From assembly GCA_907165275.2 (NCBI GenBank), contig OU015664.1:10936001-11000000 (forward strand): DNA of 64,000 bases. The letters run 5' to 3'. Below are positions 1 to 64,000 of the stretch, piece by piece. Each line of letters starts with the position of its first letter. Position 1 is the stretch's first letter. The stretch is from Zygaena filipendulae. Taxonomy: Eukaryota; Arthropoda; Insecta; Lepidoptera; Zygaenidae. The translations under genes and the position numbers were made by a program. Under the pieces are notes generated by a model. It was given only the letters and a program-made list of their open reading frames with translations. It made no database searches and had not been told where the DNA came from.

Positions 1-1063
1 TCGAGACGTTCTAAGACTTGATGGAGAAGCTTCTTATGGTTGTTTTCATCTTCAGAAAATAGGAGAATGTCGTCGACGAAACAGAAACAGTCTTCTATAC
101 CTCGGAGAACTTGATGCATGAATCTTTGAAAGGTTTGACTTGCGTTGCGTAGACCGAACGTCATGCATGTAAATTCGTATAGCCCGAACGGAGTGATTAT
201 GGCTGTTTTCTGTGCATCTTCTTTACTCGCCATGGGAATCCAGTAGTAAGCCATCTTGAGATCAAGTTTCGAAAATATTTTTTGTTGTTGAGTGGGTACG
301 TGAAATCTTGAATGCGTGGTATCGGATAGCGATCGGGTTGCGTCACTGCGTTTAATCTTCGGTAGTCGCCGCATACACGAAGTCCGCCGTCTTTTTTCGT
401 GACGACGTGTAGAGGGCTGGCCCATGGACTGCTTGAAGGTCTGCAAATGCCAATCTCCATCATCCGATCAAAATCGGCTTTTGCGGCGTTGTATTTGTCG
501 GGCGGTAGAGGGCGGGCGCGTGCCGAAAGCGGAGGACCCGTCGTTTCGATGTGATGTGCGACGTCATGTTTGGCTGGCTGCTTAAGAGACATGGGTCGGA
601 GAACGCCAGGAAAATGCTTCAAGATATCGTGATATTGTTGGTCGGAGCTCACGATGCGAATGGACTCGGCGGTTGTTGATACTTCAGTGGCGTCGACGGT
701 AAGCTTGGTTTCGTCGTCGACTAATTTTTTTCTGTGAAGATCCACAAGGAGCTTGTAGTGACGTAAGAAGTCTGCACCCAATATGGAAGTCTTCACGTCT
801 GCGACAATAAATGTCCAGGTGAAACTGCGCCGTAGTCCCAGGTTGAGCTTGATTGTTTTCTCGCCGTAGGTATTTATCGGTGTGTTGTTTGCCGCGTAAA
901 GTTTGTAGGTATGTGCGGCCTTTTTCTTAGTTTTCGATGTTGCAGCCCAAACAGATATATCTGCGCCAGTGTCCACGAGGAAACGTTCGTGTGAGTCGCG
1001 ATCATGAACACAAAGGCGGTTGCTGATCTTGGGGACACCGACGTCCGCCGCGGTCGGTGTCGA
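1..1063 (-). pseudogene. Ty3/Gypsy pol fragment (protease and reverse transcriptase), frameshifted
   Basis: Read on the minus strand. The upper part codes for an aspartic protease with LVDTGADIS near 955-981 and a second ILGADFL motif. It runs into the reverse transcriptase N-terminus: SSPWASPLHVV, then KKDGGLRVCGDYRRLN, then YPIPRIQDF. At the T-run 278-283 (A-run on the coding strand) one base appears to be missing and the frame shifts. The second frame continues with KLDLKMAY, ITPFGLYEF and the catalytic FVDDIL at 63-80. Order and motifs are those of Ty3/Gypsy. RNase H and integrase would lie beyond the left edge. No LTR is seen. The upstream gag uses another frame, as is usual. The copy is inactive. 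Confidence 0.9.
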
Positions 1064-1065
1064 CG

Positions 1066-1845
1066 TTAGTTTTCCGACGTCTTGTTACGTTGTGCGCACG
1101 GTGACTCGCAGCGTGTTGGCTTCTTGCCAAACTTGTGATGGTATCTGCATAACCACGTAGGATCGCCAGGCTTCACACGGGATGATGATGAGCGTGAGTG
1201 AGAGCGGTAGCGTCCGCGAAATGGTTGACGAGATGTTTGACGCGTGGTATGCCGTGCTCGCAATTCCGCCACTTGTAATGTGAGTTTTTCCAATCTTGAT
1301 AGGATCTCTGAGTGCGGTGGCTCGCAGGTGCTGTTAGATGATGCTGCTGAATAGGTTTCGTTTGATACTGCTGCCACGGTGTTGACGGGCGTGCTCCCGA
1401 CGTACTCCATCATCCTGTCTGCCATTGCTGCTAACGTGTCGAGTGAGGATTCTTTGTTGATAGAGAGTACGCAGCGACAGTGGGCTGGCACGTGATTGAG
1501 CCACTCGATCTTCAAGCCTTCTTCAGTGATGAGGCCGTTATTGAGTTCTCTCATTTTTCGTAGCAGCACGCTGGGTTTCTGGTCGCCGATGCCTAAACCG
1601 CTGATGAGCTTCTGAAAGTTCTCGACTTCTGATTTTTCGTACACGGTGAGTAGTCGATTTTTCACGGCTTCATATTTCCCTTTCTCAGGTGGGCTGTATA
1701 GTAGGTCGGTGATGTGCTGTAGATCGGCCGGTTCTAGCTTCGAAAGGACGTATCTGTATTTTTGGTCATCTGATGTCTTCAAGGGATCGATGACTGCCTC
1801 AAACTGGACGAACCAGGCTCTGGGAACGGTGCGCCAAAATGGTGT
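1066..1845 (-). pseudogene. Ty3/Gypsy gag fragment, 5' truncated
   Basis: An open frame of 290 codons (1066-1938). The part from about 1845 downward matches the gag typical of insect Ty3/Gypsy elements: PRAWFVQFEAVIDPL, then KYRYVLSKLEP, then DLLYSPPEKGKYEAVKNRLL, then a His/Cys-containing tail (WLCRYHHKFGKKPTRC). The first ~30 residues of the frame are not gag; they read through the hairpin at 1855-1910. So the gag N-terminus is lost. It overlaps or abuts the pol frame at about 1066. Confidence 0.85.
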
Positions 1846-1854
1846 GCACACTCT

Positions 1855-1910
1855 CCACATTAACGCGAGAATCTTGCGAGATCCCGCTCCACATTCTCGC
1901 GTGAATGTGG
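1855..1910. repeat. 18-bp inverted repeat at the truncated gag end
   Basis: Arms 1855-1872 and 1893-1910 pair with one mismatch (CCACATTAACGCGAGAAT against its complement), with a 20-base loop. It sits exactly where gag homology stops, so it may be the rearrangement scar. GTGTGCACAC just beside it is also palindromic. Confidence 0.6.
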
Positions 1911-1990
1911 AGCGGGCTAAAAAAGTGCTTCGCCGCAAATACTATAGATTCCGAAGTTGACACTTTTTTAAAATAGTATCTACTGCATAC

Positions 1991-2563
1991 GACCCGATTG
2001 GCGCAGTAGGTTCCGGGTTCGATTCCCGGCGGGAGTGGACTTTGTGTGATGAACACAGCGTTCCATTTTTCAGTCTGGGCGTGTATTTATATATCTATAT
2101 TATGATATACAACGTGTTAATGAATTAACTGAAAACTAGAAAGTAGTTTGCTCAGAATCAACTAGCGAATCGATCGCACTATGTTTTAATATAGGTTATA
2201 TTTTTTCATTTTTTCTAGCCATGTCTAAATTATTTACAATACAATATTTGGCGCGTACGCCGCCCGCAGCAAAAAAATTCGAACCGGTAGGCGCAGGCGT
2301 AGCGCTTGGAATTTCGTAGATAGGTCACCTCCAAACTAATGTTGAATAACTTTTAAAGTATTAATTTTTTCGACATAAAATATATTTTAATCTTATTATT
2401 GTTTATTTTTTTAAATGGGGTGTATCAGGGTTTCAGTTAATTCATTAACACGTTGTATATGTAATGATGTGTAGTATATAACGTTTGCTTGGTTTCCACG
2501 ATACAAGCTTATAGCTTAGTGTGGGATCGAGTAGATCTGTGTGTTGTGAAGTGGATTATTATA
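1991..2563 (+). mobile_element. tRNA-derived SINE, split by a family B MITE
   Basis: Starts GACCCGATTGGCGCAGTAGG and reaches the B-box-like GGTTCGATTCC. Compared with the second copy at 46572 it has lost about 30 bases between the A and B boxes. The body resumes at 2457 after the family B insertion and runs through CGTTTGCTTGGTTTCCAC and TAGCTTAGTGTGGGATCGAG to a short ATT tail. The intact copy at 46.57 kb gives the empty site. Confidence 0.8.
2109..2456 (+). mobile_element. Family B MITE, copy 1
   Basis: Terminal inverted repeats of at least 20 bases: ACAACGTGTTAATGAATTAA at the left and its complement at the right. The flanks read TA on both sides, which fits a Tc1/mariner-type TA duplication. 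About 348 bp, no coding capacity. Interior holds GGCGCGTACGCCGCCCG and a GTAGGCGC/GGCGTAGCGC GC-rich core. Inserted into the SINE. Confidence 0.85.
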
Positions 2564-2566
2564 CTA

Positions 2567-2777
2567 CTAGTTGTGCCCCGCGGTTTCACCCGCGTCAATT
2601 TCAGAGGTCCCGCGGGAATTCCGGGATGAAAAGAACCCTATGTGTTAATCTGATGTATAAGCTATATTATTGTATGGTTCCATTTAAATCCATCCAGTAG
2701 TTTTTGCGTGAACGAGTAACGAACATCCATCCATCCATACATACTTACAAACTTTCACGTTTACAATATTAGTAGGA
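2567..2777 (-). mobile_element. Helitron-like element Hel-1
   Basis: On the minus strand it starts TCCTACTAATATTGTAAACG and ends CGCGGGTGAAACCGCGGGGCACAACTAG, next to T. The 3' hairpin CCGCG/CGCGG lies ~10 bases before CTAG. Includes (GGAT)n near the 5' end. No coding capacity, about 210 bp. It sits in the tail of the SINE. Confidence 0.8.
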
Positions 2778-3357
2778 AGTAGGATAAGTGGGATTACTAT
2801 ACCAATGTAGTATGTCTATTTCCAATGCATCCGGTGGTAGTGGGTAAAAAGAAATCAGGTCAGTAGTAAATTCAAATAATAATATTTATTACAGAAACGA
2901 AATAAACACCAATTTATATGTATATTTCATTGTTTTTTATACGACACATGCTGTTTTGTCATTTTTATTTTATTTTATTAACAACATATTCAATCCGTAC
3001 CGATTACAATTATAGTAGGTACAGTAATTATTTTTCTTATAAATTTAATTATAATAAGTTAATAATTATATTAATTAATTAATTAATTAGTTACTTAAAT
3101 GAATTCGAACACACAACATGCGGCTATCGATAAATATTCTACACACACATGTACAATCTTTGATTATTTCGCTAGTGTATTGACACCAAAGGGCTAATTA
3201 TATTCTGCTATACAAAATTAATAGAATTATTATTAGGCATAGAACGGCATAGGTTAGGTACGCTGCACGAATTTGAAATGAAACTATGGTCTATGACGTT
3301 TTGCTCCATTATTGTAAAAATTTAAACAATCCCTATCTCTATATTTCACCCTTTCCG
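2778..3357. other. AT-rich spacer, nothing recognised
   Basis: No frame, RNA or repeat termini that I can support. Contains TTAATTAATTAATTAATTA near 3070. Confidence 0.6.
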
Positions 3358-3536
3358 CCGCACTCAGAGTCGACTTTAATGATTACTTAGTTAAGTATAG
3401 ATTTTTAAAACAAAACTGCCGCAATCAGACAAGTTTAATAAATTAATGTTAATTGGCATTTAACTAATTAAGTTACATCTCGTTAAAAATCTTTACTTAA
3501 CTAAGTAATCATTAAAGTCGACTCTGAGTGCGGCCG
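3358..3536. mobile_element. Family D MITE, copy 1
   Basis: Ends pair over about 40 bp: CCGCACTCAGAGTCGACTTT...TTACTTAGTTAAG at the left and its complement, ending GAGTGCGGCCG, at the right. About 180 bp. The interior (AACTGCCGCAATCAGAC, TTGGCATTTAACTAATTAAG) is shared with the copies at 39.1, 53.9 and 60.1 kb. Confidence 0.8.
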
Positions 3537-3710
3537 TTAGACTCCATGCCGTAAGTGTCACGGCAGTGACATACTTGAGAAGGAAAACTATACCGAATGA
3601 AAAAATAGTGCTTGCAACTTTTACACGCCGTTGAATTCAAACTTCTTCGGCATAGAAAATGAAATGGAACTGACTGAAATAACCTTATAGATCACAAACA
3701 AACGATCAAG

Positions 3711-4620
3711 GGTCCGTTTATATGTACAAACATTGAGCGTGCCAGACACGTTCCGTCACAGACATCGACAGACGCCGTTTATTTACATCTGAGCGTGCCA
3801 GACACGTTCCGTGGCAGACGCCGATCGACACCGTTTATTTACAATGCTACTGCTACACCTGCGTGTTAACGCGTAAATTAGTGCGCTAATTATGGCATTA
3901 CGTAGATGTGGCCAACATTTTAACGGGTTAACTTACTAACGGCATTACTAATGACGTTAAACGTTAAACGATAGCTCGGGTGTCGGTTTTGGACACATCA
4001 AAGGGTTTTAGCGCGTTATTTAGCGCACTAAGCGGTGTTGGCTACATTAACGCCTTCTCATTCTGCGTGGCGCACGCGCGGAGCAAGACTGTATTTACTT
4101 TGTTTTGGCGGTAACAATAAAAATACGACAATGGAATGGTCTAAAATTACAGCTGCTTCTACCTCCATTGGAAAAAAAACAGCTGTTTGAAGCTTCGACC
4201 TCCATTTTGTGTTAACTCGTTATTTCACTAGAAATTAACGCTTAAGGCACGTTGCAAACTAAATGTAGCCAACACGTATTTTAATGCCTTAATTAACGCG
4301 TAGTTGGATATTAACATCAACGTTAACGTTAACGCAGGTGGAGCAGTAGCATAAAAGACGTCTGCACGGTGCCGATGCTCTATTCACACTGCTCGGCATG
4401 TAGCCACAGACACGCACAGATATGAACGGCGCAGACAAAATATTCTTTCCGCGAACACTGGCCGGGCACGGTCCGTGTCTGTTGGCGTCTGGCGCGGCCG
4501 TGTTACGATAGATACGAATACCTACGTTACTACACACTGTATTGAAGAATATTATTTTGTCTGCGACGGAACGTGTCTGACACGCTCAATGTCTGTAGAC
4601 TAGATACATATGAATGGACC
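3711..4620. mobile_element. Family E element with ~55-bp inverted repeats
   Basis: The left end GGTCCGTTTATATGTAC...CATTGAGCGTGCCAGACACG and the right end CGTGTCTGACACGCTCAATG...GAATGGACC are inverted repeats. The left arm is partly duplicated in tandem (3732-3785 and 3790-3842: GAGCGTGCCAGACACGTTCC). No coding capacity. Carries family F inside. The right-arm sequence CACTGTATTGAAGAATATTA recurs at 39.08 kb. Confidence 0.7.
3844..4352. mobile_element. Family F element nested in E
   Basis: Ends ATGCTACTGCTACACCTGCG and CGCAGGTGGAGCAGTAGCAT are inverted repeats. Farther in, TTAACGCGTAAATTAGTGCG is mirrored less exactly. Interior has many TTAACG/CGTTAA words and two ACAGCTG boxes near 4150-4190. 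509 bp, non-coding. Target duplication not resolved. Confidence 0.65.
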
Positions 4621-5157
4621 TTAAACAAAAAAAAAATACATTGACCGGAAATTGGAAGCACCTAGGTAATTTCCGTCACGCTAGCGCCCTCACGTTTCGA
4701 CATCCAACGCGTTCAGTTATCCTTAAGCTGTGCCTAAAGAATTTTTGCTACAAAATTGTATTAGCCCACGCTTCAAGCATTCTCACACGGCTTCATACCA
4801 ATATTTATTTGTAAATCAAAGTGAGGCATCATAAAAATCCACGATCCACATTTTCCATTAAACGCTTTATGGCCTCGAGCCGAGCCGGCTTAACGTATAT
4901 GTATTCATGAGAGTTTTCCCTCAACAGCAACCGCTAAAAAAGATTTCTAACATTCCTTTTACGGAAATGTTCTCATAAAACATTTATACTCGTATAGGCT
5001 GTTTCACAATGGCCCAAAAAGCTTTGTCTGACAAACAAGTGTGCTATTTTGAGAGATTTTCAACACAAATACCATGAAACCGTCTCGATCTGACAAGTTT
5101 GTTCGACAACTAGCTATATGTCTCTTTCTGTACCCCTGACTTCCTGTATGCAAAATC
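4621..5157. other. Spacer, nothing recognised
   Basis: The short frame at 4614-4814 begins inside the family E terminus and has no recognisable protein features. No RNA gene seen. Confidence 0.5.
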
Positions 5158-5342
5158 ATGAGGTTTCATCTGCGTTAAGTTCGGAGTTCCCGCGGAAATT
5201 CCGGGATAAAAAGTACTTTATGGCCTTTTGTGTACTCCGACAACGTGTATGCTAATTTCATGACGATCGGTTGAGTAGTTAAGGCGTGAAAGGTAACAGA
5301 CAGACTGAGTTACTTTCCCATTTATACGAATATTAGTATAGA
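5158..5342 (-). mobile_element. Helitron-like element Hel-2, 3' end decayed
   Basis: Minus-strand copy. The terminal CTAG is lost, but CTGCGTTAAGTTCGGAGTTCCCGCGG and the 5' end TCTATACTAATATTCGTATA are clear. Confidence 0.6.
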
Positions 5343-5402
5343 TTGAGGGTAAGCATCGAAATAAAATATAACATTAAAGTTTTACCCCTTGCCCACAGCG
5401 GA

Positions 5403-5506
5403 GGTGGCAAAATCAAATGGTAGACAACATAACAAGTTGGCCACAGCTATCAGCGGCGCGAGCTGTGGCCGACTTCTTATGTTGTCTACCATTTGTTTTT
5501 GCCGCC
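5403..5506. repeat. 46-bp arm hairpin
   Basis: GGTGGCAAAATCAAATGGTA... (5403-5448) pairs with 5461-5506 with few mismatches; the loop is 12 bases (ATCAGCGGCGCG). A GCC/GCCACC-rich run follows to 5530. If transcribed it would be a long stable stem-loop. Could be a tiny fold-back element; no target duplication noticed. Confidence 0.65.
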
Positions 5507-5792
5507 GCCGCCGCCACCACCGCTGCCGCAAAGACTGTGGCAAGGCCCTTATTGCGTTCTACCTACGTGATGTTTCTCCAAACATATAGAGAGAAATTCA
5601 AAACAAATCATGCAAGCGTGCATTATTTCCTTTCAAATACTTATCTTCAATCTGGAAAGTCGTCTCTAGTCGCCTAACTTGCTATCCCGTTATTATCATC
5701 TCATTCAAATTTGCAATGATTTTTGAATGATTCGCGTAAGAAAAACGAACAATTTTTTACATATTATTATTACATAATTATCATATTGTATG

Positions 5793-6140
5793 ATACGTGT
5801 TAATGAATTAACTGAAAACTAGAAAGTAGTTTGCTCAGAATCAACTAGCGAATCGATCGCACTATGTTTTAATATAGGTTAAATTTTTTCATTTTCATCA
5901 GCCCATGTTTGAATTATTTATAATACAATATTTGGCGGGTACGCCGCCCGCAGCAAAAAAAATCGCACCGGTAGGCGCGGGCGTAGCGCTTGGAATTTCG
6001 TAGATAGGTCAACTCCAAACTAATGTTGAATAACTTTTAAAGTATAAATTTTTTCGACATAAAATATATTTGAATCATATTATTGTTTATTTTTTAAAAT
6101 GGGGTGTATCAGGTTTTCAGTTAATTTATTAGCACGTTGT
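5793..6140 (+). mobile_element. Family B MITE, copy 2
   Basis: Same orientation as copy 1 and closely similar along its length. The left tip is eroded (GATACGTGTTAATG in place of ACAACGTGTTAATG). Right end is AGCACGTTGT followed by TA. Confidence 0.8.
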
Positions 6141-7042
6141 ATAGGTATTATATATTTTGAATGATAGACACAAAATATATTATTACCTACTTAATATGTG
6201 AATAACTATATTTATAATTTTTATGGGTAACTTACTCGTACACAACAATATTGCTATATGTTTAAATTAGTCTGGTATAAAATGTTTAAAAGTAAGTGTT
6301 GTTACAACGCTTGTGCTTCGTTTCGGATTAATTACAAATAGATCAATAGCTATATTTTTAATAAAATAAACGATCTATCGATCTAATTAAAATATTTAAC
6401 CATAGTTATATTTATCGACAGTTACACTAAATTATTGCAGAAATGAAACTTACAAAAAGAATCATTACACAAAAAATTACCGATTTTTTTTGTGCAATTA
6501 ATACAACATACTTATAAGTGAATTGCGCAGTTTTCGCAGTTATTTTTATAAATATACGAGCTTAATTTTCAGAAATACTTAATGTTATTCAGCTCCAAAT
6601 CCATCCAATCTAAACTAAGGTTAAACAACGAATAAAATGCTTGTAAAAATTAAAAACAAAACCTGAACAATGGAGAAAAGATAACTGATTCCAAATATAT
6701 ACACATATGTAAATGCCGCTTAATACAAATAGCGATATTAATATATTATATATAGCTTCATCGATAATTATTTGGGTTTTTTGGTAACGTAATTATAAAA
6801 AAAAAAAACAGAAATCAAATAATAATGAATGACAAACATAATTTTATTAGGTATGTGGATACTTCGTGTACCGCCTCTTTACGCTCCTAAATAAAATTAA
6901 ACACCGATAGCTTACGGCACTAAAGTGAATTCCGGAAAAACCGGAAGTGACACGTTCTTATCAGATGATACGAGATGCGAACAGAGAAGTGTCCACTACA
7001 AAAGTTCATTGTGCTATGAGAACATTTTATTATGGATAAAAC
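6141..7042. other. AT-rich spacer
   Basis: No repeat termini or coding signal that I can support. A 12-base A-run lies near 6799. Confidence 0.5.
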
Positions 7043-7249
7043 TTAAGCCGGCTCTACATTATCGCCGAGTACAGACGATTATGCGCGAGCACGATAGTGT
7101 AGAGGGCATACTCGGCTGTACTCGCCGATCGTCGTCTATGACCGCCTGCGGACTGCGACTCGTGAATTGTCGGTTTTTCGGCACGCATCAAAGGGAATCA
7201 CACGATTACACAATCAACAATCATCGGCGATAATGTAGTGCAGGCATTA
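7043..7249. mobile_element. Small MITE, family G
   Basis: Ends TTAAGCCGGCTCTACATTAT and (complement) TAATGCCTGCACTACATTAT share CTACATTATCGCCGA exactly. About 207 bp with CG-rich interior (ATACTCGGCTGTACTCGCCG). The 102-codon frame across it is not a gene. Confidence 0.65.
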
Positions 7250-8235
7250 GAGTAATTTTATTAGAGTACGCCATTGGTGGAAAATTTAATTCGGCAAAGA
7301 CAGCCGTAGGTTTATTAACCAATACTAAGTATTGAGACGTTGCGTCTACGGGGTTAACGGCGCGGCTACTCCCGTTTTTCTATCTGTCTAATCTATGATC
7401 TTACTTCAATTTATTTGTGCAAAATATAACAGATTTGCTTGGGCACAAAGGGTAAGTAAATTACCCGATCTTAGAGGAATATAGGCTTTAGTAGGTAATC
7501 TTTATTCTCTAACATCAGCGTGTGCTTGAGTTTAAGTTTGTCTGAGGGACTTTGTGTGAGGCCAAGGAATAATAGGTTCGCTTAGATAGAAAGTATAGCC
7601 AAAGCTATTTGTGGATTTTAGAGAAAAAACAAAGTTATGTTTAACTTTGTACCTATTGGTGTCATATGTCCTCTAACGTTATACTTTATTATAAATATCT
7701 AATCATCGCAATACAATTAGATAACATATTTATATTTTTATAAATTAAATTAACATTAAAAAATACCCAAAACTGATTATTTGATGATTAAATATAAAAA
7801 TAGGAACACTCTCGTCCATAAGGAAAACGATTAATAAATAAACAATAGGTAATATAAATTAATAAAACTAAAATGGACCAGCCATTTTTAATCATAATTC
7901 TAAATTATATTTGAATATACAAAGCGTAGTAACCTACATAAATACAAAATGTATAACATAGCTCTAGACAAAAGTTAAAGGTTACTAAACGTGGTCTCTA
8001 TAATAAAGGTACATTATAATTGAAAGATAGATACTTTTTTACTTATACTAAGCATTTGTAAAGTTCAATTTTGTCGATAAATTCGCGAGTTCCTCGATCT
8101 TTACAATGGAAATATTTTTTCTACTTCCAAACTCTAAATTCCAAAACTTTGGCGGCGCTGTACTCCATAAACATAAACTTTTCGGTCAGCATAAATTGAA
8201 CATTGTAGGTACATAATAAAAAAGCGTAGCTATAT
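7250..8235. other. Spacer, nothing recognised
   Basis: AT-rich, no repeats with visible ends, no plausible coding frame. Confidence 0.5.
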
Positions 8236-8485
8236 ACAACGTAATAACGAATTAAATGAAAACTAGAAAGTAATTTACTCAGAATCGACTTCGGAATCGA
8301 TCGCCCCATGTTTTAATATAGGTTATAATATAATATTTTCATTTTTACTAGCCCATGGCTAAATGATTTATAATACAATATTTGGCGCGTACGCCGCCCG
8401 TAGCAAAAATCGAATCGGTCATTGACACGTAGGCGCGGGCGTAGCGCTTGAAATTTCGTAGAGAGGTCACCTCTAAACTTATCTA

Positions 8486-8608
8486 TCTATACTTATAATA
8501 AAACTGTAGAGAGGTCAATTCTGTACATTGTATATAATATATTCAAAATTAATATTGGAGGATGAATGCTGTCGATACTGATGCCAAAAATGCAATCAAT
8601 AGATTTTG

Positions 8609-8639
<31 letters not shown>

Positions 8640-8980
8640 ATGTGCACGCATAGGTCAAAAACTACTAAAGGGATTTGAACCAAACTTGGTACGATTATAG
8701 TCCATACTCCTGGACAGGTTATAAGCTATATAACATAACGCTAAGACACATAGGAGCTGAGCAGTGACGATAAATTTGAAGCAAGTCGGATGAAAATGCG
8801 CTTTCGAGCTCTTATCCTCGCATACGTTTTCTCAATCACGCAAAAACAACTGAACGGATTTGGATAAAATTTTGCATGCACGTTATCAGGGGTACAGAGA
8901 AGGACATAGGGTACTTTCATCCCGGGATTCCCTCGGGAACTCCGAAATTACCACGGGTGAAACCGCGGGGTCACAGCTAG
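8486..8980 (+). mobile_element. Helitron-like element Hel-3, longer form
   Basis: Starts TCTATACTTATAATAAAACT after an A and ends CCACGGGTGAAACCGCGGGGTCACAGCTAG before T. At 495 bp it is the longest intact form seen here; the others look like internal deletions of it. A (TCTG)7 tract is at 8611-8638. Nested in family B. Confidence 0.8.
8611..8638. repeat. (TCTG)7 microsatellite
   Basis: Seven perfect units inside Hel-3. Shorter versions occur in several other Helitron copies, so the tract is part of the element. Confidence 0.9.
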
Positions 8981-9095
8981 TGTTGAATAAATTTTAAACT
9001 GTTAATTTTTCGACATAATTTATATTTTAATCATATTATTGTTTTTTTTTTAAATGGGGTGTCAGGTTTTTGATTAATTCATTAACAAGTTGTAT

Positions 9096-9420
9096 AATAT
9101 GTAGGTACCTACTTCCTACGCATGTAGAAATTAACGTGGACTTGAACGTATTGACTTATTATTTACTGATTTTGTATTATCAGTGCTCGCCGCTTCCATT
9201 GACTGATAAAAAGTTTTTCCAATCACTGCACCAAAATAAATATAACTTCGATAAAAGTTTTTTAAACACGTTGTATATGCAACACGATTAAAATTTATTA
9301 AGCACAATAGAATACGTATCTATACATAAAAAAGTATTATAACAAAACATAAACATACATTAAATACGACAGACAAACCCAGTAATTTAATACTTCACTC
9401 ATAAATAAATATCTTTAAGG
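9096..9420. other. Spacer, nothing recognised
   Basis: AT-rich; no gene or element that I can support. Confidence 0.4.
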
Positions 9421-9872
9421 TACCAATAGGCTTGTCAACCAAATTTTAGTTTTTAGCCTGTTTTGTAGATCAATAAAAAATATTAGACACGCGTGACGTC
9501 AGAACGTGCTATATAAACTGTAGCACGGCGTGACGTCAATAATATCTCCGTTATTTTTTGAAAAAATGAAAAAAATACGTGTCCATTATTTTTATTAATC
9601 TTGAAGACGACTAAATGGACGCAGATAAGCAATAACCCACAATACTAAGTTATTGATTCAAAACGCTTTATTGACAGTTATAGAGCGTTTTTTAATTATG
9701 TGTTTACCTCATTACATTGTTTAAATACCAAAAAACATTTAAACATAAAAAAATGCTGAAACAAAATGACGATTTATGATTTTAAAACACGATTTATTCG
9801 AAATTTCTCCAATGTGGGTTAACACACTATTGCTTATCTATGTCCAAATAGAATTTGGATTTTGATACCCTT
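9421..9872. mobile_element. A'-type MITE, split by family H
   Basis: Left part holds TTTTGTAGATCAATAAAAAA and two intact TGACGTCA motifs (around 9496 and 9531), then ACGTGTCCATTATTTTTATT. After the family H insertion it resumes with AAATAGAATTTGGATTTTGA. The layout matches the diverged relative at 44.82 kb. Confidence 0.55.
9617..9845. mobile_element. Family H MITE, copy 1
   Basis: Ends GGACGCAGATAAGCAATAA and (complement) GGACATAGATAAGCAATAGT with TTAACCCACA just inside. The 4-bp duplication AAAT is present at 9613-9616 and 9846-9849. 229 bp, non-coding. Confidence 0.85.
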
Positions 9873-10417
9873 TCTTTTAATTCATTAACTCCCAAGTCCC
9901 ATAGAAGGTAGGTACCTATATTTCATGCTGTTTTTTTTATTTCCGTATAACTATGTACCTATTTGTTAAATTATAAGTAGGTATTATGTTTTATATAGTT
10001 GTTATAATATGATAAACGCGAGAAATAATTGAGTAAATATTTTTTGTTTCTAACTTGGTTATATAATGTATTTTTATGTAATATTAGAACAAAAATTTAC
10101 ATTTTACAAATTTTATATTATGTACATAGAACATTTTTTATAATAATATATTTACTTATTCAGGTAGGTATTATAATAATATGCACAACAATTTTATCAA
10201 TTGGTTACACAATAAGTACCCTTATCAAAAAGTAATTTTAAAAATGTTTACAATTATAAAATAACATATTTGTTTAGTTTAAATTGACTTTTCATAATTT
10301 AACTCACAGTGAAGTTGTGGGACTTCGACAAACATCTTACTATGTGGGTCCACAAAATGGCCGCCTTCCGCCGCCATCTTTAACCGTTTCGTTTCACAGA
10401 GCATCGCGGACGCAAGC
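9873..10417 (-). other. Probable 3' UTR region of the globin gene
   Basis: Downstream of the globin stop on the minus strand. The first ~100 bases are GC-richer than the rest (GATGGCGGCGGAAGGCGGCC). The nearest canonical AATAAA on the minus strand that I see is at 9937-9942, about 480 bases after the stop. The 3' end is therefore not fixed from sequence. Confidence 0.35.
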
Positions 10418-10576
10418 TCACGACGTCGAGTTAGGCTTGTTCCCAGACTTCTCGTAGCCTTCGATTAGTGTTTCCAGTATGAACTTTATTGTTATTTTGT
10501 AAATACTTTCTACATTAGGCGTGTAGCGATCGCCCAAAGTTGACTCTACGGCCGCCAAGAACGGAGCTTCGATTTT
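10418..10576 (-). CDS. Globin gene, exon 3 (C-terminus)
   Basis: Codes residues 143-194 and the TGA stop (10418-10420). It opens in phase 0 after the acceptor TTTCTTTTACAG (preceded by a long pyrimidine tract). It continues from ...VEYFW of exon 2 with KIEAPFLAAVESTLGDRY, then SIYKITIKFILETLIEGYEK, which fit globin helices G and H. The intron position just before it corresponds to the conserved globin intron G7.0. The last ~10 residues (GNKPNSTS) are a short polar tail. This exon is too short for a default ORF call and was found by looking for the missing G/H helices. Confidence 0.93.
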   Translation of the reverse strand, partial: KIEAPFLAAVESTLGDRYTPNVESIYKITIKFILETLIEGYEKSGNKPNSTS

Positions 10577-10620
10577 CTGTAAAAGAAAAAGAAAAAAACT
10601 TGATAAGAATAGGATTGTAT

Positions 10621-10810
10621 TCTCAATATATTATACAAGCGAATGAGTTTATTTGTTTGTTTGTTACACTTTCACGCTTTAACGGCTCACCCGATCACCA
10701 TGATATTTTGCATACACGTCAGTCCAGAGCAGGACAAATGGTACTTTTTATCCCGGTATTCCCACGGGAACTCCGAAATTAACCCGGGCAAAACCGCGGG
10801 GAACAGCTGA
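10621..10810 (+). mobile_element. Helitron-like element Hel-4 beside the exon 3 acceptor
   Basis: Starts TCTCAATATATTATACAAGC and ends AACCGCGGGGAACAGCTGA (CTAG mutated to CTGA). Antisense to the globin gene. Confidence 0.65.
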
Positions 10811-10999
10811 TAATATAAAATATATAAAACCAAAAAACTGACTGACTTGTTCGAATAAATTCAAATTCATAAAATCAAATCTCGTCGTCTTTAAGAATTA
10901 CTTTCTGCAATCCAAAATTAAAAGTACCTAAGTTATGGTTGGCAGGTATAACAACAACTCAGTCAGTATTCCTACTATTATCAGTAAAACTAACCGGTT

Positions 11000-11267
11000 G
11001 CTTTATCGAACTAACATGTTGATACTAAACAAACAGTGAAGGGTTGAAACTCATAGTATCTATGCATCCGGTAGATAGGGACGGACGGACGCCCAAACTT
11101 TGGACTTCCATACGAAAAAAAAGTAGCGATATCTCATATCATTTATTATTAAGAACCATAAAAAATTGAGATAGTCTAATGAACTGGAAGCTAGAGTGCC
11201 AATCGATGATTTCCATCTCGTTTCGAATTCTGAAACTCATGCGGGTGAAACCGCAGGGCACAGCTAG
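11000..11267 (+). mobile_element. Helitron-like 3' end, Hel-5
   Basis: Only the terminal part is convincing: CTCATGCGGGTGAAACCGCAGGGCACAGCTAG followed by T (11226-11267). The left limit is uncertain. Confidence 0.5.
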
Positions 11268-11526
11268 TAGTAGATATAGAAGTACATGCACAACACACCC
11301 TTTTAAAAATTAAGAAGGCGTAAAATACTTTTACAAACTTTTGAGAAAGTTGATTTCTCCGGAGTCACGTTCCAAGTTCATAATAACTTCCATAACTTAT
11401 TACAGCACATATTTTCCAACTTTGTCACTCAGGGCGGAAATAAATAGTGAATTCTCAACGAAGAAGCAGTCTGATGAAACATCGGGATAAAGGGAGGTAG
11501 GTATTACAGTACGAGTAAACATTAGA

Positions 11527-11720
11527 CTAGCTGTTCCCTGCGATTTCACCCACGTTCATTTCGGAGTTCTCACAGGAGTTCGGGGATAAAAGTACCTACT
11601 CTACGCCCTTTTCTGAACCCCTGACAATGTGTTTGATTTTCATGATGATCAGTTGAGCAGGTAAAGCGTGAAAGGGTAATAAACAAACAAACAAATAAAC
11701 TCCCTTTCGCATTTTAAGGA
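11527..11720 (-). mobile_element. Helitron-like element Hel-6
   Basis: Plus-strand view begins CTAGCTGTTCCCTGCGATTT; (TTTG)n appears as AACAAACAAACAAATAAAC. 5' end (TC) placed near 11719. Confidence 0.6.
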
Positions 11721-11884
11721 TTCTATCGTCATGGGATTCCAATCTGACCAAGACAGTTTTTTTTTTCAGCATGTGTTTCCGATTTTTGACTTAGCCCATC
11801 TACGCACTCCCCATTTGGCTTATCACCGACTTTAAGATCGATCAGTGGTAGGTTGTGAAAAAAACATACGCAACGAATTGAGAA

Positions 11885-11914
11885 CCTCCTCCTTTTTTGA
11901 AGTCAGTTAAAAAA
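11885..11914 (-). repeat. CCGACTTCCAAAAAGGAGG motif fragment
   Basis: Reads AACCTCCTCCTTTTTTGAAG TCAGTT on the plus strand. Same motif at 35014, 37464, 52838, 58145 and 59026 in this window, so it marks one repeat family. Confidence 0.5.
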
Positions 11915-12110
11915 AGATGTTTTTGGAATTCGAAGCCGGAAAAAATTGTAGCTCAGGTCCGTATACGTATTATGTACCCCTACCTACTTATCTGATTTAT
12001 TCACAATGCAAATTAAAAACAATATGTTCATACTAAAAGAAAATATGTGTGTTTTCCTTCGATGTCGGGGAAAAACACAGATATTTTCAGTGGACTTTCA
12101 ACGTAGAATA

Positions 12111-12307
12111 TCCCTACATAGCATATATAACACGCTTCCCGCTGTCTGTCTGTCCCTGTGTATGCTTGGGTATTCTTTAAAACTATACTTTGATGAGGTT
12201 TTTTTTAATAGATAGAGTGATTCAAGAAGGTTTATACGTATAGTTTATCCTGGAATTCCCGCGGGAACTCCGAAATTACCGCGGGTGAAACCGCGGGGGA
12301 CAGCTAG
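12111..12307 (+). mobile_element. Helitron-like element Hel-7
   Basis: Starts TCCCTACATAGCATATATAA after A and ends ACCGCGGGTGAAACCGCGGGGGACAGCTAG before T. The hairpin is perfect. Confidence 0.75.
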
Positions 12308-12639
12308 TGTTCTCTAAACAACGTAGAATATATTCACTAAATTGTGTGCGTGTAAAACATTTGATGATAAATTCATGTAAATATGTCATAAAATATTTTC
12401 CCAGGACGACTTTGTTGTTCTTTGTCTTTCATGATATTAAATTACAGTAAGCCGTCATGTACCTACTTGTGCCGAGACTCCGACGTAAAAAGGCTATACG
12501 GATTTACGATTCTTATTAAAACATGAAGCGGAACCACTTACCCATACGTTATATTTATTTTATTATTCATCCAACATTTCACTTAAATTGGGAAATGCGC
12601 AAAGTATGGAGTAATTTACGTCATACCTATATGACGATC

Positions 12640-12755
12640 TTCCATGAGCAATCGTGTACCATTGCCAGGAGTACAAAAAGGACATGGAGTGCTTTTATCC
12701 CAGAATTCCTGCGGGAACTCCAAAATTAACGCGGGTCAAACTGAGAAAACAGCTA
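12640..12755 (+). mobile_element. Helitron-like fragment Hel-8
   Basis: Eroded 3' half: AAAAGGACATGGAGTGCTTT, GAATTCCTGCGGGAACTCC, then CGCGGGTCAAACTG and CAGCTA. Confidence 0.5.
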
Positions 12756-13666
12756 CCTTGTAGTACCTATACCTACTTACGTAATAAATATAATAGACTC
12801 CTTTTAATAATATATTTTAGATTTATTTTAGGTTAGGTTAGGTTTAGTTTTAGTATATTTTAATAATTTAAAATAATATTATGTAACTAAATAATATATT
12901 TATAGACTACCTACGCAAATATGCCTAACATAATATGTCTAAACTAAGTAATTCTGCCATTCAGGCGCTGCTAATTCAAATGTGAATTGTAGATAGAAAG
13001 TCAACAAAAAGCAGCGGGTTGTGACATGAGTTACATTGGTGAATAATTTAATAGATGCTAATTAATTGCGTAGGTATATGCCGCTTTTTAACACTCTGAC
13101 ACTAATTTCGACAGATTGTAAATATAATGCACAAGGGTTATGTCAAACAAGATACAAAGATCAGCGATCAGTGGGTGAATCAGTGATAATAATAATAATA
13201 ATATTTGTTTGGCATTATCTTGTGAAAGGTAAGAGATTTTTTATTCAAACTTTAGATTTGTTAATTAGAAGATTTAAAGTGAGTAGGTTTAATATGTAAA
13301 GTCTCTAATCGACAGTGGCCCGAAATGGTTTATGTAAAACCATGGTTGGCGTGTCACCCTTTTGTTTTGCAAACTTGGCTGACACTGCCGTATGTCTAAA
13401 CGTACGTTTGTTAACACGAACGCCTGCCAGAAAAATCATAGCATTTATACTGAGATCGCTTTGTACCTAGTTAATACAACAATCAATATTATATACGCAA
13501 AAATCTAATATTAAAAAGGTCATTCTACCACCTAAAATTACCCTTTTTACTTAGTGATTTTTATAATTTTAGTTTCGTGCATGCAGGACTTGATTATGTC
13601 CTTCGTTCTACTTTATACCCTGTGGCGTATACATTCATTTCTCTATGGTGTACAATGGATACTCAC
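12756..13666. other. Spacer in intron 2
   Basis: AT-rich. Holds (ATA)n near 13187. No element boundaries or coding frame that I can support. Confidence 0.5.
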
Positions 13667-13898
13667 CCAAAAATATTCAACTTTGAAGCCCGGTATCCGT
13701 CTGTGGCTGGCACCCACTTGGTGTATATACTCGAAGAAGTTGTCCAGGTCATCTAGCCCCTTTATCCCCTCGTCCAGGGTGTTCATGACGTTGTTGGCGT
13801 GTTCCGCCAGCTCCATGGAGTTGATCTGCTCTTCCCGCGTCTTGCACTGTCGGAACTTCTCGAACATGTCCAACAAATCCTGATTCTCCTCGAACAAT
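13667..13898 (-). CDS. Globin gene, exon 2 (heme pocket)
   Basis: Completes codon 65 with its first base A (phase 2), then runs LFEENQDLLDMFEKFRQC... to ...IPGFKVEYFW (residue 142). Donor GTGAGT follows. It carries the heme-contact residues: Phe77 in DMFEKF fits CD1, His98 in LAEHANNVM fits distal E7, His130 in VGASHRRIPG fits proximal F8. The Leu-rich LDDLDNFFEYI segment fits helix F. The acceptor is CGTTCCTCCACAG. A TGAC 24 bases upstream could be the branch point. A neuroglobin/globin X type family match is clear; the exact globin class rests on the acylation motif in exon 1. Confidence 0.95.
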
Positions 13899-13934
13899 CT
13901 GTGGAGGAACGAGAATTGGGTGTCATTTTTTACA

Positions 13935-14450
13935 CTAGCTTAATGGTTCCACCCGCGCCAATGGGGATGTGGACTACTTTTGAAAATCAAAATTCTAATT
14001 AGTCCGTCAGTTAGAAAATTAAAAAACAATAGACACGTATTTTTTGCTTTTTCAAATAAATTAAAATATACAGAGATAAAGCGCATTAAAGTTTAGGGTG
14101 AGGGGGTCGTGACGTCACTAACCGCTAAAACCGCCATACAAACTGTTAGAATAGTGACGTCACGCGAATTTTCTACTCAATATATCGCCGTTATTTTTTG
14201 ACTAGGTAAAAAAAGAAAAAATACTTGTCCAGTATTTTTTAATAATCTAAAAGACGGACTAAAAATTAAAAATTTGTCAACATGCCTATTTCGGAGTTTT
14301 ACGAATTTAAGAAATGACGATGGAATTTTTTTTTCCAATATCTCCTAAAACCAAGCGCTCCAAGCTGTCAAAACCAACTGTCAAAACCGCATGATGAAAT
14401 CCGTTCTATAGTTGGGGAGATTAGCGCGAACAGGCAGACACAGAGAAAAA
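13935..14450 (-). mobile_element. Helitron-like element Hel-9, split by family A
   Basis: Its 3' tip (CTAG at 13935-13938, AGCTTAATGGTTCCACCCGC in plus view) lies 36 bases upstream of exon 2. After the family A insertion it resumes with TTTCGGAGTTTTACG. The region around 14385-14440 (CGCATGATGAAATCCGTTC, GCGCGAACAGGCAGAC) looks like the 5' part of the longer Helitron type. Left/right limits of the distal part are approximate. Confidence 0.55.
13963..14286 (+). mobile_element. Family A MITE, copy 1
   Basis: Begins GGGGATGTGGACTACTTTTG and ends GGACTAAAAA...TTGTCAACATGCC. Two intact TGACGTCA sites ~45 bp apart flank CCGCCATACAAACTGT. Non-coding. Inserted in Hel-9. Confidence 0.8.
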
Positions 14451-14566
14451 TAAATTAAAAATAGTTTCTTTTGTGTTGCTCTTATTGCTCCCAATCAATG
14501 TTTTGCTAACATATTCAATGTAGGTATATATTACATATTAATCTCAACATTTTTTTATTATTAAAA

Positions 14567-14989
14567 CTAGCTGTCCGGCTCGGTTTCACCCGCGATAATG
14601 GGCATGTTGACTAATTTTTATTGTTTAGTCCGTCTTGTAGATTATTAAAAAATATTGAACACGTATTTTTTCTTTTTTTACGTAATCAAAAAATAACGGC
14701 GATATATTGATTTGAAATTTCGCGTGACGTCACTATTCTAACAGTTTGTATGGCCGTTTTGCGGTTAGTGGCGTCACGACCTCCTCATCCTAAACTTTAA
14801 TGCGCTTTATCTCTGTATATTTTAATTTATTTAAAAAAGCAAAAAATACGTATCTACTGTTCTTTTATTTTCTAACTGACGGACTAATTAGAATTTTGAT
14901 TTTCAAAAGTAGTCAACATCCCTTTCCATGCCAACTTTGTAACCCCTTTTCAGTCAGTTTCTGCTTTTACACAGGTACTTATATATAGA
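14567..14989 (-). mobile_element. Helitron-like element Hel-10, split by family A
   Basis: Plus view starts CTAGCTGTCCGGCTCGGTTTC and is broken at CGCGATAAT. It resumes with TTTCCATGCCAACTTTGTAA and ends ATATATAGA before T. About 25 bases of the Helitron are missing at the insertion when compared with the related copy at 42.1 kb. Confidence 0.65.
14600..14922 (-). mobile_element. Family A MITE, copy 2
   Basis: Opposite orientation to copy 1: GGGCATGTTGACTAATTTTT ... AAAAGTAGTCAACATCCC. One TGACGTCA intact, the other changed to TGGCGTCA. Confidence 0.8.
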
Positions 14990-15276
14990 TAATTCTAGAT
15001 AAATGAAGCTCTTTCGGAATATTTCTTCCTTGCAGCGTCGAAAGAGAATCCCCGGCGACGAAATTAACTTCTACGTGTGAGTTGACTGGCAATAGCTTTT
15101 GTTTCTAATCTAGTGAGTAGCACTTGTGCCGTCCGCACCCCTAATAACGTCTTACCCGACGGGGCCCGGCCTAATAGGGTCATTCATTACAAACGTGGCG
15201 GGCGGGTGGCCATTTTGTTTCTAATGATGTAGCTGCGTACATAATGAAGCAAATTGAAAAAGTTTCACGTAGAATA

Positions 15277-15601
15277 GGGATGTTGACTACTATTGAAAAT
15301 CAAAATTCTAATTAGGCCGTCAGTTAGAAAATAAAAAAAAACAATAGACACGTATTTTTTGCTTTTTCAAATAAATTAAAATATACAGAGATAAAGCGCA
15401 TTAAAGTTTAGGGTGAGGGGGTCGTGACGTCACTAACCACAAAACCGCCATACAAACTGTCAGAATAGTGACGTCACGCGAAATTTCAACTCAATATATC
15501 GCCGTTATTTTTTGATTACGTAAAAAAAGAAAAAATACGTGTCCAATATTTTTTAATAATCTACGAGACGGACTAAAAAATAAAAATTAGTCAACATGCC
15601 C
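15277..15601 (+). mobile_element. Family A MITE, copy 3
   Basis: GGGATGTTGACTACTATTG ... TTAGTCAACATGCCC. Both TGACGTCA sites intact. 325 bp. Confidence 0.85.
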
Positions 15602-15705
15602 ATTAATTAGGTATATCTGTGAGAAATGCGCCGTTCCGGCTTCATACTGCTTCAAGCTTGGGATTCCTTCGGCAATCGTTTGAATCTATAGGTAATATAT
15701 TAAAG

Positions 15706-15909
15706 CTATAGTTGTGCCCCGCGGTTTCACCCGCGTTAATTTCGGAGTTCCCGCGGGAACTCCGGGATAAAAAGTACCCTATGTGTTAATCTGATGTATG
15801 AGCTATATTATTGTAAAGTTTCATTTAAATCCATTCAGTAGTTTTTGCGGGAAAGAGTAACAAACATCCATCCATCCATCCATCCATACATTTTATAATA
15901 TTAGTAGGA
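15706..15909 (-). mobile_element. Helitron-like element Hel-11
   Basis: 3' tip altered to CTATAG; hairpin GCGGTTTCACCCGC perfect; (CATC)n near the 5' end; 5' end TCCTACTAATATTATAAAAT after A. Confidence 0.75.
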
Positions 15910-15924
15910 TAAATAAATAAATAA

Positions 15925-16113
15925 TCCCTACTACTATTAATTATAAATACGAAAGTAACTCTGTCTGTCTGTTACGCTCAACCGATCATCACGAAATTTT
16001 GCATAAACGTTGTCATGGGTACAGAAAAAGATATAGAATACCTAATTTTATCCTAGAATTCCCGCGAGATCTCTAAAATTGACGTGGGTTAATTTAACCG
16101 CGAGGAATTTTGG
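15925..16113 (+). mobile_element. Helitron-like element Hel-12, 3' end eroded
   Basis: Starts TCCCTACTACTATTAATTAT after A; body GTTACGCTCAACCGATCATC; 3' part only ACGTGGGTTAATTTAACCGCGAGG, no CTAG. Lies 15 bp from Hel-11, 5' end to 5' end. Confidence 0.65.
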
Positions 16114-17224
16114 ATGGAAATTTGACTCAGAGATAAATTATTCTAGTTTGGAATAAATAGAGTAACTTTTTTCGACACTTCTAACAGTTACCGTTATATT
16201 TCAACCAATTTACAATGAACCTTGACAAATTGCGTACCTAAACCTTTCTCATGAACCCCTCTATCTATTGGTACAAACCGCATGAAAATCCGTTTAGTAC
16301 TTTTTGAGTTTATCGCAAACAGACAGACGGATGAGGCAGAGTCCTTTTTTATAATATGTTGTGATACATGGTAAAATTCTTGCTTAATTCGAGACCAGCT
16401 GGTGCGGTGTGATAAAATCCATGCATTATTATTGTTTACATTATGTGCTGTGAAGTTTGTTTTATTATGCAAATGAAGGTCTTCAGACAATAGCTTGGGA
16501 CCTACGAGATTATGCCATAACATGCCGCTCGCGAGCCCAAGCTGTTCCGTATAGCGAAATAAAGTCGCCATCCGAAATTTCTTCTCAACGCCCGGAACCC
16601 AAAAAAGGAGCTTTGCATAACTTTTTACGAAGTCCATGTAAACTTTCCCAGCCCGTGACATCAAATCAGTAAACTTTCATTGTTATGCTTACTTATAACT
16701 TGCAAACCTACCTTGCAAAACCTTTTAACAAATTCCTAACTATCCGCCATCCGTGAACCATTGATGAGGAAAGATGTCTTTTAATTTTGTAAAAAAATAA
16801 ATACGTATTAGTTTTTGCCAATCACTGCACTCATACGTAGGTCTACCTACTATGCTATAAAATTAATTGATTATTGTAATTAATTTTATAGAGCCAAAAC
16901 CGAAGTGGTAACGTAATCTACACATCTTAATATAAAGCCCGAACTTCAGCGAATCAAACTCCAAGTTTATAACCAATCAAGACTAATTTTAATAGTATGT
17001 AACCCAAATTAACTAATGAAACCTTTTCAATGTCATTATCATATCGTCGAGCTTTGAAAGCTTCCTGAAAGTAATTAAAGTGCCTCCATCAGTTAATACA
17101 AGATTAGGTATACAGTGTGTAACGGCAAATTGAAATAATATTCAATCGAGTGAACATATTGTATGCTACTTGTAGGTACCTAGCAAAAAATCACCAGTAA
17201 AAATTTTGATAGAAAAATGAACTT
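16114..17224. other. Spacer with eroded repeats
   Basis: Contains CCGCATGAAAATCCGTTTAG and CGCAAACAGACAGACGG (16278-16330), words of the longer Helitron type. A 156-codon minus-strand frame (16194-16664) crosses these repeat words and has no domain that I recognise, so I do not call it a gene. Confidence 0.45.
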
Positions 17225-17395
17225 TTGTGTTCCCGCGGGAATTACGGGATGAGAAGTACTCTATGACACTCAGGAGCACTGTAGCATTCCATTGGTAAAA
17301 TAATTTCCAAAATCGGTTCAGTAGTTCCAGAGATTACCCCATTACCCCCTACAACGTCACAAACTCACAAACTCACAATTCACAAACTTTAGAAA
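17225..17395 (-). mobile_element. Helitron-like fragment Hel-13
   Basis: GTTCCCGCGGGAATTACGGG, ATCGGTTCAGTAGTTCCAGAG and repeated CACAAACTCA. Related to the unit repeated in tandem at 49.8-50.2 kb. Confidence 0.5.
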
Positions 17396-17589
17396 GAAAG
17401 AAAAAAAGAAAGAAAAGGCATTTACTATATTAATTGTGTTGTGTCAAGAAAAGGCATTTATTTGGAAACATAAATGCCTCCACACAAAGAGGTGTTTGTT
17501 TGCGTGGTGCGTCCCCATGACCAAAACGGTCACTGCCTCAGCATGTTGCTATGAGTGCGACCGGAGATTCACAAATATAAGATCCTATT

Positions 17590-17807
17590 TCCTACTAATA
17601 ATAGAAACGCGAAAGTTTGTAAGAATGTATGGATGGATGGATGGATGGATGTTTGTTACTCTTTCACGCAAAAACTACTGGATGGATTTAAATGAAACTT
17701 TACAATAATATAGCTTATACATCAGATTAACACATGTGTACTTTTTATCCCGAAATTCCCGCGAGAACTCTGAAATTAACGCGGGTGAAACCGCGGGGTA
17801 CGATTAG
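17590..17807 (+). mobile_element. Helitron-like element Hel-14
   Basis: Starts TCCTACTAATAATAGAAACG, (GGAT)4 near 17632, ends AACGCGGGTGAAACCGCGGGG TACGATTAG before T. Confidence 0.75.
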
Positions 17808-18139
17808 TACATAATATGTCACAGTCTATATGCATAAATTTAACTGTTTTTTGTTACTTATTAGTATAGATATAATATGTATAGATTAAGATAGGACTAC
17901 ATAATTACCTAAGCTTTAAATTAAAGTACCTACCCATTCATTACAACAAAGTTCTTTATCGCAAGGTACGGATGGGAGTAAAAATTCATTTTCCGTCACG
18001 GCGTTGCGCGTCGTACGGCTGCTCTACGTAATAACAAAGCAACTGTAAATTTTTGTACAATTTTATTTCGGTTTCAATAAAAAGACTTTTTCATTTTTTT
18101 CTATTTCATACAAATATACGTTGTTATACATACATATAT

Positions 18140-18232
18140 ACCTAACGTGTTTGCTTTGTCTCCACGACACAGTAGCTTCATGTGGGTTCGGGTAGATCGT
18201 GTGTTATGAAGTGTTAAGTAATGAGGTTTTGT
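18140..18232 (+). mobile_element. SINE 3' part, diverged
   Basis: AACGTGTTTGCTTTGTCTCCACGACACAG ... GTTCGGGTAGATCGTGTGTTATGAAGTG matches the 3' body of the SINE copies at 2.5 and 46.75 kb. Confidence 0.5.
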
Positions 18233-18504
18233 TTTATCGACTTTGTCAAATACACACAACATATTATACATACAAGAGTTTACCGAAGGTGTTAAAACCT
18301 TTTTTGTAAGTTTTCTAATATACAATGGGAGTTTTCTTTTGCTATGTTCCTTTTTTACTATTAATTTAAATTTGACAATATATAAGAATATTCAATTGAC
18401 AACATATCTTTAATTACCTAAAATATCTATATTTTTAACTATGGAATATTCATATCAATAGAAGGGCATCATAAATGTTCGTCTGTCTACGACGCGCGAC
18501 GTAA

Positions 18505-18707
18505 TCCTACTAATATTATAAATGTGAAAGTGTGGATGTTTGGATGTTTGTCTGTTACTCAATCACGCAAAAACGACTGAACGGATTTAGAAGAAATTTG
18601 GTATGCACATTGTCAAGGGTATAAAGAGGGACATAGGATACTTTTTATCCCGGAATTCCCGCGGAAACTCCGAAATTACCGCGGGTGAAACTGCGGGGTA
18701 CAGCTAG
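18505..18707 (+). mobile_element. Helitron-like element Hel-15 (first of a tandem pair)
   Basis: A|TCCTACTAATATTATAAATG ... GCGGGTGAAACTGCGGGGTACAGCTAG. Joined without any spacer to Hel-16. Confidence 0.85.
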
Positions 18708-18906
18708 TCCTACTAATATTATAAATGTGAAAGTGTCGATGTTTGGATGTTTGTTACTCAATCACGCAAAAACGGCTGAACGGATTTGGATGAAATTTGG
18801 CATGCACGTTGTCAGGGGTACAGAGAAGGACATAGGGTACTTTTTATACCAGAATTCCCGCGGAAACTCCAAAATTACCTCGGGTGATACCGCGGGGCAC
18901 AGCTAG
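18708..18906 (+). mobile_element. Helitron-like element Hel-16 (second of a tandem pair)
   Basis: Starts TCCTACTAATATTATAAATG directly after CTAG of Hel-15; ends CACAGCTAG before T. Similar but not identical to Hel-15. Confidence 0.85.
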
Positions 18907-19452
18907 TTTTATATAAAAAAATATTTTATTTTATTTAACCTTGTTTTAAAATACCTACCTTTTTGCAGTTCTGAGATACATCTACCAGGATGTTAACATT
19001 AAGCAACAATGCAAGTAAATAGGTACTTTAAAGATATACGAGTAAGGGTTAAAAAAAATTGTGCAAAATCGGGTTTTTTTTAGGAAAAAAAACTATTTAA
19101 ATAAACCAGTGTTTATATTATCTAAAAATAAGTGCCAAAATATTTTGATTACACAAGAGTTGCTCGTTTAAAGCCATTAGATTTAACCTGTTTTTGCGTT
19201 ACACCTTATCACCTTAACAACACCGTCGTTCCGCGCAGTAAGTCGCCCCACGGGTTTGTCAGCTTTTGAGCTGAAGCCACTTCCGCAAACATTGTGACAG
19301 CTGAACGTTTTAATAATCCACTTCAGTTGATTCAAGCGACAAACAAACGGACGCATAAATATTAAATTATCTGTGGTTCCGACCAAGTAAAACAGAAGTA
19401 ACCCAGCCCTGTTATTTTGACCAGGACTAATGTACATAATGGTGCCCAAATT
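18907..19452. other. Spacer, nothing recognised
   Basis: AT-rich; the minus-strand frame at 19183-19494 ends in the LINE tail and is not supported. Confidence 0.4.
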
Positions 19453-19600
19453 ATGAATGAATGAATGAATGAAAAACACTTTATTGAACACCACAAACAG
19501 TACAATAAAAAAATATTTAGAAACGGAAAGTATTAAGTGGCTCCAAAAGGCGGCCTTATCACTTATTATGCTAGTATTTGTGAAGTTCGAGTCTTACTGA
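19453..19600 (-). mobile_element. LINE 3' end, (CATT)n tail
   Basis: On the minus strand: ...GTGGTGTTCAATAAAGTGTTTTTC followed by (ATTC)4. The same 3' end occurs at 51166 and 61797. Strongly 5' truncated. Confidence 0.65.
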
Positions 19601-19907
19601 TATGCCCAAAAATAGGTTTAGGTATGATTTTTCGTTCTTTCTAGATGCAATAAAATTTTAGGAAAATAAGCTAAGTTATTCAGCCCTTAAGATTCTGAAG
19701 ATAAGAGAAGAAGATGGGAAAAACAACGGTAAATAGTTCAAAAAATATTTTCTTGATCACAATAGTTAGTTACTACTTTGATAGAACAGTTAATTAAAAT
19801 AAATCCCAATAAATATTTCTTTTACTAGGTACTTCTTTTTTTTCCTTTCTACTCTAATCATATACGTAGGACGTAGGTATACCATATACGATTATATTAT
19901 GATATAG

Positions 19908-20113
19908 TCCTACTAATATTATAAACGCGAAAGTTTGTAAGTATGTATGGATGGATGGATGGATAGATGGATGTTTGTTACTCTTTCACGCAAAAACTAC
20001 TGGATGGATTTAAATGAAACTTTACAATATATAGCTTATACATCAGATTTTTATCCCGGAATTCCCGCGGGAACTCCGATTTTACCGCGGGTGAAACGGC
20101 GGGGCACAGCTAG
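19908..20113 (+). mobile_element. Helitron-like element Hel-17
   Basis: TCCTACTAATATTATAAACG ... GCGGGTGAAACGGCGGGGCACAGCTAG before T; (GGAT)n near 19948. Confidence 0.8.
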
Positions 20114-20736
20114 TAGTACATAAAATGACTTTTTAATAATAAAAATAAACGTTACCACAGTCCTCCATGTAAATAAAATTTTTTAAACGGAATCGAATTG
20201 AGAAAATAGCTGAACAAGGATTGCGCGAAATTCCGATGCCGCTGTGTTAAATTATTTTGAATTTCGCTTTCAACGTAACGAGATTCGATTCTTCATTCTA
20301 ATGACCGGTTTCCTCTGTGCTGACAATAAGATGTACAATATACCCAACCCTGCTATAGACAAACGAACCTTTTTAGGCTCCCCGGATTCGATTGTAATGT
20401 ATTGAGAAGAAAATAAAAATAAGTAGGTACTGAAGTAAATAAAATATAAATAAAAAAAATATTTTTTGTTTATTTGTAACCAAATAATCTTAAAAGATAC
20501 CAAATTATAGCTTTTGTCGTTCGAATTATACATATTATTTTATAATTATAATGTAGGTACGAAGTTTTATATCGACACGGCAATTAGAAGTAGGTTGAAA
20601 TTGACTTCTAATACTTTATTGCATTTTTAATGTTTGTTAGTTACAAGTAAAGCTAAAATACGTAATATTTTGTGGATCTATAGTTTTTGCATGATGCGTG
20701 TGCAAATATACAGACAGAAGGGCGAGCGGCTTATCT
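20114..20736. other. Spacer, nothing recognised
   Basis: AT-rich. The 87-codon minus-strand frame (20270-20533) has no recognisable features. Confidence 0.4.
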
Positions 20737-20756
20737 GGGGGCACGGCAGTGCCCCC
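20737..20756. repeat. GC-only 20-bp palindrome
   Basis: GGGGGCACGGCAGTGCCCCC: 8-bp perfect arms, 4-base loop, in an AT-rich setting. The sequence around it (to ~21060, with TCACTCACTCACTCACTGACC and CTAAGGCACTTCTAGCAGAC) looks like part of an interspersed repeat whose ends I cannot place. Confidence 0.6.
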
Positions 20757-21125
20757 GCCAAGTCGAGCAACAAAAGCGGCACGGCCGTACTATCCTTTTC
20801 TCGAAGCAATTCAGGCCATTTTCGACCCCCTATAACTTCGTTGTGGATAAAACTAGAAGCCTGAATTTTTAGTAAACAAGCAGGTATTGTATAAAGACGG
20901 TATAATTTAAATTTCATTCGATTTGAACCAGTAGTTTAAGAATTATAACTAGTCAAAGTTTCTTAATTTTGTAGGTCACTCACTCACTCACTGACCGATC
21001 ATCAAAACTCTAAGGCACTTCTAGCAGACATAGAAGTTTGAAATTTAGAATACAATTAGTGTTTATTGTATAAATCAAGGAAAAATTGAAATATTTTGCA
21101 ATTTCGGTACAGTTTTCTAGATACA

Positions 21126-21310
21126 CCAACTGCATAAATAACTTTGTAATCCCATATAAATGTATGGAATTACAAAGTTACATATGCAGTTATATGTACC
21201 AACTGCACAAATAACTTTGTAATCCCATATAAATGTATGGAATTACAAAGTTATATATGCAGTTATATGTACCAACTGCACAAATAACTTTGTAATCCCA
21301 TATAAATATA
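21126..21310. repeat. Tandem 73-bp palindromic units (2.5 copies)
   Basis: Units start CCAACTGC at 21126, 21199 and 21272. Each unit is itself an inverted repeat: ACTTTGTAATCCCATA against TATGGAATTACAAAGT, with AACTGCAT/ATGCAGTT outside. The third unit is cut where Hel-18 begins. Confidence 0.85.
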
Positions 21311-21315
21311 TGAGA

Positions 21316-21753
21316 CTAGCTGTTCCCTGCGGTTTCACCCGCGATAATTTCGGAGATCCCGCGGGAATTCAGAAATGCAAAGTAGTTAGTACCCTATATC
21401 CCTAGGTTTTCTTTACCCCTGACAACGTGCATGCAAAATGTCATGAGATTTCACCAGCGTTAATTTCGGAGATCCTTCGGGAATTCCGAGATAAAATTAC
21501 CCTAATCTGAATGCTCCAACGATTTTCATGAAATTTTGTATACAGGGGATTTCGGGGGCCATAAATCGATCTAGCTAGGATTCATTTCTGGAATTCCCGC
21601 GCGAACTCTGATATCAACGCGGGTGAATTAATTATTGCATACTACACGTTGTCAAGGGTACAGGAAAGGTCATAGGGTAGTAAGTACTTTTATCTCAGAA
21701 TACCCGCGGGATCTCCGAAATTAACGTGGGTTAAACCGCGGGGAACAGCTATT
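21316..21753. mobile_element. Composite of Helitron-like fragments (Hel-18)
   Basis: Minus-oriented 3' end CTAGCTGTTCCCTGCGGTTT at 21316, then a second CACCAGCGTTAATTTCGGAG segment, then plus-oriented pieces (CGCGCGAACTCTGATATCAACG; TCTCAGAATACCCGCGGGAT) ending AACCGCGGGGAACAGCTA. Several copies have inserted in or next to each other. Confidence 0.6.
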
Positions 21754-21974
21754 TAAGCCGAGCGAAGCTCGGTTGCCCAGATATTAATAAATAATAATAA
21801 TAAGTGTAGCTAGTTACCTACCTAGATATAAAGTGTAGATACATAGTTACCTAGACATAATTATGTTCAAAGGTACAATGGTCAACGGAATGAAAAAGCA
21901 AGAAAAAATCTTTCAAGTTATTAAAATAGACTAAATTGCTCAAAGGAGGAAGACCATTTACAAAAAGAAATGAG

Positions 21975-22541
21975 ATCCCATCAAAAACAAACTTGTAAAA
22001 AATCCAAGTCTCGCAACTCAGTTCTTCTACATTAAAAAGTTGTGAGATCAATGTAATACCAAGTCGGTTAATTTATTCAGTGCCTACTTAAGGGTCCTTC
22101 TGTCTAAAGTTATCATGTTATAAGCTAATCTAATAACATTTTATAGTGACCATATCAAATTTAAAAATCTTTTATGTTTTAAATAGATTGATTGGCTTGG
22201 CGATCACATGAAAACACAATGTATCTCACAAGTAATACATATTATAATTAAATTAGATTGTTTAGAACCATAATTATGTATTACATGTGAGATATATTGT
22301 GTTTTCACGTGATCGCCAAGCCAATCAATCTATCTAAAACATAAAAGATTTTTAAATTTGATATGGTCACTATAAAATGTTATTAGATTAGCTTATAACA
22401 TGATAACTTTAGACAGAAGGACCCTTAAGTAGGCACTGAATAAATTAACCGACTTGGTATTACATTGATCTCACAACTTTTTAATGTAGAAGAACTGAGT
22501 TGCGAGACTTGGATTTTTTACAAGTTTGTTTTTGATGGGAT
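21975..22541. repeat. Large near-perfect inverted repeat (266-bp arms, 35-bp spacer)
   Basis: Left arm 21975-22240 and right arm 22276-22541. I read four mismatches, all in the ~72 bases next to the spacer; the outer ~190 bases look identical. The spacer is AT-rich. The sequence of the left arm continues outward for at least 40 bases (CTCAAAGGAGGAAGACCATT) and the right one does not, so the right arm is a shorter inverted copy. No TE termini are clear. It lies in globin intron 1. Confidence 0.9.
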
Positions 22542-23769
22542 AAGTAATATCATCATTATTTTGAGTTCAGTGATCGATAAGTATTCGAGATCTTCCCTAA
22601 ATTATTTGCCACGCCTTTTCAACGATTTGTTTATTTATTGAAACTATGGATTGTATATTTAACTAAGAAATTCAAGATGTAGGTAAAATTCCAGTAAGTA
22701 CTTAACCATATCTTTTGTAAGTGCTTTCTATATTTTCTCGCGCGGATTAGTGATGAAAAGTAGATGGGTATATAAGCACTATGGCTCCTTTTTCTCGCTC
22801 GTTCACTTTAATATCTCGGGTGTTATTGATCGCTTAGCTCCCTTGTATAAAATCTACTATATCTTCTATAACTAGTACTATATCCTCAACTCCTATCATT
22901 AATTGTATTAATTTGGAAACGTACTTAAATGAACTGAGACTGCAACCTCTTAAATAAGTAGGTAGGTACTCATAGCAAAATGTGAAGGTAATATTTATTC
23001 AAAGTACACTTCCAGGACGCAAAAGGTATAAGACATCTGATGAACAAAGAAAAACCTTTACCATCTTAAAAAAATATAACAATACCTACCGGTAATACAT
23101 AGAAGCGAGATGGATATCAAAAGCTTGGAGTTCCACTCGACCTTACCCTTTTAAATACAATAGAATATAGCCATATCGGTACTCGTTCACAAGCTACCGT
23201 TTCCACGAGCATCCTCATGGGAATTAAAAAGGATGGCAATTTGATCTCCAGAGTTCTGAATGGGAAGTGTAATTTAGAATTTCGTTTATATTTTCTTAGG
23301 AGCCGCGTTGGCGACGGAACCATCACCGACGTGCCACCAGCCATGTTGACTGGCCCGCCTTTTTAGGGTTACAAAGCATAAGTAAATAACCTCGAAATTA
23401 CGGGTTAAAATACACACTAGGGCGAATTGTTTTGCTATGGAAATAAAAACGATGGATATTTTTGTACTCAGTCAACTTTGCGAAGGATAATTTACTGTAT
23501 TTTTTTTTTGTTAGATCAGGTACGATCTTTAGGTAAAAGAAATGTGGTGCTGGAGAAGTCTTCAGCCTCGAAATCGGAGGAGTTTTGATGGAGGCTTCGG
23601 TTCCATGATTAATTTTTATATTTAGAAAAACTGTTAATTTCCTTAGGCCTAATATTTTAGAGTTTTCAATAGCGTTATTAACGTGTTCATTTAAAATCTC
23701 TTTCGCTACTTTCGGCAGAATCCTTTAAGAGTTTTGAGGAAGATTTCACTTTTACATATTTTACATGAG
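22542..23769. other. Spacer, one unassigned frame
   Basis: Minus-strand frame 23117-23344 starts MAGGTSVMVPSPTRLLRKYK in a locally GC-richer context and is followed by GGGTAAGG, which could pass as a donor. No domain recognised and it does not join the globin in frame by sequence logic. Left as unassigned. Confidence 0.35.
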
Positions 23770-24350
23770 ACCTGTAGGTACGTAATAGTACATTGTTATC
23801 CTAGGGGTGAAAGTAGATCGAGGGACTAAATAAGTCTTTCTCCCGAGAATAACACTGTGCTTTTCATTACGAATGCAAGGAAAGTCAAAATAAAAATAGG
23901 AATTAGCTAAAGAAAAAAATTAGTGAATTTTATTTTACATAAATCAACCATTAGGTGTGCTACTGGCCAGTAAGTATGCCCCCTATGACATAAAAAAAGC
24001 TTGAGTTTCTGCAGTATCCAGCTGTCAGTTGAAAGCGATTCTCCCTAGAGCTGAAAAGTGTTACTTTCAACCCGCTTCTCAGGCAACTTCAGACCTACTT
24101 TCCGAGTATGACTAATGAAAAGTATATTTTGACTATTTGGGGCCATTTGCAAATAGGCAGTTCTCACGGAAGGATATAAATCGTCATAGTACCTACAGTT
24201 CATTCTGTATTCGTCAAGCATAAATAATTCCACAGTACCTACTCGTATATATAATATAACACAGAGAAAATAATATATTAGTTAGAGAAGCAATGTTGGT
24301 GGAGCAGGCGCGCCAAGGTTGTAAAGAAAGTTATAGCAAATGCTCTAAAC
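23770..24350 (-). mobile_element. Family M repeat, minus copy
   Basis: Shares several blocks with 45.34-46.13 kb in inverse orientation: TGTTATCCTAGGGGTGAAAG, GCATTCGTAATGAAAAGCAC, AGGTCTGAAGTTGCCTGAGA. The block GGCAGGCGCGC...GCTCTAA at its right end is in the same orientation as in the other copy, so the structure is rearranged. Confidence 0.5.
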
Positions 24351-24392
24351 TAAACAACAAATCAAAGGTGCATTTCGTTACAGTTTTATTAA

Positions 24393-24871
24393 TAAAGGCG
24401 GAAACACACTTGTGTGTCGTATCGTGTGGTGTCGCGACAGAAGCATATCGGTTCCAAATCAAATCAAATCAAATATATTTTATTGCACACACACAGTAGA
24501 AAACACATTAACAAAAATACATAAACATACATTTAAATATGGTTAAAGACATAAATTTACTGTCGTGTTGTGGCACATTCTGTTGTGGTGCTTCTCTAAA
24601 CATTACTAAGGTTTTTGCGCATTATAGGAAATTTTTCTTCTAATACCAAAACCGACAATAATGTCTTAACCGACTAAGAAAATTCTTGACATTTCTTGTA
24701 TTATGTATGGTCTCATACAACAATCAAAGCGACTGGATATATTATTAGACATTTCCTATACGACACAAGAAAAATTTCTTATAATGTGCAAAAGGCGTAA
24801 ATGTATGAAACCGATATTATACTTCTATCGCGACGCAACAGGACATGACACATAGGTGTGTTTCCGCCTTA
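24393..24871. mobile_element. Family N fold-back element
   Basis: Left TAAAGGCGGAAACACACTTG...TCGCGACAGAAG and right CTTCTATCGCGACG...GGTGTGTTTCCGCCTTAA are inverted repeats of about 60 bp. A LINE tail sits inside. Confidence 0.65.
24456..24545 (-). mobile_element. LINE 3' end, (GATTT)n tail
   Basis: On the minus strand: TGTGTGCAATAAAATATATTTGATTTGATTTG. Same type of tail at 47.58 kb. Nested in family N. Confidence 0.6.
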
Positions 24872-25292
24872 AATGTTTTTGTTCTTGATGAATTGGTTTT
24901 GTGTACGATAATGACCCGACGACACTAGTTTTCATACCACAGTGAGTTGATGTCCTTTCTTGAACAGAATATAGATAACTTTTCTGTGGTATATAACAAT
25001 ACGTGAGGGCAGGTGAAACTATAAATGCAAAAGGTATCGGACATTGGGGCTAATGGACAGGGCGAGCACCCCCGGGCCCCGGAGCTGGGTAATCTGACGT
25101 GCGCTTATCCTATGCCAGATTATATTTTTAGGGTAAATTGAATTGTTGTGCTATACAAAACTCAACGTAGATATTGACTTGTCTACCTAGTTTAGTACTA
25201 CTAGATAGACAAGTCTTACTCGTGTTCACATTTCTCATAGCCAAAAGTGGACTTTGGAAGTGCAAAAATTACCAATATCTTTTGGACGCCAA

Positions 25293-25499
25293 TCCTACTA
25301 ATATTATAAACGCGAAAGTTTGTAAGTATGGATGGATGGATGGATGGATGGATGGATGGATGGATGTTACTCTTTTACGCAAAAACTGCTGGATGGATTT
25401 AAATGAAACTTTACAATAATATAGCTTATACATCAGATTAACACATAGGGTACTTTTTATCCCGAAATTAACGCGGGTGAAACCGCGGGGCACAACTAG
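25293..25499 (+). mobile_element. Helitron-like element Hel-19
   Basis: A|TCCTACTAATATTATAAACG ... AACGCGGGTGAAACCGCGGGGCACAACTAG|T. Carries (GGAT)8 at 25330-25365. About 20 bases are missing between ATCCCG and AAATTAACGC. Confidence 0.85.
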
Positions 25500-25729
25500 T
25501 TAGTAATAACATTATAATCTATAAAATGAAGTTATTGATACAGAAAGCTTTATCGAGAGAAAGTGTACCCATTGCTTTATTGCTCGCTCGCTCTCTATAT
25601 AGGTAATCAATGAAATAATATTTTCAAGGACAGTTCATTGACTTTATGAATTGATTTAGTTTTAGCTCTAGTGTTGTTATCAATTTATTAAACTTTCAAG
25701 CGGTGTTCCGGTTTCACAACACAATAAAC

Positions 25730-25934
25730 GGACACAGATAAGCAATAACATGTTAACCCACAAAATAAAGTCATTCATACAGAACGCTTTATTGAGAGTA
25801 ATAGAAAGTTTTTTAATAATTTTTCTACCTTATTACATTGTTTAAAAAAAATGGTGGCACACAATGGTGTTATAATTTTAAAACACTCAAAGTTTCTCCA
25901 ATGTGGGTTAACACACTATTGCTTATCTATGTCC
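25730..25934. mobile_element. Family H MITE, copy 2
   Basis: GGACACAGATAAGCAATAAC ... TATTGCTTATCTATGTCC, with exact 4-bp duplication AAAC at 25726-25729 and 25935-25938. Confidence 0.9.
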
Positions 25935-26544
25935 AAACAAGGTGTGGCGTAATTTAAACCCTTTGATGGTCCGATCCTTAATCAAAAACTATAATTACGT
26001 AGTATTCGACTTTCATTTCTTGTAGAGATTTTATTTGTCAGCAAAAATTCCGCACTCACGTAAAAACCGTTGAAGTGTCAATTAAGAGGGATTCGTGATA
26101 AAATTTTAAAATAGCACGTCAATTCCGATCTTAACAACCGTGTATGTGACTCAAAATAGCTTGGCAATGATGTTTTATCTCATCCAATAAATGTGACATA
26201 TAAATTTATATGTGAGAGACGATAAAGAATGGTTTTATGCCATTTTTAATGCAAGCTCGGACTGGTAAACTGGCTACTCGACTTATTGCTTATCCGGCGC
26301 ACTTAGCATAATGATAAAAATGACAACAAACAGAATTGTATACTATTTTTTGAACATAAGCTAGGTCATTTCCTATTTTTTCTTTCTTTTTCAAAACAAA
26401 GTATCCTGCCATTCTCCACTCAGGTCTTGAAGCCTTCGCTTTGGCCTATATAGAATCCTCAGTTACCCTGAGAGTTCAATATTGCAGGTCGACTTTACAA
26501 AATACATGTGAAATAGGTTCTTATAACAAAAAATCAATTATTAA
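25935..26544. other. Spacer, nothing recognised
   Basis: No gene or element limits that I can support. Confidence 0.4.
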
Positions 26545-26714
26545 TAAAAATGTTTTATATTCCTGTCTGTTTGTTCCGGCTAAACTTACGGAACGGTTGG
26601 ACAAAGTTTAAAGTTAGTTTCACTGGCATGTTAGGGAATAACTGAAGCTACTTTCCTCCGTATTCCTGTGGAAACTCCGAATCTCACGCGGGTGAATCCG
26701 CGAGGCACAGCTAG
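26545..26714 (+). mobile_element. Helitron-like element Hel-20 (second subtype)
   Basis: Body CTGTCTGTTTGTTCCGGCTAA, 3' end CTCACGCGGGTGAATCCGCGAGGCACAGCTAG before T. The same subtype recurs at 37.66 kb. Confidence 0.65.
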
Positions 26715-27177
26715 TGATAACATATTATTATGCTACCGTTACAGTAAAAAATAATCTTACGTGGTCTAATGTGTCCACATTCATTTCACCTAGTTCCATA
26801 ATTATAGTGGAATATATCGACCGCGTGTGAAGTGCCGACCTACATTCAGAAAGCCTCCTCAATCCGCCCGAGTGCTCCACACTCGTCCCAGAGGGGCCGT
26901 TAACCTGTGGACGGCGTTCGGTAGCCGCGGCTCAAGGGAACCAACGTGATTGTGGTCATTATCAACAGTTAACGTTCGAGCGAGGAGACGTATTTTTGAA
27001 TCGCTCGAATTAATTTTCACACACGTAATCGCAGGATTCGCATGCGAATGCGTAGGTAAGATGGTATTTTTGAAATGTCATTTCACGTGAATTTCGCAAC
27101 GAGTGGGTCGGACCACTCTCATTTGAATTCATCGATCGAAAGTTTGACGTTTAGTGACATAACGTCATTTTCATAAT

Positions 27178-28187
27178 GGGGATGTTGACTACTTTTGAAA
27201 ATCAAAATTCTAATTAGTCCGTTCTTAGAAAATAAAAAGCAATAGACATGTATTTTTTGCTTTTTCAAATAAAGTAAAATATACACAGATAAAGCGCATT
27301 AAAGTTTATGTTGAGGGGGTCGTGACGTCACAAACCACTAAAACCGCCATACAAACTGTCCGAATAGTGACGTCACGCGAAATTTCAACACAATGTATCG
27401 CCGTTATTTTTAGATTACGTAAAAAAGAAAAAATACGTATGCATTATTTTTCTCAGAATAGGTCTAAGTATTAAAGTGTATCTCTTATACCTACACTATT
27501 GTGTACAATTTCATGATAACCCACGCAATATTTTGTAATCGCAATATCTCGTAATTTCATGCGAACCCCCAAAACTATTATTTTGAAAATGTGCCCGTCT
27601 TACAGTCGCGCGGCGGAGAAATTAAAATGGCGTCAGCCGCATTGTGCTGAATGTGCTGATGATGGCGAAGTAGTCGATGACTGTCTTTTTATTTTATATT
27701 ATATGTTATTATACGGAAATAATACGGAAATATTATATTATTTATTATTCTGTCTGTGTTTTATTATTATGATATGCATTTATTTATTTATTTCAGTTTA
27801 TTTATAATTGTTTGTCTCAAGTATTTAATATTTATGTTATATTTTATATGTAATGTTTTATTTTTTAAGCTATTTGTTTTTTATTTTTGTTTTTTATATG
27901 ATTGTGTTTTCCTCTTCTGCTGTTACTCCCGTCCGTGCGTGACAACGGGCTGCCAACTGAAAACCAGCGCTAGGTGTACCCGCACCTAGCTAATGCTGAG
28001 TTGGTGACCCTTTCGGCAGAGCATGCAAGAAAACTTGGGTTTTGGTTTTAGATTAAGTACTTCTTTAGTGTTTGTTTATTATTCTTGTGTGTTTTGCAGA
28101 AATAAATTTTATTCTATTCTATTCTATTCTATTCAATATTTTTAATTAATCTACAAGACGGGCTAAAAAAAAATAGTCAACATGCCC
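27178..28187 (+). mobile_element. Family A MITE, copy 4, split by a LINE
   Basis: Left part to about 27451, right part from about 28135, ending TAGTCAACATGCCC. Both TGACGTCA sites intact. Confidence 0.8.
27452..28134 (+). mobile_element. 5'-truncated LINE with (TTCTA)n tail
   Basis: Ends AATAAATTTTATTCTATTCT with four to five TTCTA repeats, right at the point where family A resumes. The flanks ATTATTTTT and AATATTTTT could be an eroded duplication. Only 3' sequence is present, so the clade is open. Confidence 0.7.
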
Positions 28188-28795
28188 ATTTGACATGATT
28201 GATAGTTTGACGACTTCAAGAACGTTTCGTTTCAAGTCCGATTAAGTACCGGTTTATGAAAATCTATGAGAGTTAGCTTCCGGTTTTTAAATATTCTGCG
28301 TAAAATGAAACAAATCGAAAGGAGTTTCAGAAAACAGCAACACCGTATTCGAATGATTCAATAATATTGCAAAATGGGATTCAGTGAATTTGAATTCGCA
28401 TGTGAATTGAATTCACTTAAGATATTCGAGCGATTCAAAAATACGACCCCAGACATTTAAGGTGAACTCCGCGATTACTGACCACCGAGGTAATGGACGG
28501 ATAAGTAGCGAACTTGAGTGCTATTGTATTCGTACTTTAATAAAACTTACTTATGCAAACGTTATTTGAATATCGATTTAGTGAAGTTCACAAGCGAACG
28601 AATCTGTAAAAATCAAATTAAAGTTAAGATTTTATGTAAATTAAATTTGATTTAAGTTTAAATATTTTCCAACCTTCTTAGCCAGGTTAACTCAAACTCA
28701 ACGATCCTATTATATTGTTTATTCATAGAAAACTAAGGAATGAATCGTCGTGCCAGGTGGTCACGTAAAATCGTCCAATAAAAATGCCCTACACT

Positions 28796-29300
28796 AACAA
28801 GTTAAAAATAACAAAATACCAATTTAATCCAAAAGACAAAAATACTCGTAGTATTATTATTGGTTTGTGCAAAGATATTGAAAGAGAATAGATTGACAAT
28901 ACGCTCGGCCGCTAAAGCTTTCCCTTGAACCACGCAGCGGTCGAATGATCTTATGCTAACAAAATGCCGTTGGCTAGCAGAGACTATTGTCTATAGATAC
29001 CATTTGACGGAGAGCGATGTGATTGGCTATTTGAAATGTACTTTGTGGTGACTGGTACTGCTACTGCTGGTTGGACTGCGTCGCAACGATGTGATTGGTT
29101 TTTATTTGATCATTCCCCCCGCAAAAATTGGTTGACGTGGTTGCATAGTTAAAGTTTGTATTGTTCGTCTATTCTCTTATAATGTCTTTGGAGTTGTGCT
29201 GCCACTGATCCGTTTGAATTCGGTGCCAAGCCCGCTGGTGTCTGCCCACTTGGGTTATTCGCATCACGACGAGCTCGTGGCGCGAGTGGACGTCGACGAC
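28796..29300. mobile_element. Family I, half copy nested in K
   Basis: TTAAAAATAACAAAATACC ... TTGGTTTGTGC, then after the family J insertion CTGCCACTGATCCGTTTGAATTCGG and CCGCTGGTGTCTGCCC. Only one arm of the hairpin seen at 59.05-59.38 kb is present. Confidence 0.6.
28870..29190 (-). mobile_element. Family J hAT-like MITE, copy 1, innermost
   Basis: Ends CAAAGATATTGAAAGAGAAT and (complement) CAAAGACATTATAAGAGAAT. 8-bp flanks GGTTTGTG and GAGTTGTG are an imperfect duplication. Inverse of the copy at 47.12 kb. Contains ATGTGATTGG twice. Confidence 0.85.
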
Positions 29301-29348
29301 GTGACATGACGATTCTTTAAGTTTTCTATGCGTTTATGATTAATTATA

Positions 29349-29420
29349 GATAGATAAATAACTCTTTATTGTATACTAAACAAAAAAAGTTTTATAAAAG
29401 AGAGGAAATTGGATAAGTGT
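29349..29420 (-). mobile_element. LINE 3' tail, (TATC)n
   Basis: On the minus strand GTATACAATAAAGAGTTATTTATCTATCTAT. Only the end is present. Confidence 0.5.
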
Positions 29421-29436
29421 TTACATATATTAGGTA

Positions 29437-29627
29437 AGCTATGCCCCGCGGTTTCACCCGCAGCAATTTCGGAGTTCCCGCGGGAATTCCGGGATAAAAA
29501 GTACCCTATGTCCTTCGCTGTACCCCTGACAACGTGCATGCCAAATTTCATCCGAATCTGTTGAGCCGTTTTTGCGTGATTGAGTAACAAACATCCAAAC
29601 ATCCACACTTTTATAATATTAGTAGGA
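29437..29627 (-). mobile_element. Helitron-like element Hel-21
   Basis: 3' end reads (plus view) AAGCTATGCCCCGCGGTTTCACCCGC with CTAG lost; 5' end TCCTACTAATATTATAAAAG. Confidence 0.75.
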
Positions 29628-29804
29628 GTAAGGAATTAATGCAAATAGTATAAATATACAGGAATATTTTTTATTCAGTGCGCAAACTTTTACAAATTAA
29701 TCTTAAAGGAGTTTTAATAAACATTTTTTTTGTTTTGTTAGTCATAGTACAAAAAAGTGAAGTTATCGTGAACGAAAGATGTATATTTTGCAATGGGATG
29801 GGGA

Positions 29805-30122
29805 TGTAGACTACTGGTTTGAAAATCAAAATTCTATTAGTCCGTCAGTTAGAAAATAAAAAAACAATAGATACGTATTTTTTGCTTTTTTAAATAAATT
29901 AAAATATACAGAGATAAACCGCATTAAAGTTTAGGGTGAGGGGGTCGTGACGTCACTAACCGCTAAAACCGCCATACAAACTGTCCATCAAGTGACGTCA
30001 CGCAAAATTTCAACTCAATATATCTCCGTTATTTTTTGATTACATAAAAAAAAAAATACGTGTCCAATATTTTTTAATAATCTACAAGATGGACTAAAAA
30101 ATAAAAATTAGTTAACATACCC
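29805..30122 (+). mobile_element. Family A MITE, copy 5
   Basis: GGGATGTAGACTACTGG ... GTTAACATACCC, both TGACGTCA sites intact. Flanks CAAT and ATTG. Confidence 0.8.
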
Positions 30123-30880
30123 ATTGCGCGGGTCATTCATTGGCTACTCTATTCGCCGCCGCCACCGCTGCGCGCGAAGCGCTCGTTCGGCTAGGTATTT
30201 ATTTACGTTGGTTTACAATGTACCGACAGACAGCTGATCGAGGTCTTAATATTAAGTACCTACACATTTTGTTTTAGAAAACGAAATACTTATCTTCATA
30301 GTATGTTATTAGTCACTAAACAAAGTTATAATTAAATCCCATTTGAAATTTCAGAATGGTCTATTATCGTCAAGTTGAATTCTCATTTTTTCCCGTTACT
30401 TAATAAAGAGTTTGTACGAGATCTCGTTGCGAATTCATTGAGGTATTTTACCTTATTTAATAATATCTATCAGATCTCTCTTCCGAGGGAAAGGGATTCG
30501 GTATTTGTAATGAAGTGGTAGGTAGGTACCTACTTACCTATAGAAATGATTCTTGCAAAAGTTTACATTTTGTTTCGGGAGAAAGGCTATTACCATCGAC
30601 CACACAGCCCATAGACGCCTAATGTTTGATTTTGCGTATTGAATGCATTCTGGCAACTAGCTGAGGTAAGAGAAGCGGGGTTGCAACGCCGTGATTGGTT
30701 AATTCAAGGCCACACGCGCTAGTTACACGCCGTGATTGGCTAATTCACATTTATATCGGAACTATAAGTCAGATGTGTTGACAGGAGCCATTCGCCTGTT
30801 ATTAGGCGTCTATGGGCTGTGTGGTCGATGGCTATTACTAACAGATGAAACTGTTTGGAAAGATGTTAGAATCAATATAA
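30123..30880. other. Spacer with short GC-rich patch
   Basis: 30123-30200 is GC-rich (CGCCGCCGCCACCGCTGCGC). 30590-30840 has an imperfect inverted pair: TATTACCATCGACCACACAGCCC and GGGCTGTGTGGTCGATGGCTATTA (about 30589 and 30811), with ACGCCGTGATTGG repeated between. It may be one more fold-back MITE of ~250 bp. Confidence 0.5.
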
Positions 30881-31063
30881 TCCTACTTATTGTGGATGTT
30901 TGGATGTTTGTTACTCAATCACGCAAAAACCGCCGAACGGATTTGGATGAAATTCGGCATGCACGTTGTCAGGGGTACAGAAAAGGACACATGGTACTTT
31001 TTATCCCGGAATACCCGCGGGAACTCCGAAATTACCGCGGGCGAAACCGCGAGGCACAGCTAG
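30881..31063 (+). mobile_element. Helitron-like element Hel-22
   Basis: A|TCCTACTTATTGTGGATG ... ACCGCGGGCGAAACCGCGAGGCACAGCTAG|T. Confidence 0.8.
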
Positions 31064-31098
31064 TGAATAATATATTAGGTATATTATTACCAGTATTA

Positions 31099-31294
31099 TC
31101 CCTACTAATATTATAAATGCGACAGTTACTCTGTCTGTCTGTTTGTTACGCTTTCACGCCTTAACGGCTCAACCGATCATCATGAAATTTTGCACACAGG
31201 TAATTTCGAATCCGCAGGGTGAAAAGAGGTATTGGAGGCCATAAAGGGAACAGTTAGCAAAAAGCTACTCGACGCTGCGGGTTAATAGGGCTAG
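31099..31294 (+). mobile_element. Helitron-like element Hel-23, odd 3' end
   Basis: Good 5' end A|TCCCTACTAATATTATAAAT and body to TGAAATTTTGCACACAGG. The 3' half diverges (GCTGCGGGTTAATAGGGCTAG). Confidence 0.6.
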
Positions 31295-31366
31295 TCCACT
31301 TGTTCCTACCAAAGTGTTCCCCCCTGATATGAAAGTCGTTTTGAGCATTCGTAACATTCTAGAAAA

Positions 31367-31537
31367 CTAGCGTTTCACCCGCTTTGATGTCGGAGTTCCC
31401 GCGGGAATTCCGGGATTAAAAGTACCCTATGTCCTTCTCTGTACCCCTGACAACTTGTAAGCAAAATTTCATGATGATCGGCATAATAAACAAACTACTA
31501 AAAATACAAACACATTTGCATTTATAATGTGTTAGGA
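31367..31537 (-). mobile_element. Helitron-like element Hel-24
   Basis: Plus view CTAGCGTTTCACCCGCTTTG ... ATTTATAATGTGTTAGGA. Close to Hel-23 in opposite orientation. Confidence 0.65.
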
Positions 31538-31771
31538 TAGCGGGCGACGTTCGGTTAACCACTCATAAGCGTACAAACGAAATAACTACATACAAATTAT
31601 AGTAAATTATGTTGAATTTCTCAGACAGCACTGCGGTAGTTCTCATCAATTTGAGCAAAGCGTTGCTTAGAGAATTTGCATTGCTGAATGCGGCTGCATC
31701 AGCATAATATTCCGAGCGAGAGTCGCTTTTGTCAAAGTGTTTCAAAAGATCCTAGTGCTTTTATAATATTA

Positions 31772-31964
31772 CTAGCTGTTCCCCGCATTATTTTAGAGTT
31801 CCCTCGGGAATTCCGGATTACAATATAGCCTATGTTACTCAGGGATAATGTAGCTTTCTAATGGTGAAAGAATTTTTGAAATCGGTCCAGTAGTTTTTGA
31901 GTTAAAACGTAATAAACAAACAAACAAAAACTCAAATCTTTCCTCTTTATAATATAAGTATAGA
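31772..31964 (-). mobile_element. Helitron-like element Hel-25
   Basis: CTAGCTGTTCCCCGCATTAT ... TATAATATAAGTATAGA before T. The ATCGGTCCAGTAGTTTTTGAG body marks the second subtype. Confidence 0.65.
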
Positions 31965-32026
31965 TATTTTGAGCTGTTAATAAATATAATGGCTTTGTTA
32001 TTACAATATGTTATTATAATATACCT

Positions 32027-32835
32027 TGTCGCGCTTACTTTGAAGGAACGGTACGGAAGAAAAGGTCCGATGGATTGGCGACTGATTATTATTTATTGCC
32101 TTCCCGGCCCGTTCCCGGTAGATAGGTACAAGTAGGTACAATTAGCGACACTGGCCTCAGCGGTAAGTGGTAGGTGGCTCGTAGATGGTGACGACGCTGG
32201 TGCCGCGGCGGCTGCTGTAGGCAGCGGCTGGAGTACGCCTGGAGTAGTCCAGGAGTAGGGCTGGTAGGTGCCTGGAGTCTCGGCGGTAGATGGTAGGTGC
32301 CTGGAATGCGCCGGGGTAGTCCGGGGGTAGGGCTGGTAGGTGCCTGGAACCTGGAGCGAGGGCTTCGGTTACCATCAGCAAGTCCGTAGCTGGCTGCCTT
32401 TCCACCCCGTGAGAACCAGCGGTCGCAAGGTAGTAGCGATAGTGCTTTAGTAGGAATTGCAGCCAGCCAGACTAGATTAAGCGAGAAGCAGCTTAGTAGT
32501 GTGAATGTGAATGAGAACTCACCCTAGAGGGTCATCAGCACTAGCACGTTTAGTAGGTACCGCGCGGTAGATGCGCAGTACCATTAGACAGCACAAATTA
32601 GTATGTGCGGTAGGCGCACATTTAAACGCACGTTAGAAAAGATTGGCCGCAACACGTACCCGCGTGTAGCGCGGTGCACGTGCAGCGGCCGTCTGTCAAG
32701 GCGTCGAGTGCCACAGGTCGGCTACTCGCCGTTAACCGGCACGGGTGCGCGGGAGGGGAATCTTTAGAGATTCACGATGCGCAGCGTGCAATAAAAATAG
32801 GTTTTATCTTCCGAATGTGAGTCTGCAACGTTACA
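32027..32835 (-). repeat. 3' LTR of the non-autonomous element
   Basis: TGT...ACA. On the minus strand AATAAA lies about 65-70 bases before its 3' end. The GC-rich middle (GGTAGGTGCCTGGA repeated three times) gives an 82-codon frame present in both LTRs; I do not call it a gene. Confidence 0.9.
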
Positions 32836-32848
32836 GTACCCCCTCAGA
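32836..32848 (-). other. Polypurine tract
   Basis: Minus strand TCTGAGGGGGTAC directly before the 3' LTR. Confidence 0.6.
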
Positions 32849-33318
32849 AAATTCAGGATTTTAGCTGGCAACCTTAGTGGTAAAATCCGTCTATGCTACC
32901 TGTGAATCTTTGCTCCTTATCCTTTCATTCCTCTCGAACATTCTTTCATACCTCCCTCTTTCAAACTGTCTTTGATCCTGTTAGTCAGACCTCAGACTCC
33001 TAACAACCAGAGTACACTAGTTAGCACTAAACTATACTCGAGAAACAAAGGGTGTAGGTTCATGTTTAGATACATGCTCCTCACATCACAAGTAGACCGG
33101 TAGTATTGTGAATAGGGTAGTACTTAGTACGCTAGTTCGTTTTTGCTTAGCTGGATAGACGAAATAAGGTGAGTTTCCATTATAAGAATAAGCAAAACAA
33201 TACAAAATTAGTGCTATAATTGGCCAAAGGTAGATAAAAAAAATTTAGGGTAGGTAGTGTTATAAATAGCCAACAAGCTCAATTTATGAAGCTAAGTATA
33301 ATAATTAAGCAGTATTTA

Positions 33319-33510
33319 AATGTACAGTAAATATTTTTTAGACAATGAAAAAAAATCAAACGAGTAAAGTATGTAGCCACCACTAGTATTAGTTAAGCTG
33401 ATTATATAGGTATAAACGAGATGTACAGTAAAATTTTTTTTGACAGGGAAAAAAATAAATCAAGCAAGTAAAGCATGTAGCCACCACTAGTATTAGGTAA
33501 GCGTATGCTA
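33319..33510. repeat. Tandem ~103-bp duplication in the LTR element interior
   Basis: ATGTACAGTAAA ... GTAGCCACCACTAGTATTAG occurs at 33319 and again at 33421 with small differences. Confidence 0.7.
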
Positions 33511-34051
33511 TGCACAAACTACTAAGAGATACTACCGTAGGTATGCTAAGCTGCTTTTACAATGTTTCGACAACTACACTATACGGTACGGTGTTTAAAA
33601 TGTTTAGATCTACCTACTTCAATTGATAATAATAAATAGACCAGTAAAATAAAAAAATCAAAAAAACGGAACTAAGGAAATATAGATTGCGAACTGTTGC
33701 GAAAATACCTATGTATTTGTAATGATAATAAAAGTTAATAAGTAATATTGATGTAAGAAAAAAAATTGTTTAGGTATCTAGTTGTTGGAAAATATTACGC
33801 AACAATTACAATCACAATTGGCACAATCAAAATAAGCGTTAGTATAAAATTCAGCATAAAAATACGAAGCAAAAAAAAAACAAGTATAGGTAGGTAAGCG
33901 TAACGGTTTTATTTTAATGAATAGGTAAGTACGTACCAGTTCGCTGTGTAGGTAGCATCGACACCGCCTCGTTCACAATTAGGTTTTTCGCGCTGGGCTA
34001 GCTGCTAAAGCACTAAAATAAATACCTAGAACGAACCTGGAAGGACAATAA

Positions 34052-34069
34052 CCACGTTAAAGGGCGCCA
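34052..34069 (-). other. Primer binding site-like sequence
   Basis: Minus strand TGGCGCCCTTTAACGTGG, one base after the 5' LTR. TGGCGCCC is shared by many Lys-tRNA-type primer sites; three extra T separate it from AACGTGG. Confidence 0.5.
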
Positions 34070-34070
34070 C

Positions 34071-34879
34071 TGTCGCGCTTACTTTGAAGGAACGGTACGG
34101 AAGAAAAGGTCCGATGGATTGGCGACTGATTATTATTTATTGCCTTCCCGGCCCGTTCCCGGTAGATAGGTACAAGTAGGTACAATTAGCGACACTGGCC
34201 TCAGCGGTAAGTGGTAGGTGGCTCGTAGATGGTGACGACGCTGGTGCCGCGGCGGCTGCTGTAGGCAGCGGCTGGAGTACGCCTGGAGTAGTCCAGGAGT
34301 AGGGCTGGTAGGTGCCTGGAGTCTCGGCGGTAGATGGTAGGTGCCTGGAATGCGCCGGGGTAGTCCGGGGGTAGGGCTGGTAGGTGCCTGGAACCTGGAG
34401 CGAGGGCTTCGGTTACCATCAGCAAGTCCGTAGCTGGCTGCCTTTCCACCCCGTGAGAACCAGCGGTCGCAAGGTAGTAGCGATAGTGCTTTAGTAGGAA
34501 TTGCAGCCAGCCAGACTAGATTAAGCGAGAAGCAGCTTAGTAGTGTGAATGTGAATGAGAACTCACCCTAGAGGGTCATCAGCACTAGCACGTTTAGTAG
34601 GTACCGCGCGGTAGATGCGCAGTACCATTAGACAGCACAAATTAGTATGTGCGGTAGGCGCACATTTAAACGCACGTTAGAAAAGATTGGCCGCAACACG
34701 TACCCGCGTGTAGCGCGGTGCACGTGCAGCGGCCGTCTGTCAAGGCGTCGAGTGCCACAGGTCGGCTACTCGCCGTTAACCGGCACGGGTGCGCGGGAGG
34801 GGAATCTTTAGAGATTCACGATGCGCAGCGTGCAATAAAAATAGGTTTTATCTTCCGAATGTGAGTCTGCAACGTTACA
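34071..34879 (-). repeat. 5' LTR of the non-autonomous element
   Basis: No difference from 32027-32835 found on a base by base reading. Confidence 0.9.
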
Positions 34880-34883
34880 ACCT

Positions 34884-35660
34884 ATGTATGCATCAGTATA
34901 TAACTGTATACCTAAAATTATAAATCAAAATTAAATAATCATTGCTTACTTTTACTCGCATCGCAACAGAATAAATGAAAAAAAAAAAAAAAACATACAT
35001 ACAATCGAACATAGAACCTCCTCCTTTTTGGAAGTCGGTTAAAAACTCACTGATAATTAAAAAAAAAAATAGAGAACTACTTACCTAAACTCCCTCGTGA
35101 AGTTCAGGCGAATAAATCTGCAGGGAATTGTTACTACTTCAACTATAAAAATCAAACTGTATAAAGGCTATTCTCAGAAAGCGAGCGAGCTTAGTTTTTC
35201 TTTTATTTATATACTCTATTTTTTCATGTTTATAATGTCGTTTTAACTTTTTTCATTACCTATATTTTCTTTTGTATTTCTTTTCTTTTGTTTTTTTTTC
35301 TGCGCTTCTTAAAGTTGTATATCTGCCGAAAAACACTATTAGGACACAATTTATACTTCACTTTTGTTTACTTGTAAATAAGAAAAAAATAAGCAAAAGA
35401 TTGTTGATCTAAGTAGGTAAGGTAGTGGAACAAGTTTTCGAACTTCAAAACTTTAAATGTCAACCACATCGAAGCGGACGGTCCCCAGACCCCAGCTGCT
35501 ATATTATTCAGCTTATTTTCCACAGATCCGTGCACACGCCATCCACCTATATAACTGTTTTGAGAACTCCATCTGCAGTCAAACTTAATGTTTGCATCGG
35601 CCGATGACGCAAAGTTGCAAACCGCAGTAAGTATATGTATATACGTACTTATAAATACCT
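34884..35660. other. Spacer with CCGACTTCC motif
   Basis: GAACCTCCTCCTTTTTGGAAGTCGGTTAAAAA at 35012-35043 next to an A-run of 16. Rest unassigned. Confidence 0.4.
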
Positions 35661-35746
35661 ACAATGTGTTAATGAATTGACTGAAAACTAGAAAGTAGTT
35701 TGTTCAGAATCGACTTCCGAATCGGTTTAATATAGGTTATATAATA

Positions 35747-36078
35747 GGGATGTGGACTACTTTTCAAAATCAAAATTCTAATTAGTCCGTCAGTTAGAAA
35801 ATAAAAAAACAATAGACACGTATTTTTTGCTTTTTCAAATAAATTAAATATACAGAGATAAAGCGCATTAAAGTTTAGGGTGAGCGGGTCGTAACGTCAC
35901 TAACCCGTAAAACCGCCATACAAACTGTCCGAATAGTGACGTCACGCCAAATTTCAACTCAATGTATCGCCGTTATTTTTTGATTACGTAAAAAAAGAAA
36001 AAATACTTAATTTTTAAATTAATAATTTTTTAGTAATCTACAAGACGGACTAAAAATTAAAAATTAGTCCACATGCCC
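35747..36078 (+). mobile_element. Family A MITE, copy 6
   Basis: GGGATGTGGACTACTTTTC ... TAGTCCACATGCCC, nested in B. One TGACGTCA intact, the other TAACGTCA. Confidence 0.85.
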
Positions 36079-36270
36079 ATTTTCATTTTTACTAGCCCAT
36101 GTCTAAATTATTTATAATGCAATATTTAGCGCGTACGCCGCCGCCTGTAGCAAAAAAATTCGAATCGGTTATTAACACGTAGGCGCGGGCGTAGCGCTTG
36201 AAATTTCGTAGATAGGTCACCTCCAAACTAATTTCGACATAATTTAATTTAATCATAATTATTATTGTTT

Positions 36271-37056
36271 TTGTTTTGCTACTAAACTACGTCAAAACTC
36301 CCATTAAACCATATAATGCTGGTGAACTGGAATATGTTAACGAATATACATACTTAGGCCAAATAATATCTCCTACAGACATCACAACAAGAGAAGTTCA
36401 AAATAGAATAAACCTAGGATGGAAGAGATACTGGGCTCTAAAAGATGTAATGAAAAACTCGGATATACCAATTGAAGAGAAGAAAAAAATATTTAATACA
36501 TGCATCCTACCAAGCATGACCTACGGATGTCAGACATGGAGTTGTACAAAGAAAAATTTCAAATCACTGGAAACTTGCCAACACAGAATGGAAAGAAGCA
36601 TACTCAACATCAAATTAAAAGACAAAATTAGGTTAAAAACTATCAGAAAACGAACCAAGATTATAGATATAAAATACCAAATCAAACGACTCAAATGGAA
36701 ATGGGCAGGACACCTATCAAGAAGTATGACAGAAAAATGGACGAACGAAGTCACGGAATGGTGCCCTAGATATAAAAAGAGAAGTAAAGGCAGACAGTTT
36801 CGAAGGTGGGAGGATGATATTAAGGAGGTGGCAGGACCATGTTGGATGAGGATAGCAAGGGATAGATTGTTGTGGAGAACACTTGGGGAGGCCTATGCCA
36901 AGGAGCAAGACAATCTCGGAACCGGTGTCTAGTACAAATAATAACATTAATTAATACGTTGCTTTCATAAACAACCATATTGAATATTAGTAATACACAA
37001 GTAATATATAATATGAAATGTAACATATAAGATTGTTAATAAAGGCTTTTATTATT
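36271..37056 (+). mobile_element. 5'-truncated RTE-clade LINE
   Basis: Holds the C-terminal part of the RTE reverse transcriptase frame, a ~120-base 3' UTR and an (ATT)n tail. Family B sequence ATTATTATTGTTT is on both sides (36258-36270 and about 37057-37069), giving a ~13-bp duplication that merges with the tail. Confidence 0.85.
36276..36932 (+). pseudogene. RTE LINE reverse transcriptase, C-terminal 218 codons
   Basis: Open to its TAG. Opens inside the frame at EYVNEYTYLGQIIS, then GWKRYWALKDVM, FNTCILPSMTYGCQTWS, ERSILNIKLKDKI, LKWKWAGHLSR, GRQFRRWEDDIKEVAG, WMRIARDR. This run is diagnostic for the region after the catalytic core of RTE-clade elements. Endonuclease and catalytic domain are missing, so it cannot act alone. 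Few signs of decay: a fairly young insertion. Confidence 0.92.
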
Positions 37057-37121
37057 ATTATTATTGTTTATTTTTTTAAATGGGGTGTATCAGGTTTTTG
37101 ATTAATTCATTAACACGTTGT

Positions 37122-37579
37122 ATATGTATAATGTAGGACTATAGGTATATACCGGAGCATCTGTTTGTGGCGTGTTTTTCTTTTCCATTAATGCCTTTTA
37201 AGATATTTCATATAATAAGAAACCAAAAATTCGATACCAACGTAAAATAAAGTATTTAATTACATACATTTTGTAAAAAAAATATTTTTATTAAAAACCG
37301 CCTTTTGTGCTTTAACAAAGTAACATTCTATTTATTTCATCGTCGTAAGATTTTTGTGAAGATCCGATTTTTTAGATTATAGAATGGAATAGAATAAAAT
37401 TCATTTTATACCAAAAAACAAATACGAAATTGGGGCTTAAACTAATGAAGATTAAACAATGGTCCTCCTCCTTTTTTATTTAGCAGTCGGTTAACAATGG
37501 CTACCGCTCAGCATATACCGTGGAACTAATCCAACGATGCTGATTTTTAAGCAACCGTAACAAGAGAGATGGTTAAAAT
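37122..37579. other. Spacer with a LINE tail
   Basis: Minus-strand LINE end GGTATAAAATGAATTTTATTCTATTCC at about 37383-37415, and a decayed CTCCTCCTTTTTTATTTAGCAGTCGG near 37462. Confidence 0.45.
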
Positions 37580-37659
37580 TCAAAATTTAAATGTCTATTT
37601 ATAATGAAATTAACAGCTTTTCACTAAATGCATATAAAAGTAGAACGCTACTTACATTT

Positions 37660-37848
37660 TTTTTCTCTCTGTCTGTCCGTCTGTATGTTCCGGCTAATCT
37701 CTGAAATGGCTGGAGCGATTTTAACGGGACTTTCACTGACAGATAACTGATGTTATAAGAAGTAACGTAGGCTACGTTTATTTTAGAAAAAAATTGTTCC
37801 TGCGGGAATTCCGAAACTCACGCGGGAGAAATCGCGGGGCACAGCTAG
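37660..37848 (+). mobile_element. Helitron-like element Hel-26 (second subtype)
   Basis: CTGTCTGTCCGTCTGTATGTTCCGGC ... CTCACGCGGGAGAAATCGCGGGGCACAGCTAG|T. Confidence 0.7.
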
Positions 37849-39123
37849 TCTTACTATAAAATACCTTTACACTTGACCAAGTTCAATATATTATAGTTAC
37901 TAGTTATAGTAGTGTAAGTGTTAGCACGGGTTAGAAGTTGGAGCAATCAACACCCTTATCTGTAACGAGTGGGTACGATATTTACCCGCTTACCTATGTA
38001 GCAAAGATCCCTAAATTACGGTCCACACAGCGCAGAGTTTTGGGTTAATTGCTCCGTTATACTGCGTACTGTGGACACTCGTTCAGATGTCGTGTGGTTT
38101 CTGGCGTAAGTAGTTTGAGAAATGTTGTCGATCCAACATTGGCTTGAAGTATAAGATGAAGAGAAGAAAGGACGCTGTTTAATTAAAAATTACGATCATC
38201 GTGAAGTCCTATTTATTTTCTCAAGTGATTGCCTACTGAAATTTTCAATTATCGATGGTTAGTTTAAAGAAAATGAAGCAAAATACAGCATTTTAAGTCG
38301 TTGCTGTCATATTACTTTACTCCATGCTTTTAAAGTATTCAAATTTCGAATTTTATTTTTTTTCTCTCTTAAAAACCCGTTCCGTGCTCAGGTTAAACAA
38401 AATGACTGCTGACAGGTGGCTGAGCAACGAACGCTTGTTCTCTTCACGACTCCCTACCGGAAAGAACCATTTAGGGTCTGTACTGTTTTTCATTCGCCAA
38501 ATAAACTTCATCTGAAGAAAATTTTTACATTTTAACGTCACAAAAACTGTCAAAACTTCAAAATCGTTATTCGTCAGATAAAGTTAAAGCGAAACACAGT
38601 GGCGTTTCTTGGCTTCTCGGCCTTAGCTTCTCGGCTGTCATTATTGTGTCGTGTAGCAAGACAAATTGTCAAGATTGTCAACCGCACAGCCGGCAAGTTC
38701 GTGTGTTGAGAAAAGAATAAATACATATTTCATTTCGCCTCGCGACATCTTGCCTTTTGTATTCAAATCTTGGAAGTGATACGTCCTTGACATGTGCACA
38801 CATCGCATAAACCTTAATATAAGAGACGCACTGGTTTCCGAGTATGGATCAGTCTGGATGCTGGGAATTAGTACTGCTTGGCTAGTAGATATACTTTCTA
38901 TAGTAAAAAGCAATTGAATCTACTTATCCCTGTTATTTCAAATGCTAAAGTAACTCTATCTGTCTGTCTGTCTGTTACGCGTTCAAACCATAACGGCTCA
39001 GCCGATCATCGCGAAGTTTTGCTTACGTTTTCAGAGGTAGAAAAAAAGGACACGGTAGATGTGAATACGTTCATACGCACTGTATTGGAGAATATTATTT
39101 TGTGGAACGTGTCTGACACACTC
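37849..39123. other. Spacer, mostly unassigned
   Basis: Contains GGCTTCTCGGCCTTAGCTTCTCGGC at 38611 (see rejected) and, at 38945-39015, a Helitron-like 5' half (TCTGTCTGTCTGTTACGCGTTC, GCCGATCATCGCGAAGTTTTG). 39060-39123 matches the right end of family E. Confidence 0.4.
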
Positions 39124-39235
39124 ACCGCCGCACTCAGAGTCGACTTTAAAACAAAACTGCCGCAAACAGAGACGTTCAGTAAATTAATGTTAATTGGCAT
39201 TTAACTAATTAAGTTAAATATGCAGTATAAACGGA
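39124..39235 (+). mobile_element. Family D fragment joined to family E ends
   Basis: GCCGCACTCAGAGTCGACTTTAAAACAAAACTGCCGC ... TTGGCATTTAACTAATTAAG, left flank ACGTGTCTGACACACTCA and right flank AAACGGACCTT as in family E. The family D piece appears to sit inside an E remnant. Confidence 0.6.
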
Positions 39236-39744
39236 CCTTACTACTGTTACATGATAAACACAGCTCAATGTATTTGACGAGCGCTATAAATTTCACATAA
39301 TTAAAAAAACTATTAACTGAATATTACAATCTAAATATTCCTATACATCAACCAATTAAATCAGCCTCGATTCTCTGATCGCTGAGATTTCGAGATTATA
39401 ATATTTATAACTACTTACAAAAACACTATACTGTGCTAATGGCAGCCATAAGTTTACTTCAAACTAGAAAAATAGAAACGAGATATAAAAACATAATATT
39501 ATGAACTGCCAACGTATTTCAAAGAATAAAATTTATATTCGTCTAGGTGGAGGATTTCTTAGAATTTTATCATGAAAGATGTAGATACTTATTCACGCAT
39601 GAAAAGAAATCAGACGTTGCTTGAGTATTGTGCTGATCTGTATGCGAGAAATATACACAAGCAAGTTCAATCGTTGAATCGGGATATTGGTCTTTTCGTT
39701 AAACCGTTATTTATAAAATATTTCTCAAACCATCTATTCTAATA
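39236..39744. other. Spacer, nothing recognised
   Basis: AT-rich, no supported feature. Confidence 0.4.
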
Positions 39745-39967
39745 CTAATTGTACCCCGCGGTTTCACCCGCGTTAATTTCAAAGTTCCGGGATAAAAAGT
39801 ACCCTATGTGTTAATCTGATGCATAAGCTATATTGTTGTAAAATTTCATTTAAATCCATCCAGTAGTTTTTGCGTGAAAGAGTAACAAACATCCATCCAT
39901 AACATCCATCCATAACATCCATCCATACATTCTTACAAACTTTCGCGTTTATAATATTAGTATAGGA
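39745..39967 (-). mobile_element. Helitron-like element Hel-27
   Basis: 3' tip changed to CTAA; hairpin GCGGTTTCACCCGC intact; CATCCATAA repeated three times near the 5' end; 5' end TCCTATACTAATATTATAAA. Confidence 0.75.
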
Positions 39968-40224
39968 AGTAGGATTACAAAGAAGTAAGTAGGTAGTTTG
40001 TGAATTTGATATTTACAAGTTATTTTTATAAGTTTGGATGTTGAGGTAGTCTCTCGAAATATTAAACTGTCTGTAAAAATTATTTTATTGATAGAAAGCT
40101 ATATTATCCATACGTTCGAGTATGAGCGTTTCAAAATAGTATTCTCAATTAAAAAAAGTAACAATCATATCTATTGTCTAATTATTTTCTAAAGTGTTTC
40201 ACTTAAAAGAAATTCATAGGAGAA

Positions 40225-40282
40225 CTAGCCGCTCCTCGCGGTTTCACATGCGTTAATTTCGGAGATCCCGCGAGAATTCTGT
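40225..40282 (-). mobile_element. Helitron-like 3' fragment Hel-28
   Basis: CTAGCCGCTCCTCGCGGTTTCACATGCG in plus view; breaks off at GAGAATTCTGTGC. Confidence 0.55.
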
Positions 40283-40510
40283 GCTATACTGAAATGAACG
40301 CAGCCCCACTGAACGCTTCCATAGTGCAGAACCTATCCCGCTCACTTATCTGTCTCTCCCTCTCTTGCGCTTAGCGACTAACCACGTAACAATGTATGAT
40401 TGTGTTTTGTGAATTAAATGCCTATTAATTAATTAGAGTGTTATTTACAAGATACAACAGTAGGTTTATACTCTTCTGTACTCTTGGCAACGTAGAGCAT
40501 TCAAAATTTA

Positions 40511-40697
40511 ATGAAGTTTCACCCGTGGTAATTTCGGAGTCCCCGCGGGAATTCCGGGATAAAAAGTACCCTATGTCCTTCTCTGTACCCCTGACAACGT
40601 GCATACCAAATTTCATCAGAATCCGTTCAGCCGTTTTTGCGTGGTCGAGTAACAAACATCCAAACATCCACACTTTCACATTTATAATATTAGTAGA
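40511..40697 (-). mobile_element. Helitron-like element Hel-29, 3' tip missing
   Basis: From AAGTTTCACCCGTGGTAATTTCGG to TTATAATATTAGTAGA. The last ~15 bases of the element are absent. Confidence 0.7.
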
Positions 40698-41000
40698 ATA
40701 AATGGCCATACAAATTACAAAACAAGAAAAGGGACAGACACCCGGGGGCTTATTTAAGGAACCGTGTGCCCCACTTTTAGTTCTTCCCCAATACATCACG
40801 CCGATAGCTGAACTTCCCAAACTTATTAGACCAAAAAAGCTGACATGTGACGCACGGCCCATAAATTTCTTCACCGCTTTGATGGCCGCTTGATTTATAG
40901 CTTTTTGTTTATTAGGTTAGGTTTTTCACTGAAAAGAAAAAGTATTTAGACGAGTGTGTTTGGCGGGAACCAATGGTGTCGGGTTTTTTTGTAGTTTAAA

Positions 41001-41700
41001 GAAGTTTATTTATTTATTTATTTATTCTTCTTGCACAAAATAGTACAAATGGCGAACTTAATGCCTTGCGGCATTCTTTGACAGTTAACCATTGGGTTGA
41101 CAGAGAGATAAAAGGAACGGGGTGTGCAACCTACGGAAAAAACGAAAATAAATAAAAATAATAGTATTAAAAACTAAAAACTGTTATAAACTAAGACATA
41201 AAAAAGGACTGAATATAGAGATAATTAATATATAAATATTACACAGCATAAAATACGTACTTAAATATTAAGGTATTATATAAATATACATAAATATATA
41301 TAAGTAAATATACACACACACACACACACACAGATATCACACACACCAAAAGGATTTCCAGAAACATTTAATAATAGGGATATCTAACTTAATACATAAT
41401 AGTTGAAAAGGTGGGAGAGTTCCGAACGACTGCAGGTTTTAAATGGCCACTCCTGGCAAGCCACCGGACTCTAAGAAATAATTTCGCACTCTATATTTGC
41501 ATATGAATTTGTCAGGGTATTTACGCAGCTCTAAGGGCAAGCTGTTTCAGAGTCGCACAGCAGTGAGAGCGAAAGATTTTGAGATGAACCCAGTACGATG
41601 GGAACGAATGCAGAGGAGAAGGTTGTTAGAGGAACGTAGTGGCTGTGAATGAATGAGTATCTGAAAGAAATTTGAATTGAGATTTTAAATATTCGGGACA
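41001..41700 (-). mobile_element. 5'-truncated LINE, jockey/CR1-type end, (AAAT)n tail
   Basis: On the minus strand the frame ends at TAA 41439-41441, followed by ~400 bases of 3' UTR and GTGCAAGAAG(AATA)n. Upstream edge approximate. (CA)10 lies at 41312-41331 in the UTR. Confidence 0.7.
41439..41640 (-). pseudogene. LINE ORF2 C-terminus with a stop in the LWNSLP motif
   Basis: Reads SKSFALTAVRL, stop, NSLPLELRKYPDKFICKYRV, then LESGGLPGVAI. The motif F..TAVRLWNSLP near the C-terminus is common in non-LTR reverse transcriptases of the jockey/CR1/L2 kind. The expected TGG is TGA here. Confidence 0.75.
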
Positions 41701-42114
41701 GTGTGGATCGTATAAAGAAAAGGGTTTATGGAGTCATTAACTGAAAATTTTCAAACTAAGTATAAGGTATGCTAATAAAAATAGATTCATTGTAACTTGA
41801 CGCTGTCTAAATGCACTGTATGCAAAAGATTGTAACAGATAGAAATGGTAGGTGTTATCTATGTACTAGTCTTTGCTGTGACGAAATTGTGAGCGTCTTT
41901 GCAAGAATTTCATTTAAGCTGAACGTATCTATCGGAGTGCATCACTGTAATTCATTCTGTTATTAAAATGTCTTCGAAGATCAAAGATAGTTCGAAGAAA
42001 AACTAGTGGCTAGCGACGGACAATACTTTGAACATTGAATGTAAAACCGATTTTTCGCAATAAAGCTTTAATTTAAAAAAAAAATCGTAAGAACTTATTT
42101 ATACTCTCAGAATA

Positions 42115-42357
42115 GACGAGCTGTCCCACGCGGTTTCACCCGCGATAATTTCGAAATTCCCGCGGAATTGTTCCATACAAACTTTGCAACCCCTTTTCAT
42201 CCCCTTAAGGGTAGAATTTTCAAAAAAATTTTCTTATCGGATGCCTACGTCATACAAAAAACCATACCTTTAAAGTTTCAGATCTCTACGACCAGCGGTT
42301 TAGGCTGTGCGTTGATCCATCAGTCATTCAGGACAAAGCAGTTCATATATTATGTAT
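42115..42357 (-). mobile_element. Helitron-like element Hel-30 (third subtype)
   Basis: Plus view GAGCTGTCCCACGCGGTTTCACCCGCG ... CCCCTTTTCATCCCCTTAAG ... GACCAGCGGTTTAGGCTGTGCG ... TATGTATAGA|T. Inverse copy at 48.2 kb. Confidence 0.7.
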
Positions 42358-42562
42358 AGATAGATCATTACGAGTATTAACACTATATTCGGTATTTTGT
42401 TTCACGCATTCTCAACACATTTCACATTTCTATACAGTCTCTTCCGTCATTTTGCTCTTTTTCTGCTGTCAATTTTGAGTTCGTTTTTTCGATCATCCAA
42501 TTATAGTTATCTGTTTTTAAATTGTGTTCCCTAAAATTTTTTTGTTATTGTTTTTGTTAATT

Positions 42563-42660
42563 CAATACTCAAATCATTTATTCAAATTAGGCCCATAATG
42601 TGGCTCTTTTTGACGTCAATAAAATTACAGTTTACAGTAGACAGCACCCAAATTTTTAGT
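42563..42660 (-). mobile_element. LINE 3' end fragment
   Basis: AGCCACATTATGGGCCTAATTTGAATAAATGATTTGAGTA on the minus strand (read in pieces). Same 3' end at 60.17-60.24 kb. Confidence 0.6.
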
Positions 42661-43046
42661 TTATAAAGCGTTAAGAGATATTCCCTTCGCACCCACCGGT
42701 GGATGGATAGAAAAAAGTAATTTAATAATATCATTAATGAATAAAAAACAAAGAGGAAAAGAAAAAAATGACTACGAAATGTGGGCGCTATATCTTCATA
42801 TCTAATTACAATTTTCCACAGCGTAATAATTGAAGAATCATAGCTTCGCAATCACCCAAAGGCCCTTAGCAAATTAGTCAGAACTCAGAACCCATTGTAA
42901 CACTGAAAAGAACAATCGTGGCAGCTCCAAAATAGTATAATGGATACGTGACGTGGGTGCGACGCGCGTTGAGCTCTAACGATATTGGACATGGAACAAA
43001 ACCCACGCTATATCTACAACCTACCTTTAAACAAGCAATTCTATAT
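42661..43046. other. Spacer, nothing recognised
   Basis: No supported feature. Confidence 0.4.
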
Positions 43047-43765
43047 ACAACGTGTTAATTAATTAACTGAAAACCTGATACACGCCATTTAAAAAAATTG
43101 ACAATAATATGATTAAAATATATTTTATGTCGAAGAAATTTAAACTTTAAAAGTTATTCAACATTAGTTTGGAGGTGACCTATTTACGAAATTCCAAGCG
43201 CTACGCCCGCACCTCAGATCGAATAAAAACTAAAGACGGAACGTCTCGAACAACGAAGTGAAGCCGGTTGCGTATGCATGTGGTGATTAGGAAAGTGTAT
43301 GGGTTTGCTAAGTTTACTTACCTACTGATGTTATGTGATTCCATGCTGTTTTTTTATTTTTTGACGTGTGATTGACCCGTTGACGACACAATATGGCATT
43401 TTACGTAATTGTTGCGTCACCTCCATTAGCGGGAGAAGCTCAAACTAAAATGTATGGTGTCTTTTTCTTGTAAGTGTGTGTGTGTGTTTCTGTGTACGTG
43501 CACGGCGTGGTGTCTTTTTCTGGGCTTCACTTGTTTGTTCTACGCGTTCCGTCTTTGGTTTTATTTGGTCTGAGGCCCGCGCCTACCGGTTCGATTTTTT
43601 TCGCTACGGGCGGCGTACGCGCCAAATATTGTATTATAAATAATTTAGACATGGGCTAGTAAAAATTAAAAAATATAACCTATATTATAACATAGTGCGA
43701 TCGATTCGCTTGTCGATTCTGAGCAAACTACTTTCTAGTTTTCAGTTAATTCATTAACACGTTGT
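43047..43765 (-). mobile_element. Family B MITE, copy 4, split by family L
   Basis: Inverse orientation to copies 1-3. Tips ACAACGTGTTAATTAATTAA and TTAATTCATTAACACGTTGT, TA flanks. Confidence 0.85.
43212..43575. mobile_element. Family L MITE nested in B
   Basis: Ends CCTCAGATCGAATAAAAACT and (complement) CCTCAGACCAAATAAAACCA with AAAGACGGAACG further in; ~50-bp inverted repeats. Duplication CCCGCA/CCCGCG at 43206-43211 and 43576-43581 matches the unbroken B sequence GCCCGCGCCTACC. Carries (GT)7 near 43473. Confidence 0.75.
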
Positions 43766-43794
43766 ATATATACATATGTATATTATATTATATT

Positions 43795-43832
43795 CTAGAT
43801 TTAACGCGGGTGAAACCGCCGGAAACATCTAT
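43795..43832 (+). mobile_element. Helitron-like 3' fragment
   Basis: TTTAACGCGGGTGAAACCGCCGGAAACATCTA, nothing upstream. Confidence 0.5.
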
Positions 43833-43972
43833 TAAGCAGATGAGAATACTTGATGTGTGCTAATCTTCTCTTGATTTCTAGTAAATGTTGTAAAAGAACC
43901 TCTACAGGGTGTTACTGAAAGATCGAGGAGAACGTGTGGTTAAATAATATACGCAAATAACAGTTCACTTAC

Positions 43973-44166
43973 TTGATGAACATACAAATCCCAGTTTTCT
44001 CCATGGCTCTCGATATGCCCTTCCATGATGCGAGCATCGAGTACTTCTGTTTCGCGGTGAGCGGGAGCCGCGGGTCCGTGGCGGGCGGAGGCGCCACCGG
44101 CAGCGCCTGGTCCACGTTCCCCGCCCTAAGCTCGGACTCCACCAATTTACCCAACTTACACCCCAT
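43973..44166 (-). CDS. Globin gene, exon 1 (acylated N-terminus, helices A and B)
   Basis: ATG at 44164-44166 (context AAAAATGGG). Codes MGCKLGKLVESEL, a Pro/Ala-rich linker (VAPPPATDPRLPL), then TAKQKYSMLASWKGISRA, where Trp48 fits the invariant A-helix Trp, then EKTGICMFIK. Gly2-Cys3 is the arrangement used for N-myristoylation plus palmitoylation. Such N-termini are known in metazoan globin X and arthropod globin X-like proteins; I recall the latter being the one kept in Holometabola, so that is the best class (inference). The exon ends at 43973 in phase 2 with donor GTAAGTGA. With exons 2 and 3 the protein is 194 residues, the right size for a globin with extensions. The alternative start 9 bases upstream (ATGTTAAAA) has no support, since it would bury the Gly-Cys motif. 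Confidence 0.94.
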
Positions 44167-44820
44167 TTTTAACACTTACAATTGAACTTGCACATCACTA
44201 TAATTTTAATAACAAAAGTACATATTTCTAGTCTGTTTATATAAGCGACATCTCACGGCGACGTTGTTAAAGTCGACATATTGTTATTATATTTTACACG
44301 TAGGTATTTAAATTTGGAACACTCGATTCGAACACATTTTAAATTTGAACGCTTCTTTTTTTAGTTCCATTCATTGACCGTTTTTTATTGCGCAAAGGTA
44401 CACTCGTCGACACAAGTGTTAGATATCCATTTCAAATTTAATTATTCGAACACACTGACTAGCGTTGTTTTATTTTATTTTATTTATTTTTTTCATTAGA
44501 AAATTCCATTCGGATTACGTTTCGCTATCTCATATTTTCCGAGGGACGTGTTTACTGTGAGATTTTTCACTTCGCACTACTATAGGCAAGATGTTCTCGC
44601 ATTTTTTTCTTATCTAATCTTAACCACTTCGAGCTCGGGTGAGTACCTGTGAAATAAGCAATGGATATTAGATAGAAGAGTCGGGCACAAAAGAATCGTT
44701 TAAATATGGAAATCTCTTATTTCAAGACTTTTAGATGTGACGCGTAGATAGAAAATATAAGTATAAGATATGATAAAACTGTAAGTATATGTTAAACGGT
44801 TTTTAATGTGTTTGAAAGTA
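44167..44820 (-). promoter_or_regulatory. Globin 5' flank, possible TATA box
   Basis: Minus strand TATATAAA at 44236-44243, about 70 bases before the ATG, which allows a short 5' UTR. The ~650 bases upstream have no recognisable transposon, unlike the rest of the window. This is position evidence only. Confidence 0.35.
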
Positions 44821-45087
44821 CCAAAAATTTTAGTCGTTCATGGAGATTAATAAAAAATATCGGACACGTTTTTTTTTACGTATTCAATAGAGCCGTAATA
44901 TCGCGTGACATCACGCCACGATACACTTTGAACGTCGTTATGACGTCACGAGCCCCCACTCCCTAATCTCTAATTCGTTTTGATTTTTCATTATTTTGAA
45001 AAATTAAAATGTACCTACGTGTCTATTATTTTTTTGTCGTCATTATTTGTAACTGACAAACTGAATAGAATTTTGGTTTTCATACCC
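44821..45087 (-). mobile_element. A'-type MITE, diverged copy
   Basis: AAAAATTTTAGTCG ... ATCGGACACG ... one intact TGACGTCA and one TGACATCA ... AGAATTTTGGTTTTCATACC. Resembles the split copy at 9.4-9.9 kb. Confidence 0.6.
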
Positions 45088-45342
45088 CGGGAATACGCCA
45101 TCCATGTAAGTAGTACGTAGTTAATACGTACATAATATATTTTTTGAGATATTATGAATAGTTTTGCGTAATTTTTTTAGCGTGTCGAAACGTTGTTCTA
45201 AGGATTAATTTTGTCCGGACAGGCCGGGCCGGGTGAATGACAAGCGCGAAAATGTAATGATACGGCCACACACCGTGAAACGCAATTTGCATTCGTCGAC
45301 CTAAGTTATTGTATTCACGGCTCGAACCACAGAGCAAATAAA

Positions 45343-46130
45343 GTAACTAGAGAGGACATGTAAGCGGGGCAGGCGCGCTACCGTTGCAAAGGAAGTTAGA
45401 GCAAACGCTCTAACTTGCCCAAAACTTCTTCTGTTGCCAACCCAAGTATATTTACCACAATATTCTCAAAACCGTGAATTTTGTAAACAGTGAGTAATGT
45501 AAAAACATAACCATGAAGCGTTTAAATTTAAAACATATTTTTCAGTACTCATACTCGGAAAGTAGGTCTGAAGTTGCCTGAGAAGTGGGTTGAAAGTAAC
45601 CCTTTTCAGCCCTGGGGAGAATCGCTTTCAACTGACAACTGTCAAATTATTAAAAAAAAAACTAGGTCTATTTTCCTCAGAAGAAGTTATTCTGCTGAGT
45701 CTATTTTCACATTTCTATTGAACCATGTTCCAACTTTCTATACAGCCAGCACGATGTAAAATTGAAATAACGTAAAGTTTAAGTAGGTATTAATTAAAAT
45801 AAAATTCACTCATTTTTTCTTTAGCTAATTCCTATTTTTATTTTGACTTTCCTTGCATTCGTAATGAAAAGCACAGTGTTATCCTCGGGAGAAAGACTTA
45901 TTTTATCCCTCGATCTATTGGGGACCCCGTCTCGGGACTAAATAAGTTACTTTCACCCCTAGGATAACAATGTACTATTTTGTACGTTAATGTATGTTTT
46001 AGGGCGTGATGAATAGCTGTTTTGTGTGCGAAAATGCACCCGGTCACACTGGTTTTCATCTGTTTTCATAGTAAACTAAGTTGATTTCCCTTCTATCTGT
46101 TATTTTTTGTTCTCTGGTTCAAACACACTA
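45343..46130 (+). mobile_element. Family M repeat, plus copy
   Basis: Starts about CTAGAGAGGACATGTAAGCG with GTTAGAGCAAACGCTCTAAC (a palindrome) at 45391-45410, and ends near GGTTTTCATCTGTTTTCATAG. Includes TGTTATCCTCGGGAGAAAGA...TCACCCCTAGGATAACA, an imperfect hairpin. Confidence 0.5.
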
Positions 46131-46296
46131 CCTATAAACTTTTTAGTGAAAACGTTTTATTTGTTTTTTTTTAAGCTATAATTTGGCTACACTGTGCACT
46201 GCAGCAAAGTGTAAGCTAGGTACCTACTACCTACTTACCCTTTTTGCCTACAGGAAAAATAATATATACCTATATTCTACATATATTGACCAGCGA

Positions 46297-46429
46297 GGCT
46301 AAGATGCGCAACACGATAAAATTTTATCGAGCCATTTTATCGATTCTCGTCGGCATATTGTATCGTTTTGTCGACGAGAATTGATAAAATGGCTCGATAA
46401 AATTTTATCGTGTTGTGCGCATCTTAGCC
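46297..46429. repeat. ~56-bp arm hairpin
   Basis: GGCTAAGATGCGCAACACGA... (46297-46352) pairs almost perfectly with 46372-46429; spacer ~19 bases. AAAATTTTATCG is present twice. Likely a small fold-back MITE. Confidence 0.75.
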
Positions 46430-46571
46430 CCGCAGACTACTACTACTAGATTTTTTTCCGTAGTCCAGTTGAATATTTGTTAGTTTGACCTAACTGACAA
46501 ACCAACTGTGTTATTACTTACCTATTAAAATTTAAAAAACATAAAATCTAAGGATACCTACTTACATTGAC

Positions 46572-46835
46572 GACCCGATTGGCGCAATGGTTACCATGCC
46601 TGCCCGCTAATCAAGAGGTTCCGGGTTCGATTCCCGGTGGGGGTGGACTTTGTGTGATGAACACAGCGTTCCATTTTCCAGTCTGGGTGTGTATATATAT
46701 ATATCTATAGTATAATATATATGTAATAATATGTGTAGTATATACCACGTTTGCTTGGTTTCCACGGCACAAGCTTATAGCTTAGTGTGGGATCAAGTAG
46801 ATCTGTGTGTTGTGAAGTGGATTATTATTATTATT
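46572..46835 (+). mobile_element. tRNA-derived SINE, intact copy
   Basis: GACCCGATTGGCGCAATGGT (A-box-like TGGCGCAATGG) to GGTTCCGGGTTCGATTCCCG (B box GGTTCGATTCC), then the non-tRNA body GGACTTTGTGTGATGAACAC ... GTGTGTTGTGAAGTGG and (ATT)5. A tRNA-like fold is only partial, so it is a SINE and not a tRNA gene. Confidence 0.85.
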
Positions 46836-47115
46836 AATGAATGAACACGTAAAATCTACAGTTATAATTATTTATTATGTGAAGGTAAAGACAATATTGT
46901 AAATTCAAATCCTGAGCCAAAGTTTGTATAAAACATCCAAATGCCACGCGAAAGAAACCTCGGGAAAAGCATGTTTAGATATTTTGTTGTCAAGTGACAT
47001 TGTCTTTCGTAAGTATTTGCAAGAAAATAGGTGCCTATAATAATATGTAGATATATTTCGTCACGCCTAACCAATGTATCGACACTTTGTGTGATGTAAT
47101 GACTATGTAAATACG

Positions 47116-47429
47116 CAAAGACATTATAAGAGAATAGACGAACAATACAAACTTTTACTATGCAATCCACGTCAACCAATTTTTGCGGGGGGAATGCTCA
47201 AAATAAAAACCAATCACATCGTTGCGACGCAATCAAATACCAGTCACCACAAAGTAGGTCTACATTTCAAATAGCCAATCACATCGCTTTCCGTCAAGTG
47301 GTATCTATAAACAAGTCTCTGTTAGCCAACGACGTTTTGTTAGCATGATATCATTTGACCGCTGCGTGGTTGAATGGGAAAGTTTAGCGGCCGAGCGTAT
47401 TGTCAATCTATTCTCTTTCAATATCTTTG
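47116..47429 (+). mobile_element. Family J hAT-like MITE, copy 2
   Basis: CAAAGACATTATAAGAGAAT ... ATTCTCTTTCAATATCTTTG, with a perfect 8-bp duplication TAAATACG at 47108-47115 and 47430-47437. 314 bp. Confidence 0.93.
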
Positions 47430-47579
47430 TAAATACGCGTCCCCGAGTTCGTGCGTGAGGCGAAGGTTTTCGCGCTTTGTCAAAGATTTATGCAAATATT
47501 TCGTGTTTGTGATAACACAAACGTTCTCAGAGAACAATCGAGATTATTTAATTTATTTATTTTCCAATTTAATTTATAC

Positions 47580-47770
47580 TATCAAATCAAATCAAATATG
47601 CTTTATTGCTCCAGAAGAGAAAATAAAAACTGAGACAGATAAAAAGTAAATACAGAGCAAAAGGCGGCCGTATTGCTAGAGGCAATCTTTTCAAGGCAAC
47701 CTTAAGGTGATAGAGAGCTGTAAATAGAAACTAGAAGTAAGTGCTGGGTGCACAACGTAATGCCTAGCTA
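47580..47770 (-). mobile_element. LINE 3' end, (GATTT)n tail
   Basis: Minus strand ...CAATAAAGCATATTTGATTTGATTTGATAG. Body includes CAAAAGGCGGCCGTATTGCTAG in plus view, similar to the GGCGGCCTTATCACT at 19.55 kb. Confidence 0.6.
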
Positions 47771-48199
47771 TATACTATATAAGGATAATACAATGCTAAT
47801 ACATACACTAATACTATGTTTGACACATAGATTTGTTTTTAATTTAAATTAATTATTTAATTTTATTTTTTTATTATTATTAATTGATTATAATATCTAA
47901 TTGAAATTTGGATTTTGTTGAGTTTATTAGAGTCAAAATTCATTTAGGTAATAAAAAAATAATAGACCGAAAAAAGAAATATTATAATTATTTTTATATG
48001 TAATTTATACGTGCATAATATATTCTATTATGTGGGCGACTGAGTTTCGCTCTGTTCTTTTATTTGTCAAATTGAGTTTTTACGGGCAATTAAAAAAAAT
48101 GCATTTTTTTTTTAATTTATTTATTCGTTTTTACAAAGCAAGAAATTTACAAAATAGATAGGTATTATACGAAATAGACAATTAGAATAGAATTGACGT
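47771..48199. other. AT-rich spacer
   Basis: Nothing supported. Confidence 0.4.
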
Positions 48200-48437
48200 T
48201 TCTTTGTTACAAAATCTATAACAAAATGCCTTGTCCTGAATGACAGACTGACGGATCAACGCACAGCCTAAACCGCTGATCGTAGAGACCTGAAACTTGG
48301 AGGGCGTGTTCTTTGTATGACGTAGGCATCCGATAAGAAGGGATTTTCCAAAATTCTACACCTAAAGGGGTGAAAAAGGGGGGCGAAGTTGGTATAGAAC
48401 AATTCAGCGGGAACTCCGAAATTATCGAGACAGCTAG
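48200..48437 (+). mobile_element. Helitron-like element Hel-31 (third subtype)
   Basis: Inverse of Hel-30: CAACGCACAGCCTAAACCGC ... AAAGGGGTGAAAAAGGGGGG ... ATTATCGAGACAGCTAG|T. Hairpin mostly deleted. Confidence 0.65.
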
Positions 48438-48844
48438 TCCGAATATAAAAGACTATACTTATGTGGCTTAAATAATATGTAGACCTAAGTATCTAGATCT
48501 AATAAAAACTGCTACGTGAACACTGCACATATTTTTGTAACACATAATAATTTGACAAGGGTAGTATGAAAGCTTGACTGACAAAAGCAATCAAACAACG
48601 AAAATTGTATTCCAATTTTCTAGTACAAAAGTAGGTGCGTATAAATTAAATTTCCATGAATTTAATACATTTTGCAAAACCCGAAACCCGATACTCCGTG
48701 AGCGATCCGTTAACGAATTACCTACGGTGCCTACGTGAAACGTAACCCGTGGTGGTTTGCGTAATTAAATCCAATTCGTCCCATGACGAAGGCGGCACTG
48801 TGATGAATACGTTATGATAGAATGCTTTTGCAATTTTTAAATTT

Positions 48845-49050
48845 ACTTTTTTTATAGTCTCATATCGAATGAAATCAAAATGCCAGCCCAATGAAGCAAG
48901 GATGAATAAACTTAAAAACTACTTAAACGATTCTCTTACTAACCTTCAGTGCCTATCCCTGAGAAATGTAGTTAAATAAAATACTTTTAGGTCTGAGTTC
49001 CCGCGAGAACTCCAAAATCTACGCGGGTGAAACCGCGGGAGATCAGCTAG
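48845..49050 (+). mobile_element. Helitron-like element Hel-33
   Basis: Reliable part is GAGTTCCCGCGAGAACTCC ... CTACGCGGGTGAAACCGCGGGAGATCAGCTAG|T; the 5' limit is a guess. Confidence 0.55.
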
Positions 49051-49162
49051 TAAATTATATACCTATGCACGGTGATTATATCTAATAATACAGCCCTCAT
49101 TTTATAAAAAAAAACTAATAAGTAAATAAAATTAGGAAAAACGAAAGAAAATTTATTTAAGA

Positions 49163-49365
49163 CTAGCTGTGCCCCGCAGTTTCACCTGCGTTAATTTCAG
49201 AGATCCCAGGGGAATTCCGAGATCAAAAGTAGCTTAAGTTACTCCTTATAACATCGGCTATCTGCCAGTGAAAGTCCCGTTAAAATCGGTCCAGCCGTTT
49301 CAAAGATTACCCGGAACAAACAGACAGACGGGCAGCCAGAGAAAAATATTAAGAAAATTGATTTA
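49163..49365 (-). mobile_element. Helitron-like element Hel-34 (second subtype)
   Basis: CTAGCTGTGCCCCGCAGTTTCACCTGCG ... ATCGGTCCAGCCGTTTCAAAG ... AACAAACAGACAGACGGG. Confidence 0.65.
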
Positions 49366-49804
49366 GCTGCTAGTACCGTATATACTTTCGTATGCATTTA
49401 GTAAAAAGCTGTTAATTTGGAATTACAAACAGGCACTTCAATTTTATTTACATGTATATATGTGTATTATGTATATGTATATTATGTATATAGATAAATC
49501 CGATTTACTATCGATACTAAATCTTCCACCGTACGCTGCCATCCGATTAAGCTCGGGTCATTGTTGAACGATAACAAAGCTCGCCCCGTTGTTAGTTGAA
49601 GTTCTGACAATAACGATATATTTTCAACACCGCTCACGTTTCACGCCCCTACCATATACCTTCTATGGAAGTTGCGGAGCTTCGATTCCGACTCCGATAA
49701 TTCGGAACTACCGATTGATATAAAACACCGATTAACACACCTTTAGTTCCGATTTCAAACTCAAACTAAAAAAATCCTTATTAACCTGGTTAAGTTACAT
49801 AACA
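49366..49804. other. Spacer, nothing recognised
   Basis: No supported feature. Confidence 0.4.
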
Positions 49805-50257
49805 AGGTACATTTCATCCCGGAATTCCCTCGGGAACTCCGGAGTTTGTGAGTTCGTGAGTTTGCGAGATCGTAGTGGGTAATCTAGCTCTAACAGTGAT
49901 CTTGGGTGACATAGAGTACTTTTATCCCGGAACTCCCGCGGGAACTCCGGAGATTGTGATTTTGTGAGGTTGCAAGGGATAATCTCTGGATCTACTGAAG
50001 CGATTTTGAAAATTCTTTCACTTCTAAAAAGCTGCTGTGATCCTGAGTGACTTAGAGTACTTTTTACCCCGGGATTCCTGCGGGAACTCCGGAGTTTGTG
50101 AGGTTATAATCTCTGGATCTACTGAACCGATTTTGAAAATTCTTTCACTAATAGGGAGCTACAGTGATCCGGAGTGATATAGGGTACTTACTTTCTACTT
50201 CGGAATTGCCGCGAATACTCCGAAATTACCGCGGGTGAAACCGCGGGGGTCGGCTAG
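49805..50257 (+). mobile_element. Helitron-like element Hel-35 with internal tandem units
   Basis: Four successive ATCCCGGAATTCCC.CGGGAACTCC blocks (about 49814, 49932, 50067, 50195), the first three followed by GGAG.TTGTGA. and ATCTACTGAA..GATTTTGAAAATTC. Spacing 118-135. Single 3' end ACCGCGGGTGAAACCGCGGGGGTCGGCTAG|T. Confidence 0.7.
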
Positions 50258-50647
50258 TTTGTTATAAAAACGAATGCGTTGTCTCACTTACTTACTTTAT
50301 AGTAAGTAACTGTTTTTTAGGACAACGTTATCCTTTAATTTATTCTTGGTCGACACTTTTAATTCGGAGTTTTAAATCGATCCGACAAACTAAATTCCGT
50401 AATTCCGACTTCAGTTCCGATAAACAACCTCTCTGTATATAACACCCCTACCCTATACTAACAAGCAACTAATGACGAACAACTCACTTCAGAACTCACT
50501 CGATTGCAGTTTAACGACACTTGGATCGCATCGTCACAACTCAACAATAATTTTTGAAGTTATCTTTCTAGTAATTGCAACTTTTTGAAAAGTTTCCAAG
50601 TTACAAATCGTTATGTTTAATTGACAGTATCGATGGTTTATTAGTTA
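50258..50647. other. Spacer, nothing recognised
   Basis: No supported feature. Confidence 0.4.
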
Positions 50648-50930
50648 TTAGCCGTGCCCCGCGGTTTCGCCCGCGTAAAACGTTCTTATGTAACAAGTTT
50701 TTTGCCTGACATCCGATTAGCATGAAACAAAGTCTATATGTAGCTCCAGTACCTGTGAAAATCGCATGACAATCTGTTCAGTAGATTCGGAGATTATCGT
50801 GAACATACAGACAGAAAATAATTTTCAAAACTCTTTTGTTGTGGTTCGTCTCTTGTCAATTTTTGTTAAAAATATTCAATGTACAGAATCATGGATTCTA
50901 CTCTTTTATTATACATAGTATAGCTAAATT
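50648..50930 (-). mobile_element. Helitron-like element Hel-36 (fourth subtype)
   Basis: TTAGCCGTGCCCCGCGGTTTCGCCCGCG, then GCCTGACATCCGATTAGCAT and CAGTAGATTCGGAGATTATCG. Same subtype at 63.25 kb. Confidence 0.6.
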
Positions 50931-50940
50931 CTTTGTATCT

Positions 50941-50975
50941 GCCTCGCCAGGTGTCGCGGGTTCAATTCCCGCATT
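50941..50975 (+). repeat. tRNA-like 3' half
   Basis: GCCTCGCCAGGTGTCGCGGGTTCAATTCCCGC in plus view: a B box and T-arm with no 5' half. Probably a SINE scrap. Confidence 0.4.
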
Positions 50976-50984
50976 TCTAAACTT

Positions 50985-51135
50985 TTCTTGTTCCCCGCGG
51001 TTCCACTAACAGAAATTTCGGAGTTCCCACAGGAATCCTGACATAAAAAGTACCCTATATGTTCTTTTGTGTACCCCTGACATAGTGATTAGTTGAGTAG
51101 ATAAGGCGTAAAAGCAAAACAAACAAACGCCGATA
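50985..51135 (-). mobile_element. Helitron-like fragment Hel-37
   Basis: CTTGTTCCCCGCGGTTCCAC ... TTTCGGAGTTCCCACAGG ... AAACAAACAAACGCC. Confidence 0.55.
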
Positions 51136-51165
51136 AAACCGCGGGAAACCGCTATTATAGTATTA

Positions 51166-51215
51166 TGAATGAATGAAAAACACTTTATTGAACACCACAA
51201 ACAGTACAATAGTAA
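51166..51215 (-). mobile_element. LINE 3' end, (CATT)n tail
   Basis: Plus view TGAATGAATGAAAAACACTTTATTGAACACC, identical over this stretch to 19.46 kb. Confidence 0.6.
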
Positions 51216-51235
51216 TAAACTAATGACTTCTGCAC

Positions 51236-51409
51236 GTTAGCCAAGTTGCTTTCTATAATCGTTAACGCATAGAAAACGAAGAGACGAATCGTCATATCAC
51301 GTGGTCACATACAATCGTCCAATCCAAGTCCAGTTTTGCTTGACTAGGTAGGTACATGACATAACGATGCCGTTCCTTAGTTTTCATAGATTGTCAAATT
51401 GGCCAAGGT
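51236..51409. mobile_element. Family K fold-back, copy 2
   Basis: GTTAGCCAAGTTGC ... ATCGTTAACGCATAGAAAAC at the left, TTTTCATAGATTGTCAAATT GGCCAAGG at the right; eroded. Confidence 0.6.
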
Positions 51410-51421
51410 GGCAACTAATAT

Positions 51422-52212
51422 CAGGGCCCTTGTTCACTATGATCAACAACATTCCTTGCCCATAACGCGCGTCCCAAAAACGCATTTCCAAACGTCCTAG
51501 ATACCAAAATACTAAAAATTATTATAGCTAGGGAGCTGGTGGCAATTTAGGTATATGATTTCATCGTCGTTGATACCAAGACATAATGTAGTCTGGACTT
51601 ATATTAACTAGAGAAAATAGGTGGCGAGATCAGGTAGCTATGATTTTTTTTTTAAATAATTTTGAAATTATAAAAAAAAAACTGACATAAATTATAGTAT
51701 CGTTTCTGTCATCAATTATATCATAATAAATACGTTTTATAGATAGTGAAATTAGAACTGGCAGAAGTCAGGATGGTGGGAGTTTTTATAAAAATAACTG
51801 TAATAAAAATAAGCTGAGATGCTGAATTAAGAAAAACTCCCACCATCCTGACTTCTGCCAGCCTTAAATTCCCCATCTATGAAACATATTTAATAAGTTA
51901 TAATTGAAACGATAGTAGGAATAAGTTATAAAAGTTTTTTTTTTACAATTTCAAAATTATTTATAAAAAAAACAGATTTACCTATTTTTTCTAATTAATA
52001 TAAGTCCAGACTACATTACGTCTTGGTATCAACGACGATGAAATCATATACCGAAATTGCCACCAGATCCCTAGCTATTATTCTTTATGCCATAAGAAAC
52101 ACTGTAAATGTATTTTTTTGGGGTAAATCTTCTTTGATTACGAGGGAAAAACAGTTGTTGCGGCGTCTTATCTTAGCGCGGCGTGTTATGTTCATAGTGA
52201 ATAAGGGCCCAG
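51422..52212. mobile_element. Family Q fold-back element (~790 bp)
   Basis: Ends CAGGGCCCTTGTTCACTATG and (complement) CTGGGCCCTTATTCACTATG. Arms pair for much of their length: GGACTTATATTAA, GACATAATGTAGTCTGGAC, CAGAAGTCAGGATGGTGGGA and their complements around a centre at ~51805. The 112-codon frame at its right side is a by-product. Confidence 0.75.
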
Positions 52213-52529
52213 TAGCGAGCGAATTACTCGCATCGATTACTCGGCGTCGGCCGACAATCGATACATTAACTACGCAGTATCATAATATACCTAACTACAT
52301 AGTGGGCATATCTACACTCTATAAAGTCTATAACTATGGGGTCGCGGCTGGTAAATGGTAATTAATAATAATAACAATGCTTGGACATTACGGAACAGCA
52401 CCAACCGGTCTATGTAATAGACACTTATAGAGTGGAAACGTTGAGTCTATGCCGTAAATTTTGAAGGTATCTATTGAGAAACTTTAGTGATATGGAATCT
52501 ACATATTATCTTAGAATGCATAAAATAAA

Positions 52530-52725
52530 TCTCTACTAATATTATAAATGCGAAAGTACGATCTGTCTGTTACGATTGCACGCCTTAACGGCTAAACCGC
52601 GATCGATCATGAAATTTTGCACACATATCGTCAGGAGTACAGAGAAGGACATAGGGTACTTTTTGTCCCGGAATTCCTGCGGGAACTCCGAAATTAACGC
52701 GGGTGAAACCGCGGGGAACATCTAG
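52530..52725 (+). mobile_element. Helitron-like element Hel-38
   Basis: TCTCTACTAATATTATAAATG ... (read in parts) AACGCGGGTGAAACCGCGGGG AACATCTAG|T. Confidence 0.8.
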
Positions 52726-53518
52726 TAAGAAATAATTTACGAAGAATTTAATTATAACAGGTTCAATTTCAATTTCAGAGGGTTTTACTATCGAACATAA
52801 AGTTAATAATATTTAATAAGTACAATATTTATTTTTAACCGACTTCCAAAAAGGAGAAGGTTCTTTCATTTATGTGTTTGCAAAAACCGTTCGGCTAGAT
52901 GGGTGGGTGGGTGCAAATAAGTATGATTGGCAATCATACAGTTTTATGCACTCCATAACATATTTCAAATTTTTTCCAATCAGACTTTGTGGCAGTCGGT
53001 TTCTTCTTCTTAATGGCGTCTATAATTATAATTTGCCAGTATTTTCTACCCTCCATATTTGCCAGCGACTTCCTAGTAATAAAAATGTCGATTTCGAATA
53101 TCGATACTACTTGTATTTTTGTAATAACATGACATGGACCTGGGAATCTGAGTAATAACGTAATAAGTAAAAAAATCTTACTTTAATGATTTTTGCGATA
53201 AATATTCTTTTTTTAATCGAATACCGTCTATCCATACAAATCACTAATTACCGTTTGCGATAACCAGTGTGGAAGAGCCATTAAGTCGAACTTCGTTCTG
53301 GTAGGACTTTTCATTGATCTTTCTATAGCTGTAATTAAAATTATTCGAGTCATTCGGAGTGTTTACTTTCAGTTATAATTAAACATTCGCAACCCAATAA
53401 ATATTTCTTAGTCTAAAGCTATTCGAACTGAATATTATATTGGTCAATCAGTCTTGCTTCTGTGTCTGATGATTTTTTTTTCATGGCGTACTTTAACATA
53501 ATAATATTATAGTATTTT
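52726..53518. other. Spacer with CCGACTTCC motif
   Basis: TTTAACCGACTTCCAAAAAGG AGAAGGTTCT at 52837-52866. The 93-codon frame at 52874-53155 starts in this repeat; no protein features. Confidence 0.4.
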
Positions 53519-53565
53519 ACTGGCTGTTCTCTGCGATTTCAGTCTAGTAATTTTAGGAGATTATT
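53519..53565 (-). mobile_element. Helitron-like 3' scrap
   Basis: CTGGCTGTTCTCTGCGATTTCAG, eroded. Confidence 0.35.
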
Positions 53566-53745
53566 TTTATTTATTTATTTATTTATTTAACAATTAATGC
53601 ACACAGGACAACAAAAAAGGAAAAAAAGTATAAAAGTAATCATGTACAAGGGTCATGCTTATTCCATGTGGAATTTCTTCCAGCAGACCCGCAACAGGAA
53701 AAGAGAAAAGAATAGGCTGATCTGGTGTGCATCTGTTCGATAGGT
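53566..53745 (-). mobile_element. LINE 3' end, (AAAT)n tail
   Basis: Plus view (TTTA)6ACAATTAATGCACACAGGAC ... CCAGCAGACCCGCAACAGG. Confidence 0.5.
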
Positions 53746-53835
53746 ACAATACAATAATAATACAATAATAATACAATAATAATAAAATAATAATACAATA
53801 ATAATACAATAATAATACAATAATAATATACATAC
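53746..53835. repeat. (ACAATAATAAT)n minisatellite
   Basis: Eight near-perfect 11-bp units. It explains three overlapping Tyr/Ile-rich frames on the minus strand. Confidence 0.9.
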
Positions 53836-53905
53836 AAAATAATAGAACCAAATAAACATAATTTATTTAAACTTTATGCACATCACGGTACAACAGGCGG
53901 ACATA

Positions 53906-54142
53906 CGGCCGCACTCAGAGTCGACTTTAATGATTACTCAGTTAAGTATAGATTTTTAAAACAAAACTGCCGCAATCAGACAAGTTTAATAAATTAATGT
54001 TTATTGGCATTTAACTAATTAAGTTACATCTCATTAAATGCCAATTAACATTAATTTACTGAACGTATCTGATTGCGGCAGTTTTGCTTTAAAAATCCAT
54101 ACTTAACTAAGTAATCATTAAAGTCGATTCTGAGTGCGGCCG
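53906..54142. mobile_element. Family D MITE, copy 2, fully fold-back
   Basis: CGGCCGCACTCAGAGTCGAC ... CGGCCG. Here both halves carry the whole inner block (ACTGCCGCAATCAGAC and TTGGCATTTAACT, each with its complement), so the arms pair over about 110 bp. Confidence 0.85.
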
Positions 54143-54576
54143 ATAGAGTCACAGTGGCATTCTCTGCCAGTCTTCTGACTTGTTTAGATAATTTATTAGT
54201 ATAATAATACATGTATATATTCGAATATGTACAAATTTTAATACGAGTTTCCCATGTGAACTCTGCAAAATCCCTTCATAACTGACTTCTACTCTCTATA
54301 AACTACCTGCCTGCCTTTCAGCCTTGTAGGGCACGTAGTTTTAAAGATTTTGTGTTTAGCCTTTCCCTGTTATAAATACCTACAGATTATAAGTTTTCCT
54401 TAATTAGGAATGTATATAGCTCCATCGGATTGGGTAGTTTTGAAAACAATCCTATTCTATTAACATTTAAAATATAACTTATAAATAATCTATAGTTTAT
54501 TTATATTTATTGGAGATCAGTTTTTTGCTAGTGCAGTAGAAAGCACAATTGTGACTCTACCTTTAGTAATAATATA

Positions 54577-54744
54577 ATATAGAAAGTAACTCGGATCTAT
54601 CTGTTAACCTAACGTATTTACTACTCAACCGATCAGCATTTATGTTTGCACACACGCACAGAGAAGGACATAGGGTACTTTTTGTACCGGAATTCCCACG
54701 GAAACTCCGAAATTAACGCAGCTGAAACCGCAGGGAACAGTTGG
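54577..54744 (+). mobile_element. Helitron-like element Hel-40
   Basis: GAGAAGGACATAGGGTACTTT ... (in parts) TTAACGCAGCTGAAACCGCAG GGAACAGTTGG; tip eroded. Confidence 0.6.
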
Positions 54745-55042
54745 TCTTGTATTTACATGACTGTCTAGGTCTTCTGTCAGGAGATGTACCTAATCTATCA
54801 CTTGCAGAGTATCGACCACCGTACGTGAGCAATGTAACAATAAAATTCGGGTCCGGTCGCCATGACAACGGACAGGACCGGACCTTGGACCCCGGACCCG
54901 AGACGGGAACGCGACGATTACCCTTCGATGCCGACTCCCGTAATTCCATTATGCAAATCAACATTGAGTTATTATTTCATTCTCCAACTAGCAAGGGGCC
55001 GTAGAAAATGTTTATTTGCTTCAAATAATATTAGGTATATTA
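54745..55042. other. GC-rich unassigned stretch
   Basis: 54850-54950 is GC-rich (GGACCGGACCTTGGACCCCG) and open in several frames. No motif or splice logic found. Confidence 0.4.
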
Positions 55043-55253
55043 CTAGCTGTGCCCCGCGGTTTCACCCGCGGTAATTTCGGAGTTCTCGCGGGAATTCCGG
55101 GATAAAAAGTCCTTCTCTGTACCCCTGACAACGTGCATGCCTTTCATCTACATCCGTTTAGCTGTTTTTGCGTGATTGAGTAACAAACATCCAAACATCC
55201 AAACATCTAAACATCCAAACATCCACACTTGTACATTTATAATATGAGTAGGA
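55043..55253 (-). mobile_element. Helitron-like element Hel-41
   Basis: A|CTAGCTGTGCCCCGCGGTTT ... AAACATCC repeated five times ... TTTATAATATGAGTAGGA|T. Confidence 0.85.
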
Positions 55254-55324
55254 TCTATGATGTATGTAGTAAGTAGGTGGAGAAGAAGTTTTGTATTTTT
55301 GGCCATCTTTACTAATATGTATTA

Positions 55325-55534
55325 CTAGCTGTGCCCCGCGGTTTCACCCGCGTTGGTTACGGAATTCCCGCAGGAACTCCCTTTAGGGGGATGAAAAATA
55401 GATGTTGTCCGATTCTCAGACATACAAAATTTCATCAAAATTTCATATGCATACAAAATTTCATAAAAATCGGTCAAGCCGTTTCGGAGGAGTATGGGAA
55501 CGAACATTGTGACACGAGAATTTTATATATTAGA
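55325..55534 (-). mobile_element. Helitron-like element Hel-42
   Basis: A|CTAGCTGTGCCCCGCGGTTT ... TTTAGGGGGATGAAAAATAG ... ACAAAATTTCATAAAAATCGG ... ATATATTAGA|T. Confidence 0.75.
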
Positions 55535-55715
55535 TAAATGCGAAAGTGAGTTTGTTTATTTGTTACGCTTTCACGCCTTAACGGTTCAACCGATCATTAC
55601 GAAATTTTGTATGCACGTTGAGAGGGCTACAGAGAAGGACATAGGGTACTTTTATCCCGGAATTCCAGCGGGAACTCCGAAAATATCGTGGATGAAGCTG
55701 TGGGGAACTGCTAGT
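55535..55715 (+). mobile_element. Helitron-like element Hel-43
   Basis: Abuts Hel-42 5' end to 5' end. AAATGCGAAAGTGAG ... CGTGGATGAAGCTGTGGGGAACTGCTAG|T; hairpin decayed. Confidence 0.7.
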
Positions 55716-56177
55716 TTAAAAAATAATTTTATTGTATTGCGTTTATGCGACTTACGAAATTAATAGTTATATTTTTAGTGTAGATACTCATATTTAATTT
55801 TTAAAGCAGGCACCTAAGTACAGAACTATTTCATATTTTACCAGCTTGGCTACACTTGCGTACCCTCTTAGGATTTGGACTACCAACAACCCCAGAATAC
55901 GTGTATCTATGTTTATCCGAGAGATTTCACTGATTTCAGAGATTCTGAACTTTACAACTGACGACACTTCCGTACAAACTTTCATCCCATTTTGGGTATC
56001 CAACTCCTAACGAGGGGTCCTCTTAGAAGTTGAATTTGCCAAAACCCTTTCTAAGTAATTGTCTACAATTCTACATCATTATATGTATAATACAATTTTT
56101 TTTTTTAATAGTTGACAGGCTAGGCGTTTGACGACAGCCCACCGTTGAATAAAGGTGTAGTGGAAAATTGCAAACAC
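55716..56177. other. Spacer, nothing recognised
   Basis: No supported feature. Confidence 0.4.
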
Positions 56178-56181
56178 ACTT

Positions 56182-56416
56182 GGACGCAGATAAGCTATAA
56201 CATGTTAACCCACAAACTTAAGTTATTGATTCAGAACGATTTATTGAGATTTAGGGAACGTTTTTTAATTATGTGTTTACCTTATTGCATTGCTTAAATA
56301 TGTAACTAAATATTGAACATAAAAAATGTTGACACAAAATGGCGCTATACTTTTAAAACACTATTTACTCAAAATTTCTCCAGTGTGGGTTAACACACTA
56401 TTGCTTATCTATGTCC
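56182..56416. mobile_element. Family H MITE, copy 3
   Basis: GGACGCAGATAAGCTATAAC ... ACTATTGCTTATCTATGTCC, with exact 4-bp duplication ACTT at 56178-56181 and 56417-56420. Confidence 0.9.
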
Positions 56417-56420
56417 ACTT

Positions 56421-57049
56421 AGTCTGGAACGGGAACATGGCTTTTAAGTGAAGCTGCCGGAACACAACGTCACAACGTTAAATACTAACGAACTTAGCAC
56501 TTGACGGTTGTAGCTTGAAGCTATAGCTAGCTGGACATTAAAAAGTGCTTTGGAAAATTAAAATAAGATGAAAAATGCATTAAGTTAGGTAAATAAGTGT
56601 TCTAAATCAAAGAGAAATCAATCAGACCGAAGAAGGTTGGAGGGCGACCGAAACCAAATCGTTATCACAAAGATGTGTTGGCAACACAAAGATCCCTCGC
56701 TGCGTCAATTAAGTGCAAACAACAGAAGAGTTCACTGACCAAATATGGTGCCCAAGCAAACACCGGTGGCAGAAATGCTGGTGATCGATTTTCGGTGGTC
56801 CGTGAACTATATAGGTACCGAAAAAGCCCCTATTTTTATCTCAGGGTAGAGTAGGTATAATAAAAGTTAGTGACCCCAGGTCAAAATAAAATGAAAAATG
56901 CATTTATTAAGTTAAATAACCTATACTTACCTAAACCATCAATATCTTCGTTTTTTAAATAAAAATGAATGATTGTATGACTATCATCTATGCGTTTCGA
57001 AACCATTGGTCCGGTTGCGATGAAACTTTGGCGGGTTGTTCTGCCTGCG
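56421..57049. other. Spacer, nothing recognised
   Basis: No supported gene. 56640-56760 is less AT-rich but has no frame of note. Confidence 0.35.
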
Positions 57050-57106
57050 TCCGCAAAGGTTCCTGATCCCAAAACTCACGCGGGTGAAACCGCGGGGCAC
57101 AGCTAG
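57050..57106 (+). mobile_element. Helitron-like 3' end
   Basis: AAACTCACGCGGGTGAAACC GCGGGGCACAGCTAG|T. A second, weaker copy (CCTGCGGGAATTCCGAAACTTACGCAGGTGAATC) is at 57235-57270. Confidence 0.6.
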
Positions 57107-57336
57107 TAGGTATATAAAAATGAATCCCTATTTCCCTTGGTCACGGTATCACGCGTGAATGGCTGGACCAATTTCGCTAATTCTTCTTTTGTTGTGTTTG
57201 TATTTATTGTAAGGAGAAGAAAGAATTTTGGAGTTCCTGCGGGAATTCCGAAACTTACGCAGGTGAATCTCCGAAACGTTTAGAACGATCTTGACGGGAT
57301 TTTTACTGCTAATTAGCCGTTGTTATAAGGAGTAAA

Positions 57337-57415
57337 TAAGGCTAGTTAGAGCATTTACTCTAACTTCCTTTGCTACGGGTGCATGGCGCGCCCGCCCCGC
57401 CTATAATGTCTTCTC
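57337..57415 (-). mobile_element. Family M end fragment
   Basis: GTTAGAGCATTTACTCTAAC and GCGCGCCCGCCCCGCC...CTTCTCTAG are the complement of the M end at 45.35 kb. Confidence 0.55.
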
Positions 57416-57767
57416 TAGTTAATTTGTTTACTTTGTGTATATACCTACCTACTACACATTATTACATCTTATCCATCAATAATTCCGAAGAAGATTTTGC
57501 AGTCTATAGAAGCATAAACTACAGTTTGTTACTATCAGTGAGTATAACAAAAAATAAAATTTATTGTAACTGTACGCGAAAGTTCAATAAAAAGGAAAGC
57601 ATGAAGTTAAAGCACTCAGAAAAGATTAATCATATTACGAAAGCTCCCCGGGGAGCTAATTTAAACAAGAAGTTTTGTTGGTACTCAGCACACAGTACTA
57701 CACAGACACCATATCGTACTTTCGTATCGATACTATGTACCTACCATAAGCAAAAATCCTGCGATCT

Positions 57768-57970
57768 GCGGGGTTAGCCAAGTTGACATTCTACAATCGT
57801 TAACGCATAGAAAACTACAATAGAAATCTTTGATCAGCCAATCAAAACTCTAGCTCTACGTGACCACTTGAAAACTAGAGTTTTGATTGGCTGACCAAGT
57901 GACATGACGATTCGTTTCTTATGTTTTCTATGCGTTAACGATTGTAAAATGTCAACTTGGCTAACCCCGC
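57768..57970. mobile_element. Family K fold-back, copy 1 (compact)
   Basis: GCGGGGTTAGCCAAGTTGAC ... GTCAACTTGGCTAACCCCGC. Arms pair over ~50 bp (ATCGTTAACGCATAGAAAAC) and again inside (CAATCAAAACTCTAG). Confidence 0.85.
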
Positions 57971-58140
57971 TGGCATCAATTAGTGCACACCTCTTCTTAC
58001 ATAGTTTGTTATTTCATATCCATATCAATTTCAGCTTTACGATTAACCTTACATCGAAATTTCAATAGATGTAATTTTTATTTTATATTTGTAAGACTGT
58101 TAAAGAGAATGTGCTATGGATTTCATGGAACCGAGATACT

Positions 58141-59025
58141 TTTTAACCGACTTCCAAAAAGGAGGAGGTTCTATGTTCGATTGTATGTATGTTTTTTTTT
58201 TTTTTTTTTTTTTTTTATGTATGTTCACCGATTACTCGAAGACGGTTGGACCGATTTGAAAAATTCTTTTTTTGTTTGAAAGGGTTTACTCCCAATTAGG
58301 TCCCATTGCCACCAAGTCGGGATCAGATGATGGGATCTTGGAGAAATCGAGGGATCTCTTCAAAAATTATAGGCACACCTATAGCGATTTGGGTATTTTT
58401 GATAGTAAATCGTTCATTTGCTTTTGGAAAGCAAAATTTGAAGAAGTGGAACTGATGATGAAGACCACAGGTGATCATCGGAACAACTCAAAAATAATAC
58501 GTATTTCACGGGTTCCGATTGAAGCGATTTCAAAAATTGTTTTTTTGTTTGAAAGGGGATACTCCTAAATTGATTCCATTGTCACCAAGTCGAGATCTGA
58601 TGATGGGATCTTGGAGTAATCGAGGGAACTCTTCAAAAATTATAGGTACACCTATAGCGATTTTTGTATTTTTTATACTAAATCGTTTCTTTGCTTTCGG
58701 AAAGCAAAATTTGAAGAAGTGGAACTGATGATGAAGACCACAGATGGTCATCGGAACTACTCAATAATGGATATTTCACGGGTTCCGAATCGTTTACTTT
58801 AATATGGTTTCTAAACAATTTATGCCCCTCACAATGTATATGGTGAAGTGAAACTGATGGTGATGTACTAGGAGAACTCCTCAACAATTAACGTCCCTGC
58901 GTCGGGAAAAGCTATATTTTGTAAAAGGTGATGAGCAGTTGACATTAGGCTATTGTAACTTAGAGAAATTATGAACTAGTCACTTAAAAGCGAGAAATAA
59001 ACAAAATTTTAACAAAAAAATTAAA
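58141..59025. repeat. Repeat with two 272-bp tandem units
   Basis: Starts TTTAACCGACTTCCAAAAAGG, then T26 at 58191-58216, then two units (58254-58525, 58526-58797): CCATTGCCACCAAGTCGGGAT..., AATCGAGGGA, AAGCAAAATTTGAAGAAGTG, CATCGGAACA, TTTCACGGGTTCCGA. AACCGACTTCCAAAAAC recurs at 59026. Frames in it are repeat-derived. Confidence 0.75.
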
Positions 59026-59047
59026 ACCGACTTCCAAAAACACAAAA

Positions 59048-59380
59048 CTAAAAACCTAAAAATAAAAAACTAAAAATAACAAAATACCGATTTAATCCAA
59101 AAGACAAAAACACACGTAATATTATTATTGGTTTGTGCTACCACTGATCGGTGTGAAGTCGGTGACAAGTCAAATATAGAGGGGGAAGATGGGCTAAGTC
59201 GACTCCCGCCACCAGCTCTTCGTGAGCAGAACAACCCAAGTGGGCAGACACTAGCGGGCTTGTCACCGAATTCAAACCGATCAGTGGTAGCACAAACCAA
59301 TAATAATATTACGTGTGTTTTTGTCTTTTGGATTAAATCGGTATTTTGTTATTTTTAGCTTTTTATTTTTAGGTTTTTAG
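59048..59380. mobile_element. Family I fold-back element, complete copy
   Basis: Arms 59048-59171 and 59259-59380 pair with few differences, outer ends CTAAAAACCTAAAAATAAAA and its exact complement. GC-richer centre (GTCGACTCCCGCCACCAGC). Confidence 0.85.
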
Positions 59381-59395
59381 AATATGATTTTGTAA

Positions 59396-59849
59396 TATCA
59401 AGTTAGGATTTTCAAACCAAATATATTTATCGTTTCTGTCTGCTGACGCGATAAGATTTTATCAAAATGACAACAATGTTCGACATAAAATTAATCTTAA
59501 CACAGACGATAGATAATATGTAATATTCTGAATATTAACGACTCGTTCAATCTAAATTATGGAAAAGATAACAATGATGATAGTGAGAGTAGGTATTGTT
59601 GTTTACATAAGTAAGTATGGTCTTGGTACTATAGATGGGCAATCCTTTTTTTATGTCATAGGGGGCCAACAGGTAAGTGGTACACCAACGTAGCCTACAT
59701 CAGCTAATTAGCGGTAAAAGTCCTGTCAAAATCGGTCCAATCGTTTCAGAGATTCGACAAAAAAAAGAATTAGTGAAATTGGTCCAGCCGTTCACGCATG
59801 ATGCCATGACCAAGGGAACATGCTTTTGTGCGAATACTTATATGCGGTA
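59396..59849. other. Spacer, nothing recognised
   Basis: A short Helitron-like word set lies at 59695-59790 (GTCAAAATCGGTCCAATCG). Confidence 0.4.
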
Positions 59850-60083
59850 CTAGTTGTGCCCCGCAGTTTCACCCGCGTTAATTTAAGAGTTCCCGCGGGA
59901 ATTCCGGGATAAAAAGTACACTATGTGTTAATCTGATGTATAAGCTATATATTGTAAAGTTTCATTTAAATCCATCCAGTAGTTTTTGCGTAAAAGAGTA
60001 ACAAACATCCATCCATCTATCCATCCATCCATCCATCCATCCATACATTCTTACAAACTTTCCCGTTTATAATATTAGTAGGA
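59850..60083 (-). mobile_element. Helitron-like element Hel-46
   Basis: CTAGTTGTGCCCCGCAGTTT ... (CATC)n ... TTTATAATATTAGTAGGA|T. Confidence 0.85.
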
Positions 60084-60099
60084 TTTGTAAAAAAACTTA

Positions 60100-60804
60100 C
60101 GGCCGCACTCAGAGTCGTTGTAATGATTACTTAATTTTAAGTAAAAGTCAAAAAAAAAGTCAAAAGTCAAATCCTTTATTCAAATTTGGCCCATAATGTG
60201 GCTCTTTTTGACGTCAATATAACTACAGCTACCATGACAGCACCCATAAAATATCCACCCCTCACAGCTTCCTAGTGCTATGGCTGAAGAGAAGAAGCTG
60301 CGCAACAAACTCTTCAGCAGCACGCTGTCAGTTTAAAGTTACAATATAGATATATCTATAATATAATTAGTGGTAACTCAACTTGCAATTAATTATGTGA
60401 GAACAATGAGCCGCAGCCAGCAATAAACTATCGCACAGATACAGATACATTAGGATTTAAACTAGGATTATCTATAATAGTAGACCAGACATGACCAGCA
60501 CCAACTGACAGCACCCGTTCACGAGTATGACGTGCTCGTAAGCCCCGCCCCGCTCAACCATATTAGAGGGAACCGAGCGACCCGACTCACACGCCACCGC
60601 CAGCGGTACATTTGAGTGAGCATGACATATCTAGTCACTATCGCGTCAATGAAATTGATTCTTAAAGATATTAAAAACAAAATTACCGCAATCAAAGACG
60701 TTCATTAAATTTATGTTCGTTAGCATTCAATTAAATTTAACTTAATTAGTCAAATGCCAATCAACTTAAAATTAAGTAATCAATAAAATGTCTGAGTGCG
60801 GCCG
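60100..60804. mobile_element. Family D MITE, copy 3, split by a LINE
   Basis: CGGCCGCACTCAGAGTCG at the left, GTCTGAGTGCGGCCG at the right, TA flanks. Inner block resumes at about 60655. Confidence 0.75.
60150..60655 (-). mobile_element. 5'-truncated LINE nested in family D
   Basis: Minus strand 3' end: AGCCACATTATGGGCCAAATTTGAATAAAGGATTTGACTTTTGAC (read in parts), shared with 42.57 kb. Upstream GCTGCTGAAGAGTTTGTTGC fits LINE 3' sequence. Limits approximate. Confidence 0.6.
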
Positions 60805-60889
60805 TAAAACAAAGATTCACTACGTGAATGCACTTGTTCACAGCACATTGTTGTCGTTTGTAACATAGATTGTAGAGGTGTTGATCAGC

Positions 60890-60985
60890 CTTTCTAATGT
60901 CCCACTGTTAGGGCACAGGCCTACCCTAACACTGGGGTGCGTGGGCAATAGGCCCCCACACGGACCCACTGTGGTGCGGTGGCTC
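60890..60985 (+). mobile_element. LINE-like fragment
   Basis: CCCACTGTTAGGGCACAGGCCT is a version of the CCCACTGCTGGGCAYAGGCCT word common in lepidopteran repeats. Confidence 0.5.
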
Positions 60986-61146
60986 ACACGATTTCAAATT
61001 GCTTTTTATATAGGTACCTGTTCATATTTCTCTCTACCGTGAAACCCGTGGTAATCGATATTGTGATTTGTTATTCGCACAAGGTCAGAAAAAATCTATG
61101 ACAACGAATCTAGAACTGAACTGTTCGCATCTACGAAGATAATAAT

Positions 61147-61476
61147 GGGCATGATGACAAGGTATAAAACATAAAAATTCTATTTAGTCCGTCAGTTAGA
61201 TAGTAAAAAATTATCGACACGTATATTTTTTGCTTTTTCGAATTATTGAGAAAATACTGAAATAAAACGCATTTAAGTTTAGGAGTGGGAGGTCGCGACG
61301 TCATAACTTGGTAAGCATAAAGTGTAGGTACCCATGTGTGACGTCACACTGAATTTCAACGCAATGTATCTCTATTATTTTTCGATTACGTAAAAAAAGG
61401 AAAAAATAGGTACGTGTCCAATATTTTTCATTAATCTACAAGACGGACTAAAAATTAAATTTTAGTCGTCATGCCC
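61147..61476 (+). mobile_element. Family A MITE, copy 7, diverged
   Basis: GGGCATGATGACAAGG ... TTAGTCGTCATGCCC. One TGACGTCA intact. Confidence 0.75.
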
Positions 61477-61796
61477 ATTGCCCATTCTACCCGGAAATTT
61501 GGAGTCAGTTGAAAGTATTAGCCCCATTATATCTGATAAAATACAGATGCAATAAACCATTTTGAGTATCAGGTATAAGTATACATTATGACTTCGTTCA
61601 TTTGTTGGTGTTGTGGGTTCAGCGAGCGTTCTAAACAAAACAAGCAGTCAGCTCTATATCATCTTTGACAGGTTAACAAAACAATTCGCCTTCCACAAAT
61701 AAATATTAATAAAAGATGGCCGTTATAATACACAGATATACCTAGCTGCTCCCCTCGTGAATTTTGAAATTCCTTTGGCAACTTTCAAAAATAGCT

Positions 61797-61935
61797 AAGA
61801 ATGTATGAATGGAAAACACTTTATGTAGCACCACGCTCAGTAGAAATTAATAACTAAAAACTAATAAAAACAGAAAATTTTAAGTGACTCCAAAGGGCGC
61901 CCTTATAAAGCGATCTCTCACAGGCTACCAGGTGC
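61797..61935 (-). mobile_element. LINE 3' end, (CATT)n tail
   Basis: Plus view GAATGGAAAACACTTTATGTAGCACC ... AAGTGACTCCAAAGGGCGCCC; third copy of the 19.46-kb type. Confidence 0.6.
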
Positions 61936-61948
61936 TGTATAGATATTT

Positions 61949-62295
61949 ACAACGTGTTATTGAATTAACTGAAAACCTGATACACCCCATTTAAAAAAAT
62001 AAACAATAATATGATTAAAATATATTTTATGTCGAAAAAATTATTACTTTAAAAGTTATTCAACATTAGTTTGGAGGTGACCTATCTACAAAATTCCAAG
62101 CGCTACGCCCACGCCTACCGGTTCGAATTTTTTTGCTGCGGGCGACGTACGCACCAAATATTGTATTATAAATAATTTAGACATAGGCTAGTAAAAATTA
62201 AAAAATATAACCTATATTAAAACATAGTGCGATCGATTCTAGTCGATTCTGAACAAACTACTTTCTAGTTTTCAGTTAATTCATTAACACCATGT
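61949..62295 (-). mobile_element. Family B MITE, copy 5, unbroken
   Basis: ACAACGTGTTATTGAATTAA ... TTCATTAACACCATGT. 347 bp; the best copy for reference of the inner sequence in this orientation. Confidence 0.85.
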
Positions 62296-63249
62296 ATATG
62301 ACAGAAAAACAACGTCCCAAGGTAAAGTCATCTCTGAACTTCGTTCAGCGGTTCAGGTAAGTATAATACGTATGTGAACGTACACTGTAAATAAAGGGAC
62401 ATATTGAAGCTCTCAATACATCATCTCTGAGGGCCCACCCTGGGGTCTGATTTGTTTGTCGATGAGTATATGGAACTCTTGTCTGTGTGTCTGAAGATTT
62501 GTGAGGAGTTGTATGTAAGGCCTACTAGTATTTGTTAACCATAGCAATCGGTTCATACCGTATATGTAAAATAAAATAAATCATGTTTTTATGAAGGGAA
62601 TTAAAATAATATAGGTACATTGATAAAATTGTAGTAACAAAACCTAACTATACGCGGGTGAATGACCTTGCGTCAAATACAATTTGCTTGAGACCGATGT
62701 AATTAGACTTTTTACGATCTGCTACCGCGTGTTTATGAATAATATTATTAGTAGATAATCAAGAAAAAAGTGTTATTTTTTTTTAGATATTTAGAACAAG
62801 AATCTAATATTGAATACTCTCCTTAAATAAGTCCTCCATTTTAACTAACACCCTGTATAACATTTTCGGACCAAATTCCGGTTATGCGTCACAATTAAAA
62901 AGAGAGATTGTTGTTACAAAGGTTGAAAATTTATTCATAATCTGCCCACATCAGCGTCAGGTGCGTGTCAAAAAACCATGGAAGGATTAAATATACTGGC
63001 ATTTCACAAAACGAAACATGTTCAGCTCATAAAAAAATCTTTATTATTTCATAACTCAGATGTTAAGCTGTTGACTAAACTACGCTAAAAATAAACTGAA
63101 AAAGAAAAAAAAAATGCGTGAGTGTTGGAACACTTGGTTAGAACGAATTTTCTGCGCCTCGTAGTTTCCGAGATGTAAGCTTTCGAAAATTTGACTGACA
63201 GGGGACGATAAACGAAGAGTATAACCAACCACAAAAAGGGGTTTTTAAA
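62296..63249. other. Spacer, nothing recognised
   Basis: AACACCCTGTATAAC near 62849 is a common repeat word. No supported gene. Confidence 0.4.
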
Positions 63250-63414
63250 ATTATTTTCTGTCTGTCTGCCTGTTCGCGATAATCTCCGAATCTACTGAAC
63301 GAATTGTCATGCGGTTTTCACAGGTAGATTAAGCTTAGCCTGGAGCCTTAGGCTTTGTTTTGTTGAAATCGGATGTCGGGAAAAAAGTTGTTGTAAACCG
63401 CGGGGCACAGCTAG
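63250..63414 (+). mobile_element. Helitron-like element Hel-47 (fourth subtype)
   Basis: CTGTCTGTCTGCCTGTTCGCGATAATC ... AAACCGCGGGGCACAGCTAG|T. Confidence 0.65.
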
Positions 63415-63568
63415 TATCAAAATAAATTTGAATAGTACTTTGCTCGATATTTTTAGTCTTTCTAGGTACGTATATCCCTGGTTTGTGGTATGGACGTATA
63501 ATAATACACCATAAATAAAATAAATAAATAAACTTAATCGTACGATAATTCATGTCAAATGTCACTAA

Positions 63569-63719
63569 TCCTCTTAATATTGTAAATGCGAATGTGGGTG
63601 TGTTTGTTTATTTCATCATGAAATGTTGCATACAAAAGGACACAGGAGGTTAGTTTTTATTCCGGAATTCCCACGGCAACGCCGAAATTGGCGCGGGTGA
63701 AACCGCGGGGATCAGCTAG
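63569..63719 (+). mobile_element. Helitron-like element Hel-48
   Basis: A|TCCTCTTAATATTGTAAATG ... GGCGCGGGTGAAACCGCGGGGATCAGCTAG|T. Internally shortened to 151 bp. Confidence 0.8.
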
Positions 63720-64000
63720 TAGCCAAAAAAATGTTAACAATAATAATGGAGAAGGAGATGTTTACCTCCTCAGAAAAAAAAACCAACGCGTTGTGTAAAT
63801 ATTTCTATTAGAATAGAGTGGGTCTGTCGGGTAGTTCGCGCCCGATTGTTCCATTAGGTACACTTTTATAATGGATTTATTGGAATATGCGAGTCGGCGG
63901 ATACAGATGAAAGGAGGAGCGGAAAATTTCATCTAATGCGCAGTAAAATTTTGAGATTATTTATCAAACTCAACTATTTAACTGAGGAATAATCCTTCCT
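63720..64000. other. Right edge, nothing recognised
   Basis: No supported feature. Confidence 0.4.

Follow-up and report, generated by a model that had tools for sequence, protein, structure and literature searches.

Results and Discussion

A complete globin gene spread over 34 kb

Do three short exons dispersed over some 34 kb of repeat-rich DNA in the lepidopteran Zygaena filipendulae form one intact globin gene and, if so, to which globin class does it belong? The exons lie on the minus strand of the window (the whole stretch of 64,000 nucleotides that was analysed, G000:C15:10936001-11000000 of the 365.9-Mb host genome), and together they yield a spliced sequence of 585 nt, namely 194 codons and a stop codon (Table 1). 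An initial annotation, made from the letters of the sequence, had proposed these three exons, their joining in frame with phases 2 and 0 and a size of 159 bp for exon 3; all of this proved exact to the base, and the 194-aa frame runs without interruption to its stop. Trp48, Phe77, His98 and His130, the heme-pocket residues that had been named, are all found at those places in the translation. Both introns have GT-AG borders (donors CAA/GTAAGT and TGG/GTGAGT, acceptors CCACAG/A and TTACAG/A), and an in-frame stop precedes the ATG by 12 nt, with five further ATGs in the 200 nt upstream of the start codon. The first junction splits codon 65 between its second and third bases, and the second lies directly before codon 143; counted from W48 (A12), H98 (E7) and H130 (F8), these are positions B12.2 and G7.0, in agreement with the introns initially claimed, under the myoglobin helix numbering that we assume for residues and introns alike.

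Table 1. Features of the globin locus. Positions are those of the window unless a contig is given.
Feature	Position	Strand	Description
Exon 1	43973..44166	-	194 nt, coding; opens with ATG and the MGC acylation motif, covers the A helix and the greater part of the B helix; phase 2 at its end (B12.2)
Exon 1, genome match	G000:C15:10979957-10980166		found with one GbXL protein as query
Intron 1 (B12.2)	13899..43972	-	30,074 bp, phase 2; repeat-rich
Exon 2	13667..13898	-	232 nt; spans from the last part of the B helix to G6, no E10.2 intron; F77 (CD1), H98 (E7), V102 (E11), H130 (F8)
Intron 2 (G7.0)	10577..13666	-	3,090 bp, phase 0
Exon 3	10418..10576	-	159 nt including stop TGA; G7 to C terminus
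TATA-like hexamer	44238..44243	-	77 nt 5' of ATG; possible core promoter, weak in A+T-rich DNA
Candidate polyadenylation signal	9936..9941	-	first AATAAA past the stop codon; weak in A+T-rich DNA
B gene, three exons	G000:C15: 10928937-10928759, 10922719-10922488, 10919000-10918839	same as A	phases 2 and 0
Third globin exon	C10:9313575-9313808		best PDB matches are cytoglobins, E 6.7e-10

The 194-aa product matches the Pfam Globin family (PF00042) with an E-value of 2.8e-14. A total of 299 homologues were retrieved at E <= 0.001, of which 120 were listed and used (entries are 90% clusters, many without a species name); the best of those listed, the 'neuroglobin-like' protein P0001 of Bombyx mandarina, is 89% identical over its full length. 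When the 120 homologues were compared with the window (tblastn, E <= 0.01), all 358 matches fell inside the three exons, with exons 2 and 3 each matched by 120 of the proteins and exon 1 by 118. In the alignment, F CD1, H E7, V E11 and H F8 are common to all 120, G2 to 115 and C3 to 113, and 107 start with MGC. A search of the whole host genome with the B-type globin X-like protein of Manduca (P0070; E <= 1, 6/6 candidates scored) returned six matches, namely the three exons of the window gene and three of a neighbouring paralogue; no other exon was therefore found as a partner of exon 1 or exon 2. Full-length homology across both junctions and the genome search thus uphold the reading of the locus as a complete globin with ancestral introns, in which exon 1 would be spliced to exon 2 over 30 kb. 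That reading was correct and careful.

Assignment to the globin X-like class

The accessible part of PMC7457136 describes three globin classes in arthropods: globin X (GbX), globin X-like (GbXL) and hemoglobin-like (HbL) proteins. According to the same text, GbXL genes are split into three exons by introns at B12.2 and G7.0, whereas GbX genes mostly have an added E10.2 intron; GbXL is highly conserved (mean core identity 67%, against 25% for HbL), occurs in almost every arthropod group and in most cases carries predicted myristoylation and palmitoylation motifs, and GbX was not found in Holometabola (PMC7457136).

The window gene shows the structural features described for GbXL: F CD1, H E7 and H F8 in a globin domain, three exons with the two expected introns, an exon 2 unbroken from codon 65 to codon 142 and thus free of E10.2, and a Gly2 myristoylation and Cys3 palmitoylation motif at its start, MGCKLGK. 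This heptapeptide fits a PROSITE-type myristoylation pattern. The protein is 61-91% identical to 22 arthropod homologues versus 27-32% to 10 fish GbX, and a tree of these sequences separates the two sets with 100/100 support. Because the trees hold no rows for arthropod GbX, deuterostome GbXL, neuroglobin or HbL, because none of the rows is labelled GbXL at its source and because database names say 'neuroglobin-like', the class assignment draws on the exon-intron layout, the acylation motif, sequence identity and the published finding that Holometabola lack GbX. On these grounds we are nearly certain that the window holds an intact lepidopteran GbXL gene. It is one of two tandem copies, the conserved one (A); the other, B, lies further downstream in the same orientation, at a distance of 17.5 kb. 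The initial annotation had left the class open. In other respects the gene is unremarkable for a well-described class of insect globins; only the tandem, unequally evolving pair adds a little.

The names of its relatives, neuroglobin or neuroglobin-like, would suggest a true neuroglobin, and neuroglobins are indeed the best PDB matches after a tardigrade globin, both by sequence (E 1.2e-15) and in Foldseek (E-value 8.3e-7). When structures were superposed, however, cytoglobins and myoglobins came closer to the model used as query (TM 0.69-0.75) than did neuroglobins (0.60-0.67, among the rows shown), the 50 best superpositions by Z include no neuroglobin, and arthropods are described as lacking this protein in the accessible text of PMC7457136, which makes a neuroglobin very improbable. 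An equally slim chance attaches to GbX or HbL in place of GbXL. The MGC start and the E7/F8 histidine pair also occur in GbX, and some HbL bear acylation motifs. The window protein is nevertheless far closer to its arthropod homologues than to fish GbX, its exon 2 lacks the E10.2 intron present in most GbX, and the mean identity among arthropod HbL is far below the values seen here; moreover, a separate globin exon on contig C10, with cytoglobin-type matches, is the likelier representative of an HbL gene.

It might also be asked whether what remains here is a dead or rearranged gene, with an orphan exon 1 that is never spliced across 30 kb of repeats. The length and repeat content of intron 1 are compatible with such a history, as is the annotation of two relatives without exon 1 (see below). 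Against it, every frame is open and the splice sites are intact, the only further exon 1 that the genome search turned up is part of the B gene, and the complete Bombyx protein matches from end to end. We regard decay as the least probable of these alternatives, with hardly any weight left to it, and treat the gene below as an intact GbXL.

Repeats in the introns and the annotation of exon 1

The introns had initially been described as part of 34 kb of transposons. Sequence repeated within the window accounts for 32.7% of it overall; the share is 35.4% in intron 1 and 25.2% in intron 2, against 0% in the three exons (matches of >= 50 bases at E <= 1e-6), fractions that are lower bounds since the window was compared with itself only. 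A 28-base terminus, consisting of a hairpin followed by CTAG, is present in 27 copies at <=3 mismatches, against 0.00 expected (the terminus was picked after the repeats had been seen), and 17 of the 27 are intronic, split 14 to 3 between introns 1 and 2. Its shape recalls Helitron ends. Lep1 Helitrons are widespread in Lepidoptera, according to the accessible part of PMC4038834. The description thus holds for a substantial repeated share of both introns with Helitron-like termini, but no transposon protein domain was found with Pfam in the intron ORFs scanned. Among the 20 of 25 stop-to-stop ORFs of >= 100 aa in the window that were scanned, two at 197-1941 encode a retroviral-type protease and a DUF7041 domain above the Pfam cut-off, two gave weak matches below it (E 0.037-0.11) and 16 gave none; other host genes were not found among them. 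Rfam (gathering threshold) and ARAGORN returned 0 matches in the window.

It had further been predicted that gene finders would miss or split such a gene, and this is borne out in part. Six A-type lepidopteran entries are recognisable by species name among the 120 listed homologues, four by their place in the trees (P0001, P0002, P0003 and P0005) and two by identity only (P0059, 87%; P0094, 91%). As the entries are 90% clusters and many bear no species name, all counts are small and rough. Four of the six carry exon 1, but in P0059 (Loxostege) and P0094 (Papilio machaon) the part encoded by exon 1 is missing exactly up to the B12.2 junction: both match the window protein from residue 66 on, where the whole codons of exon 2 begin, and their N termini share only 4 and 6 of 35 identities with the exon 1 core. 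The corresponding count for B-type entries in the trees is 0/17 (small numbers again, and 90% clusters). A long first intron may lead annotation to drop a first exon that is short and, in this gene, encodes the membrane anchor; the intron measured here is that of Zygaena filipendulae.

A tandem pair of unequally evolving copies

A Pfam globin search of the host genome gave three matches of the exon 2 type: the window gene, a neighbour on the same strand 24 kb beyond its exon 3, and the exon on C10, which probably belongs to an HbL gene, judging from its best PDB matches. The neighbour is a second, intact three-exon gene (B; Table 1), whose product starts with MGCK and has the heme residues of A; 17,480 bp separate the A stop from the B start. 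Since the six GbXL exons of the genome form two genes on one strand, the pair is tandem, and the window holds its slow-evolving upstream member. Manduca B shares 85% identity with the host B protein and 63% with the window A protein. In three trees the B-type clade stands on a long stem of its own (100/100; 0.71, 0.84 and 0.88 changes per column), and the A rows, except Plutella, have short branches. All 17 B-type entries placed in the trees start with MGC; P0072, outside the trees, is a further likely B-type entry. An additional GbXL copy in moths is described in PMC7457136, the accessible part of which makes no mention of a tandem arrangement, and a search by title and opening of the abstract, in a collection mostly outside the subscription journals, found no treatment of it.

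As to the age of the pair, Lepidoptera A and B form one clade that excludes Trichoptera in three trees (94/85, 93/90 and 90/88). Grouping A with Trichoptera is not rejected by the AU test (p 0.161 and 0.388), and neither, therefore, is a duplication older than the split of the two orders. The A sequences are monophyletic with 92/86 support in one tree and 71/23 in another, and Plutella is placed beside Aricia within A, in conflict with the accepted species tree. The distance between A and B (dN 0.28, dS 2.8) yields no date, as dS is saturated. For both Bombyx mandarina (15,957,419) and Aricia agestis (15,015,571) the A and B records give one and the same longest contig figure, which suggests that the linkage persists in two families or more; for Loxostege and Papilio machaon the figures differ, possibly because different assemblies were used, and speak neither for nor against linkage. 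We give about even chances to an old tandem pair that arose at the base of Lepidoptera, or close to it, and stayed linked, with A tightly constrained and B keeping its heme and acylation residues despite a long branch. If so, moths and butterflies would depart from the usual single GbXL copy in having two membrane globins that share the work between them.

Probable function and comparison with known globins

The most likely role of the A copy, by analogy with its class, is that of a membrane-tethered, hexacoordinate, non-respiratory neuronal globin. The accessible part of PMC3176823 reports that zebrafish GbX is hexacoordinate and that its localisation at the membrane depends on both acyl sites; the authors suggest that it protects lipids or acts in redox signalling. 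The common motif and heme pocket are the grounds for carrying these properties over to the A copy. N-myristoylation of Gly2 and palmitoylation of Cys3 would tether it to the cell membrane, an anchoring that we hold to be highly probable. With slightly less assurance, although still with good confidence, the residues and the related globins point to hexacoordination: the heme iron would be held between H130 (F8) and H98 (E7), and O2 or other ligands would then have to displace the distal histidine. Expression would be expected mostly in the brain. The job of the protein may be redox protection of membrane lipids or redox/gas signalling rather than bulk O2 transport, a lipid-protective or redox-signalling role being a proposition that could go either way. 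One conserved and one diverged copy in the same genome may offer a handle on the function of GbXL.

Compared with known systems, the A copy is closest to other GbXL. B-type proteins (Manduca P0070, Bombyx P0089 and the host gene at G000:C15:10928937-10918839) share its MGC start and heme residues, and the host B gene also its phases and strand, yet they are only 56-65% identical to it (BLASTP, 17 named B entries). A tardigrade hexacoordinate globin (PDB 5zm9/5ziq) is 38% identical and superposes on the model of the Bombyx orthologue with an rmsd of 1.0 A over 154 residues, but forms a very long branch in the tree; used as a query for outgroups, it found only 2 tardigrade proteins. Zebrafish globin X (P0135) is likewise a globin with N-terminal acylation and a His-His heme pocket, whereas its identity is 32% over 184 residues and the E10.2 intron is typical of its class. 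From GbXL P0001 of Bombyx mandarina, with its MGC start, F CD1, H E7, H F8 and 193 aa, nothing essential differs; the N-terminal linker (about residues 9-29) is somewhat divergent.

A tandem pair of globin X-like genes

The window's A-type globin X-like (GbXL) gene is accompanied in the host genome by an intact B-type GbXL gene on the same contig (C15), and the two form a tandem pair with identical exon phases. The introns of the B-type gene span ~6.0 kb and ~3.5 kb. Its exon 2 ends in a weak donor, GTATTT, and a Helitron-like terminus starts ~19 nt inside the following intron; this may affect splicing of the gene.

Features in the window and elsewhere in the host genome (G000; contigs C10 and C15)
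Feature	Location	Strand	Basis or description
B-type GbXL gene, intact	G000:C15:10918839-10928937 (outside window)	minus	genome search, exon joining
B-type exon 2 donor region and Helitron-like terminus	G000:C15 ~10922487-10922460	minus	weak donor GTATTT; strand is that of the gene
Inverted repeat, near-perfect	window 21975-22541 (intron 1)		267-nt arms, 33 nt between
Direct repeat pair, 300 nt	window 32027-32326, 34071-34370 (intron 1)		100% identical
Helitron-like terminus, example copies	window 12280-12307, 55043-55070	+, -
Two adjoining ORFs	window 197-1941	minus	retroviral-type aspartyl protease and DUF7041 matches
Exon, third globin	G000:C10:9313575-9313808		globin match

Repeats and a third globin

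A Helitron-like terminus with a hairpin and a CTAG end is abundant in the window (27 places). Within intron 1 of the A-type gene, the inverted repeat, whose arms are 99% complementary, is a foldback element, and the direct repeats, 2,044 nt apart, represent either element ends or a recent duplication. Downstream of the gene, the ORF pair is probably a piece of a retroelement, judging from its sequence matches. The third globin exon, for which cytoglobin provides the top PDB matches, probably belongs to a hemoglobin-like (HbL) gene.
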